Below, piece after piece: positions 1 to 64,000 of a DNA stretch of 64,000 nucleotides (its first letter is position 1; each line of letters opens with the position of its first letter). The notes under the pieces were generated by a model. That model was not told where the DNA came from, searched no databases, and saw nothing but the letters and a program-made list of their open reading frames with translations. The translations under genes were made by a program, and so were the position numbers. This DNA comes from a virus, in the IMG/VR virus record IMGVR_UViG_3300043411_000921, positions 1 through 64,000 of that record; one strand, given 5' to 3'.

Positions 1-122
1 TCAACCAAGCCACAACCAATCTTCTTGTAAAGGTTCTCCAGCGTGATCTCGTCATCAAACGCAACCATCTTCATGGTAGCAGCCTCAATCAAAATGGAAC
101 CCTTGGTGCTCTTGATCGTCAT
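1..122 (-). CDS. Partial small protein, N-terminal 40 residues
   Basis: Leftward gene running off the left edge. It starts MTIKSTKGSILIEAA and continues with an acidic stretch (FDDEITLENLYKK). The ATG at 122 is preceded by GGGAGAAAGACACC, a good ribosome binding site, and by a sigma70-type promoter about 40 nt upstream. No family recognised from the visible part. Confidence 0.7.
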   Translation of the reverse strand, partial: MTIKSTKGSILIEAATMKMVAFDDEITLENLYKKIGCGLV

Positions 123-162
123 GGTGTCTTTCTCCCTGTCGTTGCCGTCTTCCGATGTTCTG

Positions 163-191
163 ACTCTATCAGGCTTCTCTGATCTGGTCAA
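163..191 (-). promoter_or_regulatory. Sigma70-type promoter
   Basis: Leftward -35 TTGACC (186-191), 17-bp spacer and -10 TAGAGT (163-168). It belongs to a set of seven near-identical promoters in the first 9 kb and drives the partial gene at the left edge. Confidence 0.75.
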
Positions 192-212
192 AGGGTTTCT
201 CTTCACTCCCTC

Positions 213-228
213 TGGCACGATCCTTGCA
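213..228. promoter_or_regulatory. Conserved 16-bp upstream motif (sigma54-consensus-like)
   Basis: Rightward reading is TGGCACGATCCTTGCA, identical to the textbook sigma54 -24/-12 consensus (TGGCACG-N4-TTGCA). It begins 22 bp beyond the leftward -35 box. Either an activator site for the leftward promoter or a divergent sigma54-type promoter. Confidence 0.6.
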
Positions 229-260
229 GGGACAGCCGCCCCAGTTTTCTCTTTTCCCAA

Positions 261-279
261 ATCGCTCCAGGAGGCTTTT
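261..279. repeat. Transcription-unit boundary repeat
   Basis: ATCGCTCCAGGAGGCTTTT. Close relatives lie at 19092, 21431, 27688 and 34909, with looser ones near 6231 and 59787. Each sits between the end of one leftward unit and the start of the next, often inside a short inverted repeat. Confidence 0.55.
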
Positions 280-324
280 GCGGGCGCTGCAAACCTGGGA
301 AGGAACCAAGGTCGTAGAAAAGGC

Positions 325-348
325 AGAAGGCCCCGGAAGGGGCCTTCT
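325..348 (-). terminator. Rho-independent terminator
   Basis: Ten-bp GC-rich stem AGAAGGCCCC / GGGGCCTTCT with a 4-nt loop. On the leftward strand it is followed by GCCTTTTCT. A nearly identical hairpin lies at 6295-6316. It ends the unit containing the genes at 459-883. The rest of 123-458 holds a promoter, the 16-bp motif and the boundary repeat; I see no gene there. Confidence 0.75.
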
Positions 349-458
349 CGTGTCAGTAATGGGGTGTTGGTAGCTCAGTGCTCTCCGATGCAGTCACGCT
401 GCATTCCGCCTGCCAACCTTATCCAGCACTTAGACCCCAGAATAACATTAGAATTGAA

Positions 459-659
459 TCACACGAAAAACATTTCTCGTTGAAAGTGTCCAGTGTCATC
501 CCACGAACAAGCACAATGAAAAAGCAATGGTGTCTCTCGACCCGGAATGCGAACACCAAACTTTTGAGTTTCCTTACAAGCCGAAATCACAGTTCCGTAT
601 TTGTAAGCATAATCGGAAGGAGTTCGAGTAAAGGAAACCGTGTTTCCAATCATTGGCAT
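459..659 (-). CDS. Small hypothetical protein, 66 aa
   Basis: Begins MPMIGNTVSFTRTPSDYAYK about 20 nt after the stop of the preceding gene; an internal ATG at 653 is an alternative start. It holds a Cys pair (CAC) near the C terminus. No family recognised. Its position in a tight leftward pair and its unbiased composition support a real gene. Confidence 0.55.
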   Translation of the reverse strand: MPMIGNTVSFTRTPSDYAYKYGTVISACKETQKFGVRIPGRETPLLFHCACSWDDTGHFQREMFFV

Positions 660-679
660 GGGGCTGATGTACTGGAAGG

Positions 680-883
680 TCACTTCACCTTCACAACCTT
701 CCCATCCTTCACTTCGACTTCTGCATACCACTTGTGCGGCTGGGGATAATGCGGACCCTCAAGATATGCCTTCCCATTCGTGGGAGCAGTGCCAAGGCCA
801 GGGCAATAAACCCCAACTTCCTTACCAGCAGCAACAGCTTCCTTGAGGGCCTTCTTCGTCTGAAAGTTGATCGTGGAGTACAT
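680..883 (-). CDS. Small hypothetical protein, 67 aa
   Basis: Begins MYSTINFQTKKALKEAVAAG and ends in a Lys/Val strand (VEVKDGKVVKVK). The ATG at 883 is preceded by AAGGGAAGGGTAACAAAA. A TAGAGT -10-like box lies at 915-920, between the tRNA-like gene and this start, but it has no clear -35. This pattern is common among small phage proteins; no function can be assigned. Confidence 0.7.
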   Translation of the reverse strand: MYSTINFQTKKALKEAVAAGKEVGVYCPGLGTAPTNGKAYLEGPHYPQPHKWYAEVEVKDGKVVKVK

Positions 884-945
884 TTTTGTTACCCTTCCCT
901 TTCCTGATGGTCTGACTCTACCAGAAGGTACTGAAGGAATTTTGG

Positions 946-1017
946 AACAGAGATTGGGATTCGAACCCAAATTTTCCTGCTATACAGCACGGAGTCCTAC
1001 CATTAGACGATCTCTGT
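946..1017 (-). tRNA. tRNA-like gene with irregular anticodon stem (GUA candidate)
   Basis: Leftward 72-nt sequence with a perfect 7-bp acceptor stem (ACAGAGA/TCTCTGT), a D arm with the GG pair, a canonical T arm (TTGGG-TTCGAAT-CCCAA) and a 5-nt variable loop. In the standard register the anticodon loop is CTGTATA (anticodon GTA, Tyr), but only the outer two pairs of the 5-bp anticodon stem form. A slipped fold with a bulged G gives more pairs and a 6-nt loop. CCA is not encoded and position 73 is T. It may be a degenerate tRNA, a decoy, or an unusual functional tRNA. Confidence 0.7.
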
Positions 1018-1055
1018 AAAGTTGAGCGTTTATACCATGCGCTCCCCGGTATCTG

Positions 1056-1364
1056 TCAGACCGCCGTCTTGCGAGCCTGACGAGCGCGACCCTCAGCCAG
1101 GAACTCCTCGGCGTCTGCAACCGCCATGCCAAAGTCCTTCGTCCGAGCGAAGGTGAGCATCAGGCAGGCAGCCCGGCAAACCTCCGAACCAAGCTCGCCC
1201 TCGTGCTTGAGGTACGAGTTGATCGTCTCGTAAGCGTTGGTCTTGCGCTCCAGGTGCTCGGCCCAGCCCTGAGTCGTCCACTTGGACTCCGAACCACGGA
1301 GAACGTGGCGAGCGCAGCGGGCGGTGTGAAACAGAGAAGTGCGAGTCGTATTCGTGTTCGTCAT
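1056..1364 (-). CDS. Hypothetical protein, 102 aa
   Basis: Mostly helical protein beginning MTNTNTTRTSLFHTARCARH, with Cys residues in the centre (EVCRAACLM) and a basic C terminus. The ATG at 1364 has AAGGAAAAAACATC upstream, behind the promoter at 1428-1456. It lies directly before the tRNA-like gene in the same direction, so the two may be co-transcribed. No family recognised. Confidence 0.75.
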   Translation of the reverse strand: MTNTNTTRTSLFHTARCARHVLRGSESKWTTQGWAEHLERKTNAYETINSYLKHEGELGSEVCRAACLMLTFARTKDFGMAVADAEEFLAEGRARQARKTAV

Positions 1365-1427
1365 GATGTTTTTTCCTTTGTCTTTCTTTTGTTGCTGAGG
1401 GCTTCGTTGCCCTCTCTTGATGTTCTT

Positions 1428-1456
1428 ACTCTACCCGAATCCCTCGATCCCTTCAA
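1428..1456 (-). promoter_or_regulatory. Sigma70-type promoter
   Basis: Leftward TTGAAG (1451-1456), 17-bp spacer, TAGAGT (1428-1433), upstream of the 102-residue gene. Confidence 0.75.
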
Positions 1457-1477
1457 GGGGTTTCTCTCACTCAACCC

Positions 1478-1522
1478 TGGCATGGGATTTGCAAACCCAC
1501 ACCATCCGGCACGATCCTTGCA
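1478..1522. promoter_or_regulatory. Two copies of the 16-bp upstream motif
   Basis: TGGCATGGGATTTGCA at 1478-1493, starting 22 bp beyond the leftward -35, and CGGCACGATCCTTGCA at 1507-1522. Two copies occur only here and upstream of the RadA-like gene. Confidence 0.55.
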
Positions 1523-1530
1523 ACGGAATG

Positions 1531-2046
1531 TCAACTTTTGGTCTTTGCAGAGAAGTTGAAAAAAACCAGTTCGAGCCCGTGTTTCGCAAACAAAACAGAA
1601 AGCTCTTCACTAAGAGTCTTGGGAACAGCCGTTCCGACTGCAACCGCTTCCTCCTGCTTGGTGGGAGAAGGTGCTTGCGGCACCTTCTCCTCAACCAACT
1701 TCATTCCACAAGAAACTGGATCAAAACCTTTGGGAAAAACGGTTTCCTTGTTGAAAGTTGCATCTCGAAGGTTTGCACCTCGAAGGTTTGCACCTCGAAG
1801 GTTTGCACCTCGAAGGTTTGCACCTCGAAGGTTTGCACCTCGAAGGTCTGCACCCTCAAGGTCTGCATTCCGAAGGTCTGCATTCCGAAGGTCTGCACCT
1901 CGAAGGTCTGCACCCTCAAGGTCTGCATTCGAAAGGTTTGCATACGAAAGGTTTGCATCTGGAAGGCTAGCACGACGACCCTTCGGGTCGTCGTTGAGCC
2001 AGAGCTTGTGAAGATTGAGGATTTTGCTGAGTTCGGTCTGGTTCAT
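1531..2046 (-). CDS. Pentapeptide-repeat protein with FDP-GM cap
   Basis: A 171-residue protein. Residues about 28-100 are near-perfect A(D/N)LRG-type pentapeptides, which fold as a right-handed quadrilateral beta-helix. They are followed by [17 protein letters not shown], a cap shared with the genes at 4235, 5766 and 53493. The C-terminal 50 residues are a hydrophilic linker plus a hydrophobic helix. Start at 2046 (MNQTELSK) behind the promoter at 2085-2113. Known pentapeptide proteins of the Qnr/MfpA class mimic DNA and bind gyrase; whether this one does is inference. Confidence 0.85.
1758..1966. repeat. 15-nt tandem DNA repeats inside a pentapeptide gene
   Basis: About fourteen head-to-tail 15-nt units (AAGGTTTGCACCTCG and close variants), each coding one pentapeptide. 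Five adjacent units near 1770-1845 are essentially identical at DNA level, which implies recent slippage-driven expansion. Confidence 0.85.
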
Positions 2047-2084
2047 GGTTTTCTTTCTTTCTGTTCCGCCTTGGTGATAATCTG

Positions 2085-2113
2085 ACTTTATCAGGTCAGG
2101 CTGCTCAGGCCAA
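2085..2113 (-). promoter_or_regulatory. Sigma70-type promoter
   Basis: Leftward TTGGCC (2108-2113), 17-bp spacer, TAAAGT (2085-2090). Drives the pentapeptide gene ending at 1531. Confidence 0.7.
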
Positions 2114-2134
2114 CTGGTTTCCTTCGATCCCAGT

Positions 2135-2150
2135 TGGTACGAAGGTTGCA
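2135..2150. promoter_or_regulatory. 16-bp upstream motif
   Basis: TGGTACGAAGGTTGCA, 22 bp beyond the -35 box of the promoter at 2085-2113. One mismatch to the otherwise conserved TGGCA half. Confidence 0.5.
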
Positions 2151-2159
2151 AGCTAGTCA

Positions 2160-2882
2160 TCATTCTGAAACCAAGTCGTAAAATCTCAGAAACGCATCTG
2201 CGTCTTTTGTTTCTTTGGAAAAGGGAATGTAAAGTGGATCACCTGATTCGCTCAGAAAGAAATCAACCTCCAAGTCTTCCAAAGTTGCAACAAAAAAAGT
2301 AGAAGAGGAAGCTCTCATGAGCCGATAAAAGTTTTGTAGCGAAGGGTGAAACACAACTCCTTTCGTGGCCGCAGCGAGGGTGTTTCCGTTCTGGTTTCGT
2401 TGGAAAGGTTGTCCTGGGCTGAAACCCCGCTTCTCCATTTGAGAACAAATCCCAAACAAACGAGCCCAACAACCCTTTGGGCGAACACAATCCACAAAAT
2501 CAACAGAATCCGATGCAGTGACCTCAATCATTTTCGTTCCCACAAGGGAACAAGACTGAAAACCCGTTCTATCCATGATGCAGTTTGTAAAACTCGCACA
2601 TGAAAAATCGCAGTTGAACAGCCGTGCCCCTACGAAAGAAACACGGTTGAAAGCAGCATTGGAAAAGTTGCACTCGCGGAAGGTTGCCCAATCAAGAGTG
2701 CAATCCTCAAACAAAAACCCGGAAAAATCCTGGTTGGAAAGCTGGATTGGGAATCCAAGAATGTTGCGGCTGTTGGCCGTCAAAAATCGCTTCCCGTATT
2801 CGGCAAAATACCGTTCATCACCAGCAAGCATCTTCTGCCAATCAACGTTGCGAAAAACCTTTCTTGTGTCGGTCGTCACCAT
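2160..2882 (-). CDS. Degenerate pentapeptide-like protein with C-terminal beta domain
   Basis: A 240-residue protein. Residues about 48-120 carry loose pentapeptides with F/C-rich steps ([18 protein letters not shown]). The segment [13 protein letters not shown] is shared with the gene at 3666 (FTRNQKGITLAQA). The last 50 residues form a small beta domain ending LYIPFSKET, also shared with 3666. ATG at 2882 chosen because it begins [10 protein letters not shown] behind a purine-rich site; an upstream non-ATG start is possible. Confidence 0.75.
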
Positions 2883-2931
2883 GATTCCGGTACCTCTCTT
2901 TCTTGGAAACCACAAATCTTAGAGTTGTTGG

Positions 2932-3159
2932 TTAAAACTCCCTCAAGACCTCTCGGCTGTTGACGCACGCCCGAGTTGCATTGTATACGGTTCCGTCAAC
3001 ATGCTTGCCGCAACTCATGCTCGGCCTATCAACGGCCTCGATTCCAGTGGGAACGCCCTGCTCCCACTTGGCGAGTACCTGCACTGCCTCCTCCTCGTCG
3101 CTAAACGCGACCAGAGTCACCATACCGTCATACGCAGCGTGAAGCATCAGAAGGAACAT
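2932..3159 (-). CDS. Small hypothetical protein, 75 aa
   Basis: Begins MFLLMLHAAYDGMVTLVAF; the acidic centre SDEEEAVQVLAKWEQG looks like a compact alpha/beta fold, followed by a Cys-containing tail. It lies between a pentapeptide gene and the 113-residue gene in the same direction. No family recognised. Confidence 0.65.
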   Translation of the reverse strand: MFLLMLHAAYDGMVTLVAFSDEEEAVQVLAKWEQGVPTGIEAVDRPSMSCGKHVDGTVYNATRACVNSREVLREF

Positions 3160-3212
3160 TGTTTTCTCGACTTTTGTTTATAGATGAGGAAGCAAATCTG
3201 AAATTCGTTGAT

Positions 3213-3554
3213 TCAAAACTTGGGTTGAGTCGTCCACCGCTCTTCCCGATAGAGGAAAGGAAAGTCCTGCACAAATCCCTGGGACTCTCCCACTAAATGG
3301 AAACCCTGCACCTTGCCATCGGGCATACGAATGCCAACCATAACCTGCCGACCAGGGAAGTCCGCAGCCGTCACCATTCCCAGCGTCGTGGGAATGTAAC
3401 AAGTGCAATCCATGAAACGAGTCTTGGACTCAACATGAGTTGCATTCGGAGGAGGAAGCACAACCACGTTGGCACGATCCCAACGAGTCTTGATGAGATC
3501 ACCGTTGAGGGCATCAAAAAATCGAATCGTCTTGAGAAAGTTGCTCATCATCAT
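3213..3554 (-). CDS. Hypothetical protein, 113 aa
   Basis: Starts with three consecutive ATG codons (MMMSNFLKTIRFF); GAGG lies 6 nt before the first. The body is beta-rich (ADFPGRQVMVGIRMPDGKVQ) with a hydrophobic end. The first gene after the promoter at 3591-3619. The MPDGK turn resembles the C-terminal strand pair of the SH3-like arrays downstream, but the likeness is weak. Confidence 0.75.
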   Translation of the reverse strand: MMMSNFLKTIRFFDALNGDLIKTRWDRANVVVLPPPNATHVESKTRFMDCTCYIPTTLGMVTAADFPGRQVMVGIRMPDGKVQGFHLVGESQGFVQDFPFLYREERWTTQPKF

Positions 3555-3590
3555 GGCGAACCTCGTCTTGTTTGCTGTTTGGATGTTCTG

Positions 3591-3619
3591 ACTCTACCAG
3601 ATCAGGTTGCTGGAATCAA
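3591..3619 (-). promoter_or_regulatory. Sigma70-type promoter
   Basis: Leftward TTGATT (3614-3619), 17-bp spacer, TAGAGT (3591-3596). Confidence 0.75.
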
Positions 3620-3639
3620 GGAGTTGTTTGGTGGTGGGT

Positions 3640-3655
3640 TGGCACGGAAGTTGCA
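3640..3655. promoter_or_regulatory. 16-bp upstream motif
   Basis: TGGCACGGAAGTTGCA, 21 bp beyond the -35 at 3614-3619; perfect in both conserved halves. Confidence 0.6.
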
Positions 3656-3665
3656 GACGGTTGGG

Positions 3666-4214
3666 TCATCCCGGTTCGGAAACTGGGCTGTAATACTCCA
3701 AAAACTCTTTCAATGCCTTGTGATCATTTGAAAAAGGAATGTAAAACTCCTTTCCAGAATCACTCAACAGGAAATCTTTTCCTTCCTGGGGGGCGATGAG
3801 TGTAAAAGTGGAACAGGTTTCTACAAATCGCATAATGCCTGGGGCTTTGTCGATAAAATCTGCCTGCAAACCTTTGCTTTGGAGAAAATGGCGGTTGCGC
3901 GGAATCGCCTGTGCGAGAGTGATACCCTTTTGATTTCGTGTGAAAGCCTGACCGTGCTGAAAGCCCCTGAGCTTCATCGAAGAAATGGCCTTGCCAAATC
4001 CTTTGCGAAGCTCACACTCGTAAAACACCTCACTGCCAGAAAACACAACACCCTTGAATCGAGCATTACGAAACTTGCACTGTTCAAATCTCACAGACGA
4101 ATCGAAAACACAGCCATCAAACGTGTAATCCCAGAAATCTTCACCCCAAATGTGAGTGTCCTGCTTGCCGGAAAGAAACTTCTGCCACGATTTACTATCG
4201 AAAAACTTCTCCAC
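3666..4214 (-). CDS. Short pentapeptide-like protein with shared C-terminal domain
   Basis: A 182-residue protein. Residues about 30-75 hold F/C-type loose pentapeptides (FDGCVFDSSVRFEQC). The FTRNQKGITLAQA segment and a C-terminal beta domain (FLLSDSGKEFYIPFS) match the gene at 2160. Start MEKFFDSKSW at 4214. The paired domain order (short beta-helix plus tail domain) recurs in this cluster and defines a subfamily. Confidence 0.75.
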   Translation of the reverse strand: MEKFFDSKSWQKFLSGKQDTHIWGEDFWDYTFDGCVFDSSVRFEQCKFRNARFKGVVFSGSEVFYECELRKGFGKAISSMKLRGFQHGQAFTRNQKGITLAQAIPRNRHFLQSKGLQADFIDKAPGIMRFVETCSTFTLIAPQEGKDFLLSDSGKEFYIPFSNDHKALKEFLEYYSPVSEPG

Positions 4215-4234
4215 GTTGAATCTCCTTGGTTGAT

Positions 4235-4645
4235 TTATGGGTTGACGAGAATCATTCCAGCCGCAACGGGATCAAAACCAATAGGAAACACGGTCCTGGC
4301 ATCATAAAACGCAAACTTGAAGTTGAAGTTTGCTTTGCGGAGACAAGCACCAGTGAAATCGGCTCCTTGCAATAGCGCATATTGAAGGTTCGTATCCCCA
4401 AGATTGCAACCCTCAAATTCAGCATCGCGCAAATCGGCACGCTCCATGCTCACTCCAAAAAACGAAGCGCCCATGAAAAGTGCTTGCCGGAGGTCGCAAC
4501 CATTCATATACAAATCCTCCAGCCGAAGAAACTGAAAATCAGCTTGCTCTGCCTTGGGAGAATAGTTTCCGTGACAAAGCCAACAAAAATGGCTTTTGAC
4601 AATCTTCTTAAAAGTCTTCTGATCAATTGAGCTACTCATTGTCAT
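4235..4645 (-). CDS. Pentapeptide-repeat protein with FDP-GM cap
   Basis: A 136-residue protein: an N-terminal helical segment with a CWLC pair (residues about 21-24), pentapeptides at about 40-105 (ADLRDAEFEGCNLGDTNLQ), then the cap TVFPIGFDPVAAGMILV. Start MTMSSS at 4645 with AAGGGACTGA upstream; the ATG at 4639 is possible. Confidence 0.8.
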   Translation of the reverse strand: MTMSSSIDQKTFKKIVKSHFCWLCHGNYSPKAEQADFQFLRLEDLYMNGCDLRQALFMGASFFGVSMERADLRDAEFEGCNLGDTNLQYALLQGADFTGACLRKANFNFKFAFYDARTVFPIGFDPVAAGMILVNP

Positions 4646-4680
4646 TCAGTCCCTTCTGTCTGGTTGATGATCACAACCTA

Positions 4681-4965
4681 CTAGTCGTTGGTGTTGAAGA
4701 ATCGCTTGTGAAATGCAAACCCAAGAAATCCGCAAAGGAAGGCGTTTGCGACGGTTCTGTCTCCAGCGTCGAGGATGCCATACGCACACCAGTACGCAGC
4801 AACATTTCCAGCAAAAACCAGCAACGAAACAGGAAACGTGGGATAACTCGACAGCGAGCGAATGATTTCATCCCACTCATCATAAAACCACTCAGAAATC
4901 CAGAAAAAACCAAGAGCCAAAGGAACTGCAAACAACTCGTAATTGTCAATGAGAAAACTGAGCAT
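4681..4965 (-). CDS. Small membrane protein, 94 aa
   Basis: Two or three hydrophobic segments (residues about 10-27, 45-63 and 73-88). Begins MLSFLIDNYELFAVPLALGF. First of three consecutive small membrane proteins between pentapeptide genes. No family recognised; an inner-membrane location is inferred. Confidence 0.7.
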   Translation of the reverse strand: MLSFLIDNYELFAVPLALGFFWISEWFYDEWDEIIRSLSSYPTFPVSLLVFAGNVAAYWCAYGILDAGDRTVANAFLCGFLGFAFHKRFFNTND

Positions 4966-5010
4966 GGAAGTGTGAAACCTTTTTGGTGATTTGTGTTTGG
5001 ATTGCTGATT

Positions 5011-5271
5011 TCAGTGATGCTTGACGTAAGTCAGAATGAGAAGGACAACGGAGATGAGAGAGCCGAGCGAACCCGCAACTGCTACCAGCCAACCAAGAAT
5101 GAACGAGCCAACACCAAAAATTCCAACAAAATGGTTTGGATCGCCACCAAACTTGGAATCTTGCAAATAAGCCGCAGAGGCCACGCCGCCAACCAACTTG
5201 AGAATGACAGAAAGACCGATGAGAGCAAGACAAGTGACAAGACCAATGCCACTGCTGAGAAAATCCAGCAT
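5011..5271 (-). CDS. Small membrane protein, 86 aa
   Basis: MLDFLSSGIGLVTCLALIGL, then a loop (residues about 32-48), then a second membrane segment, ending in HH. Organisation and ending match its neighbour at 5327, so the two are tandem paralogs. ATG at 5271. Confidence 0.75.
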   Translation of the reverse strand: MLDFLSSGIGLVTCLALIGLSVILKLVGGVASAAYLQDSKFGGDPNHFVGIFGVGSFILGWLVAVAGSLGSLISVVLLILTYVKHH

Positions 5272-5326
5272 GATGATTTTTGTTTCTTTCTTTGGGGTCT
5301 TTGTGAGTTGGGTTGAGTTGAGGAAA

Positions 5327-5554
5327 TCAGTGATGAGAGAAGAACAAACCGATCTGGAGAATGAGAGAGATAAGACCGAGAATGCTGCCAATGCTGCTGA
5401 TCAACCAAGAAAGGAAAACAAGAACGCCGCCCGTGCTCTCCTCAACCCTGCAATCATTTACTGCCCAAACAGCGTAAAGCTGTGCGACAATGCCAACAAC
5501 GAAGAGAGCAGCACACACGAGCAGACCAAAACCAGTTGCGAGGAACTCCATCAT
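5327..5554 (-). CDS. Small membrane protein, paralog of neighbour
   Basis: MMEFLATGFGLLVCAALFVV, a short polar loop, then a second hydrophobic segment and a terminal HH as in the gene at 5011. AAAGGTGG lies upstream of the ATG at 5554; the next codon is also ATG. Likely two-pass inner-membrane protein. Confidence 0.75.
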   Translation of the reverse strand: MMEFLATGFGLLVCAALFVVGIVAQLYAVWAVNDCRVEESTGGVLVFLSWLISSIGSILGLISLILQIGLFFSHH

Positions 5555-5558
5555 TGTT

Positions 5559-5756
5559 TTATCCACCTTTCAGAAGGAACAGAGTGATTGTGAGAATGAA
5601 ACCTGCCAGGAAGATGACTTTACCACACTTCCAGGAAAACACAAGCGGTTTGTAAAGGTTGTCTCGGAAGGTATGAGTCCCAAGGTAAACCCGAGAAACA
5701 AACGAAACAAACAACCCAAACAAACCGAGAAGAACACCAAGAAGGTAATGCTGCAT
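5559..5756 (-). CDS. Small membrane protein, 65 aa
   Basis: Two membrane segments (residues about 4-20 and 45-62) around a basic loop. Begins MQHYLLGVLLGLFGLFVSFV. Four nt before the next membrane gene, so translation is probably coupled. No family recognised. Confidence 0.7.
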   Translation of the reverse strand: MQHYLLGVLLGLFGLFVSFVSRVYLGTHTFRDNLYKPLVFSWKCGKVIFLAGFILTITLFLLKGG

Positions 5757-5765
5757 TTCTTTTGG

Positions 5766-6107
5766 TTATTCTACTTCACAAGAAGAAGGAACCAAAATCA
5801 TTCCCCGCCGCTTCGGATTGAACCCTTCTGGGAACTTGGTTTTGTGATTGTAGGTTGCGCCCCACAGTTTCGACCCGTACAAATACGCACCTGTGAGGTC
5901 AGCCCCCTCAAAACGAGCTTTCATCAAGTTCGTTTTGATAATGTTGGCCTGAACCAAACAAGTATTTCGGAAATCCAACCCCTCCAGGTTTTCCATGTGT
6001 GAAGAAAAAGGACGGCCAACACTATTCTGGAGTTCGTCAATAGTCCTTACTTCTCCAAGCCAGATCAAGTGCCGGGCAATCCTTACTTCCAACTCGTTTT
6101 GGTTCAT
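5766..6107 (-). CDS. Pentapeptide-repeat protein with FDP-GM-type cap
   Basis: A 113-residue protein. The N-terminal helix (MNQNELEVRIARHLIWLGE) resembles that of the gene at 1531 ([17 protein letters not shown]). Pentapeptides at about 40-80 (ARFEGADLTGAYLYGSKLW) precede the cap TKFPEGFNPKRRGMILV. Driven by the promoter at 6131-6159. Confidence 0.8.
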   Translation of the reverse strand: MNQNELEVRIARHLIWLGEVRTIDELQNSVGRPFSSHMENLEGLDFRNTCLVQANIIKTNLMKARFEGADLTGAYLYGSKLWGATYNHKTKFPEGFNPKRRGMILVPSSCEVE

Positions 6108-6130
6108 GTCGCCTTCTTTCTGATGCTCTT

Positions 6131-6159
6131 ACCCTACCACACATTTTCCAGCCGGTCAA
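6131..6159 (-). promoter_or_regulatory. Sigma70-type promoter
   Basis: Leftward TTGACC (6154-6159), 17-bp spacer, TAGGGT (6131-6136). Confidence 0.75.
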
Positions 6160-6180
6160 AACCTTTCCTCGTGCCAGCTT

Positions 6181-6196
6181 CGGCATGGGGCTTGCA
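6181..6196. promoter_or_regulatory. 16-bp upstream motif
   Basis: CGGCATGGGGCTTGCA, 22 bp beyond the -35 at 6154-6159. Confidence 0.5.
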
Positions 6197-6294
6197 GGGA
6201 TAGCGGCCCTCGTTTGCTCGTGTCAAAAACGGTTCGAGGATGCTTTCTAGTGCCAGGAAATAAACCTGACGACCTGGGAGACGCTGGAAATGAT

Positions 6295-6316
6295 GAAGGC
6301 CCCGGAAGGGGCCTTC
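6295..6316 (-). terminator. Rho-independent terminator
   Basis: GAAGGCCCC / GGGGCCTTC stem with a GGAA/TTCC loop, nearly identical to the hairpin at 325-348. It follows the gene ending at 6341; on the leftward strand it is followed by ATCATTTCC. Confidence 0.7.
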
Positions 6317-6340
6317 TCGTGGCAGGAATGATATGGTGGG

Positions 6341-6712
6341 TTAGTTGGCGGCGGGGTTCATCACTTCAATGCTGACAGAGGTGGAGTAAAAACCATTGCT
6401 GGTTCCACACCAACGAATCGTCATGGTTCCACCATGAGAGCGAAGAGTATAAAACGTCCATTGCTGCTCGTCTCCATACTCAGAAGTTTCGCCGTTGGAA
6501 TCTTCCGACGCAGAAAGGATTTCGTGCCCAATCAGGTCTTGAGGCTCACAACCAATCACTTCCTCAACACTCACACTCTCGCAACACTCCTGATAGTGAA
6601 ACATCCGAATCACCTTTCCAGACTTCATGGTGAAACAGATATTATCACTCCCAGACTCACAACCCGTAATCGAAACAGGAACCTCACCAACAAACTCGTT
6701 CATGTTACTCAT
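6341..6712 (-). CDS. Conserved phage protein, DUF7448-like
   Basis: A 123-residue protein with hallmarks I associate with a widespread small phage family: the CCESV motif in the first half, then IGHEI, an acidic stretch, TWTFYxL-type (QWTFYTLRSHGG) and IRWCGTSNGFYSTSVS near the C terminus. Function unknown in that family. The ATG at 6712 (MSNMNEF) follows an AAAGAAGAGAAAAA stretch; the longer reading upstream is probably untranslated. Confidence 0.8.
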   Translation of the reverse strand: MSNMNEFVGEVPVSITGCESGSDNICFTMKSGKVIRMFHYQECCESVSVEEVIGCEPQDLIGHEILSASEDSNGETSEYGDEQQWTFYTLRSHGGTMTIRWCGTSNGFYSTSVSIEVMNPAAN

Positions 6713-6747
6713 TTTGTTTTTCTCTTCTTTCTTTTTGACTATCAGTG

Positions 6748-6954
6748 TCAAATGAGATTCAGGTTTGCAAACTCATTGCAGAGATAGAACTCAGAGCCCC
6801 TGGCGCTCTGCTTCTTGCAAAAGAGTTCACGATTTCCAACGTAACCAACCTCAAACACCTTCCCGGTGTTGAGAGCCGTGCGATGCTCCCAATGAATCTG
6901 GCCCAAACCAGCCATGTTCGCAATGTCCTGCATTTCCTGCTTGTTGTCGTTCAT
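6748..6954 (-). CDS. Small hypothetical protein, 68 aa
   Basis: Begins MNDNKQEMQDIANMAGLGQI; two Cys residues near the C terminus. Lies between the DUF7448-like and zinc-ribbon genes in the same direction and belongs to the unit started by the promoter at 7203-7231. Confidence 0.65.
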   Translation of the reverse strand: MNDNKQEMQDIANMAGLGQIHWEHRTALNTGKVFEVGYVGNRELFCKKQSARGSEFYLCNEFANLNLI

Positions 6955-6975
6955 GGTTGTTTGTTCCTTTTACTC

Positions 6976-7170
6976 TCAGAGAGCCATCTCGAAATACAGA
7001 TCACAAACCGAGCAAATCCAGGTGCCAGGAACCGCAATCCTTCCACACTTGGAAGTGCCATCACGACCACGAAGGGTGAACATGGTCTGGTTGATCGGCC
7101 CAACCTTCTTCTCGTCGTTGCACCCGCAAAACTTGCAAGGCTCTTGAACCGTCTTGGTGTTGGAAGTCAT
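6976..7170 (-). CDS. Zinc-ribbon protein, 64 aa
   Basis: Two Cys pairs (CKFCGC at about residue 12 and ICSVC near residue 53) bracket a beta-rich core with GKCGRIAV-like strands, the layout of a zinc ribbon. Likely a small nucleic-acid-binding or adaptor protein. ATG at 7170, first gene after the promoter at 7203-7231. Confidence 0.75.
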   Translation of the reverse strand: MTSNTKTVQEPCKFCGCNDEKKVGPINQTMFTLRGRDGTSKCGRIAVPGTWICSVCDLYFEMAL

Positions 7171-7202
7171 GATGTCTCTCCGTCTGCTCTTGGGATGGTC
7201 TG

Positions 7203-7231
7203 ACTCTATCAGACAACCCCCAGCCGTTCAA
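7203..7231 (-). promoter_or_regulatory. Sigma70-type promoter
   Basis: Leftward TTGAAC (7226-7231), 17-bp spacer, TAGAGT (7203-7208). The -35 overlaps the last codons of the upstream gene. Confidence 0.75.
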
Positions 7232-7602
7232 GGGATTTTTCGTGGAAGCCTTGGCACGACCCTTGCACGCTTCTGAAGTCGAGGACAACCATTCTTCGGA
7301 ATCATCCACCTTTTCATTCTCTTATCAGGCAAACGTGTTTCCTTGTCGTAAACAGCACGAAAAAAACATGCGCATTCCCAATACCGAACATGCCCCAAAT
7401 CAGCACCTCGCAAATCCGCACGGCTGAAATCAGAGCCATCAATTTCTAAAGCTCCAAAATTCGCGTAACGCAAATCAGCGCCGCAAAACTTGTAGTTGTC
7501 CATCATCGGGAACCGAAAGGTCGCACCAACCAAGAAACATTTGCTGAAATTGAATCCAGCCCAACGATCAAAACTAAAAACTAAACCAAACCCAGAACGC
7601 AT
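7228..7602 (-). CDS. Pentapeptide-repeat protein with altered C terminus
   Basis: A 124-residue protein. Pentapeptides at about 18-80 ([31 protein letters not shown]) lead to DKETRLPDK, an echo of the caps in sibling genes. The FDP-GM part is missing, and the reading frame instead runs through the 16-bp motif and -35 box of the next promoter. This suggests the 3' end was lost and the frame now stops in regulatory DNA. ATG at 7602. Confidence 0.7.
   Translation of the reverse strand: MRSGFGLVFSFDRWAGFNFSKCFLVGATFRFPMMDNYKFCGADLRYANFGALEIDGSDFSRADLRGADLGHVRYWECACFFRAVYDKETRLPDKRMKRWMIPKNGCPRLQKRARVVPRLPRKIP
7252..7267. promoter_or_regulatory. 16-bp upstream motif
   Basis: TGGCACGACCCTTGCA, perfect, 21 bp beyond the -35 at 7226-7231. 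It lies inside the 3' end of the gene at 7228. Confidence 0.6.
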
Positions 7603-7638
7603 TGATTTTCTTTCTTCTTTCACCCACAACATCATCCT

Positions 7639-7701
7639 CTCTCTCCCCTTTCCTAAGCAATCCAATGAAACTTTGTGGATGATTTAGGAAAGGGGAGAGA
7701 G
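7639..7701. repeat. 18-bp perfect inverted repeat
   Basis: Arms 7639-7656 and 7684-7701 (CTCTCTCCCCTTTCCTAA and its complement) separated by 27 nt. It lies in the 170-bp gap between the RadA-like gene and the pentapeptide gene, in series with a second hairpin. Could be a terminator, an RNase III site or a protein-binding site. Confidence 0.8.
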
Positions 7702-7722
7702 AAGGAGATTGGGTGGATTGAA

Positions 7723-7764
7723 TTGACTCCCTGAAAGACTATTCCTAATCCTCCAGGGAGTCAA
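7723..7764 (-). terminator. Hairpin terminator after RadA-like gene
   Basis: Eleven-bp stem TTGACTCCCTG / CAGGGAGTCAA with a 20-nt loop, starting 10 nt after the RadA-like stop codon. There is no strong T-tract, so it may be a processing or stability hairpin instead. Confidence 0.55.
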
Positions 7765-7774
7765 TCAACATCTT

Positions 7775-8818
7775 TCAGAGGAAGTTGATACCGTTGCGGG
7801 TGATCTCGTATTCAAACTCTACGCCCGCGGAGCCCCAGCGGTTCTTTGCCACATCGAGGAGACGGCAACCATAGTTCTCCGACTTCCTGTCAGTGTTCTT
7901 CCGCATGTGAAGGTGCATGTCAATGGCGTGCTTCACACCATTCGTACCAAGAAACTCTCCATCCTTGCCAACCTGCGAAACGAACATCGCAACGGTGTAA
8001 TGCTGCTTCGTCCAAGCGTTGAGGCGATAAACCGCCTCCTCCTGCTGCTTCTGATCGCCCTTCTGACGACCAGCACCCGGACGAGTGCAGCCGACAGTCT
8101 GAATCGAGTCAATGAACAGAAAGAAACCGCGCTGCTCGGCAATCAGATCAAACTTGCAGTGCTCCTCCCGCAGGAGATCCGCATAAGCCAGAATGTCGCC
8201 AATGTCAACGAAGCTGGAAAAGAAAGCCTTACAGTCAGGGGAAGAGAGGTTGCGAAACCCCTTCTGCTCTGCACGAAGCATAACCTGCTCGGGCGACTCC
8301 TCACCACCATTGAGAAGGACAACGTGGCCCTGTCCAAGCAAAGCGTTGATCATCTGAAGAGTCCAGGTGCTCTTACCGCCACCAGACATACCCGAAATCA
8401 TGGCGAGAGTGCTGGGACGGATACCATCACCAGTGAACATCGCATCCGTATGAGCACAACCAGAAGGAAGGCTAACACGCAGACGCGGATCAATCTCAAT
8501 CTCTGCGAAGGCACCAGCACGCTCCACACCAAGCGACAGACGGCTGTGGGTCGGAGCCGAAGCAACCTCAACCTGCTGCTGCGACACGGAGCCCGCAGGC
8601 CGCTGAATCTGCGTGGACATGGTGAAGGAGCGCACGGGAGGCGTCAAAGCAACCCGGACAATCTCATTGTTGACGATTGCGTAACCCGGAACATGCTTGC
8701 CGCTAAGGAGCGCGTCAATCGTGCGCTGCTGCGGACCACGCTTCATACCAGAAGTGTTCACCGTAATGATGGTGCTGGGGTTGGTGTTGCTGGGACCGTT
8801 GTCGTTGGCGTTCGTCAT
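7775..8818 (-). CDS. RadA-like RecA-superfamily ATPase
   Basis: A 347-residue protein. It has a Walker A motif (GMSGGGKST, about residue 145), the RadA-type segment GGEESPEQVMLRAEQKG, a Walker B-like LFIDSIQTVG (about residue 235), a switch region FVSQVGKDGEF and a KNRWG motif matching the KNRFG signature of bacterial RadA/Sms. RadA is a helicase-like branch-migration factor in recombination. The zinc finger and the C-terminal Lon-like domain of cellular RadA are absent, and the first 110 residues are low-complexity. A phage recombination or replication role is inferred. The -10 box lies 6 nt before the ATG. Confidence 0.85.
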   Translation of the reverse strand: MTNANDNGPSNTNPSTIITVNTSGMKRGPQQRTIDALLSGKHVPGYAIVNNEIVRVALTPPVRSFTMSTQIQRPAGSVSQQQVEVASAPTHSRLSLGVERAGAFAEIEIDPRLRVSLPSGCAHTDAMFTGDGIRPSTLAMISGMSGGGKSTWTLQMINALLGQGHVVLLNGGEESPEQVMLRAEQKGFRNLSSPDCKAFFSSFVDIGDILAYADLLREEHCKFDLIAEQRGFFLFIDSIQTVGCTRPGAGRQKGDQKQQEEAVYRLNAWTKQHYTVAMFVSQVGKDGEFLGTNGVKHAIDMHLHMRKNTDRKSENYGCRLLDVAKNRWGSAGVEFEYEITRNGINFL

Positions 8819-8824
8819 GGTCCT

Positions 8825-8853
8825 AACCTACCAGACTCCCCCAGACGGGTCAA
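8825..8853 (-). promoter_or_regulatory. Sigma70-type promoter, leaderless arrangement
   Basis: Leftward TTGACC (8848-8853), 17-bp spacer, TAGGTT (8825-8830). Only 6 nt separate the -10 from the ATG at 8818, so the transcript would begin at or next to the start codon. Confidence 0.75.
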
Positions 8854-8874
8854 AGGGTTTTTCGATCACATCCT

Positions 8875-8931
8875 TGGCATGAGAGTTGCAAACAGCTCAA
8901 GCCAACACCAAACAGTGGCACGAGCCTTGCA
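8875..8931. promoter_or_regulatory. Two copies of the 16-bp upstream motif
   Basis: TGGCATGAGAGTTGCA at 8875-8890, 22 bp beyond the -35, and TGGCACGAGCCTTGCA at 8916-8931. Confidence 0.6.
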
Positions 8932-8981
8932 ACGTATCCTTATATGGCTCTCCCAGGTTTCTCAGATTTGTTTCCTGGACT

Positions 8982-9680
8982 CTATCGCTCCAAAGTATCA
9001 ATCAATGAAAACAATTCGCTTTCATTAACCAAACGGTGAACGAGTGGAATGTCATGTCTTGCCGTTGCGATGATAATGGTTTTGTTGTCTGCCACCATTC
9101 CAAGAATTTCTTCACCGTGCGCCATTGCGTATCCAGCCAAATTCAACTTGTAGAGTTTGCTTCCGATTTGGTAGTGCGTGTTTGCTGCCGGATATTGAAC
9201 TGGGTGTTTGGTCAGTTGTGTAAACCGACATCCGTAAAGTCGTGCTGTTTTAAGCGTGCTGTATTTGAAGGAACAACGAGTAAGACGCGCATTCAAAAAA
9301 GAGGCGCCCTCAAACACGCATCTTTTCAAGTTCGAATCAAGAAATCTTGCTCCAAAGAATTCTGCGTCAGTGAAATTGCACTGCTCGAACCAAGATTTTC
9401 CAACATGGGAATCATTAAATTGAGCCCCTTTGAAGCTGCAATTCTCGAAGAAAACATCTTTCAAGTAGGTGTAGCTGAAATCAAATCCAGACAAGTCGAG
9501 GTTTTCAAACTTGAAAACTATTGTTCCCGGCATGTTTCTGTATGTTGTTCTGTTTGACTCGTGATAAATCCTTTCGAGCCATTTTCCTCCAGAGCAGGAT
9601 GGCATGTTACCCCTTCTGTTTTTGCGTTGGTTTTCTGTCTCCTTCAGGAAATCGTGCCAAAATTGTGCTTGTGTTTTCAT
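8982..9680 (-). CDS. Loose pentapeptide-repeat protein, 232 aa
   Basis: Residues about 55-150 are F/C-type pentapeptides (FENLDLSGFDFSYTYLKDV, FEQCNFTDAEFFGARF). The last 70 residues form a non-repeat domain (KLYKLNLAGYAMA..IIIATARHDI) analogous to the tails of 2160 and 3666. Start MKTQAQFWHDFLKE at 9680, 12 nt after the previous gene. Confidence 0.75.
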   Translation of the reverse strand: MKTQAQFWHDFLKETENQRKNRRGNMPSCSGGKWLERIYHESNRTTYRNMPGTIVFKFENLDLSGFDFSYTYLKDVFFENCSFKGAQFNDSHVGKSWFEQCNFTDAEFFGARFLDSNLKRCVFEGASFLNARLTRCSFKYSTLKTARLYGCRFTQLTKHPVQYPAANTHYQIGSKLYKLNLAGYAMAHGEEILGMVADNKTIIIATARHDIPLVHRLVNESELFSLIDTLER

Positions 9681-9692
9681 TGTGTTGTTTTC

Positions 9693-10427
9693 TCAGTCGT
9701 TAGGGTTTTTGGTAACAGCCACGAAAGTTCCATGAATAAGCCAGAGTGGTAAATCTCGGTAAATCTCTCCTGTCGCTGGGCAGGTGAATGAGAAGGTTTT
9801 TGTTTTGGTGTTCACGTCAAACAACATCACCATCATTCCATTTTCAACGCCGAAATTCAATTTCGCCTTGGAGAAATCAAAGGTTTCCAGAATGAAACTG
9901 AGTAAGGCTTCGATCCTAACAGCTTTGGCGAGTGCCCCAGTAACCAAGCCCTTCTCTTTTGGATCAGAGAATCTAGCAGTGGAAATGCCATCACACTGGG
10001 AAAATGCGCAACCCGTTAGGTTCGCATCCCTGAAGTCTGCAAAACACAAGTTGGTGTTGAGAAACCCTGCTTGTGTTAGATCAGCACCTGAAAAGTTTAC
10101 TGAGTCTGCATAACAGTTTCGAAAAACATGCCCTGTCAGGTTCATCCCAGAAAAGTTTGCAAAGTTCAAACGATCCAGCAGAAACTCTTTGCTCATTTGT
10201 TGTGGTGTGTTGCGAAAATCAACACCCTCCTTGATATCTTTCCTTGGATCGTATTTCCTTGGAAACCACTTGTACCAGTTCTCGAAAATGAATCTTGTAG
10301 AGTAAACCGTCGGATAGACAACCAAAAAGAGCAACACCTTCAAAAACAACAAAATCATGGTATGTGCAACAAGAACACAAACAATGTTTTCACTCAGAAA
10401 GTTTTTGATTTGTTGTTTGGTTGGCAT
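9693..10427 (-). CDS. Membrane-anchored pentapeptide-repeat protein
   Basis: A 244-residue protein. A hydrophobic segment (residues about 15-42) suggests a single N-terminal membrane anchor. Pentapeptides at about 85-150 (LNFANFSGMNLTGHVFRNC) are followed by a beta-rich tail with FTCPATGEIYRDLPL. The only pentapeptide protein here with a clear membrane anchor. Its start overlaps the 3' end of the next gene by 34 nt. Confidence 0.75.
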   Translation of the reverse strand: MPTKQQIKNFLSENIVCVLVAHTMILLFLKVLLFLVVYPTVYSTRFIFENWYKWFPRKYDPRKDIKEGVDFRNTPQQMSKEFLLDRLNFANFSGMNLTGHVFRNCYADSVNFSGADLTQAGFLNTNLCFADFRDANLTGCAFSQCDGISTARFSDPKEKGLVTGALAKAVRIEALLSFILETFDFSKAKLNFGVENGMMVMLFDVNTKTKTFSFTCPATGEIYRDLPLWLIHGTFVAVTKNPND

Positions 10428-11260
10428 AGCGGAGGCGGCTCCTTGAGCATGGTGAGGATTCTGGAGTTGGAGAACTTTTGAGTTTTACCTGTTTCTGGGA
10501 ATAGTAGTGTAAACGTCTTCTTGTTTTTCTCAACCACAACACCAAACGGAATTTGTTCTTCTGGGAGGCAGGAAAGGATTGCCGAACTCTGAGGGTTATA
10601 TTTCTCTGAAGGTTTATGGGCAACCTTCAACAATTTTCCAACCGCAAGATCAACTGGTTTTGGCGGGATGCTCTTTGAATCCCACGGAACATCTAGTTTG
10701 TATTGTCCTGTTGTTTCATTGGGAAAGAAGGGAAACGCAGCCCCAAACAGTGACGTTTGACTTAAATCACAATCAACAAACCAGCGTTTTTCAGAGTATC
10801 TTTGCGGGAAAGCTCCAACGAACCGAGCATTATCAAACTTGCATCTTTCGAAGTAGAAGCAACCTTCCATGCTCTTCACAAATTTGCAGCCACTAAAGTC
10901 ACAATCAATGAACCTGCAATTTCCAGGCGCCATAGACAACCAAAATTCACACCCTCTGAAATCTGCTTTTCTGATAACAATTTCTCCGGTTTTGGATAAC
11001 GCCATCTCCTCAAAGTTTTCAAGTGCGCGATACAAAACGTCTTGGCTGCGTGGATAAGCAAACCCAGCAGTTGGATTCTTTGGATCTTCAAACAGCTTTT
11101 TGTATCCAATGATCCAGTTGTTTAGTTTGAGTTGATGCCCTTTGTTCCCGTTGGTCTTCAACCAAAGCAAATGGGAAAGAAGGAACTTCCTGAGTTGCCG
11201 CTTCTCGTATGGAAGATGGCGAAGGGGTTTGTTGAGTGGATCAGCTTTGGGATGAATCAT
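10394..11260 (-). CDS. Pentapeptide-like protein with SH3-like tail
   Basis: A 288-residue protein: a basic helical N-terminal region, a short F/C pentapeptide block (about 110-180: CRFIDCDFSGCKFVKSMEG), then a tail where VGKLLKVAHKP and FTLLFPETGKTQKF match the N- and C-terminal strands of the SH3-like array proteins. It therefore links the two expanded families. Start at 11260; the next 40 nt upstream hold a GC-rich hairpin. Confidence 0.7.
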   Translation of the reverse strand: MIHPKADPLNKPLRHLPYEKRQLRKFLLSHLLWLKTNGNKGHQLKLNNWIIGYKKLFEDPKNPTAGFAYPRSQDVLYRALENFEEMALSKTGEIVIRKADFRGCEFWLSMAPGNCRFIDCDFSGCKFVKSMEGCFYFERCKFDNARFVGAFPQRYSEKRWFVDCDLSQTSLFGAAFPFFPNETTGQYKLDVPWDSKSIPPKPVDLAVGKLLKVAHKPSEKYNPQSSAILSCLPEEQIPFGVVVEKNKKTFTLLFPETGKTQKFSNSRILTMLKEPPPLCQPNNKSKTF

Positions 11261-11274
11261 TGTTTTTTGTGTTT

Positions 11275-11291
11275 GGGGGGCCTCCCCCGGC
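11275..11291. repeat. 17-nt GC hairpin repeat, copy 1
   Basis: GGGGGGCCTCCCCCGGC, identical to 37781-37797. It can form a 5-bp G/C hairpin and is followed at both sites by a CTAGG-containing stretch. Possibly a terminator or boundary remnant. Confidence 0.5.
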
Positions 11292-11301
11292 CTCGCTGGG
11301 A

Positions 11302-11493
11302 CTAGGTGCTTGTATCAATCAATTCAAGCTCGTCATCATGAAACCAATAACAATCGACTTCATGCTCGATGGAACCGTTAGCAACCAACACAAGAAATTC
11401 AGTTCCCCAACTATCAATGATCACTCCGAAAAAAGGAAATACGCCATCACGTTTAAATTCACAATCACACCTTACCAAATCACCAACCTTCAT
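11302..11493 (-). CDS. SH3-like small paralog (GDLV type), 63 aa
   Basis: Begins MKVGDLVRCDCEFK, then FFGVIIDSWG and FLVLVANGSIEHEV as the middle and last strands. First and shortest clear array member met from the left. Its start overlaps the upstream stop by 4 nt. Confidence 0.7.
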   Translation of the reverse strand: MKVGDLVRCDCEFKRDGVFPFFGVIIDSWGTEFLVLVANGSIEHEVDCYWFHDDELELIDTST

Positions 11494-11741
11494 TTGTTTT
11501 TCAATCCATCCCAGGATACAAGCAACTCCTCAACCAAATCACAATAAAACCACCAAATCTCCAACAGTCCATCGGACTCTCTTCCTTTGACGGCAATATT
11601 CATCAACGCATCTCTGGCAACCTGTGGAATATGTTCCGCACTCATTCCAGTTGCTTTTTCGGCATCTTGAACAAATCTTTCCCAATTCGTTTCATAGAAG
11701 CCATCCAGAATTCCAAGCTCAACATCGGAAGGGGTTGTCAT
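11490..11741 (-). CDS. Small acidic helical protein, 83 aa
   Basis: Begins MTTPSDVELGILDGFYETNW; mostly helical and acidic, with no SH3-like signature. A purine-rich site (AGGAGATAAAC) precedes the ATG. A TTGACA hexamer lies near 11778 but no convincing -10 was found. No family recognised. Confidence 0.65.
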   Translation of the reverse strand: MTTPSDVELGILDGFYETNWERFVQDAEKATGMSAEHIPQVARDALMNIAVKGRESDGLLEIWWFYCDLVEELLVSWDGLKNK

Positions 11742-11780
11742 GTTTATCTCCTATCTTTGTCTCACAGTAAAGAAGGATTG

Positions 11781-12611
11781 TCAAGTCATTCCTCTGAGGG
11801 ACTTGTAGAGATTTGAATACATCATTTCTGGATCATTCTCAGACAACCCAGCACGCTGACCATCCGAAATCTCAATCACAATCCAGTTTCCATCTTCCTT
11901 TTGAGCAACATCCAAAGTGAAGAAAGGAATGTTGGGAGACACTCTCTCAGCAGCTTCGCTAAGGATGCTGGGAGGAATAATAGAGGCGTCTGGTGGTGAG
12001 GATAACCCTGCGTCATCTACCGGCCAATAGAAGCCACTAGAAAGCATCCTCGAACCATAGAAGAACAGTCTAAATTCCATCGACACAGGACAAGACTTCC
12101 CATCCCAGCAACCAAGTCTTTTCAATGGAACATATTCCCGAGCAACGATTTGTTGACCATCAAATCTTGGGTTGTTGTTCATTTCGACGAGAAGGTTGAT
12201 GGCTTGCTGTTTGTCAGCCGCAAACATCTTGTTCCAGCGAGACTTATCCGCTTTCGCTCCCTTCACAATAAAACCTTTGTGTTCGGGGAAGGTTGGAAGG
12301 GTTGAAAAGTCTGTGTAAGTTTTTGGTGTGAGTTCATCCAGGTCATAAGACCAACTGGACGGATCATCCGCATAGACATACGCTCGACGATCATTCAACA
12401 GCGTACCGCCCAGCCTTTTGACTTGGGTTTCAACTCTACGAGGCCAAGGCCACATCGTATGCCTTGCAATCACCAAATCCCCAGGCTGAACATCCAAAAC
12501 ACAATCAGAAATCACGAAGTCTGTGTGATTCCTTACTGCATCTAGTTCTCCTGGATCAATAACAGATGCTTCAAACAGCCAAAGGATTCTGCCAAGATGA
12601 GGAGTATTCAT
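11781..12611 (-). CDS. ATP-grasp protein, R2K-like clade
   Basis: A 276-residue protein with the ATP-grasp order of elements: PGDLVIARHT, GGTLLNDRRAYVYADDP, the lysine-bearing GFIVKGAKADKSRWNKMF, REYVPL, EFRLFFYG and a C-terminal acidic/Asn-type metal motif (FFTLDVAQ..WIVIEISDGQRAG). I associate this with the phage-rich ATP-grasp clade called R2K. ATP-grasp ligases join a carboxylate to an amine or thiol via an acyl phosphate; the substrate here is unknown. Start at 12611 overlaps the upstream stop (12608) by 4 nt. Confidence 0.75.
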   Translation of the reverse strand: MNTPHLGRILWLFEASVIDPGELDAVRNHTDFVISDCVLDVQPGDLVIARHTMWPWPRRVETQVKRLGGTLLNDRRAYVYADDPSSWSYDLDELTPKTYTDFSTLPTFPEHKGFIVKGAKADKSRWNKMFAADKQQAINLLVEMNNNPRFDGQQIVAREYVPLKRLGCWDGKSCPVSMEFRLFFYGSRMLSSGFYWPVDDAGLSSPPDASIIPPSILSEAAERVSPNIPFFTLDVAQKEDGNWIVIEISDGQRAGLSENDPEMMYSNLYKSLRGMT

Positions 12612-13240
12612 TTGTTGGTGTTCGGAATCGGAGTTCTTGTTGAAAGATCGAACAAAGCAAGGGAAAGACGACGACAAGCTTCGTGCCAAGCTGTTCGAAC
12701 TTCTGGGTTTTCAGACTCAGCAAACCTCTTGGAATTCTTGTCGTAATATTGAAGGTTAGAACAGGCGTCTTGTGCTTTGCCGAGAATTTTTGCGCTAAAA
12801 ACCTGTGCAGGAGTAAGTTTTTTGGATTCTCTGTTTCCATAGCCAAAACCATAGGTGGAGCCAACCCCTTCTTCGTGTGGACCACAAACTCTGACATCTT
12901 CACCAATCCCACAAAGAGCACTGAGAGCAAATCCGGGACAGCCATCGGAATGCCAGTTTTGGTTCAATTCTTCAAGCTGATGCCAATGAGCTTCTCCGCA
13001 AAAAACGCACGCAACCGTTTGATCACATGCCTCATACATCCAAGGCATCACTTCAACCAACTCTGTCAAAACCTCTTCGTAATTCCCAAGCACTCGCTCC
13101 AGCAACTTCCTCATCTCTTCTGGAGAAAGAGAGTCAAGACCACTGGTTCTGAGTGTTTTGGTCTGCTCAAGAGTGAGACAGTGTTTCAGTTTGTGTGTGA
13201 GGTTTGGATCAACCTCGTTTTCATTCGGTGGCATCGTCAT
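12608..13240 (-). CDS. Cys/His-rich hypothetical protein, 210 aa
   Basis: The N-terminal half is helical (LTLEQTKTLRTSGLDSLSPE). The centre holds CVFCGEAHWHQLEEL and HSDGCPGF, a plausible zinc-binding CxxC-H-C site at about residues 78-105. The C-terminal half is helical. ATG at 13240 or 13234. Its start lies inside the 3' end of the interrupted gene upstream, which argues that the upstream frame was once read through to 13221. Confidence 0.7.
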   Translation of the reverse strand: MTMPPNENEVDPNLTHKLKHCLTLEQTKTLRTSGLDSLSPEEMRKLLERVLGNYEEVLTELVEVMPWMYEACDQTVACVFCGEAHWHQLEELNQNWHSDGCPGFALSALCGIGEDVRVCGPHEEGVGSTYGFGYGNRESKKLTPAQVFSAKILGKAQDACSNLQYYDKNSKRFAESENPEVRTAWHEACRRLSLALFDLSTRTPIPNTNK

Positions 13241-13697
13241 AGACCTCGCAGTAACACTTTCCGTTTTTCAGATCATCCCCCGAAGTGTGGGAATGACACG
13301 GAAAATTGTTGTAAAAATCGGTTTCGAAGATTTTCCTCAGAAAATCCTCACCACTAACGGGAATGAGTTTATTCGGGTGCTTTGCATGATACCAACGTTA
13401 CCAAACCCGAACCGTGTCCCGATAGTGTGGGTCTGGATAGTTGATAAACACCCTGGTTGGACAAGTGGGAACTTGCTTCCAGGTGAGGTTGTTGTATCCG
13501 AACTCTTTTGCCGGAGCCCATCGGCCACCACACGCCCTGCGATAACTCTTGAACCCACTCTTGAAAGGAACCAAAAGGAAAAGGAGCCGCACCAGGAAAG
13601 AAACCAAAGACTTGGGCTTGGGCTTGGGAGGAACCATAAGATCCTTTGCAGAAACTCGGTAGTGCTGCATGAAAGAAGTGTTGTTGGGCGTGTTCAT
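13221..13697 (-). pseudogene. Small membrane protein interrupted by in-frame TAA
   Basis: From ATG 13697 the frame reads about 99 residues with a hydrophobic segment (SFLVRLLFLLVPF, near residue 35) to a TAA at 13398-13400 after RDTVRVW. The same frame then stays open for 58 codons (RWYHAKHPNKLIPVSGEDF and on) with protein-like composition. It ends in TGA at 13221, overlapping the next gene's start in the manner usual here. Either a recent nonsense mutation (CAA to TAA fits) or programmed read-through. TAA is used as an ordinary stop elsewhere, for example by the RNA ligase and MnmA genes. Confidence 0.7.
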
Positions 13698-14029
13698 TAT
13701 CCGGCGTAGCTCCAGAGAATCCAGCAGGGCTGGGTGTTTGGCGTTGATGGTCTGAGTGTATCAGGAACCTTGTTCAAGCGCAAGAGAAAATCGTCCGTGG
13801 CTGGAAGATCGCTGGGGATGCAGATGGCTCCGTTGTCAATCTCATATCCATAACGATCCGTTGCTACTGAAATGGCAGAACCTCTTGCATAAACCACGGC
13901 GAAGTCTCCTCCACCCATCGGTTCAACCAACTCAACGGCATAATCACTGGACTCATCAAAGAAATCGTAATCAGGTGGTGCTGGAATCTTCCAGCCAAAA
14001 ACCAAATAAACTGACAGTGAGGTTGACAT
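13697..14029 (-). CDS. Hypothetical protein, 110 aa, possible SH3-like
   Basis: Begins MSTSLSVYLVFGWKIPAPPD; contains VVYARGSAISVATD and ends CWILWSYAG. Beta-rich, but the G-x-L start motif is missing. Four-nt overlap with the interrupted gene downstream. Confidence 0.6.
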   Translation of the reverse strand: MSTSLSVYLVFGWKIPAPPDYDFFDESSDYAVELVEPMGGGDFAVVYARGSAISVATDRYGYEIDNGAICIPSDLPATDDFLLRLNKVPDTLRPSTPNTQPCWILWSYAG

Positions 14030-14038
14030 AGTATTTTC

Positions 14039-14236
14039 TTATTCTTCTTCTTGGGATTGGTGAGGAGTTGGGTCAAGGTAGCCAAAAACATTTGGAATCC
14101 AGACAAGTTTTCCTTCCGGGGAAAGGAGGCGAATAAACTCCTGATCCTGTTCGGTGGTTTTGAAACCAACGATCAAGTAGGTGATGGTGCTTGGGGAGAA
14201 CAAATCACCAATGCGGATTGAAATGTTTCGGCTCAT
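14039..14236 (-). CDS. SH3-like small paralog (GDL type), 65 aa
   Basis: RIGDLFSPSTITYLIVG followed by the closing strands IRLLSPEGKLVWIP; acidic tail SQEEE. A minimal version of the fold and one of the clearest P-x-G-K examples. Confidence 0.75.
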   Translation of the reverse strand: MSRNISIRIGDLFSPSTITYLIVGFKTTEQDQEFIRLLSPEGKLVWIPNVFGYLDPTPHQSQEEE

Positions 14237-14541
14237 AGATTGCTTTCTGTTTTGCTTGCGATGATGTCAAATCGAACAAAATCCTCGTCCAAGATTTTCA
14301 TAGTTTTCAGAGTCTTAGGATCGAGAAAAACGGTACAAGTTTTGCCGGAACTCAATTCGCTGCTGGCTGAGACAGAAAAAGCAATGACCAGAAGAACACT
14401 GCCCTCGTCAACGACGAAAGGTGTGCGAGGGGGCTGTGTTTCCCAACGCTCGGCATTTCCTAGACGGGTTACAAAAAGCCCATATTCCCACGTTCTTAGC
14501 CGAACCAAATTGTCAATTTCAAGCTTTTGTGTCGTTGACAT
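14233..14541 (-). CDS. SH3-like small paralog, 102 aa
   Basis: IDNLVRLRTWEYGLFVT start strand, central DEGSVLLVIAFSV and last strand VFLDPKTLKTMKIL. ATG at 14541 follows the upstream stop (14543) directly. Confidence 0.7.
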   Translation of the reverse strand: MSTTQKLEIDNLVRLRTWEYGLFVTRLGNAERWETQPPRTPFVVDEGSVLLVIAFSVSASSELSSGKTCTVFLDPKTLKTMKILDEDFVRFDIIASKTESNL

Positions 14542-14542
14542 T

Positions 14543-14917
14543 TTAAGAAGTGTCGGTGATTTTCTGAAAGAAACATTCACCGATGTCACAAGCGAGAACC
14601 TTCCCGGTTGTTGGGTGAAGGAAACAAAGAAGATCATCCCAGCCCGCTCCGAGAAGTGTGAGAGCTTTTCCCGGTAAGATAGATCGTTGTCCAAGAAAGA
14701 CAAGGTTGTCACCAGGATAAACGTATTCACAATCATAGTCCTGGTTGTCAGCCTTCATGACGACTTCACAAAAGGAACTAAATGGTGGCATCAAAACTCC
14801 CACGAAACCGTAATAGACCGTTTCTCCATCTCTTTGTGCTGATAAACAATTGACATATTGATACAACGTGCCAACTTCCAATCGCTTCCAAACTCGGATT
14901 CCTTTATTCTTGCTCAT
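14543..14917 (-). CDS. SH3-like small paralog, 124 aa
   Basis: EVGTLYQYVNCLSAQ at the start, the central strand PGDNLVFLGQRS, and the closing CFLHPTTGKVLACD near residue 105. The HPxxGK form is shared with the 24-27 kb members. Confidence 0.75.
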   Translation of the reverse strand: MSKNKGIRVWKRLEVGTLYQYVNCLSAQRDGETVYYGFVGVLMPPFSSFCEVVMKADNQDYDCEYVYPGDNLVFLGQRSILPGKALTLLGAGWDDLLCFLHPTTGKVLACDIGECFFQKITDTS

Positions 14918-14983
14918 TTACACCAGCGACTTTATGAAAGAGGCATTCCCCGACACAACAGCGTTCCTGGTTTACACTTACCG

Positions 14984-15289
14984 TTACAAATCATTGTCAT
15001 CAACCACCACTTCCTCAAAACATGGCAACGAAATATGCACTAGGCGGCAGGAGTCCCAAGGCTCTGCAATCCTTCCGTTCACAATCATTCCTGTTTTGCA
15101 GTGAAGAATCAAAGCACATGAATTCATTTTTGGTGTTTGTAAAGCAATGCCAAAGTCTCCTGGAAGGATTTGAACGCCTCGATCATGGATTTTGCAGTTA
15201 ACAACCCCGTTGTTCTCGAAGGAATAGACAAGGATAGCTTTTATTCCATCTCGGGCTTTTAGGAGTGCTCCGACTTTTGCTGTTGTCAC
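14984..15289 (-). CDS. SH3-like small paralog, 101 aa
   Basis: KVGALLKARDGIKAILVYSF, central PGDFGIALQ, closing ILHCKTGMIVNGR; acidic C terminus VVVDDNDL. Four-nt overlap with the upstream zinc-ribbon gene. Confidence 0.7.
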   Translation of the reverse strand: MTTAKVGALLKARDGIKAILVYSFENNGVVNCKIHDRGVQILPGDFGIALQTPKMNSCALILHCKTGMIVNGRIAEPWDSCRLVHISLPCFEEVVVDDNDL

Positions 15290-15441
15290 TCTCTGTGAAT
15301 CCTTCCACAGTTTTCACAACGCCAAACCTTTCCACCAACAGGCTGCCCAGAAGATTGAATCAGAACCCAGGAGTGATTGCAAGGTGCAGGCTTCATCCCA
15401 AAACACCATTCATGAAGTTTTCCTGGAAAAGATGGGTTCAT
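15286..15441 (-). CDS. Mini zinc-ribbon protein, 51 aa
   Basis: MNPSFPGKLHEWCFGMKPAP followed by CNH..WRCENCGR, a candidate Cys/His zinc site. The ATG at 15441 overlaps the phosphatase stop (15438) by 4 nt, so it is translationally coupled to the phosphatase. Confidence 0.65.
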   Translation of the reverse strand: MNPSFPGKLHEWCFGMKPAPCNHSWVLIQSSGQPVGGKVWRCENCGRIHRE

Positions 15442-16214
15442 TGGGAATGTGTCTCCCCACGAGGAAAATAAACCTTGTTTGCTTGCACTTGAACAATATC
15501 CCAATCCCCAGGCTTGTCATCAGTTGTCACCAAGGCGGTCAAACGACCACCAAAGCAACAACCAGTGTCAATTGCATAACACCGAGCGCCAAACTCATTC
15601 TCCCAGACAATCACTTCCTCCAAACTCAAAACCTGATGTCCGAAAATGATGTCATGGTTGCCTTGGTACTTCTCAGCCCAAAACACAGAGCCTTCCGGCT
15701 GAATGAATCCAGGCATCTTCATTGCCATCATCTTGTTTGTCTTTTCACAAACATATCGGCACATGGTCAGAGCCTCGGGAGTCTGCCTGTCCATCGGGAT
15801 GCCAGGAACAACCCCGGCGTGGACCACAAAGGCATTATGCGTGGCAAGCTCGATGTAAAACGGGCAGGAGTCCATCCAGGAAATCTCGGCCCCGGATAAT
15901 GCCTTTACGGTCGATTCCTGGTCGGGGGAATATTTCATCGGGTTCCGATAACCAGGACGAGTTGCAACACGGTGCATGTGGTCAGCACGACGCAACAGCT
16001 TCGTGTCGTGATTTCCCTTCACAAACTCAATGTTGTTTTCCCGCATGAAACGAACAACGCCGGGAGAATCAGGTCCACGATCCACGGCATCTCCAGCAAC
16101 AATTGCCCGATCCACTCCCTTGTCAAAACCAACCTTGTCCAGGAGCATCTTGAGTTCATCAAGGCATCCGTGGACATCGCCAATCACAATCGTCTTCTTC
16201 TGCTTCGAGTTCAT
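15438..16214 (-). CDS. PPP/ApaH-like metallophosphoesterase
   Basis: A 258-residue calcineurin-type phosphatase. It carries the full motif series: GDVHGC (residues about 12-17), GDAVDRGPDS, GNHD, a FGHQ motif near residue 194 and the closing IDTGCCFGGRLTAL. This subfamily includes bis(5'-nucleosyl) tetraphosphatases and Ser/Thr phosphatases; phage lambda encodes a relative. Substrate not deducible. Expressed from its own promoter, with the -10 box 8 nt before the ATG. Confidence 0.9.
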   Translation of the reverse strand: MNSKQKKTIVIGDVHGCLDELKMLLDKVGFDKGVDRAIVAGDAVDRGPDSPGVVRFMRENNIEFVKGNHDTKLLRRADHMHRVATRPGYRNPMKYSPDQESTVKALSGAEISWMDSCPFYIELATHNAFVVHAGVVPGIPMDRQTPEALTMCRYVCEKTNKMMAMKMPGFIQPEGSVFWAEKYQGNHDIIFGHQVLSLEEVIVWENEFGARCYAIDTGCCFGGRLTALVTTDDKPGDWDIVQVQANKVYFPRGETHSQ

Positions 16215-16222
16215 GGTGAGCA

Positions 16223-16251
16223 GTCTAACACATCCTCCAGCCCAAGGTCAA
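16223..16251 (-). promoter_or_regulatory. Sigma70-type promoter, leaderless arrangement
   Basis: Leftward TTGACC (16246-16251), 17-bp spacer, TTAGAC (16223-16228); 8 nt to the phosphatase ATG. Confidence 0.7.
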
Positions 16252-16546
16252 GAAGATTTTTTCCGTGGATGATCCCTTTGGTCTGGGTGCTGGGGCTAAA
16301 AGCCTTGGATTTAAGGAGGTTGGGTTGCAGGTTGTGGAGGATAACCAGAAGAGGGATCCAAGAAGGGAACTCTAAGAAAGAAGGGGGTTCATCCGGGGAG
16401 AAGGAGTGTGTTGAAAGGATTTTTGAGTATTGGTAAAGAGGGTAAGTAATCTACCAGCTACGGTCTTGAGCAAGAACAATTGGGGTTGTTTCCTCTGCCA
16501 TCACCAATGCAGTCATCCCTTAAAGAACCAAGTCCCCCCAACCTTT
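16252..16546. other. Intergenic stretch with short repeat
   Basis: No gene seen. It contains an 18-nt element, GATAACCAGAAGAGGGAT (16340-16357), identical to 37850-37867. Both copies lie upstream of leaderless-type promoters and share a diverged 25-nt extension. The rest is purine-rich on the + strand, without a clear terminator. Confidence 0.6.
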
Positions 16547-16816
16547 TTATGCAACATATTCCCAGTAGAACAGGCTCAAGTCATGTTCAATTCCTTCGGG
16601 TGAGTAAACCCGCATGTGTTTTCCGTATTGCTGAAACCAATCAAATGTGATTCGATAATCAGCTCTTATGATTTTGCCATCACTTCTCAAAAGAACGAGT
16701 AGGTTGTTAACGGAATTGCTGCTAACGATCAAAAAGGATCCGGTTATTTGACCCTGAGCGTCTACAATCAAGGTTCCAGGCACGAAAAAACGAATGAAAG
16801 AATCAAGTTTTGTCAT
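16547..16816 (-). CDS. SH3-like small paralog (PGTL type), 89 aa
   Basis: RFFVPGTLIVDAQGQ start strand; middle NLLVLLRSDGKIIRAD; a longer C-terminal tail with aromatic residues (LSLFYWEYVA). Last gene of the array on its left side. Confidence 0.7.
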   Translation of the reverse strand: MTKLDSFIRFFVPGTLIVDAQGQITGSFLIVSSNSVNNLLVLLRSDGKIIRADYRITFDWFQQYGKHMRVYSPEGIEHDLSLFYWEYVA

Positions 16817-17052
16817 TGCTCTTCCTTTTCTGGGTAAACGATTTCAACACTGGGCCAGTTTTCTCTCAGCCAACCTTCAATCGTGGAAGCTCTAACCAAG
16901 TGAGTTTCTCCAGATAGCCACAGCGTCTTGGCGATGTAAGGTTCGTTAGGATTGTCAGCCTTGTTCCAACACAAAATCACAAAAGAGAACTTTCCGTCTT
17001 TGTGATGAAACAGTGTTCCGGCTGGGAATTTGTCTTTTGTGGTTTGGTTCAT
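16813..17052 (-). CDS. SH3-like small paralog (PGTL type), 79 aa
   Basis: DKFPAGTLFHHKDGKFSFVI, then LWLSGETHLVRAS; ends in EKEEQ, where the acidic codons double as the next gene's ribosome binding site. Confidence 0.7.
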   Translation of the reverse strand: MNQTTKDKFPAGTLFHHKDGKFSFVILCWNKADNPNEPYIAKTLWLSGETHLVRASTIEGWLRENWPSVEIVYPEKEEQ

Positions 17053-17264
17053 TGTTGAGAAGGTTTAGGTGGGAGTAGGACCAAAGTGTTGTCTTGTAAC
17101 GAACAATGATGAATGGTTGTGTAGTGATGACTCGTAACGAATCCATCGGCATTCATGATTTCTACTTCAGGGAATTGTGTCCAAGAAAGGATTAGAAAAG
17201 AAGCCATTGAACGCACAAACAATGTCCCTGGAGGAAATTGTTCTTGAATGGTCTGGGGATTCAT
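17049..17264 (-). CDS. SH3-like small paralog (PGTL type), 71 aa
   Basis: EQFPPGTLFVRSMASFLILSW, then VEIMNADGFVTSHHY and LVLLPPKPSQQ. Very close in plan to its two neighbours (QFPxGTL, then an S(F)xILxW strand). Confidence 0.7.
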   Translation of the reverse strand: MNPQTIQEQFPPGTLFVRSMASFLILSWTQFPEVEIMNADGFVTSHHYTTIHHCSLQDNTLVLLPPKPSQQ

Positions 17265-17497
17265 GTTGTGGTTGTTTGTTGGTGAGACGAAAAGATTTCA
17301 AATTGAATTGGAAACCCGCCACGGATGTCTGAATTGGGGCAAAGCGATTTTAAGGACATGCTAGATCTTTTGAATTCGATTTCACCATCCTCGAACAACA
17401 CGGTTGCCCGCTTCCCATCGCTCCTCCAGGCAAGAATCAAAACTGACCAGCAATCAGAAGACAACAATGTCCCAACAGGAAACTGATCCTTTGTCAT
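17261..17497 (-). CDS. SH3-like small paralog (PGTL type), 78 aa
   Basis: MTKDQFPVGTLLSSDCWSVL, then ILAWRSDGKRATVLFEDGEI. The ATG at 17497 is preferred over upstream codons because the previous stop is at 17500. Confidence 0.7.
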   Translation of the reverse strand: MTKDQFPVGTLLSSDCWSVLILAWRSDGKRATVLFEDGEIEFKRSSMSLKSLCPNSDIRGGFPIQFEIFSSHQQTTTT

Positions 17498-17499
17498 AA

Positions 17500-17739
17500 T
17501 CACTCCTCTGAGGTTGATGGCGGAAGAACAATTTGAGTGTTTGGCCACAAAGAGCCTTTGTGGATTATCTCGAAACTAAAAGTCATAATTCGACCACGAC
17601 CTTCCAACACCTCAGCCTGTTCCGTCTCATCGCACCAAGAAACAATCAATTCCACTGCATAGAACTTGTTCTTATTCGTGGAGTGATACAAGATCATGGT
17701 TCCAATTGGGAACCGAGCTTTCACGTCTTGAAAATTCAT
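17500..17739 (-). CDS. SH3-like small paralog (PGTL type), 79 aa
   Basis: MNFQDVKARFPIGTMILYHS start; VELIVSWCDETEQAEVLEGR in the middle; tail IVLPPSTSEE. Resembles 17049 and 17261, so these four are recent tandem duplicates. Confidence 0.7.
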   Translation of the reverse strand: MNFQDVKARFPIGTMILYHSTNKNKFYAVELIVSWCDETEQAEVLEGRGRIMTFSFEIIHKGSLWPNTQIVLPPSTSEE

Positions 17740-17748
17740 TTGGTGCTT

Positions 17749-17976
17749 CTAGTCTTCTGTGTCGGGGTTGGGTGGGATGATAGTAACATACTTGCATTCT
17801 GCTGGCCAGAAGAAAATACTCTGAACCACGCCACTCGGCCAAAGAACATCATAAGCCGAAGCAGGAGGATACTGACATGATTTTTGTTTGAGCACGACGG
17901 CAACGTATTCCCCCATGTATCCAAAAAACACGAGAGACCCAGGTGCAATGTTTTTGAGATCTTCTGGTGTTGTCAC
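17749..17976 (-). CDS. SH3-like small paralog (PGSL type), 75 aa
   Basis: DLKNIAPGSLVFFGYMGEYV start; YDVLWPSGVVQSIF last strands. GTG start overlapping the upstream TGA (GTGA). Confidence 0.65.
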   Translation of the reverse strand: MTTPEDLKNIAPGSLVFFGYMGEYVAVVLKQKSCQYPPASAYDVLWPSGVVQSIFFWPAECKYVTIIPPNPDTED

Positions 17977-18233
17977 TTTGAGTTTTCCTCATCATGATCT
18001 GGGGAATAGATTAAAAAGTCGTAAACCCTGCCCTTGAAACTTTGCAAAAAATACTTGGCCTTTATCCCAGACTTTCCACTTAAGCCAATGAAGCTAGTTG
18101 TGCCATCACAATACGTCATATCCCTCTGTTCGGTTTTTACGTTATCCAGAACAAGACAGATGATTTCCTTTGTGGTTGATAGAACAATCAACGCTCCAGG
18201 AACGATATCTTTGGGGTTCTGGGAGATGGTCAT
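17973..18233 (-). CDS. SH3-like small paralog (PGAL type), 86 aa
   Basis: MTISQNPKDIVPGALIVLST; ICLVLDNVKTEQRDMTYCDG in the middle. ATG 18233 overlaps the upstream stop by 4 nt. Confidence 0.7.
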   Translation of the reverse strand: MTISQNPKDIVPGALIVLSTTKEIICLVLDNVKTEQRDMTYCDGTTSFIGLSGKSGIKAKYFLQSFKGRVYDFLIYSPDHDEENSK

Positions 18234-18547
18234 GGCTCGTTTCCAGTTGGAAGTAGAATGTAATAGTTGTCCCAAACAATCTCATCGTAGTATCTGTTCT
18301 GGACTCCTTCGACACAAAACTTGTGTTTTTCTCCCGTTACACCGTGTAACCCTGTGAAATACACACTCCAACGAATCTCGTCGCTCAAAAAAGCCCAATC
18401 CCGGCGAGATTCGTTGGAACAATGCACATCCCCCAAAACCAAAAGGTTCACATAAGTTGATGGATCACGACTGACAAAAAGTGTTCCTGGAACAATCTGC
18501 CTCGGGTGAATACCATAGAAAGAATTCTCATACTCCGCATCTGTCAC
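18230..18547 (-). CDS. SH3-like small paralog (PGTL type), 105 aa
   Basis: HPRQIVPGTLFVSRDPSTYV, then NLLVLGDVHCSNESRRDWAF; C-terminal strand YYILLPTGNEP. A longer member with an inserted loop. Confidence 0.7.
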   Translation of the reverse strand: MTDAEYENSFYGIHPRQIVPGTLFVSRDPSTYVNLLVLGDVHCSNESRRDWAFLSDEIRWSVYFTGLHGVTGEKHKFCVEGVQNRYYDEIVWDNYYILLPTGNEP

Positions 18548-18816
18548 AAGAAAGCTTCCTTTCTGACGTAACAGATACCACTTGGTCCAAGAATCTTCAC
18601 AAAGTTTCGACCAAACGGATCTCGTTCGCCAGTTTCAAGAAACACAACAGGTTTGCCGGATGGAAGTTTTTCATTGGTTTGGAACCAATGCCTTTTCACA
18701 ATTCTATACTTACACGCTTCATCAGGACGACACTCAACTTCCCAGATTGCTGCTCCCATTGCATTCTTCACAAAGATCAGGTTGCCAACCTCAAACACAT
18801 TCTTTGCCATCGTCAT
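18544..18816 (-). CDS. SH3-like small paralog, 90 aa
   Basis: MTMAKNVFEVGNLIFVKNAM; SGKPVVFLETGERD as the central strand; FVKILGPSGICYVRKEAF as the closing pair. The ATG at 18816 (or 18810) overlaps the next gene's end by about 25 nt. Confidence 0.7.
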   Translation of the reverse strand: MTMAKNVFEVGNLIFVKNAMGAAIWEVECRPDEACKYRIVKRHWFQTNEKLPSGKPVVFLETGERDPFGRNFVKILGPSGICYVRKEAFL

Positions 18817-19090
18817 CACCTTGCTCGTTTGCGAATCTTTCCAGTTCGAGAGCTTGGTAACGGCATAGCACTTGCTCACCTCCCGGCGCAAGTAGATTCC
18901 ACACCTCACCATCTTCTTCCACTTCCAAACAAAGAAAAAGTGTGTTGGAAGGAAATTCAAGAATACCCATAGAAGCTATTTTCCCCCAGAAACGAACAGG
19001 AGTTTCAACAAACTCTTTCTTCTGGCGAACCAAATCCCCCGGCTCAAAAGAATTCCACCACCGTTTCAAATGGCTGCTACCATTGATCAT
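18791..19090 (-). CDS. SH3-like small paralog (GDLV type), 99 aa
   Basis: SFEPGDLVRQKKEFVETPVR; NTLFLCLEVEEDGEVW; LLAPGGEQVLCRYQALELE. A full three-element example. The boundary repeat at 19092 abuts its start. Confidence 0.75.
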   Translation of the reverse strand: MINGSSHLKRWWNSFEPGDLVRQKKEFVETPVRFWGKIASMGILEFPSNTLFLCLEVEEDGEVWNLLAPGGEQVLCRYQALELERFANEQGDDDGKECV

Positions 19091-19091
19091 A

Positions 19092-19110
19092 GATCGTTCC
19101 AGGATGCTTT
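19092..19110. repeat. Transcription-unit boundary repeat
   Basis: GATCGTTCCAGGATGCTTT, two bases different from the 34909 copy. On the leftward strand a CGCC-TTATT-GGCG hairpin followed by CCTTCCTTTTT lies about 40 nt earlier (19140-19165) and may terminate the preceding gene. Confidence 0.5.
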
Positions 19111-19183
19111 GTAGTGACAGGAAAACGTTTGGACGGATTGGAGTGTGTTGGGAAAAAGGAAGGCGCCAATAAGGCGTATACGG

Positions 19184-19477
19184 TCAAGGCTGTTGTAGCT
19201 CGTAGTTGTAAACCCAACCCGTGCAGCCATATGGACCCGGAACTTCAACCCAAACCGCATCTTTCCAACCGTCGTTTGTTCCGCGGTAGACAACCTTGGT
19301 CCCAGCAGGATAGAACGTGGGATTTTTGGAGTCATCTGGATCAGCGTTGAAAACAATTCGGACTTCTGGGGTGTGTCGCATTGTGGAAGTGTGGAACGGC
19401 TGGAGTTGATAAGTCTCCCCAGGAACGAGGTTGATTGGTGGTGGAGGAAAATTGGGCTTGCTGATGTTTTGAATCAT
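19184..19477 (-). CDS. SH3-domain protein, 97 aa
   Basis: A proline-rich start (PNFPPPPINLVPGETYQL) precedes an SH3b-type domain: TKVVYRGTNDGWKDAVWVEV and GCTGWVYNYEL match the RT-loop and WV-y-L ending of bacterial SH3 domains. Best anchor for the fold of the whole array. Its first 19 residues recur in the broken gene at 19926-20067. Confidence 0.8.
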   Translation of the reverse strand: MIQNISKPNFPPPPINLVPGETYQLQPFHTSTMRHTPEVRIVFNADPDDSKNPTFYPAGTKVVYRGTNDGWKDAVWVEVPGPYGCTGWVYNYELQQP

Positions 19478-19527
19478 GGTGGTGCTTCGTTGCCTTTCTG
19501 AGAATCAGTGTTGGTTCAGAGGATACT

Positions 19528-19566
19528 GTTGTAGGACTGCTAACCGTTAATCAAAAGTGCTACAAC
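19528..19566. promoter_or_regulatory. Inverted repeat upstream of rightward gene
   Basis: GTTGTAG (19528-19534) and CTACAAC (19560-19566), 25 nt apart, in the short divergent region before the rightward gene at 19588. Possible operator; no clear promoter boxes identified. Confidence 0.4.
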
Positions 19567-19587
19567 TGGATATGACTAGGTGTTACA

Positions 19588-19911
19588 ATGAATGAACGTG
19601 ATTTTCTGTATTGGTTAAATGGGTTTTTGGAACTTTCCGGTTCAGTGACGCTAAACGAAAAACAAGTGCGGGTTATCAAAGAACACATTGCTCTTGTGAT
19701 GACCAAGGTAACTCCATCTTCTGTTGGATCTCCCACAAACGACTCTTGGCTCGCGGGGCACTTTGTTTCGGGTAAAGATTGGATGAATCCTCCTAACACA
19801 TTTGATCAATGTGACAAGTGCAAAAAGCCCTGCTCAGAAGCAGGCGGAATGTGTAGAAAGTGCATGGAAACTACCAATATATCTAACGTCAAGACCCATT
19901 TGTCTTGTTGA
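19588..19911 (+). CDS. Conserved small phage protein, 107 aa
   Basis: Rightward gene inside a leftward array. MNERDFLYWLNGFLELSGSV and QVRVIKEHIALVMTKVT match a pattern I recognise from many phage genomes (xYWLQGFFEL..LxxxQ..iIxxHL) of unknown function. The C-terminal CDKCKKPC..GGMCRKC is a zinc-finger-like module. Its orientation suggests late insertion between array genes. Confidence 0.75.
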   Translation: MNERDFLYWLNGFLELSGSVTLNEKQVRVIKEHIALVMTKVTPSSVGSPTNDSWLAGHFVSGKDWMNPPNTFDQCDKCKKPCSEAGGMCRKCMETTNISNVKTHLSC

Positions 19912-19925
19912 GAACTTTCGAGTGG

Positions 19926-20067
19926 TTATTCAACACTCTGATCTTTTTTCTGAATGAGAGTGATTTCACGATAGAAGACTGGCCGTGTGTTTCCATCGCT
20001 CCCCGAACCAATGATCAAGGTTGATGGGTGGAGGAGGAAGATTGGGCCTACTGATGTTCTGAGTCAT
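19926..20067 (-). pseudogene. Chimeric remnant of two array genes
   Basis: From ATG 20067 the frame reads MTQNISRPNLPPPPINL, a copy of the start of the gene at 19184. It then shifts frame and, in another frame, continues as IIGSGSDGNTRPVFYREITL..Q to a TAA near 19926, which matches the C terminus of the gene at 20064 (GVARPLFSYEFTLVQKG). The joined product would be only 33 residues. It still keeps the ATGA overlap with its neighbour. Direct evidence of recombination between array members. Confidence 0.75.
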
Positions 20068-20372
20068 GTTGTTGTCTTATTACCTTTCTGAACGAGGGTG
20101 AATTCGTAGGAAAACAGTGGTCTAGCAACTCCAACCCCATCCAGACCAATGAACAGATGGGATTCTCCAGAAAAGTTTTCAATCAAATCAACAACAATCA
20201 AGAAAGAATTTCTTGACAATCCCTCCTTGATTTTAGCGAATTTCCACCAATTTCCGGTTTGAGAGATCAAACTAGCGGTGGTGCCGGTGGATTTGTCAAA
20301 CAGGGTAGCTGATTCCTTGAGCGGATATTTTCTCGTATATTGAATCAAATCACCTATCTTCGTCATAGACAT
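20064..20372 (-). CDS. SH3-like small paralog (GDLI type), 102 aa
   Basis: MSMTKIGDLIQYTRKYPLKE; NSFLIVVDLIENFSGE as the middle strand; SYEFTLVQKGNKTTT at the end. Its C terminus recurs in the chimeric remnant downstream. Confidence 0.7.
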   Translation of the reverse strand: MSMTKIGDLIQYTRKYPLKESATLFDKSTGTTASLISQTGNWWKFAKIKEGLSRNSFLIVVDLIENFSGESHLFIGLDGVGVARPLFSYEFTLVQKGNKTTT

Positions 20373-20704
20373 TCTTCACCATTCCCTCTCTGGATCAATG
20401 TGAGTTCATCTGCACCAAACGGTTTATACTCTCCACTTGGGAAAAAACAAACAAACAGTTCGAGTTTGTCATCAAGGAAGTAAGAGTCAACAATAACAGC
20501 ACTCAAAGAACTTGACACACTAGCAGCAGCATTAGAAAACCTGTAAAACCAAAACAAACCATTGTTTGAACGTGGCAAAGTAGTTCTGTTTTGTGTTGGC
20601 GATGCCGAAACGTGGCGACGTACTTTGTAAGATGTGCGCCGTGCTACAACCAAGTCACCAATCTCAAAAAATTCCCCCGCGTTTTTCTTTGTTTTCAAAG
20701 ACAT
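20363..20704 (-). CDS. SH3-like small paralog (GDLV type), 113 aa
   Basis: FFEIGDLVVARRTSYKVRR; central SSLSAVIVDSYFLDD; closing FVCFFPSGEYKPFGADELTL. Ends GNGEECL, overlapping the next start. Confidence 0.7.
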   Translation of the reverse strand: MSLKTKKNAGEFFEIGDLVVARRTSYKVRRHVSASPTQNRTTLPRSNNGLFWFYRFSNAAASVSSSLSAVIVDSYFLDDKLELFVCFFPSGEYKPFGADELTLIQRGNGEECL

Positions 20705-21084
20705 TCCTTCGGATTTCCTTCTGCAAGAACTTCATAGAGTTTGTTGGCTCTTGGAGAAAAAACACAAACACCTTGTTCAACATCCAACAAGACGCACCAA
20801 AAACTTTGTGTTTTTGGGTTGAACTTGACATCCATGCAGATGAATTTGTCCTCTGCGCTTAGGATTACAAGGTTCATTCGCCTTTTTGGACCATCATACT
20901 CTAGGCCGCAATTCGATGGATGCAAAACATATCGCCACCTCCCCTCTGTTTCCTCAACAACGGTAAAGTCGTTATTCTGATCATTGGTCACTTCGAAGAA
21001 ACCTCTTGTTCCCCTGTAACCGTCGCGCACATCAGGAATAAAACCAATCAAGTCCCCAAGTTTCATGGAAGACAACTGTTTCAC
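20695..21084 (-). CDS. SH3-like small paralog (GDLI type), 129 aa
   Basis: MKLGDLIGFIPDVRDGYRG near the start, RMNLVILSAEDKFICMD in the middle, ending NPKECL like its neighbour (ECL). Four-nt overlap with the membrane protein gene upstream. Confidence 0.7.
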   Translation of the reverse strand: MKQLSSMKLGDLIGFIPDVRDGYRGTRGFFEVTNDQNNDFTVVEETEGRWRYVLHPSNCGLEYDGPKRRMNLVILSAEDKFICMDVKFNPKTQSFWCVLLDVEQGVCVFSPRANKLYEVLAEGNPKECL

Positions 21085-21371
21085 TGCTTTTCTGCTTGAA
21101 TACGGCTGATCGAGTCTGCCTTCTCAATAGCCAAAACAGACAACACAGCAAAAGCGACAAAAAAGAGGAAAACAATTTCTCGAAACAACTCACCAGGCGG
21201 GGAAGGGAGAATGGGAATGGAGGCGAGGATTGCAAACGCGGTTAGGATATGACAAACAAACCCGGCAAAACCAAGCCCGTTCCAGAACTTGAACCAATCA
21301 TACTTGAGAGGAGTTGGCGGCACCTTTGGAGGTTGCCAAGGAAAACGATAAGGGTGCGTGTTGTTGCTCAT
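21081..21371 (-). CDS. Two-pass small membrane protein, 96 aa
   Basis: Begins MSNNTHPYRFPWQPPKVPPT; hydrophobic segments at about 30-52 and 62-82; ends in a charged helix (IEKADSISRIQAEKQ). The -10 box TATGGT lies 6 nt before the ATG. Not an SH3-like protein; function unknown. Confidence 0.75.
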   Translation of the reverse strand: MSNNTHPYRFPWQPPKVPPTPLKYDWFKFWNGLGFAGFVCHILTAFAILASIPILPSPPGELFREIVFLFFVAFAVLSVLAIEKADSISRIQAEKQ

Positions 21372-21377
21372 ACCCAA

Positions 21378-21407
21378 ACCATACCACAGACCAATAACCC
21401 TTGGCAA
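21378..21407 (-). promoter_or_regulatory. Sigma70-type promoter, leaderless arrangement
   Basis: Leftward TTGCCA (21402-21407), 18-bp spacer, TATGGT (21378-21383), 6 nt before the ATG at 21371. Confidence 0.65.
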
Positions 21408-21430
21408 CAACAAAATACAACAGGCCACAA

Positions 21431-21449
21431 ATCGCTCCAGGAGGCTTTT
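21431..21449. repeat. Transcription-unit boundary repeat
   Basis: ATCGCTCCAGGAGGCTTTT, identical to 261-279. Here it forms a CCAGGA-AAAGCC-TCCTGG hairpin and sits between the gene ending at 21545 and the promoter at 21378. Confidence 0.55.
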
Positions 21450-21544
21450 CCTGGCATGAGAATATCTCGGATGGATTGGGGGTCGTTGAAAAGATTTGGC
21501 GGCACTGCTGAGGCTTGTGGAGCGACTGAGAGGGCGTTGGAATG

Positions 21545-21826
21545 TCAGAGGAAGGTTGAGTTGGGATCATGGAACGAGAACCCAGGAACTCTTTTCTGAA
21601 ACTGGATGCAAACGCGGCTGTTGGAATCATTTGGACTAACAACAGAAAAGAAAAGATGTGTGCGATTGTCAAACTCTTCATCAAACACCTCAAATAAAAA
21701 CTTGGTCAAGCAGATATGTTTGCCATCTTCTTGTTCGATCAGCAAGCCGGGGAAGAAGTCATCTTTGGTGAAGAAAGTGATATGGGTTAGTGAGTCTTTG
21801 AGAGAAAGGAAATTGGGTTTGGTCAT
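21545..21826 (-). CDS. SH3-like small paralog (PGLL type), 93 aa
   Basis: KDDFFPGLLIEQEDGKHICL; THLFFSVVSPNDSNSRVCI as the closing strands. Last gene of its block before the boundary repeat. Confidence 0.65.
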   Translation of the reverse strand: MTKPNFLSLKDSLTHITFFTKDDFFPGLLIEQEDGKHICLTKFLFEVFDEEFDNRTHLFFSVVSPNDSNSRVCIQFQKRVPGFSFHDPNSTFL

Positions 21827-22062
21827 GTCTCGCTTGGTTTTTCTGCCACTGCTAAAAGTTCGAGGAAAGTGGAATCAATGGTTTTTGTCTCACCTGCAAG
21901 ATTGCAAATTTTCAAACTTTGGTACGGTTTTGCTCCTGGATAGCAGACCGTGTTTGACACGATCTCAACAACAATTCCTTTTTTGAGGTCACTTTTATCA
22001 GTGATTATTCTGATCTTTACCAAATCACCGACACAGAATTTTCTGGATGTTGTGTTATTCAT
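21823..22062 (-). CDS. SH3-like small paralog (GDLV type), 79 aa
   Basis: RKFCVGDLVKIRIITDKSDL; KKGIVVEIVSNTVCYPG; LKICNLAGETKTIDSTFLEL. ATG at 22062 chosen near the upstream stop at 22055. Confidence 0.7.
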   Translation of the reverse strand: MNNTTSRKFCVGDLVKIRIITDKSDLKKGIVVEIVSNTVCYPGAKPYQSLKICNLAGETKTIDSTFLELLAVAEKPSET

Positions 22063-22285
22063 CGGATGTGTCAGTTTCAACGAGGGTCAACCTGGATTCA
22101 AACAACCAGATTTGTTGTCCTGTGGTTGAGTCAAGAAGGCAGACGAATCCTGCCTTTTCCTCACCGCCACCAAGGTTCTTCATGTACCGAACCTGGAGAA
22201 CAATACCAGCGCCTTTGTACGAATATTCATCGTCACCAACCCCACGAACCAAATCGCCGGGTTTGAACTTTGATTCAGATTTCAT
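22055..22285 (-). CDS. SH3-like small paralog (GDLV type), 76 aa
   Basis: KFKPGDLVRGVGDDEYSYKG; AGIVLQVRYMKN; VCLLDSTTGQQIWLFESRL. Strongly resembles 21823 in spacing. Confidence 0.7.
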   Translation of the reverse strand: MKSESKFKPGDLVRGVGDDEYSYKGAGIVLQVRYMKNLGGGEEKAGFVCLLDSTTGQQIWLFESRLTLVETDTSDE

Positions 22286-22599
22286 GCCTCCTCGGATTCT
22301 TTCGTCAATTCCCAGTTTTTATGGAACAGTCTGCCATCATAGAAGTCTGAGTCGCTGAACCTTGTAAAAATCTCTCCGTGGTCTGGATGCAGCCATCGAA
22401 ACTTACAACCAATCCTGTCAACACTGAGAAGAACACACAACTCTCCCGGAACAATCATCACTGATCTACTGGCAGGTAGTTTGGTGTTTCGCCCGCCAAA
22501 AGCAACTCCAACACGAAATTCTTGCCCTTCACGCTCGTAACGAACATGATTCAGACAGCGGAACAATCTACCAACCTTGTAAACTGAATTCTTGATCAT
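22282..22599 (-). CDS. SH3-like small paralog, 105 aa
   Basis: YKVGRLFRCLNHVRYEREG; central PGELCVLLSVDRIGCK; closing FRWLHPDHGEIFTRFSDSD. Start overlaps the stop of the frameshifted gene (ATGA). Confidence 0.7.
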   Translation of the reverse strand: MIKNSVYKVGRLFRCLNHVRYEREGQEFRVGVAFGGRNTKLPASRSVMIVPGELCVLLSVDRIGCKFRWLHPDHGEIFTRFSDSDFYDGRLFHKNWELTKESEEA

Positions 22600-22846
22600 G
22601 TTTGGTTCCCTTCCTTCTCTCCCCTGGAAATCCTCTTAAACCATGTTTCTGTGCCTTTGCAGGTTTCACTGGCGAAATACAACGAAATCTTAACTTTTCC
22701 GAGTTCTGGGCTCAAGAGCGTCGCCTGAGCGGTTTTGATTTCATGTTCGTCGTTTAAGATGGAAGAAAGAACAACAACCCGATTCCCCTTCTTGAGTTCG
22801 AGGAAACAAGTTCATACAACTCACCAGGAACAAGATCAAAAATCAT
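22596..22846 (-). pseudogene. SH3-like array member with 1-nt deletion
   Basis: ATG 22846 reads MIFDLVPGELYELV and then terminates after about 30 codons. One base missing near 22803 (GTTTCC for GTTTTCC) restores the frame LELKKGNRVVVLSSILNDEH and TLLSPELGKVKIS through to TGA at 22596. That stop overlaps the next ATG in the normal way, so only the single deletion disrupts an otherwise complete gene. Confidence 0.75.
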
Positions 22847-23118
22847 AGATTCTTCTCCTCGTCTACAACAACAAGGATGAGTGAAAGCGGTTCCTTGTGT
22901 GCTTGAAAAAGAATCACTTGCCCGTGTTTGGGAGAAAGGAATGTGTATTCGTCGTACAACCCATAACCCTCTTCGACAACTCTTTGGCCCATGAAAACAA
23001 GCAACTCGTCTGCCTCCAACCGACATTGTTTTCCTCCCCCGTGCGTGTAGGCGAGGTTGTAGTAGTCGGGATCCAAACGATAAAGCTGGCCTGGAATGGG
23101 AGTTGGTTCACTCATCAT
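22843..23118 (-). CDS. SH3-like small paralog (GQLYRL type), 91 aa
   Basis: PTPIPGQLYRLDPDYYNLAY; ADELLVFMGQRVVEEG; YTFLSPKHGQVILFQAHKE. Classic three-strand signature. Confidence 0.75.
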   Translation of the reverse strand: MMSEPTPIPGQLYRLDPDYYNLAYTHGGGKQCRLEADELLVFMGQRVVEEGYGLYDEYTFLSPKHGQVILFQAHKEPLSLILVVVDEEKNL

Positions 23119-23374
23119 TTACTTCTTCAAACGGGTGCAGTCCCAGTGAAAAGTCATCTGGTTTTCTAAACAGAAAAGTACACTCCACAGTCTCATCAAA
23201 CTTTGGGCTTAGAAAAACAACTGTCAGAACTGGATGGTCGTAATTCTCAGACAGGAACACAAGACACTCGCCCTCGTTCAATTTAACTTCCTTCCCACTG
23301 TGAGTTAGGTTCCAATCCAACGCCCAGCCAAGTTTGTAAAGCCTCCCCAAAACCAAATTGGTTTTCTTAGTCAT
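23108..23374 (-). CDS. SH3-like small paralog (GRLYKL type), 88 aa
   Basis: MTKKTNLVLGRLYKLGWAL; EGECLVFLSENYDHPV; VVFLSPKFDETVECTF. Close paralog of 22843. ATG 23374. Confidence 0.75.
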   Translation of the reverse strand: MTKKTNLVLGRLYKLGWALDWNLTHSGKEVKLNEGECLVFLSENYDHPVLTVVFLSPKFDETVECTFLFRKPDDFSLGLHPFEEVNDE

Positions 23375-23414
23375 ACTCCAACCACACAACTTTCATCGCG
23401 GCTCATTTGCTTGC

Positions 23415-23750
23415 TTAAACCTTCGTCAGAACAAAAACAACCTGACTTGCTCGGGTGCAAAAATACCACACCCCAACGACTGGATCCAGCAGAGTCAACT
23501 CTACCATCCCATTGTCCAACATGTCAATCCCCGTCACCACAAAGTTTTTGGAAAATGCAACACGACTGACACTAACTTTCTCCAGGTAGGCCGCAAAGGG
23601 ATCAAGGCGCCGACAAGAAATTCTCGTTACCCAACAGCGATCAACAACCTTCTCCCACCCACACAAATCTCCAGGGCTTAGAACATCAACTTGATTTTTG
23701 CTGTTCATCAGTTGAATTTGGAACTGCTGCTTTTCGTTGCCGCGATTCAT
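23415..23750 (-). CDS. SH3-like small paralog, 111 aa
   Basis: VDVLSPGDLCGWEKVVDR; FSKNFVVTGIDMLDNG; ELTLLDPVVGVWYFCTRA. The N-terminal 25 residues are an extra polar segment (MNRGNEKQQFQIQLMNSK). Confidence 0.7.
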   Translation of the reverse strand: MNRGNEKQQFQIQLMNSKNQVDVLSPGDLCGWEKVVDRCWVTRISCRRLDPFAAYLEKVSVSRVAFSKNFVVTGIDMLDNGMVELTLLDPVVGVWYFCTRASQVVFVLTKV

Positions 23751-23992
23751 CCAGTAACCTCTTCGAAAAAAGAGCAAAGAAATTCCAAATGAACACGACC
23801 ATGAGGTTGGAAAAATCCAACCTTGCCGTGTTCTGGGGAAAGAAACATTCGGTCAACACCACTCTTGGGCCACGCACTGCCCCCCAGATATACCAACAAA
23901 TCTCCTTTGATGAATGTTTTTGGTTTTTCGCCGGAAGAAGTCACCGAACGAAGAACAATATATAACTTCCCGGTCTTAGAATCACTGATCAT
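23747..23992 (-). CDS. SH3-like small paralog (GKLYIV type), 81 aa
   Basis: SKTGKLYIVLRSVTSSGEK; IKGDLLVYLGGSAWPKSG; MFLSPEHGKVGFFQPHGR. Shares the LSPxHGxV-FxQ ending with 22843. Confidence 0.75.
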   Translation of the reverse strand: MISDSKTGKLYIVLRSVTSSGEKPKTFIKGDLLVYLGGSAWPKSGVDRMFLSPEHGKVGFFQPHGRVHLEFLCSFFEEVTG

Positions 23993-24272
23993 CGTCTGGG
24001 ATCCTCTCGAAGAAAAGTTCCCAATAGTCCGAACTCAATGCCATGTGAACCAAGCCGCCTTGGTCCTTCGATACAAAAGACAGAGCTTTGAATTCCTTTC
24101 CCCAAGACACATACGACTTGAAGCCCACAAAAACAAGAACATCGCCCACTTTGGCAATTTTTGCCAAAAGTTGATCGACTGTGGCATCGTTCCAATCAAC
24201 CTTATCACTAATCCAATAGTAACTTGTGATGAGGCGATATAAACCTCCTGGAACGAAGTAGTCAGTCATCAT
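23982..24272 (-). CDS. SH3-like small paralog (GGLYRL type), 96 aa
   Basis: YFVPGGLYRLITSYYWISDK; VGDVLVFVGFKSYVSWG; LSFVSKDQGGLVHMALSS. ATG 24272 or 24269. Confidence 0.7.
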   Translation of the reverse strand: MMTDYFVPGGLYRLITSYYWISDKVDWNDATVDQLLAKIAKVGDVLVFVGFKSYVSWGKEFKALSFVSKDQGGLVHMALSSDYWELFFERIPDDDQ

Positions 24273-24579
24273 CACCACAACTCACAACTGGAACGAAGCT
24301 GTGTGAAAAGACCTCCTCCAGCCCTTCCTTGTTGGAATACAAGGAGGTGAGTGAAGTTTTTCCGTGGATTGGATCAAGAAAGTAAATTCGGTAAAACATG
24401 GGGTGTTTGTTATCGGAATCCAAATCGACACCAAGTCCCATAAAAACAACATTGCCACCTGTAACGGATTCGTAACAATCCATCCTGCGTGATTCGTCAA
24501 ATTCCCAACCATAATACACAGACACTTTCTGGGTGTAAACAAGTAACGTTCCGATCTCTGGGAATGTGTTGGCGTTCAT
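24262..24579 (-). CDS. SH3-like small paralog (GTLL type), 105 aa
   Basis: FPEIGTLLVYTQKVSVYYG; GGNVVFMGLGVDLDSD; IYFLDPIHGKTSLTSLYSN. Ends in GDDD. Confidence 0.75.
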   Translation of the reverse strand: MNANTFPEIGTLLVYTQKVSVYYGWEFDESRRMDCYESVTGGNVVFMGLGVDLDSDNKHPMFYRIYFLDPIHGKTSLTSLYSNKEGLEEVFSHSFVPVVSCGDDD

Positions 24580-24971
24580 TGATCGGGTTCGTCGCTTTCT
24601 GTGTTTATTCGCTCGAAAGTGTCCAGGAAGGTTTTGATGGATTCAAGCCGATAGACGTAATGTGCGTGCCAGCACAAAATTCCCAGCCTCGGGTGAAGAA
24701 CTTCAATGTAATGACGATGGGAATAACCGTCAGACGTGTAGCCCTGTCCCAAGTACACTACTACATCCTTGTCGTAGTCGGAAGAAAAATAGTAGAACGG
24801 CTTCCTGCTTTCCGCGATGGCGCGGTGTGTCCCAATATCAAAGAAGAAAGTGAAATCAGAATTCACTTCAGGAAATCCATCATCCTTTTTGGGATTTTGC
24901 TCTGCTTTGGTTGCAAATCGAAGAAGAGTCCCAACTGGAAAGATCGGAAAGTCTGGTGTGTCATGCTTCAT
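24576..24971 (-). CDS. SH3-like small paralog (GTLL type), 131 aa
   Basis: FPIFPVGTLLRFATKAEQN; DYDKDVVVYLGQGYTSDG; IEVLHPRLGILCWHAHYVYR. The longest array member. Confidence 0.75.
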   Translation of the reverse strand: MKHDTPDFPIFPVGTLLRFATKAEQNPKKDDGFPEVNSDFTFFFDIGTHRAIAESRKPFYYFSSDYDKDVVVYLGQGYTSDGYSHRHYIEVLHPRLGILCWHAHYVYRLESIKTFLDTFERINTESDEPDQ

Positions 24972-25302
24972 CAGTCACAACTCTTTTGAAGGATTTTTGA
25001 ATCCTTTCAGCGACAGAACTACTGAGGCCGTTTACAACAAAAACCGCCATCGTTTTGCCGAAAACCGGATGAAGAATCCTGAAAACAACATAATGCCTGT
25101 ATTGAAACACCTCTCTTGCGGCAGGAAGCACGAGAATGAAATTCTCTGACTCTCCAATATCGACTTCATCATAATTGCCGGATTGAAAATCCCACGGATC
25201 TGGTGAATGAACAATGAACATTAGATCTTTTTTTGTCGCAAGGAGAGTCCCGGCACCCCAAGATTCGTATTCATTCACTTCGGTCAAGTTGTTATCTGTC
25301 AT
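24961..25302 (-). CDS. SH3-like small paralog (GTLL type), 113 aa
   Basis: ESWGAGTLLATKKDLMFIVH followed by SPDPWDFQ; ESENFILVLPAAREV; FRILHPVFGKTMAVFVVN. The DPWDF motif also appears in 25305 and, as SPDPWEP, in 25576. Confidence 0.75.
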   Translation of the reverse strand: MTDNNLTEVNEYESWGAGTLLATKKDLMFIVHSPDPWDFQSGNYDEVDIGESENFILVLPAAREVFQYRHYVVFRILHPVFGKTMAVFVVNGLSSSVAERIQKSFKRVVTDEA

Positions 25303-25304
25303 GA

Positions 25305-25586
25305 TTACTCTTCCCCTGCTGATGTTGCAACTCTGAGATGTTTTGTGACACTTGCGTTGTAAGCAAAAGAAATCAACATCTTTCCACGAACCGGGTGAAC
25401 GCACAGCAATTCTTTATCTTGTTTCACCTCGCACAAGAGAACCAAATCTCCTGGAGACAAAGAGATCCACTCAGATCCGGCACTGTAAGTGAAATCCCAG
25501 GGGTCAGAATGGTTGATTATTGCAGCGGTATGAATTAAAACCTCAAGCAAGTCTCTGGGTTTGAATTGAATGTTGTCACTTGTCAT
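25305..25586 (-). CDS. SH3-like small paralog, 93 aa
   Basis: QFKPRDLLEVLIHTAAIINH followed by SDPWDF; SPGDLVLLCEVKQDKE; LLCVHPVRGKMLISFAYN. Tandem duplicate of 24961 and 25576 by shared DPW and HPxxGK motifs. Confidence 0.75.
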   Translation of the reverse strand: MTSDNIQFKPRDLLEVLIHTAAIINHSDPWDFTYSAGSEWISLSPGDLVLLCEVKQDKELLCVHPVRGKMLISFAYNASVTKHLRVATSAGEE

Positions 25587-25887
25587 CTTCATCAACACCC
25601 ACAATTTCCAAGTTTTTCTTAATCTCCTCGACTGAAAAATTCAAACAGATTTTTCCATGAGCCGGGTGAAGTGCCGCCAAAGTTGTCAAACCAAACAAAT
25701 TTTCGAAAGGAGGTTTGCACAACATAACAAGATCGCCAAAAAAGACATGGAATTCTTTTGTTTGATCATCCGACTCATCAATCGGCTCCCAGGGATCTGG
25801 TGAATATTGATATCCTATGAGACCTTTTCTGTTGGTCACTCTCAACATTGTTCCTGGTTGTAGGGATGTTTTTTGATCATCATTCAT
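25576..25887 (-). CDS. SH3-like small paralog (PGTM type), 103 aa
   Basis: SLQPGTMLRVTNRKGLIGYQ, then SPDPWEP; FFGDLVMLCKPPFENL; ALHPAHGKICLNFSVEEI. Confidence 0.75.
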   Translation of the reverse strand: MNDDQKTSLQPGTMLRVTNRKGLIGYQYSPDPWEPIDESDDQTKEFHVFFGDLVMLCKPPFENLFGLTTLAALHPAHGKICLNFSVEEIKKNLEIVGVDEDDK

Positions 25888-25909
25888 CGTTTTTCACCAT
25901 TCACATCCG

Positions 25910-26176
25910 TTACTGAACCGATTTGAGGAACAGTGCCACCTCTTTTGGATGAAACCTAAGAAGGATTTTTCCATGAGTCGGGTGGATAAGGTGAAACCTG
26001 ATCAGAGAATCACCAAAACCCGCAGGAGATTCACACTTGTAAACAACAACCATTTCACCAAGATTCAACTGCTCCCTAACCAAGGATTGTTCATGACTAA
26101 ACCAACCACAATCCCTCAAGACTTCCAACAAGGTTCCGGGTTGATGTTGGGCCAAAATTGATTCGAAATCACTCAT
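25910..26176 (-). CDS. SH3-like small paralog (PGTL type), 88 aa
   Basis: QHQPGTLLEVLRDCGWFSH; NLGEMVVVYKCESPAGF; HLIHPTHGKILLRFHPKEV. Confidence 0.75.
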   Translation of the reverse strand: MSDFESILAQHQPGTLLEVLRDCGWFSHEQSLVREQLNLGEMVVVYKCESPAGFGDSLIRFHLIHPTHGKILLRFHPKEVALFLKSVQ

Positions 26177-26447
26177 CTGTGTTTACCTCGACAATATCAA
26201 ACGTTTGGGCAAGCCAAGTGGAAAACAAAATAGTGCTAATTGGAATTCGTACCATGCCAATTTCTGGCTGGATTGCGAGTAGAAGTGTGTATGGATGATC
26301 TCCTTGATAGAAGGTTTTAATCGAGACAAAGCAAACAAAGCCATCGTTTAGCCGGGCAATGGGGCTAATGATTTTCAGCAGAGTTCCCGCTTTGAGGGGT
26401 TGTCCCTTGAACAAGTACGAACCTTCCGCCGCCAACTTCTTCATCAT
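26169..26447 (-). CDS. SH3-like small paralog (GTLL type), 92 aa
   Basis: PLKAGTLLKIISPIARLND; QGDHPYTLLLAIQPEIGMVRI. The only ATGs in frame (26447, 26444) lie about 80 nt inside the upstream gene, an unusually long overlap; a TTG start nearer 26415 is possible. Confidence 0.6.
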   Translation of the reverse strand: MMKKLAAEGSYLFKGQPLKAGTLLKIISPIARLNDGFVCFVSIKTFYQGDHPYTLLLAIQPEIGMVRIPISTILFSTWLAQTFDIVEVNTDE

Positions 26448-26745
26448 ATTCTTCGTCGTATCCAAAAGAAACCTCCTCACCGTTCGGCATGAGAACAATC
26501 AAGTAAGAAAAATCGCCACCGCTTTTTATTCTGGAAGAGGCAATGCCAACCACGAGAACAGGGACTCCAGCGTCCAAGCACCTGATGCAGTTATCACATT
26601 GCATGAACTTCTCACAAGTGCAAACTGCATCACAACACCCATAAATGAAGTTCTCCACAAACCCGAAATTCTCTTCGTCTCTCAGGTCTGGGAGATACTG
26701 AACCAGATCGCCAACACGAATCTTTCGTTGCTTCTCACTCATCAC
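26365..26745 (-). CDS. SH3-like small paralog with Cys cluster, 126 aa
   Basis: KIRVGDLVQYLPDLRDEEN; an insert CCDAVCTCEKFMQCDNCIRC with seven cysteines (residues about 37-55), a candidate metal site; then VPVLVVGIASSR and LIVLMPNGEEVSFGY. The Cys-rich insert is unique in the array, although 42871 has a smaller one. Confidence 0.7.
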   Translation of the reverse strand: MMSEKQRKIRVGDLVQYLPDLRDEENFGFVENFIYGCCDAVCTCEKFMQCDNCIRCLDAGVPVLVVGIASSRIKSGGDFSYLIVLMPNGEEVSFGYDEEYDEEVGGGRFVLVQGTTPQSGNSAENH

Positions 26746-27018
26746 TTTTCACCGAACCAGATGAGATAAAACGCATTTCCACAGGATTAATCGGGACATC
26801 CAACAGTCCATGAATCGGATGAAGGATGATAACGAATCCCTCGTGTGGATTGTCCAAAAAAATCCAAGGGTCAGTCGAAAGAAAATAGACAGGCTCATCT
26901 CCTTTTCTGGCCAAAACTTCCCACGCATAATCAGTTTCGCTGGCGAAACAAGCCAAATCCCCGGTTCCAACTTTTTACCGTTGCAATCGTGGTGCAATTC
27001 GCCAACCGGCCTATTCAT
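26735..27018 (-). pseudogene. SH3-like array member with 1-nt deletion
   Basis: ATG 27018 reads MNRPVGELHHDCNGKK and then leaves the family frame. One missing A in GGTAAAAAGTT (near 26977) would restore KVGTGDLACFASETDYAW, PVYFLSTDPWIF and IILHPIHGLLDVPI through to 26735. The family frame has a TAA immediately upstream of VGTGDL, so it cannot be entered by another ATG. A TTG start at 26956 would give only a truncated product. Confidence 0.7.
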
Positions 27019-27337
27019 TGTTGCCACCCACTTTCTCTTGACAGGGCTTTGCGGGACAAACCAACATAATTCTGTCGCTGCCAATTGGAACTGTCAGTTT
27101 TCCGAGGCTGGGGTGAAGGAGGACAATATCTTCTAAACTGTCGCCCACCACAACCACAGAAAAAAGGATCCAAAGGTCAGTGGATTCAAACTTGTGGATA
27201 GAAACCTTTTTCTCTGTTTCTTTTTTCCACGCACTAACCAACCAGCTTTTTTTCTGTACGGATGATGAAAAATGACACAAATCTCCTTTTCTAAACAATC
27301 TGCCATGCTTGGTTTGGATAATGTCCTTACTCATCAA
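27011..27337 (-). CDS. SH3-like small paralog, 108 aa
   Basis: KHGRLFRKGDLCHFSSSVQK; WILFSVVVVGDSLED; IVLLHPSLGKLTVPIGSDR. Starts with two ATGs at 27337 and 27334. Confidence 0.7.
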   Translation of the reverse strand: MMSKDIIQTKHGRLFRKGDLCHFSSSVQKKSWLVSAWKKETEKKVSIHKFESTDLWILFSVVVVGDSLEDIVLLHPSLGKLTVPIGSDRIMLVCPAKPCQEKVGGNNE

Positions 27338-27629
27338 TCCTCTCCAGTGAAGTCAGACGAAACGTTTTGATAACCTGTTTGTCAATGGTGTTGCCAATCA
27401 TTAGCACCTTGGCATACCAAGGACCACGAGCAAGACCTCCAGCACAAGTGCTGCGAAAAGTCTCAATGACCTCGCCCTCTTCACCCTTCTCAGCGTAAAG
27501 AATATGGGTTGGAACCTGAACAGGAACAACAATACCAGGAAGAGTTTCCTTGGTTGCTTCCTCCCAGGAAGCAACCCGATGAATGTCCTTGTTGACTCGA
27601 ACCTTGTTACCCTTGACGATGTTTTTCAC
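27327..27629 (-). CDS. SH3-like/beta-rich small protein, GTG start
   Basis: VKNIVKGNKVRVNKDIHRVA start; GIVVPVQVPTHILYAEKGEE; WYAKVLMIGNTIDKQVIKTF. There is no usable ATG. A GTG at 27629 sits 7 nt after the -10 box of a perfect promoter, like the other leaderless genes, so I choose it. Confidence 0.7.
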   Translation of the reverse strand: MKNIVKGNKVRVNKDIHRVASWEEATKETLPGIVVPVQVPTHILYAEKGEEGEVIETFRSTCAGGLARGPWYAKVLMIGNTIDKQVIKTFRLTSLERIDE

Positions 27630-27636
27630 AACATAC

Positions 27637-27665
27637 ACCTTACCATAACCACAAAACCCTGTCAA
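27637..27665 (-). promoter_or_regulatory. Sigma70-type promoter, leaderless arrangement
   Basis: Leftward TTGACA (27660-27665), 17-bp spacer, TAAGGT (27637-27642); 7 nt to the GTG. Confidence 0.75.
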
Positions 27666-27687
27666 CACCCTTCCGGTCAAAACCCAA

Positions 27688-27704
27688 ATCGCTCCAGGAA
27701 GCCC
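27688..27704. repeat. Transcription-unit boundary repeat
   Basis: ATCGCTCCAGGAAGCCC, a diverged copy just upstream of the promoter at 27637. The GGCAC..GTGCC hairpin nearby (about 27760-27783) follows the gene ending at 27784. Confidence 0.45.
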
Positions 27705-27783
27705 AGCAGTGCCCGAGGATTATTGGAATGGGTGAGAGGGTGTCGGAATGGTTCGGTGGCACAGATAAGGCTTCTGGGTGCCT

Positions 27784-28089
27784 TTACGTTGATTTGGGTG
27801 GGATGAGACCAAAGTCTCGGAAGATGTCAAATGCAATGCCAGGGACTGATGGACCAACACCTTGGAAACCTGGAGTCATACTACTTCTGTCTGGATTGAT
27901 ATACCATTCCCAATGATCTGGATTGTCTGGGGAAGTCCAAATTTCAAGATAGATTTTTGGGGTGATAATTTGAATCACGGGGCCAACGCCCCAGCCATCA
28001 TATTTTGCGAATTCACAATTCGGATCAAGAATGTTGAAAATTTCAGCGGTTTTGTGGAATCTGGGGGTTGTGGTATAACCAACGGGCAT
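27784..28089 (-). CDS. Hypothetical protein, 101 aa
   Basis: MPVGYTTTPRFHKTAEIFNI, then IQIITPKIYLEIWTSPDNPD and a Pro/Gly-rich C terminus. Aromatic and beta-rich, but without the G-x-L signature; possibly a diverged member. ATG 28089 follows the previous stop by one nt. Confidence 0.6.
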   Translation of the reverse strand: MPVGYTTTPRFHKTAEIFNILDPNCEFAKYDGWGVGPVIQIITPKIYLEIWTSPDNPDHWEWYINPDRSSMTPGFQGVGPSVPGIAFDIFRDFGLIPPKST

Positions 28090-28090
28090 A

Positions 28091-28378
28091 TCAACAATTC
28101 TCTTCTGTGAGTTCTTCAACCCAGATGGGCTGCGATGGATGGACGTTGTGTTTGTGGTATTCAATCGTTCCGAGTATTCCATCTTCGGTGATGAAATTCG
28201 GCCAGTTGCACGTTCCGTGAGCTTCTTCCAAATCAAACTTGGGAACCACGAAAGTGATGATTGAGCCCACACGAAGAAGTTTGATGTCCAAAAACTCAGT
28301 GTTGTTTACGGCGGCGTAGGGAAGATAAAGGCTATCCATCCCCCCGTTGCTGGAACCACGGATTACTCTGCACAGCAT
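28091..28378 (-). CDS. SH3-like small paralog, 95 aa
   Basis: LLRVGSIITFVVPKFDLEEA in the middle, WPNFITEDGILGTIEYHKHN at the end: the ED-G-xxG-x-I/V ending of this half of the array. Confidence 0.65.
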   Translation of the reverse strand: MLCRVIRGSSNGGMDSLYLPYAAVNNTEFLDIKLLRVGSIITFVVPKFDLEEAHGTCNWPNFITEDGILGTIEYHKHNVHPSQPIWVEELTEENC

Positions 28379-28638
28379 TGATCGTTTGTATCTCCTCTCT
28401 GAATGATCTTGATTTCTTCTTCCATACAGAGGATGGCTCCCGAAATGCCATCCGAAGTCAGGATTGGAAAGAAGTAATAATGCAAAGGCTTCCTGCTTTC
28501 TTCCAAATCAAAGAATGCAACGAATGGTTGATCTTCTTTCAGTTCGCCAACAAAAACTCTGGGTGGCCCTAGCGAGTAAATGAATTGGATTGAGTCGCTA
28601 TAACGACGAAGCAAACAAAGATGAGCAACGAACTTCAT
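28363..28638 (-). CDS. SH3-like small paralog, 91 aa
   Basis: KEDQPFVAFFDLEESRKPL centre; FPILTSDGISGAILCMEEEI end. Paralog of 28091 in its last 40 residues. Confidence 0.65.
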   Translation of the reverse strand: MKFVAHLCLLRRYSDSIQFIYSLGPPRVFVGELKEDQPFVAFFDLEESRKPLHYYFFPILTSDGISGAILCMEEEIKIIQRGDTNDQCCAE

Positions 28639-29024
28639 TGACTGGAGAAGCTTTCCAAAATGGTTTGGTCGATCTCATAGAGGAATTTCACGTTCACGAA
28701 GCCAACAAACCCAAGCGGGGAAACAACTTGTAAGAGATACTGATTTATGTTTGTGAGAAAGATGATCTCGCCCAAAGAAACAACAAGAGAACCATTGGGT
28801 ATTTTGTTGTTGTTGTTGAAATTCCTATGGTAGCATAAAATTTCCGGGTAGCGGTCTTCTGACAAGTCTTTTCGTAGATTCCCAAAGTCGTCTGTTGGAC
28901 TGAATGTGGACGCAAGTAACAATTGTCCTTGTGTTCTGGAGCGAAGAGTTCTTTTCTCGACCTTGCTGTATGAAAACCTTCTGATGCTGGGAAGCTGTCT
29001 TGTCCTTGATCGGGTTGCAGTCAT
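28635..29024 (-). CDS. SH3-like small paralog with basic N terminus, 129 aa
   Basis: The first 35 residues are Arg/Ser-rich (MTATRSRTRQLPSIRR), then NGSLVVSLGEIIFLTNIN and VVSPLGFVGFVNVKFLYEI. The basic leader is unique in the array. Confidence 0.65.
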   Translation of the reverse strand: MTATRSRTRQLPSIRRFSYSKVEKRTLRSRTQGQLLLASTFSPTDDFGNLRKDLSEDRYPEILCYHRNFNNNNKIPNGSLVVSLGEIIFLTNINQYLLQVVSPLGFVGFVNVKFLYEIDQTILESFSSQ

Positions 29025-29028
29025 CGTT

Positions 29029-29355
29029 TCACTCTTCTGTTTTTGTTAACCGTAACAGTTTGGCAGATATTTTTGATTTGGGGTTGCAGTGGATCCAACC
29101 AACCAAGCCGTCTGGGACCAGCAGTCGTGCAAAAAATTCTCCTGTTTTTCTGTGTTGGAAATCGAACATATACACATATTCTATCAAAACAACATTGCAA
29201 GAAAAGGGTGGATAGTATTCTGCCAGAGAAGGACCGAATCTGCTGGTATGTGTTCCCTCACTTCCACGTTGGAGGTAGGGGAACAGGATAGTACCATGAT
29301 ACATGGGGGTAAACAGAAACAACCCACCAATGTCATCATCACTCAAAGTTATCAT
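29029..29355 (-). CDS. SH3-like small paralog, 108 aa
   Basis: DDIGGLFLFTPMYHGTILF start; ARLLVPDGLVGWIHCNPKSK end, a very clear PDGxxGWI closing pair. Confidence 0.75.
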   Translation of the reverse strand: MITLSDDDIGGLFLFTPMYHGTILFPYLQRGSEGTHTSRFGPSLAEYYPPFSCNVVLIEYVYMFDFQHRKTGEFFARLLVPDGLVGWIHCNPKSKISAKLLRLTKTEE

Positions 29356-29382
29356 TACAAAATCTCCCTACCCGACTTGGCT

Positions 29383-29679
29383 TCAGCAATCATTGACATT
29401 TGATTTCTCGTCTTCTGTTCCTCCGACAATGGTAAGTGAGTCAAGATAGACTTCCTGAGTTTCAAAAACCCCTTCGGCTGTCAAAACCTTCAAACCATAG
29501 CCAATGATCACTGAATTGTGCTCTTCTATCCAAATGCCAGTGTCGTTTGTGTCGAGAATGAGAAAGACGGCATTGTGAGGAATGCGGTCGTAAGTGTCAC
29601 TCACCACTTCCAGCCGAATGACATAGAAAGATTTCACCAGCTTCCCTGTGAACTTTTCAAATGGATTCTTGTCGCTCAT
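29383..29679 (-). CDS. SH3-like small paralog, 98 aa
   Basis: FTGKLVKSFYVIRLEVVSD; HNAVFLILDTNDTGIWI; LKVLTAEGVFETQEVYLDSL. Ends NVNDC. Confidence 0.7.
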   Translation of the reverse strand: MSDKNPFEKFTGKLVKSFYVIRLEVVSDTYDRIPHNAVFLILDTNDTGIWIEEHNSVIIGYGLKVLTAEGVFETQEVYLDSLTIVGGTEDEKSNVNDC

Positions 29680-29706
29680 TCTTTCTGAATCAGAATTTTT
29701 TTTTGT

Positions 29707-30045
29707 TCATGCTGCCTCTGGCTCGTTGGCGTTGGATTCCTCGTTTGTGGAAACAATGGAGAGATTGTCTGGATACACCACATCAATAAACCCGGCACCG
29801 AATTTCGGATGTAGAATTAAAATTTGGGACACATCACCATCACCAGCATATCTGGCGTCTTTCAAAGAAAGAACAACAAACAGATCGCCTGGATCCACCC
29901 CGCCGCAAATAAAGAAGGTTCTGGTGTCGCCTCGTGCATTCCACATATTTCTCCCTACGCCATCTTTCCAGATCACCAACTTTCCAACAAACGGCTGAAA
30001 AGGTTCAAGGAACTCCTTGTCGGTGCTGTTATTCGTTTTGGTCAT
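29707..30045 (-). CDS. SH3-like small paralog (GKLV type), 112 aa
   Basis: PFVGKLVIWKDGVGRNMWNA; DPGDLFVVLSLKDARYA; ILILHPKFGAGFIDVVYPD. ATG 30045 overlaps the upstream gene's end by 17 nt. Confidence 0.75.
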   Translation of the reverse strand: MTKTNNSTDKEFLEPFQPFVGKLVIWKDGVGRNMWNARGDTRTFFICGGVDPGDLFVVLSLKDARYAGDGDVSQILILHPKFGAGFIDVVYPDNLSIVSTNEESNANEPEAA

Positions 30046-30343
30046 CGCTTGGCCTTGCAAGGAGTTCAAAGTTGGTGTGGAAGAAACAATCACTCGTCCT
30101 GATCCAGCCGACTGTACCATTCATCGTCATCACTTGCAACAACAAAACGTCATACTTGGATCGTTGAGGGATAACTCCACCAAGACGAGCATGTTGCCAA
30201 TCAAGCAACATGAACTTCTCCCCCTTCCTCAAATTTTCAAGATGCTGAGAATTTTCCCAGGTTGTTTCGTCCGTTTGGATTAAACCGCGGCTGATCGTAT
30301 GCGGTTTGCAGCAATTTTCATACAGTCCACGAACAATCCACAT
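30029..30343 (-). CDS. SH3-like small paralog, 104 aa
   Basis: MWIVRGLYENCCKPHTISRG; RKGEKFMLLDWQHARLGG; LQVMTMNGTVGWIRTSDCFF. ATG 30343 lies just after the upstream stop at 30349. Confidence 0.75.
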   Translation of the reverse strand: MWIVRGLYENCCKPHTISRGLIQTDETTWENSQHLENLRKGEKFMLLDWQHARLGGVIPQRSKYDVLLLQVMTMNGTVGWIRTSDCFFHTNFELLARPSDDQNE

Positions 30344-30348
30344 TTTCC

Positions 30349-30618
30349 TTATTCCTCTGTGACTACTTCCCCGAAATGGTGATACTCCCACCAAACATCC
30401 ATCCAACCAGTTGTTCCATCAGCCAGCAAAACCAACTCAACCCCTTCCGGGCTCTTGCCGAGATAAACAAATTTGTCCAGCAAACCAATCTCCCCAACAA
30501 GACTTTCTTCGTGATCCTTGTCTGGATGGTCTGGATATTCGTAAACCTCGCAGGAATACTCGGAGTGGGTTGTGAGGTAATAGAGTCTGCCTGGGATTAG
30601 TGGATCAGAGAACGCCAT
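30349..30618 (-). CDS. SH3-like small paralog (GRLYYL type), 89 aa
   Basis: PLIPGRLYYLTTHSEYSCEV; LDKFVYLGKSPEGVE; LVLLADGTTGWMDVWWEYHH. Textbook example of the family. Confidence 0.75.
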   Translation of the reverse strand: MAFSDPLIPGRLYYLTTHSEYSCEVYEYPDHPDKDHEESLVGEIGLLDKFVYLGKSPEGVELVLLADGTTGWMDVWWEYHHFGEVVTEE

Positions 30619-30901
30619 TTGAACCGGCTGGGCTTAGGAGAGTTATGTTTAGGACTTTAAACCAACCGGAACTAAACCAACCGGAACTAATCGTGCCAGC
30701 ACCCTCGAAGGTTAAGACTTTAATGTACCTGAAACCTTTCGGGAGATCTTTGGTGTCTACACTTTCCAAAAGAATGAATGAAACCGGCAAATCCAGCACG
30801 ATGGCCTCCTCCATGTCAACATCCACCCACAAATTAAGAGACACTCGGTCTCGGTCGTTCAACGACTTTATCAACAGCAAGTCCCCTTTTTGATAGATCA
30901 T
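30605..30901 (-). CDS. SH3-like small paralog (GDLL type), 98 aa
   Basis: MIYQKGDLLLIKSLNDRDRV; VSFILLESVDTKDLPKG; RYIKVLTFEGAGTISSGW. A short duplicated SSGWF/SSGWF near the end comes from a 12-nt direct repeat near 30660-30690. ATG at 30901. Confidence 0.7.
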   Translation of the reverse strand: MIYQKGDLLLIKSLNDRDRVSLNLWVDVDMEEAIVLDLPVSFILLESVDTKDLPKGFRYIKVLTFEGAGTISSGWFSSGWFKVLNITLLSPAGSNGVL

Positions 30902-30923
30902 CCAATCATTCCTCCCGGTTTCT

Positions 30924-31253
30924 CTAAACAACGGGTGTCAAAATTCTTTGCCAAAAGTGTAAAAAGGCAAATCCTTCTCTTCCGTCTCCTGTCAAGACTC
31001 TAACACTTGTCTGTTCATCGGTCCAGGAGAAAGTATCTTTCTCATCGGTCAACTCAACAAAGCAATCTTCAAGCACCAAAAGGCTTCTGAGAGGATACTG
31101 AAACTCCTTAATTTCCGAATTCCAACCACCACCGAAATCCCCAACGATGGTGAACCGCTCGGAAAAAATCCGAATAACGTCATATTCCCGCGGGGCAATT
31201 GGTAGGACCAACAAAGTTCCAGCATCATAAAGCTTTACTTTTGCATGGGGCAT
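30924..31253 (-). CDS. SH3-like small paralog, 109 aa
   Basis: MPHAKVKLYDAGTLLVLPIA; PLRSLLVLEDCFVELTD; VRVLTGDGREGFAFLHFWQR. ATG 31253. Confidence 0.75.
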   Translation of the reverse strand: MPHAKVKLYDAGTLLVLPIAPREYDVIRIFSERFTIVGDFGGGWNSEIKEFQYPLRSLLVLEDCFVELTDEKDTFSWTDEQTSVRVLTGDGREGFAFLHFWQRILTPVV

Positions 31254-31579
31254 GGCTCTTCTTTCCCTCCATTGATTTCGGAAACAATAATCCAATCATT
31301 TTCAAGGGTGGAATTAACCCAGCCGTGGCGTCCCTCGCTGTTGAGAACGTGCAACCGAAAATGGCACAGATGTATTGGATAGACACCCAAAACCAAGACG
31401 GGTTTACACCAATCGTTATAGATGTATGTTGTATCGAAAAACAGAGCCCCTGGTGTTTGTTTCCAACGACCACAACTGTCATATTGAAAATTATACTGAA
31501 CCAAGCTCCCGACGAACTTCTCCTTCAATCGTTTTTCTTCCTCAACCCTGTTTGTTGTCAGCCTGTTGTTTCCTCTCAT
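31235..31579 (-). CDS. SH3-like small paralog, 114 aa
   Basis: KFVGSLVQYNFQYDSCGRWK; KPVLVLGVYPIHLCH; LHVLNSEGRHGWVNSTLEND. Start overlaps the upstream stop by 4 nt. Confidence 0.75.
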   Translation of the reverse strand: MRGNNRLTTNRVEEEKRLKEKFVGSLVQYNFQYDSCGRWKQTPGALFFDTTYIYNDWCKPVLVLGVYPIHLCHFRLHVLNSEGRHGWVNSTLENDWIIVSEINGGKEEPCPMQK

Positions 31580-31920
31580 TTTGTGTCAACAGATACTGCG
31601 GACATCCAGGCGATCTTTCCACAAGGAGTGATAACTTTGACCCAAGCATGATTGAATTTGGGATTTATGGGAATGTAATCAAGAATGTGGACGTAATCAT
31701 TCTCTTCTAGCAAGATTCGTTCAACCACATCTTTTGGGTAAACTAATCCGTTTCGCGGTTCGTCGGTGCGAAGAATGTAAGCAGTTTTTAGCCGAAAATC
31801 GTAGGATGAAACGACTCGATACAACTTTCCAATTTCTGGCGATGGGCGCCGTCTCTTCGTCAAGTATTCAGCTTCCATCTCTGAAATCTTTTCTGCAATC
31901 GGATCTCTCTTATCCTCCAT
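31576..31920 (-). CDS. SH3-like small paralog (GKLYRV type), 114 aa
   Basis: The charged N-terminal helix MEDKRDPIAEKISEMEAEYL precedes PEIGKLYRVVSSYDFRLKTA, LEENDYVHILDYI and VKVITPCGKIAWMSAVSV. Confidence 0.75.
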   Translation of the reverse strand: MEDKRDPIAEKISEMEAEYLTKRRRPSPEIGKLYRVVSSYDFRLKTAYILRTDEPRNGLVYPKDVVERILLEENDYVHILDYIPINPKFNHAWVKVITPCGKIAWMSAVSVDTK

Positions 31921-31922
31921 GA

Positions 31923-32264
31923 TCACTCGCCTTCTTCTTTGATTTCTTCCAACCAAGCCGGGTCGCAACAATCAATCCAACCAACAACGCCTTCTGGAAC
32001 CGTCAAGACTTTCAACATGAAAGCGTCTGGAAAGTTTGATTTGAAAAGTGTTGTTTCGTGCAATTCTGCTACTTCCAACACAATAAAAGAAGCACAGTGC
32101 AGCAAGTTTTTTCCCCTGGAAACAACATGGTTTACCGGGCTGTCGCCTAACACCACCGACAACTTGTCGTCTTTCACAGCAAAGGTGTAGAGTTTCTTTC
32201 CTCTGACCAGTTTTCCAACCAAAGGGTGTTGGATTACCTCTTCCTGTTTGTTACTACTCGTCAT
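31923..32264 (-). CDS. SH3-like small paralog (GKLV type), 113 aa
   Basis: HPLVGKLVRGKKLYTFAVKD; CASFIVLEVAELHET; LKVLTVPEGVVGWIDCCDPA. Confidence 0.75.
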   Translation of the reverse strand: MTSSNKQEEVIQHPLVGKLVRGKKLYTFAVKDDKLSVVLGDSPVNHVVSRGKNLLHCASFIVLEVAELHETTLFKSNFPDAFMLKVLTVPEGVVGWIDCCDPAWLEEIKEEGE

Positions 32265-32595
32265 TGGCACTCACCATAACTTCCTTGAGGGTTTTGGTGT
32301 TGATGTTCATATTGATCAGCATGGCCGAACAAACTTCACCCGCAATGATGATTTCCAAATCGTAGCACAAGACCACAACACGCTTGTTTTTCGATTTTCG
32401 AAGTTGCACTTCGCGCCTTGGGATCACACGCAAAACAACAAAGAGTTGATCCGAGTTCAGAACGCCCGGTGTGTAACCACTTCCTGAACCTTTGTAACCG
32501 AAATACACTGTCAAAAGCCGTGTGGAACACATCAGCTTACCAACGAGGTTTTCTATTTTAGCAGGAGGTCTTGGGTTCTTCGTCTTTTTCGGCAT
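32254..32595 (-). CDS. SH3-like small paralog (GKLM type), 113 aa
   Basis: NLVGKLMCSTRLLTVYFGYK; SDQLFVVLRVIPRREV; VVLCYDLEIIIAGEVCSAM. The last strand pair is diverged. Confidence 0.7.
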   Translation of the reverse strand: MPKKTKNPRPPAKIENLVGKLMCSTRLLTVYFGYKGSGSGYTPGVLNSDQLFVVLRVIPRREVQLRKSKNKRVVVLCYDLEIIIAGEVCSAMLINMNINTKTLKEVMVSANDE

Positions 32596-32824
32596 TGTCC
32601 AAATCTTCCACCGACTCAGTTTCTACAACTTGGACCCTATTCAAGCGGAAGAAATAGAACTTAACTCTCCCATTTGAATCAATATACTCCCAGCACTCTT
32701 CATCCGGGAATGAAAAACGCTTTTCATGCTCAACCAAACGTCGGACTAAAACAAGAAACAAAGTATTCATGTGGTTATAGTCATACCGAATGAGCATTCC
32801 AGGTCGTAACTTCTCTGTTGCCAC
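32558..32824 (-). CDS. SH3-like small paralog, 88 aa
   Basis: MATEKLRPGMLIRYDYNHMN; LFLVLVRRLVEHEKR; CWEYIDSNGRVKFYFFRLNR. Tandem duplicate of 32827 (TEKLxPGMLxRY). Confidence 0.75.
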   Translation of the reverse strand: MATEKLRPGMLIRYDYNHMNTLFLVLVRRLVEHEKRFSFPDEECWEYIDSNGRVKFYFFRLNRVQVVETESVEDLDNAEKDEEPKTSC

Positions 32825-32826
32825 TT

Positions 32827-33048
32827 TTACTCTCCCTCCAAGGTGTCTGGTGTGAGGATGATTTCAAATAACGACACATCAAACAGATGCTGTTCGATAT
32901 CCACATATCCAGCAGTGACATACTGCCATCTTTCAACACTATCACGACCAATTCGGGTATGGCGTGGCAGTTGCTGAATTAACAAGAGAGGAGTAACCTC
33001 GCCCGCATAACGAACAAGCATTCCAGGTTGCAGCTTCTCTGTTGTCAT
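32827..33048 (-). CDS. SH3-like small paralog, 73 aa
   Basis: MTTEKLQPGMLVRYAGEVTP; LLLIQQLPRHTR; RWQYVTAGYVDIEQHLFDVS. Nearly the same layout as 32558; the pair is among the most recent duplications. Confidence 0.75.
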   Translation of the reverse strand: MTTEKLQPGMLVRYAGEVTPLLLIQQLPRHTRIGRDSVERWQYVTAGYVDIEQHLFDVSLFEIILTPDTLEGE

Positions 33049-33359
33049 TTGAGTTCAACCCAATCCCCCTGCAAATAAGCATTGAACCAACCTGTCCTAC
33101 CATCTTCCAACAAAACATGGAAAAGTAAGCAATTTTGTTCTTCCTTGAAGTTCGTATATTCAAAACCGACAACCAAGAAATTGCACGGCTTGATAACCAA
33201 GAAACTGTCTTCCCAGGAATAGGGAAGACGATTAATTGGCTTTGTTGTGTAAAACTCAACTCGGACGTTCTTGAATCGCGGGTCGTGTTTCCAAGAAAAA
33301 CAAAACAGCTTGCCCACCAAATTTTCAGGCGTATTGCCATGTTTTTTACGCACAGACAT
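33045..33359 (-). CDS. SH3-like small paralog (GKLF type), 104 aa
   Basis: NLVGKLFCFSWKHDPRFKN; DSFLVIKPCNFLVVGF; FHVLLEDGRTGWFNAYLQGD. Start overlaps the RNA ligase 3' end by 14 nt, so it is co-transcribed with the ligase. Confidence 0.75.
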   Translation of the reverse strand: MSVRKKHGNTPENLVGKLFCFSWKHDPRFKNVRVEFYTTKPINRLPYSWEDSFLVIKPCNFLVVGFEYTNFKEEQNCLLFHVLLEDGRTGWFNAYLQGDWVELK

Positions 33360-34482
33360 TCCCCGTGGGGCGGATATGCTGGAGGATGGTCTGCTTCACA
33401 GCCTCTTCACCCTTCTTCCTCAAGGGAAAAACAAGGCTCCAAGGAATTTCCTTGCGGCTGGATTCTGACTTCAATGCCAAACCCAATTCCTTGTCAGAAA
33501 GGTGTTCGACCGACTTTGCAGCGACAAGAACAGCCTGGAAAATCTCATCGCGCTTCTGCATAAAGAAGGAGAGCATGTTGTCGATGTCACCCCAAAATTC
33601 TTCAGGCATCGAAGCCTTGTAAGAATCCATGTCATGACCAAGAACCAAAAGGTTCCAGATCGACAAAGGAGTGATGTTGGAAATCAAGCGGTGAAGAACA
33701 CAATATTCCTCACCCTTCATCTTCACACGATCACCAGTCCCACGAAAACGAATAACAAAGCCTTCTTCAGTCCCAGGAAGAACCTTCAACACCTCCATGA
33801 TCTGCTCAAAAGTGGTGTAGTTGTAACGCTCTGCAATTCGCATTCCAACCTTTCCACACAACTCATCAAGCGAGTCATAGGAAAGCTCGTGACCAGTGAC
33901 ACGATTGTAAGCTCCCAACATCACAAGACCTTCAAAGTCATACGAAATGACAATGCGGTTTGCCTCATAAATGACTTCACAAAGATAAGTCACATCCTTG
34001 TCGAGAGCAGCAAGGATTTCTGGGTGGCTGTTAATCCAACCCGTTGCCCAGACAGCCTGATCACTGTTCAAAGAGCCGCGAGTTGCAACACGCCAAGAGC
34101 CATCGTAGTGATACACCACACCAAGACTACCATCCAGCTTCTTGAAAACTTCAAAGCCAGAATCATCAAACCGAACGGACTTGGCGCCTTCCTGCTCCGT
34201 TGCATTGAAGAACTTCGGAAAAGGAAGAGCAACAATGCGGCCAGAAGTGCGGTTGACAGCCGACTCATGCTCCAGGATCAAGCCTCGTGCCATGACAGTC
34301 CACTGGTTCCAGGTTCGAGAGAACTGACAACCCTTGGAGTAGTTGTAGATTGAAAGAACCTTGCCGTTCGCCTGGATGGAATCCGAGCGAAGGATAGAAC
34401 CTTCCTGAACCCAAGGCTCAAGGCCCTGGACCAAATCCTGGAAGGAAAGAGAAAGTGCGGGATGGATTGGAGTGGTGAACAT
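33346..34482 (-). CDS. T4 Rnl1-like RNA ligase
   Basis: A 378-residue ATP-dependent RNA ligase. Nucleotidyl-transferase motif I is K115-L-D-G-S, preceded by RGLILEHES and a Phe/Pro-rich FPKFFN. Motif III-like YLCEVIYEANRIVISY, motif IV EEGFVIRF and motif V RVKMKGEEY follow in order. The C-terminal helical region is typical of Rnl1. In T4, Rnl1 with polynucleotide kinase re-joins tRNA cut by the host anticodon nuclease PrrC. A P-loop kinase at 37232 may be its partner. The -10 box is 6 nt from the ATG. Confidence 0.9.
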   Translation of the reverse strand: MFTTPIHPALSLSFQDLVQGLEPWVQEGSILRSDSIQANGKVLSIYNYSKGCQFSRTWNQWTVMARGLILEHESAVNRTSGRIVALPFPKFFNATEQEGAKSVRFDDSGFEVFKKLDGSLGVVYHYDGSWRVATRGSLNSDQAVWATGWINSHPEILAALDKDVTYLCEVIYEANRIVISYDFEGLVMLGAYNRVTGHELSYDSLDELCGKVGMRIAERYNYTTFEQIMEVLKVLPGTEEGFVIRFRGTGDRVKMKGEEYCVLHRLISNITPLSIWNLLVLGHDMDSYKASMPEEFWGDIDNMLSFFMQKRDEIFQAVLVAAKSVEHLSDKELGLALKSESSRKEIPWSLVFPLRKKGEEAVKQTILQHIRPTGNVCA

Positions 34483-34488
34483 GACCAG

Positions 34489-34517
34489 ACCTTAGCATGG
34501 TTCTGGGGAGCCGTCAA
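34489..34517 (-). promoter_or_regulatory. Sigma70-type promoter, leaderless arrangement
   Basis: Leftward TTGACG (34512-34517), 17-bp spacer, TAAGGT (34489-34494); 6 nt to the RNA ligase ATG. Confidence 0.75.
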
Positions 34518-34548
34518 GAACTAAATTTCTCTGGTTCGTGAATTGGGT

Positions 34549-34890
34549 TTATGAACTTTTGACCCACAATGTCGTTTCTCCGTGTTTGTTAACGTGACAC
34601 CTAATTCTGTGTTGAGATACCCAACCTTCCCAAGTTTTTTCTGAAGTTGACAGCAAAACACGAACCCAAGGATTCCTGGTGTTTGTATACCTCTTCTCCA
34701 ACACCAACAAAGACATTCCATCCTCCAAGTCAACACTTGTTGCTTTTTGCGAAAGAACATCCGTTCCAGCCAACCCAGGAACAGAAAACAGACTCATTTG
34801 GTCTTCTCCAGTCAAAACAGCGAACGGAGCACTCTTCCATGTGAAGAGTTCACCAACCATAACCGCAGGCTTGTCATACTCCCACGTCAT
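34549..34890 (-). CDS. SH3-like small paralog (GELF type), 113 aa
   Basis: AVMVGELFTWKSAPFAVLTG; DGMSLLVLEKRYTN; VRVLLSTSEKTWEGWVSQHR, the WEGWVS ending being SH3-like. The boundary repeat at 34909 lies upstream of its start. Confidence 0.75.
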   Translation of the reverse strand: MTWEYDKPAVMVGELFTWKSAPFAVLTGEDQMSLFSVPGLAGTDVLSQKATSVDLEDGMSLLVLEKRYTNTRNPWVRVLLSTSEKTWEGWVSQHRIRCHVNKHGETTLWVKSS

Positions 34891-34908
34891 CTTCTCATAT
34901 ACCCTTCA

Positions 34909-34927
34909 ATCGCTCCAGGATGCTTTT
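34909..34927. repeat. Transcription-unit boundary repeat
   Basis: ATCGCTCCAGGATGCTTTT, directly between the stop of the gene at 34927 and the gene starting at 34890. Confidence 0.55.
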
Positions 34928-35223
34928 TAAGGCTGCTGAATTATTTTGACGCCCTCTGACCCGTTCAGGATATTCTCGGGCTCTGTTAAGGCGTCTGGTG
35001 GCATTCGGAGGAGTTCTTCGTGCCAAACCCAAAGAGCTAAACCCACACAAGCAAACAAAACAAGAATCCACCTTTCCTTTTGTTTAAGAACAACGCCCAA
35101 ACTATGGTCAGGAATCATCACTGGATCACCAATGGGATGAGTTGCATAACAAGTAATAGTTTTGTTCGCATCTCTGTCTCGTACTTTCGCTGCCACGAGT
35201 CCCCCAGTTTTAAACAGTAACAT
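34927..35223 (-). CDS. SH3-like plus membrane segment, 98 aa
   Basis: MLLFKTGGLVAAKVRDRDAN and PDHSLGVVLKQK form the first strands, followed by a membrane helix (WILVLFACVGLALWVW, residues about 53-68). A rare membrane-anchored form of the family. ATG 35223. Confidence 0.65.
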   Translation of the reverse strand: MLLFKTGGLVAAKVRDRDANKTITCYATHPIGDPVMIPDHSLGVVLKQKERWILVLFACVGLALWVWHEELLRMPPDALTEPENILNGSEGVKIIQQP

Positions 35224-35551
35224 CGGAACTATTTTCCTTTGAGGTTGGTTGATGTTTTTCTGAAAATGAGTCTTCAACCCAAAGAAGTTGTCCGCTGCGA
35301 TCCAACACGAGAAACTCTTTGAATGAAGAACAACCTTCTTCCTCAATTGTTCTGATATCCAGAACGGGCAGCGTTGTACCGCTCGGGATGTAGGCGATTC
35401 GCATATCATCATCCACTTCACTAATCCTGGTTCCGGGAATTCCCGCTGGAATTCCGCGGTTGTGGCCTATCCAGTAATTGCCCCAGGATTTCACTGACGC
35501 TTCATAGCTCACCACGATCAAATCACCAACCGCTATATTTTTCACTTTCAC
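35210..35551 (-). CDS. SH3-like small paralog (GDLI type), 113 aa
   Basis: GTG start; KNIAVGDLIVVSYEASVKSW; GTTLPVLDIRTIEEE; FLVLDRSGQLLWVEDSFSEK. GTGA overlap with the coiled-coil gene upstream. Confidence 0.7.
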   Translation of the reverse strand: MKVKNIAVGDLIVVSYEASVKSWGNYWIGHNRGIPAGIPGTRISEVDDDMRIAYIPSGTTLPVLDIRTIEEEGCSSFKEFLVLDRSGQLLWVEDSFSEKHQPTSKENSSDVTV

Positions 35552-35715
35552 GGTTTGCTTCTACTGGCCAATTCTGCTTTGAGAAGGATGTTTTCTTGTT
35601 CAAGATGATTGACTCTGGAACGAAGAGTCCTGAACTCCTCATTCATTTGTTTCAGCCAATCATTAATCCTGTCAACCTGACACTTGACCAAGAATGCGTC
35701 ATTGCAATTCCACAT
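35548..35715 (-). CDS. Coiled-coil mini-protein, 55 aa
   Basis: MWNCNDAFLVKCQVDRINDW then LKQMNEEFRTLRSRVNHLEQ: leucine/isoleucine/methionine heptads over about 35 residues predict a parallel coiled coil. TGA overlaps the next GTG. It lies between the amidoligase and an SH3-like gene and may be a dimerisation partner; function unknown. Confidence 0.7.
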   Translation of the reverse strand: MWNCNDAFLVKCQVDRINDWLKQMNEEFRTLRSRVNHLEQENILLKAELASRSKP

Positions 35716-35732
35716 GTGTTATTGTCCTTCCT

Positions 35733-37049
35733 TCAGCAAGTGCAGTGAAGAACTTCACTGATGAGAACAGCGTCCCCAGCGTTGAGCATCGACGCACGTT
35801 CAACCAACTTGGACCTGATTTTTGGAGAAATTCCATCCCAAAGTGAATATTTTTTGAACTTATCCAGCTTGATGATTGGTTTGAACCATGTTGCTGGATT
35901 AGTGCTGATCTTCAGCAATCGTTTATCCGCACCCTCCGCAAAGGTTTGATGAAGGATCATTGGAATCGGACGCCAAAGCCCACTTGAATGATAGAAATAC
36001 TGACTGTCGTATTTCTCAATCTCAAATAGATCAGTGTCCTCATTCGCCACGCTGTAAAACCTGTTTTTCAGTGTTGTTCCGGTGATATATTTCACAGACA
36101 ATCCAGTGTTATGAGAAACAAGCTCAACCGGAATGGCAACAGTAAACTGATCGGTTCTTTTCCCGTAATAATCGAACACAGATAGCGCAATCGGTTTGTC
36201 AGCTTGCAAAGGCATTCCAACGCGGTTTTTGACTGCATCTTCGTAAGTGTGACAAAGATACTGCCAAAGATTGAACATACCCTTTGTCATTCCATAATCG
36301 GCAGCAACAAGTTTCCGATCAGTTTCTTCTTCGACAACAGAATCGGGCATGTCCACAATCTTTTTGGTTTGTTCGACAAACTCAAGAAGGAAGCGAGCCC
36401 AAGTCTGGATGGTTGTTGCATCAACAGTCCCAGCAAAGTGCCGAAATTCAACCGTTCCAAATTTTTCGATGGAGTTGAGATTCACCTTCCAATACTTGGA
36501 ATCAATATCATAAGACAAATTGAGAGCATCTTCTTTCTCTCCCAAAACCCTCCGAAGCATCCTGGGGTCGTTGCAAGAATGAGCATATTCAAGTTTGTTT
36601 ACACGACGATTTTCGGGAACAAAAGCATCGAAGATTTTTTCAGCCCTTGCATACCTCAGAAACAACCGTTGAACCAGTTTTAGGGCTTCTTTGCTTTTCA
36701 ATTCCTTACCAAGTCCAATGTGGATATGAAGACCACAAGAGTAATTTGCGTATGCGCCAATCGACTGGAGATACTCACACACATGCTCAATCTCCTTCCA
36801 GTTAGAAGGTTTGCTGGCATCAAGAATCCTTGAGACAATCTCAACACCTGCATAACCCGCGCCATGAGGATGAATTGATCCATCCAGGCGCACTTGCCAA
36901 GAAGAATTATTTTCAGAATATCCGGCAGATGTAATCCGCACCTTCTTTTTTTTCATCGCAGGAACAAAACCTGCATTGAAAGTGTTGAGATGGTTTGGAT
37001 CTGTGGGAGTAGTTGGAATCAAACACTCAATTTCAACACCGAACTTCAT
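35733..37049 (-). CDS. Amidoligase-family enzyme
   Basis: A 438-residue protein with the glutamine-synthetase-like amidoligase signatures: N-terminal FGVEIE (E6, E8), LDGSIHPHG, GVEIVSR, CGLHIHIG (G-x-H-x-H) near residue 115, and TVEFRHFAGT near residue 225. Family members are predicted to form amide or isopeptide bonds between a carboxylate and an amine using ATP. The C-terminal 180 residues are unassigned. ATG 37049 (GAAGGGAAGACC upstream) chosen over an in-frame upstream codon because that extension would overlap the zinc-ribbon gene. Confidence 0.8.
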   Translation of the reverse strand: MKFGVEIECLIPTTPTDPNHLNTFNAGFVPAMKKKKVRITSAGYSENNSSWQVRLDGSIHPHGAGYAGVEIVSRILDASKPSNWKEIEHVCEYLQSIGAYANYSCGLHIHIGLGKELKSKEALKLVQRLFLRYARAEKIFDAFVPENRRVNKLEYAHSCNDPRMLRRVLGEKEDALNLSYDIDSKYWKVNLNSIEKFGTVEFRHFAGTVDATTIQTWARFLLEFVEQTKKIVDMPDSVVEEETDRKLVAADYGMTKGMFNLWQYLCHTYEDAVKNRVGMPLQADKPIALSVFDYYGKRTDQFTVAIPVELVSHNTGLSVKYITGTTLKNRFYSVANEDTDLFEIEKYDSQYFYHSSGLWRPIPMILHQTFAEGADKRLLKISTNPATWFKPIIKLDKFKKYSLWDGISPKIRSKLVERASMLNAGDAVLISEVLHCTC

Positions 37050-37062
37050 GGTCTTCCCTTCT

Positions 37063-37245
37063 CTATTCTTTCTTCGGAGGATGAAGAGGACGATACAAAC
37101 AAAAGCTGCAATCGGGATCAGTGCAACGCTCTTCGGTCCACTCCCCACAGTGCTCACAAAAGTAAGCATCATATTTGTCATCACGAAACTCCTCAACCAA
37201 ACGGGTTTCCTGTTTACATTCGGGACAGGTTTTAGACTTCAACAT
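37063..37245 (-). CDS. Zinc-ribbon protein, 60 aa
   Basis: CPECKQETRLVEEFRDDKYD and YFCEHCGEWTEERCTDPDCS: two CxxC knuckles plus further Cys. Immediately precedes the amidoligase in the same direction and may be its partner or a small regulator. Confidence 0.75.
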   Translation of the reverse strand: MLKSKTCPECKQETRLVEEFRDDKYDAYFCEHCGEWTEERCTDPDCSFCLYRPLHPPKKE

Positions 37246-37732
37246 AGGAATACTTCCATTCAGGCTTGCTCGGGAAATGGTTGCAACCCTTGAGAATAGA
37301 CACGAGGGTTTGAAGTCTGTTGTGCATGTTCATCACACTGTCCTCGGGAACTCCGTGGACATTCCGTGCTGCTGCAACCTTGGGATCTGCAACGACGTGA
37401 ACCAAGGTTGGAATGATTCCGTGCTGGTTTGCAAACTCGACATAAGGAGCCAGAGCCTTGAGTTGTGTGTTGGTATTATCAACCACCACCGTAATCGCTC
37501 CAGGACGAATAACAGCAGCCTTGAAATTCTCCAAGCACTCAGAGTGTGCCCGACCCAACTGAGAGCCGTTAAAAAGGTACTGGCCCGTCTGCCGGTCAAT
37601 GAAATAATGATCAGCCGACGCCACGACCACCTCTCCAGGAATCCCTCGAATGTAGGTGCTTTTCCCAGCACCGGGAACCCCCAGCATCAAAACCACCTTC
37701 TTTTCCAGTCGCTCCAAGTTGTTCGTCATCAT
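37232..37732 (-). CDS. P-loop kinase (polynucleotide-kinase-like)
   Basis: A 166-residue protein. Walker A GVPGAGKST at residues 18-26, then VVASADHYF, RAHSECLENF and VVDNTNT, the order seen in the Pnk/NEDD4BP2-type kinase family that phosphorylates 5'-OH ends of RNA or DNA. No phosphatase domain is attached, unlike T4 Pnkp. ATG 37732 sits 7 nt after the -10 box. Repair of cut tRNA with the RNA ligase is an inference from family roles. Confidence 0.75.
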   Translation of the reverse strand: MMTNNLERLEKKVVLMLGVPGAGKSTYIRGIPGEVVVASADHYFIDRQTGQYLFNGSQLGRAHSECLENFKAAVIRPGAITVVVDNTNTQLKALAPYVEFANQHGIIPTLVHVVADPKVAAARNVHGVPEDSVMNMHNRLQTLVSILKGCNHFPSKPEWKYSYVEV

Positions 37733-37739
37733 GACCAAA

Positions 37740-37768
37740 AGGTACCATGCCGAATGACCATACGTCAA
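37740..37768 (-). promoter_or_regulatory. Sigma70-type promoter, leaderless arrangement
   Basis: Leftward TTGACG (37763-37768), 17-bp spacer, GTACCT (37740-37745); 7 nt to the kinase ATG. The -10 is weaker than in the others. Confidence 0.6.
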
Positions 37769-37780
37769 GAAAAATCGTCA

Positions 37781-37867
37781 GGGGGGCCTCCCCCGGCTTC
37801 CCCCAGAGAATCTAGGGGTTTCCTTGATCAACTTTCTTGCCTAGTGGAAGATAACCAGAAGAGGGAT
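37781..37867. repeat. Second copies of two short repeats
   Basis: GGGGGGCCTCCCCCGGC at 37781-37797 matches 11275-11291, and GATAACCAGAAGAGGGAT at 37850-37867 matches 16340-16357. Both lie in the gap upstream of the kinase promoter. No gene seen in 37769-37943. Confidence 0.6.
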
Positions 37868-37943
37868 TGAAGAAGGCATCTCTTAAAGAAGAGGATGATC
37901 AAGAAGATGAGAAGGGTTCTCAGGAAGATGGTGGAGGATGAGA

Positions 37944-38843
37944 TCAGGAGTTGTGAATTGTTTTCCAGAATCTTGTTGGACCATCGAGGAAATACTCTTC
38001 GATCTCTTCCAAGCTCCTAGAGAACCAAGGCTCATACTGAACAAGGACATTTGGATTCAGGATAACTTCTCTTCCCAAGAGTTTTGATTCAACGGTGATT
38101 CTGCTCCCAACATCAATATCTCTAGGAAAGAAGACAAGACCTTTGCTGGAACTTAGTTGTTTTAGGAAGTCTTCGTTGCTGAGGTTTTTCAGCAGCACGA
38201 ACTTCATTCCATTTTGATTACAATGATCAACAGCATCAGAGGTTCCTTTGATCCAGCTATCAGAGTCGAGGATGCACCAATGGTTTTGTGCTGGAAGGTT
38301 TTGTTCTCTGACAGCGCGAATCTTTTTGATTGTGTCTGGATAGAAGGTGGATCCCTGAACAAAGTCTTGGGTTCGCCCAATCAGATGAGGATATTCACCA
38401 TAGAACTTGTCTCGTTGTTTTCCAGAACACCAGAACAAGGTCTTGGCTCCGGTCATCCAGTAAGACATCCATTGACCGTGTTGTGACTGTGTGCAATCAC
38501 AAGGTTTTCCAGTGATGGATTCATGTTTTTTGGTTGAGCGATAGACGCAGGGTTTGTAGTCGTACTCAAAGAAATGATATTCGATGTTGAGTTCGAGGAA
38601 GAGGTTAAGGATCCAGGGAGGGACTTGGGTTTGATTTCCGAACACCCATTTCTTGGCTCTGTGAGCTTTAACAAGGCGCTCGGTGAGGGAGCGTGAGTGA
38701 AGGTGGCATACCCTCCTGTCGGCAGCCTGGATAATGGCATCTGAGGTCATCTCGGCCCCTCCAAGAATCTCATCCACAAAGAAATCCTCAACGAAAATCA
38801 CTTCGGCGTTTGGTGGAACGTAAAACTCGATGTTGTTTGGCAT
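37944..38843 (-). CDS. Glycosyltransferase-like protein (GT-B type)
   Basis: A 299-residue protein. The second half shows a Rossmann-like nucleotide-sugar domain: NHWCILDSDSWIKGTSDAVD, KFVLLKNLS, GLVFFPRDIDVGSRITVESK (the acidic E-S-K helix of GT-B enzymes) and LLGREVILNPNV. The first half has VIFVEDFF, FGNQTQVPP and a Cys motif CDCTQ. It may glycosylate DNA bases, phage proteins or host surface sugars; the acceptor is unknown. ATG 38843, back to back with the rightward gene at 38892. Confidence 0.7.
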   Translation of the reverse strand: MPNNIEFYVPPNAEVIFVEDFFVDEILGGAEMTSDAIIQAADRRVCHLHSRSLTERLVKAHRAKKWVFGNQTQVPPWILNLFLELNIEYHFFEYDYKPCVYRSTKKHESITGKPCDCTQSQHGQWMSYWMTGAKTLFWCSGKQRDKFYGEYPHLIGRTQDFVQGSTFYPDTIKKIRAVREQNLPAQNHWCILDSDSWIKGTSDAVDHCNQNGMKFVLLKNLSNEDFLKQLSSSKGLVFFPRDIDVGSRITVESKLLGREVILNPNVLVQYEPWFSRSLEEIEEYFLDGPTRFWKTIHNS

Positions 38844-38891
38844 ACCGAAGTATCTTTGTTGTTAGGGATTCAATATTTACACAGCAACACC

Positions 38892-39656
38892 ATGTCCCTG
38901 AAAAACCTCATCAAAGATTTGATTGTGCTGGAGCAATACAGCATGACTCCTTCTCCTTCCGGCAAACAAGAGTTCTCAATGAAAGACTCTCCGGTTGTTG
39001 ACACATTGAAAGGTGTTGCGCTCCGCAAACTCAACAACATTGGAATGACAGTCAGAAGCCCAAGCGCCAAACTTCAAGATTTCCAAAAGGCTTATGACGC
39101 TATTGATGATGTTGAGTCTGACATTGGTGCTCTTGGCTCCATCAAGTTCATGGGAGAACCACCAGGAATGAAGCTTGACAAGGATACAGCCAAACATTCT
39201 GGTACAGTTGCAAAAGCAGTTTCCGCAGGCAAACCTCCTCCTCCACTTCCAAAGAGTGACGTTGCAACAGCACCAACCATTCCACAAAAAAAAGCATTCC
39301 CAACAATCACACCAAACGCTGTTACAAATCCAGCAAGCAATCCCACAAAACACATGGGAACTTCTGAGCTTGGCGCAACAAAATCTAGTGAAACACAGCC
39401 AATGGCAGTGAGCCAAACCCCAGAAGAAATCAGAAGTGCTGCGCGGGTAACTCCTTCTCCTCCTCCATTTGGTGTTTCTGGAAGAGTTCCAAGGGCGGCT
39501 CCAACGCAAAGAATGCAGCAACAAGCTTTGAACTATGCTCAAAGCAAGTCAACACCAACTGGAACATTTGACCCCAACCTCGGCAGAGATCGTGTCAATG
39601 AGTCAGCAAACCTGAAAGATGTTTTGAAGAGGGTCATTCTCGGAGGAGAATGACAT
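38892..39656 (+). CDS. Possible internal virion protein, Pro/Ala/Thr-rich
   Basis: Rightward gene of about 253 residues. Starts MSLKNLIKDLIVLEQYSMTP, a hydrophobic helix with an L-I-V-L-E motif that recurs in the genes at 49773 and 53493. The middle is low-complexity (Pro, Thr, Ala, Lys; residues about 95-210), and the end (NLKDVLKRVILGGE) is helical. The ATG at 38892 is preferred to in-frame upstream codons. A structural or packaged protein is inferred from composition. Confidence 0.6.
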
Positions 39657-39667
39657 AGGCGGGAAAA

Positions 39668-39940
39668 CTATGAGGAAACCGGAGTGAGGATTGAGGAAAA
39701 AAGAGCCTCAATCCTTTCTTTTTTGATGAGTTTGAGCGGTTCTCCTGGTTCAAACTCATAAATCCGCATATATTGAACGAAACGTAGTATCTCTTTTCCG
39801 GTGAAGATGTTTTCGGGGAAGAGCTTGCGGGCGAGAGTATAGCAGTAATTCACCGCCGTTTCGAAATCCATGAAAACACGGCAGTTTCCAACGTGAAGTT
39901 TTCTCTGGGACGCACTGGTTACAAGATACATTGTTGTCAT
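39668..39940 (-). CDS. Hypothetical protein, 90 aa
   Basis: MTTMYLVTSASQRKLHVGNC then FMDFETAVNYCYTLARKLF and a basic tail. The ATG at 39940 overlaps the exonuclease stop by 4 nt. No family recognised. Its stop faces the rightward gene ending at 39656. Confidence 0.7.
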   Translation of the reverse strand: MTTMYLVTSASQRKLHVGNCRVFMDFETAVNYCYTLARKLFPENIFTGKEILRFVQYMRIYEFEPGEPLKLIKKERIEALFSSILTPVSS

Positions 39941-40533
39941 TGTTTTTTTGTTTCTTCCTGGTGAGTGATTGAAATGCCTAGCGTTTTTTCCATAGCACGG
40001 TAGAAAACTTCCCGACAAGCAAAAACATCTGACTCAGCACTATGAGCCTTGGAATGCTCAATCCCAAGATGTTTTGTGACAGCAGTCAAACTCCTGCTTG
40101 AGATATGACCAGGAAAAACCCAATGTTCATAAGCCAAGGTTGCTGTGTCGATTGTGTGATAGAAGCTGAAATCCTCGTGCCCAGAACAACGAATCATTGC
40201 TTCTTCGATGATTCCTCTGTCATAGGAGATGTTGTGTCCAACAATCTCAGTAGCAAGACTTAGAATCTCAGCAACCTCATCTGCAATCTCGTAGAAGTAC
40301 GGAGCGTACTTCCAGGCTTCTGGAGTGTATCCATTGATTGCTGCTGCCTTCTCAAAAACCTTGATTGTCGGTTTCACCTTCCTTGTGAATGTCCTGACGA
40401 TGTTTCCACGAATGAAAGGGCGGGCGGGGTCAAATTCCTCCAGAACCAAACAAATCTCAACGATTTGATCCTTCCGAGTGTTCAGTCCTGTGGTTTCGGT
40501 GTCGAGAAAACAACGATATGTTTCGTTGCTCAT
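39937..40533 (-). CDS. DnaQ-like 3'-5' exonuclease (DEDDh)
   Basis: A 198-residue protein with Exo I FLDTETTGL (D and E catalytic), Exo II HNISYDRGIIEEA (D) and Exo III HSAESDVFAC (H and D), giving the full DEDDh set. Stand-alone exonucleases of this type proofread replication or degrade RNA or DNA ends; which one applies here is not deducible. ATG 40533 overlaps the previous gene (stop at 40530) by 4 nt. Confidence 0.9.
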   Translation of the reverse strand: MSNETYRCFLDTETTGLNTRKDQIVEICLVLEEFDPARPFIRGNIVRTFTRKVKPTIKVFEKAAAINGYTPEAWKYAPYFYEIADEVAEILSLATEIVGHNISYDRGIIEEAMIRCSGHEDFSFYHTIDTATLAYEHWVFPGHISSRSLTAVTKHLGIEHSKAHSAESDVFACREVFYRAMEKTLGISITHQEETKKQ

Positions 40534-40928
40534 CGGAAATCCCATGCGACAACAGAGCCGTTGACAGTCCAAATGGCCAAGTCAAAGCTGTCATCAACAT
40601 CTTCGTGCTTTGATTCCAAAACCCAAGTCTTTGCCTTTACTGCCCCGACCAAATCAGATGGAGAAATGGAAATGTGTGACATACCACAACACCAACTGGG
40701 AATATCCAGTAGATCATTGAGAATCATTGTCAACTCATAGGCTGGGAGATCATGTGAATCGGCAACAAACCAACCACTTGGATCGGTAATGCAATTCCAA
40801 AGATGGTCGAGGTCAATCACTTCATCCTCTTGATCAAGGATCTGGTGTTCGGAAAGGATCTTGTTCTTCCCTTCTTCCAACTTTAAGAGAATGTTGGGGA
40901 GGAATGAGAGAATATCTGTTTCGGTCAT
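40530..40928 (-). CDS. Acidic hypothetical protein, 132 aa
   Basis: MTETDILSFLPNILLKLEEG start; Trp-rich C terminus (WVLESKHEDVDDSFDLAIWT, VVAWDF). Strongly acidic, with a CC pair near residue 85. Co-transcribed with the exonuclease through an ATGA overlap. No family recognised. Confidence 0.7.
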   Translation of the reverse strand: MTETDILSFLPNILLKLEEGKNKILSEHQILDQEDEVIDLDHLWNCITDPSGWFVADSHDLPAYELTMILNDLLDIPSWCCGMSHISISPSDLVGAVKAKTWVLESKHEDVDDSFDLAIWTVNGSVVAWDFR

Positions 40929-40949
40929 TTGTGGTGCTTCTTTGAATTC

Positions 40950-41240
40950 TTACAACAAAAAACGAGCTAACAATTGTCCAGCAGTCTGCAACCGCTCGTC
41001 CTCGTCATGAATCAGTGAACAAGCGAATCCAGAGAGGTCTGGATTTTCTCCCCGGAACATGCCGGTCTGACGAATCTTTTTAATCAACGCATCAATGTGG
41101 TCATTGTTACCCAACGAGAGTGGAATGCGACCCGAAATTCCTTCAAACTGTTCGATGAAGACCTGTGCCTTGTTCGGAGAGGTTGCGAGAGCACCTACAA
41201 AGAAAGTGAGTTCTGCAATATCGCTGTACTGTTTAGTCAT
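40950..41240 (-). CDS. Hypothetical protein, 96 aa
   Basis: MTKQYSDIAELTFFVGALAT, then NKAQVFIEQFEGISGRIPLS; helical with an acidic C-terminal stretch. ATG 41240 overlaps the end of the gene at 41233. No family recognised. Confidence 0.65.
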   Translation of the reverse strand: MTKQYSDIAELTFFVGALATSPNKAQVFIEQFEGISGRIPLSLGNNDHIDALIKKIRQTGMFRGENPDLSGFACSLIHDEDERLQTAGQLLARFLL

Positions 41241-41709
41241 CGCGTTGGGAGATTCCTTCAAAGTATTCAACTTCGACAAACTGAAACATGCCGGATTGCT
41301 GGAACTTCAACAGCTTGTCAAAAACGTCCGTTGAAAGCGGGTTCTTTGCTCGTGTGACAAAAATCTTGTCGTCAAACCCAAGACCAGAAACATATTCGTA
41401 GTCTTGAAGTTCAAGGAACTTCAAGAGTTGTTCCTTTGTGGATTCCCCGTTCAAACGTAGAAGGATGTAGTTCCTGAAAGCGAGAAGTTTCCCGGAAGGC
41501 GTCTCAACAACCCGGCAAACCTCCTCCACTTCATCGACTGCATCAACGAACACAGGAGGAACAGTATCTCCATCTTCGTAAAAGAAAAACTTGGGTTGCT
41601 CGCTATCTTTGATTTTCAAGAAGAGAACTTCCAAAAAAAGCTTTGCTGTGGTGTTGCCACGGGCGCGAGGAAAAACGATTTCTTGAATCCTGTGCATTTT
41701 CATTTTCAC
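41233..41709 (-). CDS. Hypothetical protein, 158 aa
   Basis: MKMKMHRIQEIVFPRARGNT start; alternating beta (AKLFLEVLFLKI, KFFFYEDGDTVPPVF) and helical segments (TKEQLLKFLELQDYE). No family recognised. Its start overlaps the stop of the 63-residue gene (41706). Confidence 0.65.
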   Translation of the reverse strand: MKMKMHRIQEIVFPRARGNTTAKLFLEVLFLKIKDSEQPKFFFYEDGDTVPPVFVDAVDEVEEVCRVVETPSGKLLAFRNYILLRLNGESTKEQLLKFLELQDYEYVSGLGFDDKIFVTRAKNPLSTDVFDKLLKFQQSGMFQFVEVEYFEGISQRDD

Positions 41710-41897
41710 TTTCGATTTGGGTTCAAAGAATCATTCACATATCGAGTGGCATCACACCAGAGTGATTCCCACAGCTTGCCACCCTCAAGCTCTTCACGAA
41801 CATGGGCTGGGAGTTCTTCGTATTCTACCACGGAAGTCCTGGTGGTGCCAGAACAAAACCGATCAAGAATCGTCTTCTGCTTCTTCGTCAGTGCCAT
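41706..41897 (-). CDS. Small hypothetical protein, 63 aa
   Basis: MALTKKQKTILDRFCSGTTR then EYEELPAHVREELEGGKLWE; helix-rich, with a possible short DNA- or protein-binding helix at the start. ATG 41897 lies within the 3' end of the gene at 41863. Confidence 0.65.
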   Translation of the reverse strand: MALTKKQKTILDRFCSGTTRTSVVEYEELPAHVREELEGGKLWESLWCDATRYVNDSLNPNRK

Positions 41898-42345
41898 TGT
41901 CCGTACCCTCCTCTTCATTCTTGCTGTGCTTGACAATCTTGATGGTATATTCCTTCTCAAGCTCGATTCCATAAGGCTTGTCATCCCGATAAAGGATTTC
42001 AGCAAACCCACAGGCAATCGCAAACCCAATTTGGTCCAAACCAAGCTCTGCTGCCGGATGACCACGCTTCGTCATGTTCTGCAACATCAGAGAACAATCA
42101 TCAAGGTTAACTTCTGTCACCTTGTAAGCTGTGTCATCAATCCCAACCACATCATCAACACGAAGAGTTTTGAGAAACTCTTGGACCTTGATGGGATCAG
42201 GGTCTTCATATCCAGCATTCAAAGCTTCAATTCGAGCCTTGAGATGATCTCGTGTCTGTTGGCCGCACATGTAATACATGTCTCGCGGATTGTCCTTGAT
42301 CTGAACCTTGACCTTCTTCTCCGTAACCGTTGCTTCTTCACTCAT
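41863..42345 (-). CDS. Acidic hypothetical protein, 160 aa
   Basis: MSEEATVTEKKVKVQIKDNP; a helical section around RDHLKARIEALNAG; a beta section VDDVVGIDDTAYKVTEVNLD; and a very acidic tail (EEEGTDNGTDEEAEDDS). The VDDVVGIDD strand resembles the start of an SH3-like unit. No family recognised. Confidence 0.65.
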   Translation of the reverse strand: MSEEATVTEKKVKVQIKDNPRDMYYMCGQQTRDHLKARIEALNAGYEDPDPIKVQEFLKTLRVDDVVGIDDTAYKVTEVNLDDCSLMLQNMTKRGHPAAELGLDQIGFAIACGFAEILYRDDKPYGIELEKEYTIKIVKHSKNEEEGTDNGTDEEAEDDS

Positions 42346-42357
42346 CTTGTTTTTGTT

Positions 42358-42606
42358 TCACTCCTCTGAAATGTTGTTGGTGTTGGAAATATCTGAATCA
42401 ATCAAGAAAACCCAGGAGTCGTAGTAAACGACTGTCTTGTCTTTTTTTCCATCCGGTGTCAAGTGCTCGATAAAGCAACGTGAGTCGTCTTTGTTTTTCC
42501 TGATCCTGTCAATTGCCTCATTCCACGAATAAAGAACCAGAAGACACCGCGCTGCTTCATTTTCAGATTGAATCAAATCTCCTGGTTTTGGCATTCGATG
42601 AAGCAT
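42358..42606 (-). CDS. SH3-like small paralog (GDLI type), 82 aa
   Basis: RMPKPGDLIQSENEAARCLL; VLYSWNEAIDRIR; IEHLTPDGKKDKTVVYYD. The ATG at 42594 is an alternative to 42606. Confidence 0.7.
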   Translation of the reverse strand: MLHRMPKPGDLIQSENEAARCLLVLYSWNEAIDRIRKNKDDSRCFIEHLTPDGKKDKTVVYYDSWVFLIDSDISNTNNISEE

Positions 42607-42637
42607 GGCTGGACTCTACTCTGAGTCTCGGTCCATG

Positions 42638-42868
42638 TCAACCAAAATCAGTGACGAGGTTGTGATTCAGGTGGATGAACAAAAGATCATGATTTCTAAC
42701 ACTTGGAGCTTGTCTTCGGTTGTTTGTTTCCAAACAGACAAACATGGTTGGTTGATCATTGCAGCGACCAAGAACGATGAGGAAATAATTCGGGAAAACG
42801 GAATCTCGGTACAAACCACCAATCACTGGATCTGGAATGGCGGTGGTGGTGAGATTGGGTGTTGTCAT
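42638..42868 (-). CDS. SH3-like small paralog (GGLYRD type), 76 aa
   Basis: IPDPVIGGLYRDSVFPNYFL; FLIVLGRCNDQPTMF as the second strand. ATG 42868 overlaps the next stop by 2 nt. Confidence 0.7.
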   Translation of the reverse strand: MTTPNLTTTAIPDPVIGGLYRDSVFPNYFLIVLGRCNDQPTMFVCLETNNRRQAPSVRNHDLLFIHLNHNLVTDFG

Positions 42869-42870
42869 GT

Positions 42871-43104
42871 TTATTCTTCCTTCTCTTCTGTCTTGGTGAT
42901 TACAAAAATGTCCCGAAGAAGTCTTGTGGTGGCACACCCCATTTCGGTTCGTAGACCTTCTTTTGCCAACCAGCACTCCACATAGGAAACACACTTGTCA
43001 CAGTTTTGGTGCTCGGTGCAAGGACCAACAATAACCATGTGTCCATTTCCTCTTGATGGTTTACGCTTGTAAAGCTTACCAATAACAAAATCACCAATAT
43101 TCAT
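42871..43104 (-). CDS. SH3-like small paralog with Cys cluster, 77 aa
   Basis: MNIGDFVIGKLYKRKPSRGN; HMVIVGPCTEHQNCDKCVSY, then a second Cys-containing segment (VECWLAKEGL). The CxxxxxCxxC spacing recalls the metal-site-like insert of 26365. Ends KTEEKEE. Confidence 0.7.
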   Translation of the reverse strand: MNIGDFVIGKLYKRKPSRGNGHMVIVGPCTEHQNCDKCVSYVECWLAKEGLRTEMGCATTRLLRDIFVITKTEEKEE

Positions 43105-43110
43105 TCACAT

Positions 43111-43392
43111 TTATTCTTCCGGTGGAATGCGTTTGAAATCGTTTCTGTTGGCCTTCTGAATGACCACACACTCACCCTCCAGACGAACGTACAATCCAAA
43201 TTTTCCATGTTCTGGTGAGAGGAACCGCGCAATCCCTGTTCCGAGTTGTGCTGAGTCAACTCCAATGAGTACAGCGGGAGTGAATTGACCATGATACTCA
43301 GAAGAAAAGAAGCCCGCTTCAACCAGCACGAGGTCTCCAATCTTGATTTTCCAGGGTTTGAAACGTGTGTTTGGTTTATACGGAGTTGCCAT
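43111..43392 (-). CDS. SH3-like small paralog (GDLV type), 93 aa
   Basis: WKIKIGDLVLVEAGFFSSEY; FTPAVLIGVDSAQLG; IARFLSPEHGKFGLYVRLEG, an LSPEHGK ending also found at 23747 in array I. This ties arrays I and II together. Confidence 0.75.
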   Translation of the reverse strand: MATPYKPNTRFKPWKIKIGDLVLVEAGFFSSEYHGQFTPAVLIGVDSAQLGTGIARFLSPEHGKFGLYVRLEGECVVIQKANRNDFKRIPPEE

Positions 43393-43654
43393 CAGGTTTA
43401 TCCTCGACTGTTAGAACTTCTTGGAAATGCCAATCCCTTGATTTACTTTGGTAGACAAAACCTCGCTCACCACTCCCAGCTGCCAAAACTTTCAAAACTC
43501 GTGTTGATGTTGTTTCCTCAAAATCAAGTACAACAAACTTGTCCCCTAAGCGCAACCAGCCAGCGGCAGAAGCGGATAACGTTCGATTTGGATATATTCC
43601 ATACTTGCCGCACCCGCGATCATATTCATACAACCCACCAATCTTGAATGTCAT
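43376..43654 (-). CDS. SH3-like small paralog (GGLYEY type), 92 aa
   Basis: MTFKIGGLYEYDRGCGKYGI; LGDKFVVLDFEETTST; VLKVLAAGSGERGFVYQSKS. Overlaps 43111 by 17 nt. Confidence 0.75.
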   Translation of the reverse strand: MTFKIGGLYEYDRGCGKYGIYPNRTLSASAAGWLRLGDKFVVLDFEETTSTRVLKVLAAGSGERGFVYQSKSRDWHFQEVLTVEDKPDGNSV

Positions 43655-43917
43655 TGTTCCTCAATTCCTGTTTGTACTTCTTCAATGCTTTTGTTTGTAA
43701 CGGCTCGGGTGAGACCGCCAATGAATCCACGTTTACCTTCTTTGGGAACTAAGACTTCATGAAAATCCGCTGCCACGTTATTGGGGTTGGATTTCAGAAG
43801 AACAAAACAATCCCCAGGGTACAAGTGAGAAACTATTCGAAAGTCATTGGATGCGTCATTCATCCAGACGGTGATTTTTTTGATTCCAACCACCCTAAAC
43901 AAACTGCCCGCAATCAT
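43651..43917 (-). CDS. SH3-like small paralog (GSLFRV type), 88 aa
   Basis: MIAGSLFRVVGIKKITVWMN; YPGDCFVLLKSNPNN; EVLVPKEGKRGFIGGLTRAV. Ends TGIEEQ. Confidence 0.8.
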   Translation of the reverse strand: MIAGSLFRVVGIKKITVWMNDASNDFRIVSHLYPGDCFVLLKSNPNNVAADFHEVLVPKEGKRGFIGGLTRAVTNKSIEEVQTGIEEQ

Positions 43918-44162
43918 TCCTCAGCCTTTACTTCCTCAAACCATCCAAGACCACATCTTTTTTGCCGTTTGGCAACAAAACCCCGCCTACCATCTTTGGG
44001 AACTAGGATTTCAGTATAGAGTTCGTCATCGGCAACGACAACAAAAAGATCACCTTTTCTTAATGCGGAAGCAAAGTTTTCATTTTTCGGATCTGTGTTA
44101 TCCCACACAATAATACGACCGATCAGTTCCGTGATTTGAAACAAACCGCCGATCTTCAGCAT
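43914..44162 (-). CDS. SH3-like small paralog (GGLFQI type), 82 aa
   Basis: MLKIGGLFQITELIGRIIVW; RKGDLFVVVADDELY; EILVPKDGRRGFVAKRQKRC. Ends VKAEE; the GAGGAATGA there carries both the stop and the next start. Confidence 0.8.
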   Translation of the reverse strand: MLKIGGLFQITELIGRIIVWDNTDPKNENFASALRKGDLFVVVADDELYTEILVPKDGRRGFVAKRQKRCGLGWFEEVKAEE

Positions 44163-44440
44163 TTTGAACCTTTCACTTCCTCAATCCACCCCAATTCAAC
44201 TTTCCCTTTCAACTGATAAAGAAATCTGATTTGCCCGTCTTTTGCAACCAGAACCTTCACAAACCCACCCTTCTTTCTATCCAAATCTAGCAAAACGAAC
44301 AAATCACCCTCGAACAGCATGGAAACTCTGGAATGGTCGCTCCCGCTCCAGTTACTCCAAACGTTGATGAAATCGCCTTCACCAAGATTGTAACCGTTTT
44401 TAGTTTCACCAGTTACCTTCAGTAACGTTCCGGGTTTCAT
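44156..44440 (-). CDS. SH3-like small paralog (GTLLKV type), 94 aa
   Basis: MKPGTLLKVTGETKNGYNLG; FEGDLFVLLDLDRKK; VKVLVAKDGQIRFLYQLKGK. Mixes the PGTL start of array I with the KDG ending of array II. Confidence 0.8.
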   Translation of the reverse strand: MKPGTLLKVTGETKNGYNLGEGDFINVWSNWSGSDHSRVSMLFEGDLFVLLDLDRKKGGFVKVLVAKDGQIRFLYQLKGKVELGWIEEVKGSKC

Positions 44441-44727
44441 TGTTCGTTTTCCTCCGCCCGCTCAACAACCAATTCCAAAAATCTGAAGTGTAAATCGACA
44501 ATATAGCCATACTGGCAGTTTTTGGAAACTAGAACTTTACAAAGGTATTTGCCTTCGATCCCAGTAACAACAACAAAATCACCTTCCACCAAGAAACAAA
44601 CAAGCGTTTCATCGTTTGGACGACGATTCGCCCACACCTTAATTCTATCACAAACGAGTTGGCCCATTGCCCCAACAAAGGTGACTCGATACAATCCTCC
44701 AACCTTCAACGCTGTTTCCACGATCAC
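44437..44727 (-). CDS. SH3-like small paralog (GGLYRV type), 96 aa
   Basis: ALKVGGLYRVTFVGAMGQLV; LVEGDFVVVTGIEGKY; CKVLVSKNCQYGYIVDLHFR. GTG start overlapping the upstream TGA. Confidence 0.8.
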   Translation of the reverse strand: MIVETALKVGGLYRVTFVGAMGQLVCDRIKVWANRRPNDETLVCFLVEGDFVVVTGIEGKYLCKVLVSKNCQYGYIVDLHFRFLELVVERAEENEQ

Positions 44728-44984
44728 TTTTCCTTCCCCTCACTCAACAGCACAACCGTTCTGGCCATGTCTCTGTCCCCCAGACCGTAAACAAATCCCA
44801 ATTTGCCATTTTTTGGGAACAGAATCTCCCAACCCCCGTCTGCTTCGAAGCTAACGACAACAAACAAGTCATTCCTTCTCAAGCCGTTTATGTCGTATTG
44901 TCTCAAGCCAGTTATGTCGCAGTTGTTGTTGAGGTACACAGCCCAGTTCCCACCAACAAACCGATACAATCCTCCGACTTTCAT
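44724..44984 (-). CDS. SH3-like small paralog (GGLYRF type), 86 aa
   Basis: MKVGGLYRFVGGNWAVYLNN; RRNDLFVVVSFEADG; EILFPKNGKLGFVYGLGDRD. It contains a short internal duplication (TGLRQYDINGLRRND). ATGA overlap with the frameshifted gene. Confidence 0.8.
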   Translation of the reverse strand: MKVGGLYRFVGGNWAVYLNNNCDITGLRQYDINGLRRNDLFVVVSFEADGGWEILFPKNGKLGFVYGLGDRDMARTVVLLSEGKEK

Positions 44985-45228
44985 TCCTCGATCTCCACTT
45001 CTTTGATGAGTGACATTACGATTTTTACGTTGAGTTTCGGAACAAACCCACGTTGACCATCTTTGGAGACTAAAATTTCCGTGTAGATGTCGTCAGTAAA
45101 AGCAATAATGACAAAAAATCACCTTGAACCAACTTGGAGGCAATGCGAATAGATCTTGAATCGGTGTTTTCCCATACGTCCAAATCATAATAAGATGTTA
45201 GCATCTGATACATTCCACCGATTTTCAT
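44981..45228 (-). pseudogene. SH3-like array member with 1-nt deletion
   Basis: ATG 45228 reads MKIGGMYQMLTSYYDLDVWE to LVQGDF, then shifts out of frame in a T run (GATTTTTTGTC near 45110) and stops. One extra T restores GDFFVIIAFTDDIYTEILVS and KDGQRGFVPKLN through to VEIEE and a TGA at 44981. That stop overlaps the next ATG normally. Every other family feature is intact. Confidence 0.85.
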
Positions 45229-45488
45229 TCTTCGATCTCCACCTTTACCACCACGCCCTCTAGCAACAACTCGTTCAGAGTGTGAAAAAAGCCACGTTGA
45301 CCGTCTTTGGAAACTAGGATTTCATCGAAACCATTACGACCTTTGCCAAGAAAAACAAAGTGATCTCCACGGCATAACCTGCTGACTGTCTCAGCAGGGT
45401 CGTCGAGTTCGAGCATATCAGTTTCCCAGACGGCACGGCCATCGGCCCCGTGTTTTGAAACAACCCGATATAGACTACCAATCTTCAT
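45225..45488 (-). CDS. SH3-like small paralog (GSLYRV type), 87 aa
   Basis: MKIGSLYRVVSKHGADGRAV; CRGDHFVFLGKGRNG; EILVSKDGQRGFFHTLNEL. Ends KVEIEE; GGTGGAG in these codons is the ribosome binding site for the next gene. Confidence 0.8.
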   Translation of the reverse strand: MKIGSLYRVVSKHGADGRAVWETDMLELDDPAETVSRLCRGDHFVFLGKGRNGFDEILVSKDGQRGFFHTLNELLLEGVVVKVEIEE

Positions 45489-45745
45489 TCCTCAACCTCC
45501 TTCACCTCTTCAACCTCGCCATCTTCAATTTTCTGATCGAGTCGAGAAATAAATCCACGTTTGCCGTCCTTGGAGACTAAAATTTCCCAATAATTGTCCC
45601 CAGCACCACATGAATCTGAGTTGAGAAGAACAAACAAATCTCCCACATCCAACAAAGAAGCTTTGCTAAAATCATGAGGTGCGGTATTCAGCCAAACAGG
45701 CTGATCATAATCAAGATTCCGATACAAACCACCAGCTTTCAACAT
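45485..45745 (-). CDS. SH3-like small paralog (GGLYRN type), 86 aa
   Basis: MLKAGGLYRNLDYDQPVWLN; DVGDLFVLLNSDSCGAG; EILVSKDGKRGFISRLDQKI. Ends VKEVEE, where AAGGAGGT forms a perfect ribosome binding site 6 nt before the next ATG. Confidence 0.8.
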   Translation of the reverse strand: MLKAGGLYRNLDYDQPVWLNTAPHDFSKASLLDVGDLFVLLNSDSCGAGDNYWEILVSKDGKRGFISRLDQKIEDGEVEEVKEVEE

Positions 45746-45755
45746 ACCAACTCCT

Positions 45756-46223
45756 TCACTTCCTGGGATCGGTGATGTTCAGCACACCAAACTCATCATT
45801 AGAAATCGTGTAAGTCGCACGACGAACACCATAAGAGAACAACACAGCCTGACACATCGGACAAGGCTTTGCCATAGCAATCAAAGGATTCTCAACCGAA
45901 TCCAAACGCAGACGACGAATCACAAACACCTTGCTACCAGTCAAATCAATCTTCTTCCGACAATTCAGAACAGCATCAATCTCTGCGTGGATGGTGCAAG
46001 GCTTGGAAGCACGATGCGAATTGTGTTGAGAATAACGTCGCTGGAGACCGGAGGATGCCTTATCCCGGCCATTGAATCCGACAGACAGAATCTTCCCACC
46101 CGAAACAATCAAAGCCGTCAGATAAGCCTGGAGACCGACATCATACTCATGCCCACGAGACAGCTTGATCGCCTCCAAAATGAACTTGTTGAAAACCATA
46201 CCGTTCTTGTCAGTCTCAATCAT
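45756..46223 (-). CDS. Cytidine/dCMP-type deaminase
   Basis: A 155-residue zinc deaminase: CTIHAEIDAVLNC gives the HAE motif and AKPCPMCQAVLF gives the PCxxC motif. Phages commonly use such enzymes to convert dCMP to dUMP for thymidylate supply; a tRNA or other cytidine substrate cannot be excluded. The Arg-rich insert between the motifs (RRLRLDSVEN) is unusual. ATG 46223 overlaps the stop of the upstream gene by 8 nt. Confidence 0.8.
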   Translation of the reverse strand: MIETDKNGMVFNKFILEAIKLSRGHEYDVGLQAYLTALIVSGGKILSVGFNGRDKASSGLQRRYSQHNSHRASKPCTIHAEIDAVLNCRKKIDLTGSKVFVIRRLRLDSVENPLIAMAKPCPMCQAVLFSYGVRRATYTISNDEFGVLNITDPRK

Positions 46224-46506
46224 GGTAGACCACCTTCCAGCCATCAAACGAAATCACCAGAAAATGACCGAATTGCGTGAGAACTTCACGCATCAATGGA
46301 CAAGAAAAGTCACTGTTGATATTCAAGTGAAGCTCTTCCATCTCGAAATCAAGAAAACCAATTGTGATTCCGAGGTAGTTGAAGGATCGACCATCAAACA
46401 CCAAGCCATCAACAGAAAATGGCTCGTTGCCACCATATCCTTGCACGAAGGCAAGAAGAGCAAGAGCCATCTTCCGAACATATTTTACAGTCTTGGCGTG
46501 GTTCAT
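46216..46506 (-). CDS. Hypothetical protein, 96 aa
   Basis: MNHAKTVKYVRKMALALLAF; beta-rich middle (LVFDGRSFNYLGITIGFLDF) and ending ISFDGWKVVYHD. The -10 box TACCTT lies 6 nt before the ATG at 46506. Co-transcribed with the deaminase. No family recognised. Confidence 0.7.
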   Translation of the reverse strand: MNHAKTVKYVRKMALALLAFVQGYGGNEPFSVDGLVFDGRSFNYLGITIGFLDFEMEELHLNINSDFSCPLMREVLTQFGHFLVISFDGWKVVYHD

Positions 46507-46512
46507 GGGGAG

Positions 46513-46541
46513 AAGGTACCACAGAGTCGCCAAAACCACAA
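46513..46541 (-). promoter_or_regulatory. Sigma70-type promoter, leaderless arrangement
   Basis: Leftward TTGTGG (46536-46541), 17-bp spacer, TACCTT (46513-46518); 6 nt to the ATG at 46506. Confidence 0.65.
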
Positions 46542-46560
46542 GAGAATTTTCCTGGAGGAA

Positions 46561-47616
46561 TTACTTTTCGATCACTCCACCGCCGAACACAGTGTCATCC
46601 TCACCATAAAGCACCAAGCTCTGACCAGGAGAAACCCCGTAGACCATTTCCTGAAATTCAACCACCATCCGGGAATTGTCTGGATCGCCAGGAAGGGGTC
46701 TAATCGCCTTAACAGGGGCCGGAACACCTCGGTACCTCATCACACCCCACAGAGGAATATCCGTGGCACCAGAAACGATCCTGGAGCGATTGATGACCAC
46801 CTCCGTCTGTCCCATGTCCTCCTTCGACCCAACCAACACCTCATTGCTGGAAGGCAACACCTTCAACACAAAACGAGGAGAGGAAGAACCAGCAATCTTT
46901 GCACGCTGACCAGGAACAAAGTTGGAAAAACCTTCATGGATTCCAACAACATTTCCCGTGCCGTTGTCAACAAACTTTCCTGCGGCTGGAGGAATGTGCT
47001 TCTCCAAGAATTCGGCTTTGGTTCCTCCTTCAAAGAAACAAAGGTCGTGACTGTCCTTCTTCTTGGAAACAGAAGTCAAACCAAATTCTTCTGCCAATTT
47101 CCTGGTGTCATCCTTGGAAGGAATATCCCCAAGAGGAAAAATAAAACGCTCAAGGATCTTTGGATCAGCTTCCCAGAGGAAGTAGCTTTGGTCTTTTGCA
47201 AGGTTGGCAGCACGAGCAATCCGACCATTCTTGATCCGAGCATAATGACCAGTTGCAACCATGTCGCAATGAAGATGGTTGGCAACAGCAAAAAGCACGG
47301 GAAGCTTCACAGTGGAATTGCAAGTCACGCAGGGATTGTAAGCAATCCCCTCCTTGGCACCGGCGACATACTGGTCAATGACGTTGTTCTTGAAAACCTT
47401 CTTCCAGTTGGTAACGAGGTATTCAACACCAATGGTGTCACAAACCATCTGAGCATCTCGAATATCCTTGAAGGTACAACAGCCTTCGCTCTCGTCGCCC
47501 TTGGTTGTTTCCAGGAGTTTGAGAGTGTAACCAAAGACCTCGTGACCATCACGCTTGAGAAGAGCAGCAACAACTGCCGAGTCAACACCACCAGACATTC
47601 CAACAAGAATCTTCAT
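46561..47616 (-). CDS. mnmA: tRNA-specific 2-thiouridylase MnmA
   Basis: A 351-residue full-length MnmA. It installs sulfur on U34 of tRNA(Lys, Glu, Gln). SGGVDS PP-loop at residues 8-13, catalytic C99 in NPCVTCN, GHYA around 123 and the second catalytic C193 in DLCFFEGG; the C-terminal beta-barrel ends around LVLYGEDDTVFGGGVI. The NPCVxCN form is closer to alphaproteobacterial MnmA than to E. coli NPDxxCN, as far as I recall. It normally needs a sulfur relay from the host. ATG 47616 overlaps the stop of the next gene. The +1 reading of the opposite strand here is long but meaningless. Confidence 0.93.
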   Translation of the reverse strand: MKILVGMSGGVDSAVVAALLKRDGHEVFGYTLKLLETTKGDESEGCCTFKDIRDAQMVCDTIGVEYLVTNWKKVFKNNVIDQYVAGAKEGIAYNPCVTCNSTVKLPVLFAVANHLHCDMVATGHYARIKNGRIARAANLAKDQSYFLWEADPKILERFIFPLGDIPSKDDTRKLAEEFGLTSVSKKKDSHDLCFFEGGTKAEFLEKHIPPAAGKFVDNGTGNVVGIHEGFSNFVPGQRAKIAGSSSPRFVLKVLPSSNEVLVGSKEDMGQTEVVINRSRIVSGATDIPLWGVMRYRGVPAPVKAIRPLPGDPDNSRMVVEFQEMVYGVSPGQSLVLYGEDDTVFGGGVIEK

Positions 47617-48095
47617 GGAACGAAATTCTTTCTTCGAGAGTTTACGAGTTGCCAGCAATCCTGACAGTAAGTGCCAAAACTGCTTTGTTTTACTGGTTGA
47701 GTATCTTCCCCACAACTGGTGCAGGTTTTATCTGCCATTCTCTCCGCAACCCGAACAAGATCGTGGATGTGGTGTCGAAGTTGCTCGACTTCTTCTGGGA
47801 GAGGAACTCCTAACACGTCTTCTGGTAGGCCGTCAACCTCAATCACGAAATAAACTCTGAGACCTCCAAACTTCTCCTTGATCTGTTCAATGGTCACGAT
47901 GTCAAACTGGACTCCGTAACCACGGACAAGTCTTTGTGTCTGTTCACAAAGAAACAGGATGATCTTGTGCCATCCCAGTGGAACGGAAGCATCTGGATAA
48001 CGGTTGCCAAACAGGTTGGAGTAGTGAGCGTTGAGGAACTCATAGTATTCCTCATGTGTCTTTGGAATTGGTGTTGCTCGTGTTAGAATTGGCAT
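47613..48095 (-). CDS. Hypothetical phage protein with zinc ribbon, 160 aa
   Basis: Residues about 20-60 (HEEYYEFLNAHYSNLFGNRY, GWHKIILFLCEQTQ) and QIKEKFGGLRVYFVIEV are typical of a phage-wide uncharacterised family. The C terminus is a zinc ribbon: CTSCGED..FGTYCQDC. ATGA overlap with mnmA suggests coupling; a role in delivering sulfur or tRNA to MnmA would be speculation. Confidence 0.75.
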   Translation of the reverse strand: MPILTRATPIPKTHEEYYEFLNAHYSNLFGNRYPDASVPLGWHKIILFLCEQTQRLVRGYGVQFDIVTIEQIKEKFGGLRVYFVIEVDGLPEDVLGVPLPEEVEQLRHHIHDLVRVAERMADKTCTSCGEDTQPVKQSSFGTYCQDCWQLVNSRRKNFVP

Positions 48096-48358
48096 TAAAG
48101 TATCTCCTCTGCGCTCTCTGTCTCGACTGGTTCAAAACGAAAGTGGAAGTTGCCACACCACAAATACGTTTTTCCGTCAACAACTCTCAAAACGAGGTAC
48201 ACATCGCCTCTTTTGAATTGTGGTTCATGCCTCAAAAACACAACCATCTCACCCAGTTTTGGAAAGGAGTAAGATCCATTCTCTTCACTGGGTTGTAGTT
48301 CAAGAACTGTTGTAATGGAACGGTATAGTCCACCGATCTTGGGGTCTGCAAGCATCAC
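48095..48358 (-). CDS. SH3-like small paralog (GGLYRS type), 87 aa
   Basis: DPKIGGLYRSITTVLELQPS; LGEMVVFLRHEPQFKRG; YLVLRVVDGKTYLWCGNFHF. Confidence 0.75.
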   Translation of the reverse strand: MMLADPKIGGLYRSITTVLELQPSEENGSYSFPKLGEMVVFLRHEPQFKRGDVYLVLRVVDGKTYLWCGNFHFRFEPVETESAEEIL

Positions 48359-48615
48359 TTATCCAGCCTGTTTGAAATTTCCTGTTCCCAAACACTGACA
48401 CCTCGTTCATCGGAATAAGGATACATGTCAATTACACCAACATTTCCTTCAGTTGTGAGCACGAGAATCTCAGCCGAGATTTTCTGAAAACCAAGAATAA
48501 CGACTTTGACTCCACAATACAAAAAACGTGGCCGGTTTGAGACCAAATCAATGAAAAGGCGTTTTTCCCGCAACTCAATCAGGGCGCCAATGTGATTCTC
48601 ACTCGTGTGATTCAC
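48355..48615 (-). CDS. SH3-like small paralog, 86 aa
   Basis: NHIGALIELREKRLFIDLVS; YCGVKVVILGFQKIS; EILVLTTEGNVGVIDMYPYS. ATGA overlap. Confidence 0.7.
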   Translation of the reverse strand: MNHTSENHIGALIELREKRLFIDLVSNRPRFLYCGVKVVILGFQKISAEILVLTTEGNVGVIDMYPYSDERGVSVWEQEISNRLDK

Positions 48616-48889
48616 TGGATTCCTCAGTTGGTTGCGGCTTTACCAAAAGACGAACAAAAGAAGACCAGAAAGCTGGATCCTCCTGGTCGCAGTTGTTCAT
48701 ATAGGCTTGATGCCCAACCATCGGAAGCAAAACTGCTATTCCGTTGCAAAACCCATAATCGGCTCTGTGATATGAGAGAAACACGAACGTTATTCCTGGA
48801 CCCAAGTGACACATAAATTCACCATCGGTGTGGTATACCGCGAAGTTGTCACTGACGATTTCATACAAACCATTTTCGATAAATTCCAC
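48599..48889 (-). CDS. SH3-like small paralog (GLYEI type), 96 aa
   Basis: MEFIENGLYEIVSDNFAVYH; PGITFVFLSYHRADYG; IAVLLPMVGHQAYMNNCDQE. Confidence 0.7.
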   Translation of the reverse strand: MEFIENGLYEIVSDNFAVYHTDGEFMCHLGPGITFVFLSYHRADYGFCNGIAVLLPMVGHQAYMNNCDQEDPAFWSSFVRLLVKPQPTEESSESHE

Positions 48890-48893
48890 CGTT

Positions 48894-49142
48894 TCACTTC
48901 TCCTCGTCAGAACATTTCACTGGGGCAATGCCGTTCCAAACATCAGGAACTCTGAAGTAATACTCTCCAACCATTCCCGCAATTAAAATTCGTAGTAGAT
49001 TCGTTGTTTGATAGCCGAGGCAAAGAAACATTGCCCCGGCTTCAAAATCTTCTTTCCACACAAAACCGTTCCCGTCCCAACAATAAACTGAATAGGTTGC
49101 GTGGAGTCTGACCTGATACAAACCTCCAATTTGCCATTCCAT
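48894..49142 (-). CDS. SH3-like small paralog (GGLYQV type), 82 aa
   Basis: MEWQIGGLYQVRLHATYSVY; EAGAMFLCLGYQTTN; RILIAGMVGEYYFRVPDV. An upstream TTG was rejected as start because it would overlap the gene ending at 49147. Confidence 0.75.
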   Translation of the reverse strand: MEWQIGGLYQVRLHATYSVYCWDGNGFVWKEDFEAGAMFLCLGYQTTNLLRILIAGMVGEYYFRVPDVWNGIAPVKCSDEEK

Positions 49143-49146
49143 TGTT

Positions 49147-49488
49147 TTACCGCTCAACCTTCAATTTGAGAAAGTATTTGAGAAAATTCTTGTGAACGAG
49201 TGCGGTTCCGCCGTATGACTCGTAAGTCAGCCCACCCCTCCGCCGCCAAGCCTTGCGTTGTTCACTTAGTCGAACAGGCTGAACGGAGTAAAACTCGCCA
49301 TCAAACCCTTCAAACCTTACCAAAGATTGAGGATCAAGTTGAGTCCAAACAGGCAATGCGTCTGCTTGGATTGGAAAGCAGGGGATACCAGTCATTTCGG
49401 GTTCTCCATAGAACCTACCAACAACTTGATAGACAATCGTCTGAAGGATTACAGTTTCAGGAGTGAGTGAGGAGGTAGTAATACCCAT
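49147..49488 (-). CDS. Beta-rich small protein, 113 aa (possible SH3-like)
   Basis: MGITTSSLTPETVILQTIVY then QVVGRFYGEPEMTG (G-x-F strand), LVRFEGFDGEFYSVQPV and LTYESYGGTALVHKNFLK. Diverged but similar in plan. The -10 TACTCA is 6 nt before the ATG. Confidence 0.65.
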   Translation of the reverse strand: MGITTSSLTPETVILQTIVYQVVGRFYGEPEMTGIPCFPIQADALPVWTQLDPQSLVRFEGFDGEFYSVQPVRLSEQRKAWRRRGGLTYESYGGTALVHKNFLKYFLKLKVER

Positions 49489-49494
49489 GACGAG

Positions 49495-49523
49495 TGAGTA
49501 CCACGCCCTCAACCATCAGTCAA
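49495..49523 (-). promoter_or_regulatory. Sigma70-type promoter, leaderless arrangement
   Basis: Leftward TTGACT (49518-49523), 17-bp spacer, TACTCA (49495-49500); 6 nt to the ATG at 49488. Confidence 0.7.
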
Positions 49524-49776
49524 GATTCTTTTCCAGTCTTGCAATCAATCTTTTCAGTCTGGAACAAGTTTGAGAAAGGATGTGTCTGTTGGCCGAGCCT
49601 CTTTCATAAACACTCTTCAGTGCTTCCAAGTGCATCAAGGTCTTGCAAAGCATATCGTAGTGTTTCTTGGTTTCAACCCCAACAGTTTTGTCTCCGTAAA
49701 CGAAGTCGTCTTTTCCTTGAGTTTGTTTCCTTCGTACGAAGGTTTTCTTGTAAAGAACTTCGCTCAGGGATTTCAT
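49516..49776 (-). CDS. Basic helical protein, 86 aa
   Basis: MKSLSEVLYKKTFVRRKQTQ; all-helical with Arg/Lys-rich C terminus (CSRLKRLIARLEKNLD). ATGA overlap with the proline-rich gene. Could be a small DNA-binding or scaffold-like virion component; this is inference from composition only. Confidence 0.65.
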   Translation of the reverse strand: MKSLSEVLYKKTFVRRKQTQGKDDFVYGDKTVGVETKKHYDMLCKTLMHLEALKSVYERGSANRHILSQTCSRLKRLIARLEKNLD

Positions 49777-50261
49777 TGTGCTGGTTGCGGTGGAGGAGCA
49801 GCGGCGACTTCGGGTGCTGGAGCGGGTGCTGGTGGTGCAGCGGGTTGTTCGGGTGTTGCTGGAGGAGGGTTCGGTTGTGCAATATCTGGTTGTTGGTTTT
49901 GAACGATTGCTCCGATTGTTTTCAGAGATTCATTCAGTTTGGTTTGTTCGTCTGGTGGAAGCTTTTGATACCAGTTTGAGAGGTTGGCATAAACGGCTGG
50001 ATCCGAGAAACTCTTTCCAGAACGAATAATGTTCAGCCTTTCGAGGATGTTGTCAAGAGTAAGAGCTTCTCCGGTTTCTGCGTCGGTTGCAACGCCTGTT
50101 GGAGTTGGGGATGCACCAGCTTCTGGTGCCGCAGCAACGGGTTCAGGAGGCGCAGGAGGGGCCGCTGCTGGATCTGGTGGAGGTGGAGATGCTTGTTGTT
50201 CTCGAAGGGCTTGTGCGGCCTCCAGGAGCGTCAGGGCGATGATTGATTTTCTCAGAGTCAT
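49773..50261 (-). CDS. Pro/Ala-rich protein with LLEA leader helix, 162 aa
   Basis: MTLRKSIIALTLLEAAQALR followed by a Pro/Ala tract (residues about 22-55), a helical domain (LTLDNILERLNIIRSGKSFS, LNESLKTIGAIVQNQ) and a second Pro/Ala tail. The leader resembles those at 38892 and 53493. Leaderless-type promoter at 50268-50296. Possibly a packaged or structural protein. Confidence 0.6.
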   Translation of the reverse strand: MTLRKSIIALTLLEAAQALREQQASPPPPDPAAAPPAPPEPVAAAPEAGASPTPTGVATDAETGEALTLDNILERLNIIRSGKSFSDPAVYANLSNWYQKLPPDEQTKLNESLKTIGAIVQNQQPDIAQPNPPPATPEQPAAPPAPAPAPEVAAAPPPQPAQ

Positions 50262-50267
50262 TGCCCT

Positions 50268-50296
50268 AAATAGCCATCCTCCTTATCAGAAGTCAA
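50268..50296 (-). promoter_or_regulatory. Sigma70-type promoter, leaderless arrangement
   Basis: Leftward TTGACT (50291-50296), 17-bp spacer, CTATTT (50268-50273); 6 nt to the ATG. Confidence 0.55.
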
Positions 50297-50840
50297 GCCA
50301 CTGGCTTCTAACGCGACATATAAAATCTACTTGAAACAATCCAAGTGTTTCCTTGACTGGCGTAGCAAAAAACTGATGCCAGAACGCAAAACTAACCTCG
50401 AACACACCGAATTCCACTCCATCCCATCCAAAAAAACAGAGAAACAGCCCTCCTGTGCTTCCGCTGTTGTTAGCCTTGGCTTTGTAGATTTCGTTTAGAG
50501 ACTTGGTGTCCACGATTCCACTGAACAAACAAACAGTGCAAAGGCTGTCGATTTCTTTCTTTTCGTCGAGCTTGAAACTGTTTAGGATTACTTCCGCCAA
50601 GGGAGAATCAAGAGAGACGGTTGGCGAAACAAAATCTCTGTAACCGCCGCCACTTCCCAAAGAAATCTCCTTTGATTCCTTCAACCATGCCCTGCAATCC
50701 TCAGCACTGTTAAAAAACAAAGCTCTAAGAGGCTTTGTCTCTGGTTTCGTAGGAGGAAGTGGCTGCTCTGGCGAAATGATTTCTGGGGTTTCATCAGAAA
50801 CATAGAGGCGATTGCCCTGATCATCAATCTGGACTTTCAT
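50286..50840 (-). CDS. Hypothetical protein, 184 aa
   Basis: MKVQIDDQGNRLYVSDETPE, a Pro linker, then ALFFNSAEDCRAWLKESKEI and a beta-rich half (LFLCFFGWDGVEFGVFEVSF). No family recognised. The gap to 50868 holds only its ribosome binding site. Confidence 0.65.
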   Translation of the reverse strand: MKVQIDDQGNRLYVSDETPEIISPEQPLPPTKPETKPLRALFFNSAEDCRAWLKESKEISLGSGGGYRDFVSPTVSLDSPLAEVILNSFKLDEKKEIDSLCTVCLFSGIVDTKSLNEIYKAKANNSGSTGGLFLCFFGWDGVEFGVFEVSFAFWHQFFATPVKETLGLFQVDFICRVRSQWLDF

Positions 50841-50867
50841 GGAAAATTGAATCCTGTTGGTTTGGGT

Positions 50868-51221
50868 TTAGAGGCGAATGGTTGGAAGTTGCGAAGAAGA
50901 AGGAAGGTGAATTGCGGAGACTTTGTTTGCTTGATCGCAGATGTCGTAAACAAGAATCTCCAGCAAATCTTTTGAAGCGTCTGGTTTGTGTTCCACGACA
51001 ACCTGGAGAGTATCGTTCCCAACCATTTTTAGGTGAAGGTGAACGGTTTTGTCGTGGTGAAGGCCCATGATGTAAAACATCATGGTGTTCATGTCTTCCT
51101 TAGATTCAAATTTCAAGTCAAAAGAACAGTGTTGCCCATCTGACTGAAGATTGTGAAGCAAGGTCGTGTCAATCCCCTCAACCAAGGAGGGGAACAGACG
51201 CTTGAGAACACTTGAAAGCAT
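50868..51221 (-). CDS. Hypothetical protein, 117 aa
   Basis: MLSSVLKRLFPSLVEGIDTT; alternating beta strands (QHCSFDLKFESKEDMNTMMF, KTVHLHLKMVGNDTLQVVVE) ending LPTIRL. Compact alpha/beta look; no family recognised. Confidence 0.65.
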   Translation of the reverse strand: MLSSVLKRLFPSLVEGIDTTLLHNLQSDGQHCSFDLKFESKEDMNTMMFYIMGLHHDKTVHLHLKMVGNDTLQVVVEHKPDASKDLLEILVYDICDQANKVSAIHLPSSSQLPTIRL

Positions 51222-51241
51222 ACAGAATTTACTTTCTGGGA

Positions 51242-52576
51242 TTAACGTTTCTTGGAAGCAAGATACGCGGCATATCGAGCATCACTTGCTGCTTTCTCTG
51301 CCGCTTTAGCTTCTGCTCTCTTGGCTGCTGCCTTTTCTTTCGCCGCCAGTTTTGTTGCAGCTTTCTCTTCCTCAGATTTTGCAGGTCGTCCAACACGCAC
51401 GATTGTATCGAACAATTCCTTCCTTGCTGACTTCACTTCCGCATCAGCATCAATGAACTCTCCCAGAGAGTTGAAGTTGGTTTGTTTGCCCGATTCAGAA
51501 GCGAATGAAGCTTTCAAAGATTCAAAAGCCGCTTCCCACTGTTTGGAACTCTTGGCTGGATTCTTGGCGGTGAGAATCAACAAGTCCAAAACAGTAAACT
51601 CTCCGTGTTCCTTTGAAAGGGCATCAACAAAGACTGGAAGCTCGTTGTTGTTGAACTTCTCAACGCCGTGGTTCTTCAGCCCGGCAACAAAGTTTTGCAC
51701 ACCTTTTTCAAGTGCTGTGTAACGCTCGTCATCATTGTCAACATCCACAATGCCTTTCAGGGCTGGGAGCATGGAGTCAACAAACAACTCGGTGTAGTTT
51801 CCAGTTGCTTCATCTGCCAGAGAGTTGAGAACTTCAATGTCAGCAAGAGCATCTGCTTTGTCTTCATCAGACACGTTCTGGTTTTTGAGAAACATGAGGA
51901 GTTGAAAAACTTCTGGTTTGCTAAGGCGTTCCTTAGCTCGGTCCAAGCGGGCATGGACACCTCCCGTTGTTCCAATCTCGGTGGGATCCGCTGCAAGCAT
52001 GTCGCCAACATTTCTGATAAGCTTATCGCCTTCTCGCCCACCCGGTCTCACCCCAGCATCTTCAACTTCTCCCGACGCCGTTGATTCTGCTTCTTCCTCT
52101 TCGTCGCCACCACGGAGCTTGTAGTTTGCCACAGCTTTTGAAGACAGGTTTTTCAGAACAGACTTGTCTGCAACATACTGTTGCAGCACAGTTGCCACTG
52201 GATCAGGCGAAGAACGAAGGCTTCCGCCACCAAAAAACAACTCACGTTCTTTGTTCAATTCCTCAATGAATTGATCTGGTTTATCCATCAATGGAGTCAG
52301 ACGCGCAATGGCATTGGCTCGTGCTTCTGGTTCCAGGTAAATCCTGGAAGCTGGTGTGTTTGTTGGGCTGTTGAGTTCCTTCATCACACGACGAACAAAG
52401 TCGTGCTTGGTAACAGATGGAGTAACCTCCGTCGTCGGGGTTCCTGTTGGAAACTCATTCCAGAATTCTGGGTAGTTGCTTCCGCGATACACAGCTTCCT
52501 TGATAATCGCAAACCTGGAAACAAACTCCTTCCTAACCATCTGACGAATTTGTTCCCGATATTGTTCCATACTCAT
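51242..52576 (-). CDS. Large helical protein with Ala/Lys tail, 444 aa
   Basis: Starts MSMEQYREQIRQMVRKEFVS; helix-rich throughout, with an acidic linker (GGDEEEEAESTASGE, about residue 155) and a C-terminal 55 residues of Ala/Lys/Glu helix (AAKEKAAAKRAEAKAAEKAA). The Ala/Lys tail could bind DNA. Its size and place among possible virion genes suggest a structural or packaged protein; no family recognised. The ATG at 52570 is an alternative start. Confidence 0.65.
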   Translation of the reverse strand: MSMEQYREQIRQMVRKEFVSRFAIIKEAVYRGSNYPEFWNEFPTGTPTTEVTPSVTKHDFVRRVMKELNSPTNTPASRIYLEPEARANAIARLTPLMDKPDQFIEELNKERELFFGGGSLRSSPDPVATVLQQYVADKSVLKNLSSKAVANYKLRGGDEEEEAESTASGEVEDAGVRPGGREGDKLIRNVGDMLAADPTEIGTTGGVHARLDRAKERLSKPEVFQLLMFLKNQNVSDEDKADALADIEVLNSLADEATGNYTELFVDSMLPALKGIVDVDNDDERYTALEKGVQNFVAGLKNHGVEKFNNNELPVFVDALSKEHGEFTVLDLLILTAKNPAKSSKQWEAAFESLKASFASESGKQTNFNSLGEFIDADAEVKSARKELFDTIVRVGRPAKSEEEKAATKLAAKEKAAAKRAEAKAAEKAASDARYAAYLASKKR

Positions 52577-52605
52577 TTGTTCTTCAAATACTCCTGTTTT
52601 TGTAA

Positions 52606-53454
52606 CTACTGTTCGATGAACTCAAAGAAATCTTGTCCTTGCTTGATCCAGTGTTGGATTCCTGCTTCGTCAACATTGACACAGTTAGAAGGCTTCGGCA
52701 AGAAAGAGTTGCCGGTTGATACGAACTTGGCTCTACTCGTCGTTAGTGGTTCGAGGTGGCTTTCTGGCAGGAGATAAACCCAGGCGATAGCTTCCCTCAT
52801 CATTTCCGTTTCGTGGCAGTAATAAGCCACCTCGAACCGTTCTCGGGTATATAGAATTCCGTTGCTCTCAAGAATATCAAGGCGACGAAGAGTATTGCGG
52901 CTGACAGAATACAATTCTCCAGCAATGCCACTTTCACTCTCTCCAGCAACCCTCACAACCGCTGGACAAAATCCAAGATCAACCAGCTTTAGGTTTGAAT
53001 CTTTAATGGTGCCAGCACCAAGAAACTGCGAGCCCTCCAACAAGGAATGATTTCCAAAACCCTGTTTGAGAGTTCCATACACAAACACAAACTCTTCATC
53101 TTTGAGAGCGGTATCATATTCGCCTTCCTCTTCTTCAAAGCGAACTTCCCGATATTCCTCCAACCAACCCTCAACCTCATCATCGTCAGACAATGACCAA
53201 AGTTCAGACTCCAGAGCTTCCAGCCGTGTCTTCTCTTTTCGGCGGATATGAGAATCGGGTTGCATCCTGGAACCACAATGAGGACACTTCACCGAACGTT
53301 CCTCAGAAGCATATCGAAACGCTTCATGCAAGGTCATTTCTGTGTAAGTTCCATCCTCTCTCGGGTTGGAATCAAACCAACAGGTTTTGGATGACTTGGT
53401 GTTGCAGTAGAAACGAATATGATATTCGTCGGATGGGACGAGAGTTTCCTTCAT
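52606..53454 (-). CDS. Zinc-ribbon plus gamma-glutamylcyclotransferase-like protein
   Basis: A 282-residue protein. Residues about 10-65 form a Cys-rich module (FYCNTKSSKTCWF.., VKCPHCGSRM). Residues 123-250 are a GGCT/AIG2-like domain: the signature VYGTLK (126-130), LGAGTIK, GELYSVSRNTLRRLDILESN with the expected acidic residue, and VYLLPE. These enzymes release 5-oxoproline from gamma-glutamyl amines. The fusion to a zinc ribbon is unusual. The ATG at 53454 is 7 nt after the -10 box. Confidence 0.8.
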   Translation of the reverse strand: MKETLVPSDEYHIRFYCNTKSSKTCWFDSNPREDGTYTEMTLHEAFRYASEERSVKCPHCGSRMQPDSHIRRKEKTRLEALESELWSLSDDDEVEGWLEEYREVRFEEEEGEYDTALKDEEFVFVYGTLKQGFGNHSLLEGSQFLGAGTIKDSNLKLVDLGFCPAVVRVAGESESGIAGELYSVSRNTLRRLDILESNGILYTRERFEVAYYCHETEMMREAIAWVYLLPESHLEPLTTSRAKFVSTGNSFLPKPSNCVNVDEAGIQHWIKQGQDFFEFIEQ

Positions 53455-53461
53455 GACCTGG

Positions 53462-53490
53462 AGAGTACCAACAAGACCTGTCCATGTCAA
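53462..53490 (-). promoter_or_regulatory. Sigma70-type promoter, leaderless arrangement
   Basis: Leftward TTGACA (53485-53490), 17-bp spacer, TACTCT (53462-53467); 7 nt to the cyclotransferase-like ATG. The -35 hexamer ends 3 nt before the upstream gene stop. Confidence 0.75.
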
Positions 53491-53492
53491 CC

Positions 53493-54944
53493 CTAATCGT
53501 CTACCAGCCTCATGCCCTCTTCGGCTGGATCAAAGTTGATTGGAAGCTTTGTGCTGGAATTGTAGATTGCTTTGGCGAACCTGTTTGGCAGGTTATCAGA
53601 GTATGATCCAAACAAAATCCAACCTTTCATATCCACGCCTCGAAGATCGGCTCCAACAAACCTAGCTCCAACAAACCCAGCACTTCCTTCCGTTTCAATT
53701 CCTCTCATGTCAGCATTTGTGAAGTTGCAATTGGAGAATGAGCCGCCAGAAATCTTCGTGCCAACAAACTTGGCATTCTCAAAACTGGTGAAGGAACTCA
53801 ACGTGTCCATGAAAGAACAGTGACGAATTTCCGTGTTTGAGAAATCCGATTCGTTGTTGGTTGCTCGAACAAAGTTGCAATGAGCGAAATTTGCACCACG
53901 AGCTTTGGTCTGAAAAAGCTGCGAACCTTCAAAGAAACATTCATAACAACTCGCTCCAACAAGTTTGGCCTTTGAAAAGTTCGAATTGGTGAAAACGACA
54001 TTGCTAAGTTTTGCATTGATGAACTTGGCACTTCCGAGGCGTGAGAAAATCATCTTGGAGTTTTTGATGGTTGAATTGGTGAAGTTGGTTCCGAGCACCA
54101 TTGCATTCGTTAGTTGCAAGTCATCAATCACTTGGTTAGAGTAGTCATCGCCAGAAATGGCCGGTTGAGGTTTTGAAAAGAGTTTGTGGGCTGGGTAATA
54201 TGATCCCTCCATATCCTGCTTCTCAATCACATCAACAATTTCCAGCCGCGTTGTGTTGAAAAACACTGCTTGGTTTGGTTCGTTGGGGTGGATGATTCCA
54301 GCATCAACGTTATCAACCACTCCATCATATCCAAGCATCTTCCAGAGAATGTAAGACCATCGTGTTGTTGGGCCGCCGCCCTCTTTCCCTGGAGGCAGCG
54401 GATTCGTTACTTCTTCCCCATCTTCATCTTCTCCAACCTTCGTCCCAGACAGAATCCTTGTGAGATCCCAAATCTTTTTGCCCGGCGAATCAGAAATCCC
54501 CGACAAATCCCAGAAACTTTTTGGTTTCCCCATTGCCTCATCAATAACAGCCGGATCAAATCCAGCAGCCTTCAATTTTTCTCCGTCTTGCTTCAACTGC
54601 TCTTCTGTATACCTCGACAAATCCAAAAGCCTTGCTTCTGGTTTTGGTTTGAAGATGATCATGAAGGGTCTTTCAGCCGCGAAGGAACTGATTGATTCGT
54701 CGATGAGTGGATAGGCGTAGAAGCCAACAGGAGTGTTATACGAGTTTTTGAGATAGAGTCCCATCTTTGGGAACTTGGAGAAGTGGATGAACAGATTCAT
54801 GTCCACACGATTTTGTTGTTCGTATGCGATCAACCTCTCAGTCCACCTGGGAAGTCGTGACTTCGTTTCTCTTTTGAATCTGGTTGCCTCAAGAACGATT
54901 AGAGCTTTGAGAAGAGTTTGAAGGTTGTGTGGCTGGGAAGGCAT
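53493..54944 (-). CDS. Fusion of a phage N-terminal domain to pentapeptide repeats
   Basis: A 483-residue protein. It starts with the leader helix LQTLLKALIVLEATRFKRE. Residues about 50-250 carry patterns I recognise from large phage proteins (LFIHFSKFPKMGLYLKNSYN, TPVGFYAYPL, FAAERPFMIIF and later LGYDGVVDN, GIIHPNEPNQAVFF). Residues about 285-440 are loose pentapeptides, and the protein ends with the FDPAEEGMRLV cap of the early pentapeptide genes. Likely a virion-associated or effector protein; an ADP-ribosyltransferase-like fold for the first domain is a guess. Confidence 0.7.
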   Translation of the reverse strand: MPSQPHNLQTLLKALIVLEATRFKRETKSRLPRWTERLIAYEQQNRVDMNLFIHFSKFPKMGLYLKNSYNTPVGFYAYPLIDESISSFAAERPFMIIFKPKPEARLLDLSRYTEEQLKQDGEKLKAAGFDPAVIDEAMGKPKSFWDLSGISDSPGKKIWDLTRILSGTKVGEDEDGEEVTNPLPPGKEGGGPTTRWSYILWKMLGYDGVVDNVDAGIIHPNEPNQAVFFNTTRLEIVDVIEKQDMEGSYYPAHKLFSKPQPAISGDDYSNQVIDDLQLTNAMVLGTNFTNSTIKNSKMIFSRLGSAKFINAKLSNVVFTNSNFSKAKLVGASCYECFFEGSQLFQTKARGANFAHCNFVRATNNESDFSNTEIRHCSFMDTLSSFTSFENAKFVGTKISGGSFSNCNFTNADMRGIETEGSAGFVGARFVGADLRGVDMKGWILFGSYSDNLPNRFAKAIYNSSTKLPINFDPAEEGMRLVDD

Positions 54945-54970
54945 TGTTGGTTGGAAGTAAATACCCGAAG

Positions 54971-55297
54971 TTACTGCTCGGCAAAAGACAAATCAACCTC
55001 CTCTAACCAACACGATCTTAACGAAGAAATGAACTGGTTTTCCATCCCAACCCTCAACAAATTCTTTTCATCTGCCATGAAACACCAACGAAAAATTTCA
55101 CCCGATCCCGAAATCAAAAACGACTGCAATGGACCAGTGTGATCCATCACTGTGGGCGGAATGCAAACCAAGAGATTCCTTTCCAAATCAAGCTCAAAGG
55201 CTTGGAAGAACCTTTTTCCTTTTATTTCAACACAGAGGCGATAAAGCTTTCCAACTTCGGGAAGATTGTGTGGTATTTCTTTTTCATTCAACATCAC
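54971..55297 (-). CDS. SH3-like small paralog (GKLYRL type), 108 aa
   Basis: HNLPEVGKLYRLCVEIKGKR; LERNLLVCIPPTVMDH; SFLISGSGEIFRWCFMADEK. Clearly duplicated from 55284 (same layout; many identical residues). Confidence 0.8.
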   Translation of the reverse strand: MMLNEKEIPHNLPEVGKLYRLCVEIKGKRFFQAFELDLERNLLVCIPPTVMDHTGPLQSFLISGSGEIFRWCFMADEKNLLRVGMENQFISSLRSCWLEEVDLSFAEQ

Positions 55298-55604
55298 AAA
55301 TCACCTCTTCCAACCAAGCGAGAAAATTCGACGAGTATAGCTGTGCTTTTACCGCCACCCTCAACAACATATCTTTATTTGACAAGTGGCACCAACGAAA
55401 AACCTCACCCGTACCCGAAACCAAAAACGACTGCACTGGTCCCATACCATCTCTTATTGTTGGTGGAATACCAACCAAGAGATTCCTTTCTAAATCAAGC
55501 CCATAGGCGCTGAAGGGCCTTTTTCCTCCTCTTTTAACACAGAGTCGATAAAGCTTTCCAACTTCGGGAAGATTGTGCAGTTGTTCATTGTCACTCAACA
55601 TCAC
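55284..55604 (-). CDS. SH3-like small paralog (GKLYRL type), 106 aa
   Basis: HNLPEVGKLYRLCVKRGGKR; LERNLLVGIPPTIRDG; SFLVSGTGEVFRWCHLSNKD. Pair with 54971; the latest duplication visible in the arrays. Confidence 0.8.
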   Translation of the reverse strand: MMLSDNEQLHNLPEVGKLYRLCVKRGGKRPFSAYGLDLERNLLVGIPPTIRDGMGPVQSFLVSGTGEVFRWCHLSNKDMLLRVAVKAQLYSSNFLAWLEEVICDVE

Positions 55605-55896
55605 AAACCACCTCCTCTAACCACATCAAATTATATTCTTTCGGACGCAAACCTAAACCAAACAAAACAACTGAATGGTGAGTACCACTCACTAGAAAAA
55701 AATCGTAGGGCTGGCGAATATGCTCTCTTTTTAGCTTTGGCAAGCAAAGTAAGAATGCTCCCTCGGGACAGAACTTAAACTCGCCTCCTCCATAAAGACT
55801 ATTTTGGCTTTTGAAAGCATTGAGCGTCAAGTGCTTAAGAGGAGAACCCATAAGACGATACAATTTTCCAGGGATTGGTCTGTGGCTCTCGTTCAC
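55591..55896 (-). CDS. SH3-like small paralog (GKLYRL type), 101 aa
   Basis: RPIPGKLYRLMGSPLKHLTL; GAFLLCLPKLKREHI; FFLVSGTHHSVVLFGLGLR. Ends MWLEEVVCDVE like its neighbour. Confidence 0.75.
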   Translation of the reverse strand: MNESHRPIPGKLYRLMGSPLKHLTLNAFKSQNSLYGGGEFKFCPEGAFLLCLPKLKREHIRQPYDFFLVSGTHHSVVLFGLGLRPKEYNLMWLEEVVCDVE

Positions 55897-56177
55897 TATT
55901 CTTCCTCCTCTTCCACTTTTTCAAGCCAAACAGTCAAGTCGGGGTTGTAAAGATGGTACCGCCCGACAACCCCAGGCTCAAAAGCAACAAGATTGGGGCA
56001 ACTCACTTGTTCACCACTCCCAGCAATCAAATACTCGCTGTTTCCAAGATAACAAACGGTTTTTCCATTCGCCATTTTCATTATAGTTGCGCGGGTGAAG
56101 CGATGGCTGGGCAGGCTGCGCACATGATAGAGATAGCCAATGACTGGGTTGCTTGCAAAAACTTCAGGTTGATTCAT
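55896..56177 (-). CDS. SH3-like small paralog (GYLYHV type), 93 aa
   Basis: SNPVIGYLYHVRSLPSHRFT; GKTVCYLGNSEYLIAGSGEQ; LTVWLEKVEEEEE. ATG 56177. Confidence 0.7.
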   Translation of the reverse strand: MNQPEVFASNPVIGYLYHVRSLPSHRFTRATIMKMANGKTVCYLGNSEYLIAGSGEQVSCPNLVAFEPGVVGRYHLYNPDLTVWLEKVEEEEE

Positions 56178-56520
56178 AATCCACTTCCACTTCAACCAAC
56201 CAAACCCGTGCGCCTTCAGCATCTTCGTAAGTCTTGGGTTGATAACCTGCTGGAAGTACCTTCAAACGCCAAGTGAAGATTTCGCCCGAATCCGAACAAA
56301 CAAAGGTTGGCATAAGCCAATTTTCCTCCTCTGTTTTTCTCGGCTCAGTGCAAAGAAGAAAGGCTTTTTGATCATCAAAGATGAAATAATGCCCGAATCG
56401 TCGCGCTTTTGGGTGATAGGATTTGATTCGCTTGTCAATGTGTCTGTTGGCAAGACGATACAACTTTCCAGGAATAGGATCGGTTGCAACAACCTTGTTT
56501 TTCTCCTTATTCATCGTCAT
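56164..56520 (-). CDS. SH3-like small paralog (GKLYRL type), 118 aa
   Basis: DPIPGKLYRLANRHIDKRIK; DQKAFLLCTEPRKTEEEN; FVCSDSGEIFTWRLKVLPAG. ATG 56520 or 56514. Confidence 0.75.
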   Translation of the reverse strand: MTMNKEKNKVVATDPIPGKLYRLANRHIDKRIKSYHPKARRFGHYFIFDDQKAFLLCTEPRKTEEENWLMPTFVCSDSGEIFTWRLKVLPAGYQPKTYEDAEGARVWLVEVEVDYEST

Positions 56521-56803
56521 TCTCCACTTCTTCGAGGTAATCCACATAATTTTTTCTGGGCATTGCAACGGTGACACCACCCCAGTCAAACTTGTTACCG
56601 TAAGGGGTTATGAAAACAGGAATGAGATACCCACCATCATCTCTGATTTCACAACAAAGAATTGGGGTTGTTTTCCTGTCCAATGAAAAGGAATTGGTGT
56701 TGACATCAACCAGTGTCAAAACTGGTTGACTGTAAGGGTGTTTGATCTCCCGGAGCCAATACAGTTTTCCCGCTTCGGGATCTTTGTAGAGTGGTGTTGT
56801 CAT
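56507..56803 (-). CDS. SH3-like small paralog (GKLYWL type), 98 aa
   Basis: DPEAGKLYWLREIKHPYSQP; TTPILCCEIRDDGG; PVFITPYGNKFDWGGVTVAM. Start near the boundary of a small gap. Confidence 0.75.
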   Translation of the reverse strand: MTTPLYKDPEAGKLYWLREIKHPYSQPVLTLVDVNTNSFSLDRKTTPILCCEIRDDGGYLIPVFITPYGNKFDWGGVTVAMPRKNYVDYLEEVENDDE

Positions 56804-56820
56804 GTTGGGTGTTCCCGTTC

Positions 56821-57135
56821 CTACTCTGCTGTGAGAATGGGAGTGCTGTCAACCACAGAAGAATAAACCAGAATCTTTTTGCCTTCTGGTGTCAAGAGCA
56901 ACACCATTTTCTTGCCCCATAATTCGGGATGGTCAAGAACAACAAACAAGTCCGTTCTGTTAAAGAAAAATTGACTGGCTGAAAGATAGTCAATCGTAGA
57001 CATCTTTGGGTTGTCGGGATCAAAGGGCCGCCCACTCGCTCTTGCCCAAAACTCATCATCCAATTCTCCCACCAGCCGAACAAGCTGTCCGATCTCAGCC
57101 GGTTTCCTGTACGAGTTCTTTCTGAGAATTTGCAT
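56821..57135 (-). CDS. SH3-like small paralog (GQLVRL type), 104 aa
   Basis: PAEIGQLVRLVGELDDEFWA; RTDLFVVLDHPELWG; VLLLTPEGKKILVYSSVVDS. ATG 57135 lies inside the next gene's end. Confidence 0.75.
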   Translation of the reverse strand: MQILRKNSYRKPAEIGQLVRLVGELDDEFWARASGRPFDPDNPKMSTIDYLSASQFFFNRTDLFVVLDHPELWGKKMVLLLTPEGKKILVYSSVVDSTPILTAE

Positions 57136-57460
57136 GGATCGTCCTTTCTTCATCAAGATCATCCGCGTTTACTAAAATCACACTTCCATCTGGAAAAAGC
57201 AAGGAAATGAAGTTGGTTCGGAATTTTTTTTTTGTTGGGTGGGTTTGAATGACAAGGAAGTAATCAAATGTGTGGCGCCCAACAACGGGGTCAATTCCTT
57301 CCCTGCTCGGCACTACGATCCACTTGTCGTTAACGTAATTGTAGATGCGGTAGTGACCCTTGTCACGATCTGAAAGTGTTGGAAGAATGCGGACTTCTCG
57401 TTCGTTGTGATTGCCCCATTCATCCTTGAAACAAACCAAGTCACCAACACGAATATTCAT
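57095..57460 (-). CDS. SH3-like small paralog (GDLV type), 121 aa
   Basis: MNIRVGDLVCFKDEWGNHNE; HTFDYFLVIQTHPTKK; ISLLFPDGSVILVNADDLDE. ATGA overlap with 57457. Confidence 0.75.
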   Translation of the reverse strand: MNIRVGDLVCFKDEWGNHNEREVRILPTLSDRDKGHYRIYNYVNDKWIVVPSREGIDPVVGRHTFDYFLVIQTHPTKKKFRTNFISLLFPDGSVILVNADDLDEERTIHANSQKELVQETG

Positions 57461-57678
57461 AATATCGGATTCCTTTCTGCCAGAACGATCAAATCAGAAA
57501 AAACTGGAATTATCAATCCGTTTGGGGTTAGGAGATAAACCCGATGTGGGGGGGCGGTAGCAAGAACCAAAAACAAAGCACCCTTTGCGGAATAAGCCCA
57601 GTCATGTTTGACGTGACTCCAGAGTGCTATCTCAGGCTTTAACTTCACCAAATCACTGGGCTCAAACTCCATTTTCAT
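57457..57678 (-). CDS. SH3-like small paralog (SDLV type), 73 aa
   Basis: EFEPSDLVKLKPEIALWSHV; KGALFLVLATAPPHR; VYLLTPNGLIIPVFSDLIVL. ATG 57678 or 57672 preferred over 57690, which lies well inside the upstream gene. Confidence 0.7.
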   Translation of the reverse strand: MKMEFEPSDLVKLKPEIALWSHVKHDWAYSAKGALFLVLATAPPHRVYLLTPNGLIIPVFSDLIVLAERNPIL

Positions 57679-57967
57679 CTTTTCTTTCATTCATGGTGAT
57701 AGCGGTTTGCCAATCAAAGAGCGATGCTCTACATGAAACTTTGATTCCATCTGGTGATAGGAGCAAGACAAAACCAAACTCCTCATACTTCAACACAAGG
57801 AACCAAGAAACATATTTGGCTTTGAAAAAGCACAACCTTCGAGGCGCGTCAACTTCGTAAAGATGATTCCTCATTTCGCAATGAGTTGTTGGGGTGCTGT
57901 TAGAAATTCGATCTGGTCGCACCAGTGTTCCCGGTTTTACCTTTCCACCAAAGAAATCATCAGTCAT
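57662..57967 (-). CDS. SH3-like small paralog (PGTLV type), 101 aa
   Basis: GGKVKPGTLVRPDRISNST; YVSWFLVLKYEEFG; FVLLLSPDGIKVSCRASLFD. Confidence 0.75.
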   Translation of the reverse strand: MTDDFFGGKVKPGTLVRPDRISNSTPTTHCEMRNHLYEVDAPRRLCFFKAKYVSWFLVLKYEEFGFVLLLSPDGIKVSCRASLFDWQTAITMNERKDENGV

Positions 57968-58200
57968 GGTAATGGAGCTTTCTTAAAGTCTTCGCGGATT
58001 GATTTGACTATTCGACCATCAGGGCAAACCAAGATTACTCCTGGGAATGAGCGGCTGCCGCAAACGATTGTAACGAATTCGGCAACGAGAAACATTGAGT
58101 CTTCTGGATAAGAGCAGCCCTCGGTGTTGGGACGTTGATAGTCTATCAACAACGCAAGCTGAGGGTCCAGAATCGCCAAATCTCCCACTTTCAAGGTCAT
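57964..58200 (-). CDS. SH3-like small paralog (GDLA type), 78 aa
   Basis: MTLKVGDLAILDPQLALLID; EDSMFLVAEFVTIV; VILVCPDGRIVKSIREDFKK. Confidence 0.75.
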   Translation of the reverse strand: MTLKVGDLAILDPQLALLIDYQRPNTEGCSYPEDSMFLVAEFVTIVCGSRSFPGVILVCPDGRIVKSIREDFKKAPLP

Positions 58201-58472
58201 TCAACAACCTTTGCTTTCCTGAACTTGTCAGTACGAACATGAATGACTTTACCCATTGGATCTACCAGTTCCAAATAACTCACATCTTGTTGCAAAATAT
58301 TGCACCAGCGATAAAAACACCTGCAAATGAGAAATTTTGAATCGTGACGATACACGCCGATTGGTTTTTCCATGTTGTAGATCGCGGTGATAAAAAACCT
58401 GCCCGGCCCAATATTTCGCGCTGCTTCAACCAAGTCCCCTGGATTGAGGATCGACGAATCCAAATTTCTCAT
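58197..58472 (-). CDS. SH3-like small paralog (GDLV type), 91 aa
   Basis: SILNPGDLVEAARNIGPGRF; KFLICRCFYRWCN; YLELVDPMGKVIHVRTDKFR. Two clustered Cys. Confidence 0.75.
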   Translation of the reverse strand: MRNLDSSILNPGDLVEAARNIGPGRFFITAIYNMEKPIGVYRHDSKFLICRCFYRWCNILQQDVSYLELVDPMGKVIHVRTDKFRKAKVVE

Positions 58473-58750
58473 GTTGCAACCTTCCTGAAGAGGTGGGGCA
58501 AAGCCATTGAAGCTTTTCCGTCAGGACAAAGGATCTTGACAACCAACAAATCCTTAGTGGAAAAATCAGGATTTGAGACGAAAAAACAATCCAGGACAAG
58601 AAACAGGGAATTCATTGGATACGTTCGAGCGACATAATCAACAACCCTTCCTCCAGCACAATTCAGGTCGAGAAAGTAGAAGGATTTTTCACTTGGATTA
58701 AAGGTAATGGGCTCTAGCAAATCTTCAGGAAAAAATGGGATGGATGTCAT
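58469..58750 (-). CDS. SH3-like small paralog (EDLL type), 93 aa
   Basis: PFFPEDLLEPITFNPSEKSF; MNSLFLVLDCFFVSN; VVKILCPDGKASMALPHLFR. Confidence 0.75.
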   Translation of the reverse strand: MTSIPFFPEDLLEPITFNPSEKSFYFLDLNCAGGRVVDYVARTYPMNSLFLVLDCFFVSNPDFSTKDLLVVKILCPDGKASMALPHLFRKVAT

Positions 58751-59082
58751 GGTTCTTCTGAATCCTCGGGGGTCAATTTTACCGGAACTAGAAACTCTTG
58801 TTCTTCAACGGTGTATCTGTCAAGGATGCGGATTTTGCCTTCCGGGTCAACAACCTTCAACACTTCAACCGAACGAGCCCACAGAGCAGGTCTAACATCC
58901 ATAACCGACAAAACCAAGAACATGGAATCCTTTCGAGCAGTATAGAGCTTGTCCTCCTTCCAACAAAAGAAACTCATAAATCCAGAGTCAATTCCATTGT
59001 TTCGTGCATTCTCGGGGACTTGAGCCAAGTAGGGTTTGTCCAAAACCGTTTCTCTTATGATTTCTGCAAACTCATATTTCAT
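58747..59082 (-). CDS. SH3-like small paralog, 111 aa
   Basis: YEFAEIIRETVLDKPYLAQV is an extra N-terminal helix; then FMSFFCWKEDKLYTARKDS, MFLVLSVMDVRPA and LKVVDPEGKIRILDRYTVEE. Overlaps the phosphatase stop by 4 nt. Confidence 0.75.
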   Translation of the reverse strand: MKYEFAEIIRETVLDKPYLAQVPENARNNGIDSGFMSFFCWKEDKLYTARKDSMFLVLSVMDVRPALWARSVEVLKVVDPEGKIRILDRYTVEEQEFLVPVKLTPEDSEEP

Positions 59083-59726
59083 GGGATCACCACGATTTGA
59101 GGAACGCAAGCAGAATTGTAGAACTTCGTTCCAAACGCTTCTGCTGTCTCGCCACCGGAAGAATGAACATGACCAAACATGTGAACTTTGATGCTCGCAG
59201 CATTCGGATGGTAAGCGTAACATTGCCCGATGGTTGAGCAGCCCCATTCGCTTGCCAAAATTCCTTTTGGTGGAACATGGGTCACAAGCACATCGACATT
59301 TTCATGTTGAAACAGCTTCCTTGAAGCAACAGCAAGGTCATGTGGCTGCAACTCACCATTCCAATCTCCATAGATGTAAGGAATGAAGCTATGCCCAGTC
59401 CACCGCTTCCCACCAAACTCAGTTATTTTGTCCGGTGTTAGCAAATGAACTTCCCCAGCATATCCACACTCAGTCAGCATCTCAGCCAAACAAATGAAAT
59501 CGTGGTTGCCATTGACGACAATGACGGGACGACCAGCTAGATAACGACAGATGTTTTGCGAGTGCTTTGCAAACCAATCCCTTTGGAATTTTGGTTCAAT
59601 ATTCCAATTTCCTCTGATAAGGTTTGGGAAAAAATCACCTGACGACACCACAACGTCCACATCTTTGTCGATGAGGGCTAACGGGTGCAAATCAGCGTGA
59701 AGGTCAGATGCGTGGAAAATCTTCAT
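59079..59726 (-). CDS. Metallophosphoesterase, 215 aa
   Basis: MKIFHASDLHADLHPLALID: the DLH (D-x-H) metal motif, then SSGDFFPN (GD), VNGNHDFI (GNHD), LVTHVPPK and MFGHVHSSGG (GHVH), in the order of calcineurin-type phosphoesterases. Differs from 15438 (GDVHGC type), so the phage carries two distinct families. Substrate unknown; MPEs act on nucleotides, RNA ends or phosphoproteins. ATG 59726 lies 16 nt after a TAAGTT -10 box. Confidence 0.85.
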   Translation of the reverse strand: MKIFHASDLHADLHPLALIDKDVDVVVSSGDFFPNLIRGNWNIEPKFQRDWFAKHSQNICRYLAGRPVIVVNGNHDFICLAEMLTECGYAGEVHLLTPDKITEFGGKRWTGHSFIPYIYGDWNGELQPHDLAVASRKLFQHENVDVLVTHVPPKGILASEWGCSTIGQCYAYHPNAASIKVHMFGHVHSSGGETAEAFGTKFYNSACVPQIVVIP

Positions 59727-59742
59727 GGTGTTACTATCCGGG

Positions 59743-59771
59743 AACTTACCACGTCCGCATCGCAAGGTCAA
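59743..59771 (-). promoter_or_regulatory. Sigma70-type promoter
   Basis: Leftward TTGACC (59766-59771), 17-bp spacer, TAAGTT (59743-59748), upstream of the metallophosphoesterase. Confidence 0.7.
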
Positions 59772-59786
59772 GAAAATTCTCAGACG

Positions 59787-59810
59787 GGCTCAGGATGCTT
59801 TATAGAGCCC
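59787..59810. repeat. Boundary-type hairpin
   Basis: GGCTCAGGATGCTTTATAGAGCCC: shares the CAGGATGCTTT core with the boundary repeats and forms a GGGCTC/GAGCCC stem. Lies between the rightward gene at 59908 and the phosphoesterase promoter. Confidence 0.5.
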
Positions 59811-59907
59811 GCAAATAATTTGATGGGTCGGAGGTCGTCCAAACAATTCAGACGCCTGGATGACCCCTTCTCGTGTCAAGAAAGAATAACAACAGGTGAA
59901 AAAGAAC

Positions 59908-60168
59908 ATGGTTAAACAACAATATGGCAGACAACAGCAACAGCAGTCCCGGAATGGTGTGATGGAGTGCCGGGATGTGTTTGTGGTTTTGGAAGGATCG
60001 AAGGTTGGAGGGATTTATCGGTATCGAGATGATGCCGATGCACACGCCGAAGTCGTTGGAGGAAAAGTCATCCTTCAACAAATCAAAGAGGAAACGCCCG
60101 GTTGGGTGTCAACAATGCTTGAGGCTGGAAGGGAGAAGGCTAGGATGCAGTCAGGAGGAGGAAGATAG
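59908..60168 (+). CDS. Small hypothetical protein, 86 aa (rightward)
   Basis: MVKQQYGRQQQQQSRNGVME: a Gln-rich start, then VFVVLEGSKVGGIYRYRDDA, loosely like an SH3 array member (GGIYRY), and a basic helical tail. ATG 59908 with GGTGAAAAAGAAC upstream; a GTG at 59896 is also possible. Confidence 0.6.
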   Translation: MVKQQYGRQQQQQSRNGVMECRDVFVVLEGSKVGGIYRYRDDADAHAEVVGGKVILQQIKEETPGWVSTMLEAGREKARMQSGGGR

Positions 60169-60174
60169 TAGGGA

Positions 60175-60591
60175 TCAACCAACACCATCATAAACGATGA
60201 CGTTGGAATAGGCATTGCTTCCAGTAAAGTAAGGATCTGAGCTGCTGTAAGCAAAAGAGCTTGTAAGATTTGGAATGCTGGCTGTTGGAATGCCTGTGAG
60301 CCCAGCGGCAACAGAGAATGTGGAACCAGTAACCCACATCTTTTTCACACGAACTTCAAGTGTCAACGTCTGACCAGAAGGAACTGTGAACTTATTGTTT
60401 CCCAGAAGTCCATTGCTTGTGAAAGCGATTGTGGTCGCTCCTCCGGTTGCAGCAACAGTCACAAACTTGGTGACATAAGGGAAATTCAACTGAATTGGTT
60501 GTCCTGCTGCGGCTGTCGAAGAAGTGACGTATGGAATGCCTGAGATTTGATAGGCAGGCGTGTGATTGTATCCAGGGTCAGGATATTGCAT
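60175..60591 (-). CDS. Probable virion surface/decoration-type protein, 138 aa
   Basis: MQYPDPGYNHTPAYQISGIP then a Ser/Thr/Gly-rich beta sequence (LNFPYVTKFVTVAATGGATT, VPSGQTLTLEVRVKKMW) ending SNVIVYDGVG. Composition is like phage head-decoration or fibre proteins; no close family can be named. It overlaps the end of the gene at 60578 and may be transcribed from its promoter. Confidence 0.6.
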   Translation of the reverse strand: MQYPDPGYNHTPAYQISGIPYVTSSTAAAGQPIQLNFPYVTKFVTVAATGGATTIAFTSNGLLGNNKFTVPSGQTLTLEVRVKKMWVTGSTFSVAAGLTGIPTASIPNLTSSFAYSSSDPYFTGSNAYSNVIVYDGVG

Positions 60592-60913
60592 TTTCGTTGT
60601 CTGTAACTACCTCAAACATCTCAGAAATGTTATCATTGGCCGACAACAAACCAATCTCTCCGCCAGGAAGAAGAAAACAAAAACTGCTATAATCTCTCCC
60701 CTTGAATTCCCCAAGGAAAACAACTGGCTGGCTGAATTTCAACGCTTTGGAACCAGTGATTTTAACCGGCTCCAGGCTTTGTGAGGTAATCCAAACGTGT
60801 GCAGTTTGTTGCACAGAAGTTGGGACACCTTTCTTTCTTCTGGATAGGATGGGATTTGTTTTCCATCTAACGAGAGATCCTAGTGGGAATGGAAGTCCTT
60901 GGTTGTCATTCAT
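60578..60913 (-). CDS. SH3-like small paralog (GSLVRW type), 111 aa
   Basis: LPFPLGSLVRWKTNPILSRR; SQPVVFLGEFKGRDY; CFLLPGGEIGLLSANDNISE. The most isolated member; ATG 60913 is preferred (7 nt after the -10). Confidence 0.75.
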   Translation of the reverse strand: MNDNQGLPFPLGSLVRWKTNPILSRRKKGVPTSVQQTAHVWITSQSLEPVKITGSKALKFSQPVVFLGEFKGRDYSSFCFLLPGGEIGLLSANDNISEMFEVVTDNENAIS

Positions 60914-60920
60914 CATGTTG

Positions 60921-60949
60921 GTTTTATTCTACTTGAATTGAGGTGTCAA
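60921..60949 (-). promoter_or_regulatory. Sigma70-type promoter, leaderless arrangement
   Basis: Leftward TTGACA (60944-60949), 17-bp spacer, TAAAAC (60921-60926); 4 or 7 nt to the ATG pair at 60916/60913. Confidence 0.7.
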
Positions 60950-60992
60950 GGGGGTTCAATAACTATTCCTCGAAGGAACAGGTAAACCACAA

Positions 60993-61487
60993 ATGATCGA
61001 ACTAGACTTGGAAAGATGCTGTGAAGAGGTTGCTGGGCTATTCAACCACGACAAATACACACCACTCGCAATCTTCTTGGCTTGTACGGAGGCTTTGCAA
61101 ATAGTTCATCACTCTCACCATTGGCAGACTAACGGACCAGAAGCATATTCCGACCATCTTCTCTTCCAACGTCTCTACGAACAACTCCAAACAGAAATTG
61201 ATCTTGTTGGCGAGAAGCTTGTTGGTGTTTCTGCGAAGCCAGCACTGACAAATTACTTCGCAAGAATCAAAGTTTGGCAGAAGTTCTTCGACATGGTTTC
61301 AACAGGAAAACCATATCACGAAGTTAGCCTGGAAGCCGAGCAAGCATATCTCAAGATCACTCACTTTGTCATGGCAAAACTAAGCGAGGCTGATTGTTTG
61401 ACTTCTGGTCTTGAAAACATGCTTGCTGCTATCGCGGACAAACACGAAGAACACGTTTATCTTCTGAGACAAAGAGCAACACCGTGA
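60993..61487 (+). CDS. Dps/ferritin-like protein, 164 aa
   Basis: Helical protein with the Dps-type ferroxidase pattern: HHSHHWQTNGPEAYSDHLLF, YEQLQTEIDLVGEKLVG, and a second helix pair (YLKITHFVMAKLSEADCLTS). Dps-like proteins bind iron and protect DNA; such genes occur in some large phages. First gene of the rightward trio; GGAACAGGTAAACCACAA upstream is a plausible ribosome binding site. Confidence 0.75.
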   Translation: MIELDLERCCEEVAGLFNHDKYTPLAIFLACTEALQIVHHSHHWQTNGPEAYSDHLLFQRLYEQLQTEIDLVGEKLVGVSAKPALTNYFARIKVWQKFFDMVSTGKPYHEVSLEAEQAYLKITHFVMAKLSEADCLTSGLENMLAAIADKHEEHVYLLRQRATP

Positions 61488-62083
61488 AACCAATGAACCT
61501 AAAAATGGTTCCAGTGGTTGTTGGTGGTTCTGGGGAAAAGAAGGTGGAGTTGTCTGTGAGTTCTGACTATGTGATGGACATTGTTGGAACTCGTCTTTCT
61601 CTCTTTCCCTGGGAAGCACAAAACCTTGCCGACGTTCTTCAATGCGTTCTTCCTTCCCCAAGACTTGTTGATCTCATCTGGGAAAAGGCGGACTTGAAGT
61701 TGGAACCAAAGAGTCTTTCAACAAACAGAGGAAGTCAAGCTACGCTGATCCAACACAACAACCTCATCAATCAACAAATCAATAGCCGCGAATTCACTTT
61801 GGTTGCTGGACACAAGAAAGACATTGTGTTGAGCAGCAGAATTCCAGCAGGGAAGGTTGTGATTTATGGTTGGCACAAGTTGGATGGCAAACCAATCCAA
61901 CCAGAAAGCTCTATACATTCAGCTTCCTACAAAGACTATTCTCACGGAACAAGATTGATCAGCAGGAAGGTTGTGGTGGATGGTGTTGGTATGGACATCT
62001 GGGATGCGGTCAACACTCCAACCTGGAAACAACTCATCGAATCAAGAACTCTCGTCCGAGCATATCCAGCCAACAAACCATGA
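61484..62083 (+). CDS. Hypothetical protein, 199 aa
   Basis: Start at GTG 61484 (GTGA overlap with the Dps stop) or ATG 61493 (MNLKMVPVVVGG). Holds SREFTLVAGHKKDIVLSSRI and GWHKLDGKPIQPESSIHSAS then YKDYSHGTRLISRKVVVDG, a conserved-looking stretch near the end. I recall a similar YGWHKLDGKPIQP pattern in other proteins but cannot name a function. Confidence 0.7.
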   Translation: MKPMNLKMVPVVVGGSGEKKVELSVSSDYVMDIVGTRLSLFPWEAQNLADVLQCVLPSPRLVDLIWEKADLKLEPKSLSTNRGSQATLIQHNNLINQQINSREFTLVAGHKKDIVLSSRIPAGKVVIYGWHKLDGKPIQPESSIHSASYKDYSHGTRLISRKVVVDGVGMDIWDAVNTPTWKQLIESRTLVRAYPANKP

Positions 62084-62661
62084 AACTCTCTGAAATCCTC
62101 TTTCCCAACGAAATCACATCAGCACTCAGAGACTTCTTTGAAAACAACAACAAGGAATCGCTCAGGAAGGTGTTTTCCAGGCTTCCAAAATCCCCAGACG
62201 GACTCAGGGTCTATCGGGGAATGAAAGTCACAGATAAGGCGTATAGAGCCCTTAGCGACGATGTGACATTTTCAAGGGAAGAAACAGACCGAAATGGAAC
62301 CGAATATAAACTCTTCAAAGGAAGGGGAATGGTTCCTGGTCCTGGAGATATTCAAAGCTGGACTACCAACCCTGGTGTCGCCATTCAATTCGCTGTTGAC
62401 CCAGAAAGAAGTGGTGAAGAAGGCGGTGAGATTATCGTCGTCTTTGTTGCTGAGACGGGAAAGGGCGGAAATGATTTTGCTGGAGAACCTGGAAAGCTTG
62501 CTCAGGGGACTTCAAGAGAACACGAACGGGAAGTTGTTTCTTATGGTCCTGTGGGGTTTGTTGGCTTTGCTGTGTCTATCCCGGCAGACGATGGTTTCTT
62601 CGGAAGGAATCCAACACTTGTCAATGTTTCCGTGCTAAAACAGATGTTGTCACAATCCTAG
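62080..62661 (+). CDS. ADP-ribosyltransferase-like protein (R-S-E class)
   Basis: A 193-residue protein. The R-S-E triad of ADP-ribosyltransferases is present: R46 in VYRGM, S93-W-T-T in the STS-type motif (QSWTTNPGVAIQFA), and the ExE motif E149-R150-E151 in the loop SREHEREVVSYG. T4 carries three such enzymes (Alt, ModA, ModB) that modify host RNA polymerase and other proteins. Alt is packaged and injected; whether this one is packaged is unknown. ATG overlaps the upstream stop (ATGA). Confidence 0.8.
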   Translation: MKLSEILFPNEITSALRDFFENNNKESLRKVFSRLPKSPDGLRVYRGMKVTDKAYRALSDDVTFSREETDRNGTEYKLFKGRGMVPGPGDIQSWTTNPGVAIQFAVDPERSGEEGGEIIVVFVAETGKGGNDFAGEPGKLAQGTSREHEREVVSYGPVGFVGFAVSIPADDGFFGRNPTLVNVSVLKQMLSQS

Positions 62662-63234
62662 TCTCTTCCCACCAACAACAACCACCCAAGCATCAGCAGC
62701 ATCCTTCATCTCTGGAACAGGGATTTCTTTCCCCTTCATCTTTCCAGCTTTTGGAATGTAAGTCTTCCAAGGAAACTCAGGATGAAGTGTTTGAACAAAC
62801 TCAAACACTTTGTCTTTTACAGGGCGTTTGTCCGCCTTGGTGTTTTTGAAACCAATCGCTCCACGAGCTTTGGTGACATTGACCGAAGAGACGTTTGGAG
62901 TGAATTGTTTGTAACAGAGATATGAGATGAGTGCGTTGAACTTTGCAAGAGTCATAAGCACATCTGCACTGCTCAAACCACCAGCAAACATCTTTGCGTT
63001 TTCCTCCACAAACACTTTCTCTGGTTTTTTAATCCCATTCCTCAACAAATAACCACAAACTTCATCAATCACATAATCGGCCTTCTCAAACAAAGAAAGG
63101 TCTGCTGGGACTTTGATGTAGTCCAGCAGAACCAGTTCTTCTGTCTTTGAGTCGATGATGCTGATTCCAGTACAGGAAGTGGAGATGTCAAGACCAATCA
63201 AATAGGACTTTTCGCTTTCAGGAGTGTTTGTCAT
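62650..63234 (-). CDS. RuvC-like Holliday junction resolvase
   Basis: A 194-residue RNase H-fold protein: GLDISTSCTGISI (first acidic residue D16), VFVEENAKMF (central Glu), RGAIGF (K/R-rich helix start) and EMKDAADAWVVV (D-A-x-D, C-terminal acidic pair). The pattern is that of phage resolvases related to RuvC and pox A22. It resolves recombination or packaging junctions. ATG 63234 chosen over an upstream non-ATG; its 3' end overlaps that of the rightward ADP-ribosyltransferase by 12 nt (convergent). Confidence 0.8.
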   Translation of the reverse strand: MTNTPESEKSYLIGLDISTSCTGISIIDSKTEELVLLDYIKVPADLSLFEKADYVIDEVCGYLLRNGIKKPEKVFVEENAKMFAGGLSSADVLMTLAKFNALISYLCYKQFTPNVSSVNVTKARGAIGFKNTKADKRPVKDKVFEFVQTLHPEFPWKTYIPKAGKMKGKEIPVPEMKDAADAWVVVVGGKRLGL

Positions 63235-64000
63235 TCTTATGTTGTAACACACTCTTCCAGGTTGATTTCAGAGATTCCTTTACAAAATGCTTGATCGTTC
63301 TTTCATTGACTTGGTTTGATGCCATGTCAAAGATTTTCTCATAGGTGAAGCCTGGATTGGCACGCAGAATTTCATTCTTCTGGTAGTAGTCAAACACACT
63401 CTTGAGACGCTCGTAAATGTCTGCGGGTGGATTTGGAAGGGTGGCGGAATCAACCTGATCCTTCAACACAGCTTCATGACCATTGGTGTAATAACTCTTG
63501 CCATTTGGAAGCTGGAGTAGGAAGTAAGCGTCATAAGCAAAACCGCTTGTTGAGGGTTTCTGAATCCTTTGAAACTTGACAGGATTCAGAAGTGCTTTCA
63601 GCTTCAAAGCTGTTGACTTGTTGTTGTATGCGTCAATCGGAGCATCAAGAACCTTGGAAAGATCAACAACATAGTCGAGGTATTCATCTTTTGGTTCTGT
63701 GCTGCCTTGCCCTTCAATCCCGGAGATTCTTTTCTCTGTTGGGGAATAAGTCGCAACGACATGAGGAGTTCCCTTGGGATCAAACAAGCTGATTATTGTT
63801 CGTTTTGGGTCAGTTCCCATAACGCCCACACTTCCACAATTTTTCATCTTCTTCCCAAGAATCTCGCACTTGTCCCCGGCATCAATCCACTTCCAGCCGT
63901 TTCCGTAAGTTTTGATCGGTGTTTTGTCAGAGAAAAGGAATTTCTCTTCGTATTTGTCACTGGCTTTTTCATAAGCCAACCTGGAATATGGAGCAAGATC
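63218..64000 (-). CDS. Hypothetical protein, partial at right edge
   Basis: Frame open to the window end. KNCGSVGVMG (M-K-N-C-G) and ISLFDPKGTPHVVATYSPTE with GIEGQGSTEPKDEYLDYVVD resemble the core of phage PcfJ-like proteins, but I cannot confirm this. The C-terminal half is helical (VNERTIKHFVKESLKS). Overlaps the resolvase start by 17 nt. The true start lies beyond 64000. Confidence 0.65.
   Translation of the reverse strand, partial: DLAPYSRLAYEKASDKYEEKFLFSDKTPIKTYGNGWKWIDAGDKCEILGKKMKNCGSVGVMGTDPKRTIISLFDPKGTPHVVATYSPTEKRISGIEGQGSTEPKDEYLDYVVDLSKVLDAPIDAYNNKSTALKLKALLNPVKFQRIQKPSTSGFAYDAYFLLQLPNGKSYYTNGHEAVLKDQVDSATLPNPPADIYERLKSVFDYYQKNEILRANPGFTYEKIFDMASNQVNERTIKHFVKESLKSTWKSVLQHKNDKHS

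Follow-up and report, generated by a model that had tools for sequence, protein, structure and literature searches.

The window analysed here is a stretch of 64,000 nucleotides that forms the left end of the virus record IMGVR_UViG_3300043411_000921 (241,399 bp). Its genes all run leftward, and no rightward genes are evident. A tRNA-like gene lies on the minus strand at 943–1017 (Rfam tRNA match of 43 bits, with an odd anticodon call), and pentapeptide-repeat proteins form a series at 1531–6107 and 10394–11260, several of them directly behind the composite promoters listed in Table 1. Near-identical hairpins, GAAGGCCCCTTCCGGGGCCTTC, are found at 325–348 and 6297–6320, upstream of two of these promoters, and are probably leftward terminators. 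A motif scan of the first 9 kb identified nine copies of the sequence TGGCAYG-N4-TTGCA, all on the plus strand, six of them exact and three with one mismatch. They include every position given in an earlier note on this sequence, which had described the consensus as perfect, a description that holds for the six exact copies but not for those at 1507, 6181 and 2135. The note had also reported the motif nowhere else in the window; however, a further exact copy is present on the minus strand at 1116–1131, within the ORF 1056–1364 and away from any promoter, and the motif also occurs in other phages.

Table 1. Sigma54-type elements and leftward sigma70-type promoters in the first 9 kb of the window. 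Spacing is the gap to the adjacent element.
Feature	Positions	Strand	Sequence	E. coli matrix score	Spacing (bp)	Remarks
Element	213..228	+	TGGCACGATCCTTGCA	20.5		exact
Promoter	163..191	-	TTGACC-N17-TAGAGT		21	
Element	1478..1493	+	TGGCATGGGATTTGCA	18.4		exact
Second tandem element	1507..1522	+	CGGCACGATCCTTGCA	16.3	13 (from 1478)	one mismatch (CGGCA)
Promoter	1428..1456	-	TTGAAG-N17-TAGAGT		21	serves ORF 1056-1364
Element	2135..2150	+	TGGTACGAAGGTTGCA	14.6		one mismatch (TGGTA)
Promoter	2085..2113	-	TTGGCC-N17-TAAAGT		21	serves pentapeptide-repeat ORF
Element	3640..3655	+	TGGCACGGAAGTTGCA	18.4		exact
Promoter	3591..3619	-	TTGATT-N17-TAGAGT		20	serves ORF 3213-3554
Element	6181..6196	+	CGGCATGGGGCTTGCA	11.3 (weakest)		one mismatch (CGGCA)
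Promoter	6131..6159	-	TTGACC-N17-TAGGGT		21	serves pentapeptide-repeat ORF 5766-6107
Element	7252..7267	+	TGGCACGACCCTTGCA	19.3		exact
Promoter	7203..7231	-	TTGAAC-N17-TAGAGT		20	serves ORF 6976-7170
Element	8875..8890	+	TGGCATGAGAGTTGCA	18.4		exact
Second tandem element	8916..8931	+	TGGCACGAGCCTTGCA	18.0	25 (from 8875)	exact
Promoter	8825..8853	-	TTGACC-N17-TAGGTT		21	ORF 7775-8818 (KaiC/RadA-type ATPase)

Seven leftward promoters accompany the elements, and two of the seven have a second motif copy farther out. When the gap is measured from the TGG end of the motif to the initial T of the −35 hexamer of the leftward promoter, the spacing is constant at all seven promoters, as claimed earlier, at 20–21 bp rather than 21–22 bp. 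The polarity of the asymmetric site is also constant, with the −24 side facing the −35 box and the centre of the motif at about −64 relative to the leftward promoter. Read leftward, all seven units conform to TGCAA-N4-YRTRCC(A/G), 20–21 bp, TTGnnn, 17 bp, TARRKT. The −10 box is TAGAGT or TAAAGT in five promoters and TAGGGT or TAGGTT in the other two, and an extended TG is present in most.

In a scan of the full record with an independent E. coli sigma54 matrix, the first 9 kb gave nine sites with a score of at least 14 and the other 232 kb only four, and these four, the best matches there, all lie inside coding frames. At a score of 16 or more, the first 9 kb holds seven sites as compared with a mean of 0.04 in first-order Markov sequences modelled on the same 9 kb. 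Four −35/−10 promoters of the same type that lack the motif were identified elsewhere by a promoter matrix scan of the record (140416, 140704, 166088 and 187956); the motif is therefore something added to the promoter rather than a by-product of it. Because the record begins at the first site, the series may extend past that edge of the record. Neither DNA comparison nor the KaiC-like protein revealed close relatives, and the motif cluster was not found in TerL relatives. It is missing from the nearest large relative (G007), which is fairly close, with a TerL 73% identical; it was therefore gained or lost within the group and is dispensable in some members. A 141-kb relative, IMGVR_UViG_3300033273_000658, has 43 protein families in common with this phage, and in that record a second repeat, TTTACATAACTC, lies some 8 bp away on the −24 side of most sigma54-type sites (stretches L409 1243–8400 and L408 666–860).

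Sigma54 is known for binding at promoters and remaining there until an activator acts. The motif of the window has the −24 GG and −12 GC, the fixed spacing and the known flanking base preferences of sigma54 sites. The reference set consisted of 50 intergenic E. coli sites from sigma54 ChIP-seq (PMC4591121), and the viral set of 236 variable copies in viral contigs that lie near exact sites and have up to three differences. The two sets correlate with r = 0.97 over 17 positions, a value to be read with the selection of the viral copies by nearness and limited mismatches in mind, which partly imposes the conserved columns and leaves the kind of change in each column free. Over the five positions that the search pattern did not constrain at all, the correlation is 0.63. 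The agreement includes C/T at position 6, G/A at position 7 and A/T at the last base; in copies one or two bases off exact, GG and GC are kept in 99–100%, position 6 is C or T, and the last base is A or T. On the E. coli matrix, seven of the nine sites of the window exceed the median score of the E. coli sites, whose own 90th percentile is 18.0. This identity strongly supports the sigma54-type −24/−12 assignment made in the earlier note. In the reading preferred here, the element would be recognised by host sigma54 (RpoN) and not by a phage protein.

The sigma54 DNA-binding domain PF04552 was not found in six virus records, neither an RpoN box nor an enhancer-binding ATPase was found among phage proteins, and over eight motif-bearing phage genomes no protein family was present in more than four. 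Because the motif-bearing phages have no common protein family, sigma54 domain or RpoN box, a host factor is indicated; a conserved host protein would be the simplest candidate, with sigma54 as the one that has the matching specificity. The Pseudomonas hosts of the isolate examples carry rpoN. A phage-encoded sigma54 homologue was rejected on the lack of the domain and the box. A CRP/FNR-like palindrome, TGNNA-N6-TNNCA, was rejected because the asymmetry is constant; a class I activator site of this kind agrees with the phasing but not with an asymmetric element of constant polarity.

Convergent motif pairs occur in 67 stretches of IMG/VR and tandem pairs in at least 120, where the chance expectation for such pairs is estimated at well under one. 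The IMG/VR contigs are predicted viruses, and the isolates are limited to phiMK, PAK_P4, EM, Amme-3, phiK7A1 and phiPMW (Pseudomonas). The convergent pattern was matched four times in 84,980 genomes of bacteria and archaea, each time as a near-perfect hairpin (full or three-of-four spacer complementarity), whereas full-complementarity hairpins account for only 2 of 81 viral convergent pairs; terminator hairpins as the source of the pairs fit all of the former and only these two of the latter. Exact copies are held by all 15 motif-bearing phage records, about 80 in total, and chance clustering was rejected, as backwards control patterns gave no matches in these records. In most multi-copy records the copies are grouped in one or two regions, and other phages carry arrays of as many as 25 near-consensus sites, regardless of orientation, with the spacing of neighbouring sites limited to 9–13 bp for tandem, 1–5 bp for convergent, and 5–10 and 16–18 bp for divergent arrangements. 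Most promoters close to a cluster are directed away from it (226 and 166 versus 16 and 28, with a promoter common to several sites counted repeatedly), and the sites therefore sit in upstream regulatory space. In one genome (G028) the sites lie downstream of sigma70 −10 boxes, so the upstream position is not used by every phage. A scan for the composite unit that required TAGAGT gave no matches; a looser scan gave mostly single chance matches but also a genome (G017) with 21 copies. The 354-kb record IMGVR_UViG_3300028735_000003 contains 21 copies with at most one mismatch, the majority packed into about 4 kb at 77.4–81.5 kb (L175 7450–11500), and many are head-to-head, adjoining a repeated element, GTTTCATGATGGGA.

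The position of the site relative to sigma70 promoters was examined across IMG/VR by scanning for the antisense motif 4–34 bp from TTGACA-N16..18-TANNNT, which gave 46 stretches and 39 distinct promoters. The gaps group at 10–11, 19–23 and 29–34 bp, with lone outliers at 7 and 17 bp, and the classes of 12–16 and 24–28 bp are empty; the window gap of 20–21 bp belongs to the second class. Thirty-six of the 39 gaps fall within one half-turn of the helix (Rayleigh p about 6e-8). Strict sequence clustering left 29–32 independent cases with R of 0.62–0.65, a value reached by none of 20,000 simulations, and the strictest non-coding subset gave p = 0.0006 (n = 21). The motif turned round, a built-in control, gave 50 matches in the same scan and no phase (17 of 36 within the half-turn), and the difference in phasing between the two orientations has a permutation p of 0.0009. 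Within phage families the gap shifts by about a full turn: it is 10–11 bp in phiMK, Amme-3 and phiK7A1 versus 21 bp in phage EM, where the change from 11 to 21 bp amounts to one helical turn and the sigma54 elements are kept. The fixed spacing in the window and the helical phasing across unrelated phages strongly support the earlier view that the motif is part of the promoter unit.

The specificity, fixed spacing, helical phasing and spread over unrelated phages are computational results, whereas sigma54 binding during infection and the sign of any effect are inferred. In the reading that we somewhat prefer, host sigma54 holoenzyme would be docked back-to-back with the phage sigma70 promoter and would modulate that promoter, withdraw sigma54 from the host, or both. 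Host sigma54 polymerase, or sigma54 itself, would bind the element as a stable closed complex that stays silent without an enhancer-binding ATPase. The antisense site, two helical turns behind the −35 box and always on the same helical face, would give it a seat back-to-back with the sigma70 polymerase, from which it might recruit, gate or shield the phage promoter and would also be taken away from host promoters. Docking of a silent polymerase is favoured because the closed complexes of sigma54 polymerase are stable and cannot initiate until an ATPase acts, because most of the sites in E. coli are silent, and because sigma54 has repressed overlapping promoters (PMC4591121). It is weakened by the head-to-head pairs with gaps of 1–5 bp, which could hardly seat two holoenzymes, and by the relative without the cluster. 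We know of no case in which an upstream sigma54 polymerase activates a sigma70 promoter. A broader and more tentative proposal, for which we would not quite claim an even chance, is that unrelated virulent phages have a common cis-element, in which sigma54 docking sites, singly or in arrays, placed whole turns behind sigma70 promoters would make the silent sigma54 polymerase a phage transcription factor as well as taking it from the host.

Withdrawal of sigma54 could also be the whole function, with the sites acting as pure decoys that titrate host sigma54 polymerase and silence the host sigma54 regulon. The early promoters would then be merely where the non-coding space is, and the phasing would only let both polymerases fit. 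The long arrays in any orientation, the high scores on the E. coli matrix and the near-absence of such pairs from bacterial chromosomes agree with this, and decoy as well as structural roles have been proposed for the non-canonical sigma54 sites of E. coli (PMC4591121). Orientation-specific phasing and a one-turn indel are, however, not expected of a sponge, and this phage carries no more than nine sites, every one of them linked to a promoter; we consider a pure decoy unlikely, although it keeps some weight. The earlier note had offered either an activator site or a divergent sigma54 promoter, and an upstream regulatory site fits better than the latter. Divergent promoters, producing rightward antisense or small RNAs with the help of a host enhancer-binding protein, would explain the near-perfect −24/−12 geometry; phage YuA reportedly requires host sigma54 for its development (PMC5053324) and has sense −24/−12 promoters annotated as active, and the RNA-seq-based ncRNA as16 of PAK_P4 begins next to a sigma54-type pair. 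Against this, the genes run leftward, nothing is conserved to the right of the site, no enhancer-binding protein was found in the phage, the head-to-head and dense tandem arrays elsewhere cannot all be productive promoters, and the phasing concerns the sigma70 promoter, which lies on the opposite side; this makes divergent transcription improbable and less likely than docking. To much the same degree we doubt a different activator of sigma54-like specificity working in the classical class I manner at about −64 (−54 and −74 in other phages). The centre position and phasing are typical of activators and the close packing of the arrays would suit a small protein, but a second protein with the base preferences of sigma54 at 17 positions (r = 0.97) would be needed, no protein family is common to the phages, and an asymmetric site is ill-suited to a symmetric dimer.

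In the literature covered, which leaves out most subscription journals and preprints, the arrangement in dozens of unrelated phages suggests an undescribed way to exploit or sequester sigma54; arrays of sigma54 sites may already be described in those sources. If phages repeatedly set the best sigma54 sites behind sigma70 promoters in helical register, a silent holoenzyme may act as a regulator, or be sponged up by phage DNA, and this would be a new kind of conflict between phage and host transcription, directly testable with the Pseudomonas phages PAK_P4, phiMK, EM and phiPMW, which are already in culture. Among known systems, Pseudomonas phage YuA (NC_010116) is similar in that lytic development is reportedly tied to host sigma54 and −24/−12 elements are present in the genome (PMC5053324). 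Its annotated −24/−12 promoters are, in contrast, sense promoters in the structural region; neither exact consensus copies nor an array occur in its genome, and none of its sigma70 promoters has an antisense site behind it. The non-canonical (intragenic or antisense) sigma54 sites of E. coli have the same base matrix as the phage sites and are bound yet mostly silent, as is predicted for the latter, but they are scattered and largely intragenic (PMC4591121), whereas the phage sites lie between genes, form clusters and keep helical phase with sigma70 promoters. Occlusion at overlapping sigma54 and sigma70 promoters (Zafar 2014, as cited in PMC4591121) is a precedent for sigma54 polymerase affecting another promoter without transcribing; there the sites overlap, whereas the phage elements are separate, with gaps of 10, 20 or 30 bp. 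In the Pakpunavirus PAK_P4, the annotated start of as16 precedes the sigma70 promoter and lies at the sigma54-type pair (KC862300 55650–55850; L360 1119–1319), the sigma54 nature of which is not mentioned in the record annotations examined. The likeness to the window is that convergent pairs of this type lie 10–11 or 21 bp behind a TTGAC-type promoter; the PAK_P4 region differs in being a pair instead of a single site and in driving an annotated ncRNA, and pairs of the as16 type are conserved in phages of P. aeruginosa, P. putida and P. syringae.

Follow-up and report, generated by a model that had tools for sequence, protein, structure and literature searches.

Arrays of Small SH3-Like Genes in a Myovirus-Like Phage: a Candidate Family of Diversifying Host-Directed Binders

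The window analyzed here, a 64,000-base stretch of viral DNA corresponding to bases 1-64,000 of a 241,399-base virus record, carries 87 small minus-strand ORFs, which lie in five blocks and total about 24.5 kb. We favor, with modest confidence, the interpretation that these arrays represent a phage-lineage multigene family of standalone cytosolic binders with an SH3 fold, diversifying against host factors and probably deployed in host takeover or counterdefense. On the evidence of sequence profiles built across related phages, the paralogy of the arrays is real, with about 40 members shown.

The record is that of a myovirus-like phage. Its remainder encodes a T4-like terminase together with a set of large genes whose conservation emerges when relatives are compared gene by gene; the portal, the terminase, and the large structural-type genes are located from about 87 kb onward, away from the arrays. 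The neighbors of the arrays are genes for a T4-type RNA ligase, a small P-loop protein, MnmA, a deaminase, phosphoesterases, and others. The surroundings of the arrays are an accessory region, and the structural genes lie elsewhere.

Organization and membership of the arrays

The array ORFs, collected with a codon-usage gene caller followed by gap filling, occupy blocks at 16.5-33.4, 34.5-35.6, 42.4-45.7, 48.1-49.5, and 55.0-59.1 kb (Table 1) and code for proteins of 60-131 aa, except for one frameshifted member of 52 aa. The frames are open, show a coding signal, and overlap tightly. In the gene set used, 30 of the 143 successive minus-strand gene junctions are 4-base overlaps, an arrangement seen in translationally coupled operons. 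Across 16.0-35.6 kb, consensus promoters and terminators were no more frequent than in shuffled sequence.

Table 1. Coordinates of the array blocks, family members, and marker genes in the window
Feature	Coordinates	Strand	Observations
Candidate members upstream of array I (14039, 14543, and the weaker 14233)	14039..14917	-	E 0.005, 0.014, and 5.8, respectively
Array I, 52 small ORFs	16547..33359	-	Profile link to the SH3 family firm at 28.3-33.4 kb, moderate at 21.5-26 kb, and absent at 17.2-22 kb
HPxHGK subtype (24262 and neighbors)	22843..27334	-	Most members weakly related to the family
Array I members joining at strict E values: 29029-29355, 30029-30406, 30349-30618, 31576-31971, 31923-32270, 33045-33359	within 29029..33359	-	E 6e-11 to 6e-7; 0 decoys joined
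T4 RNA ligase 1 family protein, marker between arrays	33346..34482	-	Pfam PF09511, E=3e-18; 52% identity to G006 protein
Candidate members following the RNA ligase gene (three small ORFs)	34549..35551	-	E 0.03-1.2
Array III, 13 ORFs	42358..45745	-	Core 43376-45745
Array III frameshifted member	44987..45228	-	45070-45228 plus 44987-45118
Array III member, 86 aa, modeled SH3 barrel	45485..45745	-	AF2 and Foldseek
MnmA-like tRNA 2-thiouridylase	46561..47616	-	PF03054, E=6e-61; in relatives, the slot it marks contains 0-7 SH3-like genes
Block beside mnmA, five ORFs	48095..49488	-	48095, 48355, 48599, and 48894 join the family, E 3e-7 to 2e-4, decoy controlled
Block V, 14 small ORFs	54971..59082	-	57095-57460 joins (E=6e-7), rest marginal; 8-gene blocks score 28-33 against the family
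Family member beyond block V	60578..60916	-	E=1.3e-5, decoy controlled

The core of array III (43376-45745) is a local expansion whose members are 29-48% identical to 45485-45745, and a single-seed jackhmmer search within this phage joins nine array III members at E<1e-3. Since it joins only these nine, sequences from relatives were required. An HMM was accordingly trained solely on another phage, the 260-kb relative G006, which was found via its terminase and whose large genes are mostly 40-80% identical to those of this phage. Scored with this model, the array genes of the window exceeded length-matched nonarray genes (p=2e-6), their own reversed copies (p=2e-9), and their shuffled copies (p=1e-19), with 25% of the array genes above 5 bits versus 0 of 730 shuffled copies. 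These controls bear out the proposal of the first-pass annotation, made from the letters alone, that the small proteins form a family with shared strand motifs.

Iteration of the search across relatives joined 143 ORFs and no decoys: 45 from G014, 41 from G006, 30 from G012, 16 from this phage, and 11 from two others. When the search was iterated on a smaller set of called genes, supplemented with decoys made by reversal and by shuffling, the number of ORFs of this phage that joined rose from 29 at E<=0.005 to 39 at E<=0.05 and 51 at E<=0.5, whereas decoys numbered 0 at the first two thresholds and about 3 at the last. Alignments of hand-picked subtypes proved noisy and were therefore replaced by position-based blocks with controls, in which eight consecutive array genes were aligned and compared by hhalign with the family of the relatives. 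A score above 20 was reached by 70% of the array blocks and by 0 of 120 control blocks, the top control scoring 17. These block-wise profiles connect the family with the greater part of the stretches at 21.5-35, 42.9-49, and 55.6-59 kb; the same comparison found no link to the SH3 family for 17.2-22 kb. The decoys of the G006 HMM, the iterated search, and the block test together rule out chance ORFs.

The initial description of about ninety paralogs in three arrays thus stands as far as a dense run of small ORFs is concerned, but with the 17.2-22 kb part of array I unjoined, "ninety" is an ORF count rather than a number of proven paralogs, of which decoy-controlled searches join about 40. The expectation that profile searches would unite the subtypes likewise held for several of them and failed for this part of array I. 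The arrays do lie within the 16547-59082 span originally assigned to them, but the family extends further, with candidate members at 14.0-14.9 kb, a member at 60.6 kb, and others outside the window at 155.3 and 233.1 kb. Also outside the window, similar ORFs that share these motifs are present at 162.5-165.0, 186.6-188.2, and 236.0 kb. A few array ORFs are unlike SH3 proteins: 21081-21428 has a strong membrane-like segment, and 27327-27680 looks like a different conserved gene. Frame translation revealed that 44987-45228 is split by a frameshift in a T run, with two HMM matches in different frames; the frameshift may have its source in an assembly error.

Predicted fold and loop variation

AF2 modeling of the core type (45485-45745, with 98 aligned members) gave a confident prediction (pLDDT 90.5, pTM 0.78) with strands at residues 7-10, 15-18, 28-32, 37-40, 52-57, and 63-67, followed by a short helix (69-74) and a final strand (78-80). 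In this single representative, the strand order of the model is that of the SH3 barrel topology, which is defined by five strands, an RT loop, and a 3-10 turn ahead of the final strand. Among the 50 listed PDB matches retrieved with the model by Foldseek, all are SH3 domains or SH3-containing proteins, with probabilities mostly of 0.97-1.00, although the Foldseek E values are no better than about 0.01. The top match is the Pex13 SH3 domain, the same domain that was found by profile, and endolysin SH3 domains are also among the matches. The family profile itself, compared with PDB, retrieved yeast Pex13 SH3 (E=0.0011-0.0024) in an alignment that runs from the second half of the barrel through a GxxG-aromatic motif to the last strand. 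Further, the Pfam SH3_3 model (bacterial SH3) matches 7 of 98 members, with a best E value of 3.6e-5. The prediction of an SH3 barrel for the core subtype is supported by the structural model and by the profile-to-PDB comparison. Motifs of the PxxP-binding groove, namely, ALYDY, WW, and P-x-NY, occur in 0, 4, and 0 of the 143 members, respectively.

The SH3 fold proposed from the letters for all of the arrays is upheld for the core subtype and is only putative for the HPxHGK subtype. The latter is predicted by AF2, with fair confidence, to be all-beta (pLDDT 80, pTM 0.69), and a search of PDB with its model gave no match at E<0.2. Thirteen of its members, grouped by hand, align with the family at an hhalign probability of 83%, in a kind of alignment that is noisy. 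Moreover, 19184, which had been singled out as the SH3b-like example, has no Pfam match at E<0.1 and reaches the family at E=0.025.

The idea that the family is diversifying finds support in loop data from relatives, namely, a set of 23 members of G006 and G012 that lies outside the window's own arrays. The paralogs in the window are too diverged for pN/pS estimates. Between the conserved first strand and the conserved second half, these proteins have a loop of 20-36 residues at the position of the RT loop, which varies in both length and sequence. At the DNA level, the loop has a GC content of 59%, versus 33-36% in its flanks, and its entropy is 2.5 bits, versus 0.8 and 1.3 bits in the flanks. 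Over 73 close pairs of this subgroup, the loop has a pN/pS of 1.24, as opposed to 0.53 for the core; in the gap-free comparison of close pairs with equal loop lengths, pN exceeds pS in the loop in seven of seven pairs, which share members and are not independent. In G006, 18 of the 27 GC islands fall inside family genes, which make up 4.9% of the genome, and nearly all of these lie roughly 100 bases downstream of the SH3 gene start. The window's own arrays contain no GC islands, and for this reason the loop data are supporting evidence from relatives.

The combination of a conserved scaffold and a hypervariable part resembles diversity-generating retroelements (DGRs). We rejected this reading because the reverse transcriptase domain PF00078 is absent from the six records searched, with positive controls, and because the variation is in length, is GC rich, and is devoid of A-directed point changes.

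Turnover of the arrays and comparison with known systems

The relatives G006, G012, and G014 carry arrays of their own, with 30-45 members each, at corresponding genomic places. The genes between the arrays have orthologs in G006 (RNA ligase, 52%; MnmA, 60%; and deaminase, 55% identity), whereas blastp matches to the array genes are almost entirely absent there. Relatives have at most about two SH3-like genes in the slot bounded by the deaminase gene and the ortholog of 41863-42345; this phage has 13 small ORFs there, at least 9 of them family members. In the slot after MnmA, G006 and other near relatives have 2-7 SH3-like genes, and none were recognized in the more distant G007, L087, and L088.

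In a tree of the family, members cluster by genome, with 35 label changes versus 54 on shuffling and none of 200 shuffles as low. The array III core members cluster, and members from G000, G006, and G012 are intermixed in a few groups with weak support. The tree is poorly resolved (77 columns), so that single branches are untrustworthy. The expansions in G006, G012, and G014 are independent, and the tree points to an ancestral set of subtypes that was probably followed by such independent expansions. A member's nearest paralog is its neighbor far more often than expected by chance in G014 and G012; in this phage, there is no such excess.

Scans of viral contigs recovered relatives when the query was the terminase, MnmA, or the G006 subgroup, but no close relatives when it was the RNA ligase, the phosphoesterase, or one array gene. 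A single short match to a Halieaceae MAG in a scan of genome contigs was set aside, as the called genes there include no family member. In 50,697 phage genomes, single-sequence tblastn, which is insensitive to diverged copies, found no match to a window member and none of weight to a G006 member, and PHROGs contain no match to the array family. The suggestion that no phage has so many of these genes accordingly holds for the collections searched, but uncultivated IMG/VR relatives carry comparable arrays. The literature searched describes single standalone SH3 proteins and amplification of antidefense genes (PMC13164509, PMC9391042, PMC13096335) and no such arrays. The fold is known, and the array family appears to be new.

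With the SH3 superfamily (Pex13p SH3, Src-family SH3, and bacterial SH3_3/SH3_2), the array proteins have in common the predicted fold and strand order; they differ in being standalone proteins of 60-130 aa in large arrays that lack ALYDY and P-x-NY and almost lack the WW pair. The multigene families of large eukaryotic DNA viruses, such as those of asfarviruses, are also tandem paralogs whose copy number varies between relatives; the arrays resemble them in both respects but differ in their phage host and in their fold. Drexlerviridae lysis modules contain a small standalone SH3 protein (DUF7244), in single copy beside lysis genes (PMC13164509). The array proteins are likewise small standalone SH3-fold phage proteins, but they come as dozens of diversified copies away from recognized lysis genes. 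Under host pressure, T4-like phages undergo segmental amplification of antidefense genes, as seen for tifA (PMC9391042) and SegB (PMC13096335). Such a change in the copy number of a small accessory gene is a possible starting step for arrays, although the tifA and SegB copies are recent and near identical, whereas the array copies are old, diverged, and in fixed genomic slots.

Possible functions of the array proteins

SH3 domains contact their partners mainly via the RT and n-Src loops. In the favored interpretation, each array protein would bind a different partner through its loops, and the partners would be host proteins such as defense, toxin, or translation factors; tandem duplication and loop replacement would then yield a repertoire that tracks changing hosts. 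The dozens of copies, whose conserved core contrasts with a rapidly evolving loop at the RT position and whose complement differs from one relative to the next, are consistent with a set of binders pressed to change partner. Membrane-like segments are few (8 of the 87 array ORFs), which suggests that most members are probably cytoplasmic. We place host-factor neutralization or takeover first because the arrays lie between accessory genes, such as those for the T4-type RNA ligase and the tRNA-modifying enzyme, and not between structural ones. No array member matched known antidefense families, and PADLOC, a library of defense rather than counterdefense systems, returned one stray match only. 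More tentatively, the family might constitute a binder repertoire in which the loops of a conserved SH3 scaffold are repeatedly replaced, independently of a reverse transcriptase, by new and often GC-rich sequence, giving dozens of small binders per lineage. This would be a phage counterpart of antibody-like or DGR diversification.

It is unlikely, in our estimate, that the arrays instead code for SH3-like proteins of a KOW/Tudor-like type whose binding to RNA, ribosomes, or RNA polymerase would reprogram host translation or transcription. Proteins that bind ribosomes or polymerases often contain small SH3-like barrels, one member weakly matches the SPT5 KOWx family (E=0.016), SPT5 appears far down a PDB list (E=1.3), and array neighbors act on tRNA or RNA. 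However, the leading matches by structure and by profile are to SH3 domains of the protein-binding or SH3b type and not to KOW domains, and the mean net charge of the array proteins is negative (-2.4), unlike that of typical nucleic acid binders.

A special case of the favored interpretation, which we regard as somewhat less likely again, is a polyimmunity-like store with one antidote for each host toxin, be it from toxin-antitoxin (TA) systems, polymorphic toxins, or abortive-infection effectors. Immunity gene arrays have a similar layout, lineage-specific turnover, and small acidic products. TA inhibitor genes are also amplifiable by phages (PMC9391042, PMC13096335), but apart from the stray match mentioned above, defense models are unmatched in the arrays.

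That the genes are mostly neutral duplicates, kept by frequent recombination and devoid of separate functions, would agree with the high turnover, the frameshifted copy, and the marginal similarity among many members. We consider it improbable, given a pN/pS of about 0.5 in the core and above 1 in the loops, the open, tightly overlapping frames with coding signal, and the retention of arrays in several relatives. The matches to SH3_3 and to endolysin SH3 domains raise the prospect of cell wall-binding SH3b modules that aid lysis or entry, a role suggested for the Drexlerviridae standalone SH3 protein; the scarcity of membrane-like segments, the dozens of copies in slots adjoining RNA and nucleotide genes, and the fact that no lysis gene was recognized among the scanned neighbors make this quite doubtful. 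Least probable of all are virion or decoration proteins: many paralogous small proteins can decorate capsids, but the structural-type genes of this phage lie elsewhere.

If the favored interpretation is right, about a tenth of the genome of this phage lineage is devoted to one diversifying binding fold. The arrays would then be a ready-made set of naturally occurring small binders of bacterial proteins, as well as a system for asking how phages gain and lose counterhost repertoires. The loop replacement in the relatives further raises a testable question, namely, how new protein loops arise.

Loops in the SH3-like paralogs and a broken array member

In three relatives of the virus (G006, G012, and L110), SH3 paralog genes at the loci tabulated below, themselves AT rich, carry GC-rich hypervariable loops at one fixed position. 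The composition of the loop differs by paralog subgroup, being G rich in one and C rich in another. Separately, in array III of the window, a frameshift within a T run breaks the member at 44987-45228, reflecting either decay or an assembly error.

Locations of SH3-like genes and of identified or candidate enzyme and chaperonin genes in the complete virus record (G000) and its relatives
Feature	Genome	Position	Strand	Remark
SH3 paralogs with GC-rich hypervariable loop	G006	49.5-51 and 110-131 kb
SH3 paralogs with GC-rich hypervariable loop	G012	24 and 41 kb
SH3 paralogs with GC-rich hypervariable loop	L110	10004-10617
Small-gene cluster with start and end motifs as in array genes	G000	162492-165029	-
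Small-gene cluster with start and end motifs as in array genes	G000	186564-188222	+
MnmA-like tRNA 2-thiouridylase, phage encoded	G000 (window)	46561-47616		conserved in relatives
Amidoligase-family protein (PF12224), phage encoded	G000 (window)	35733-37049		conserved in G006
Candidate adenylosuccinate synthetase (PurA/PurZ type)	G000	185398-186567		likeness judged by eye from sequence
Candidate GroEL-type chaperonin	G000	217541-219280		likeness judged by eye from sequence

Pentapeptide-repeat paralogs

The window also codes for several pentapeptide-repeat or pentapeptide-like proteins (1531-10427 and 53493-54764), which form one group of paralogs together with a gene at 230 kb; many such proteins are likewise found in L110.

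SH3-like genes beyond the window

When eight-gene blocks were aligned (hhalign) with the SH3 family of the relatives, the 162-kb block, from the minus-strand cluster at 162492-165029, obtained the top score among the 120 controls. The record also has a lone SH3-like gene (236043-236423) with counterparts in the relatives G001, G002, G005, and G010 (E values of 0.005 to 0.13). The slot near 236 kb holds a single SH3-like gene in several relatives, and this gene is possibly an ancestral single-copy member.
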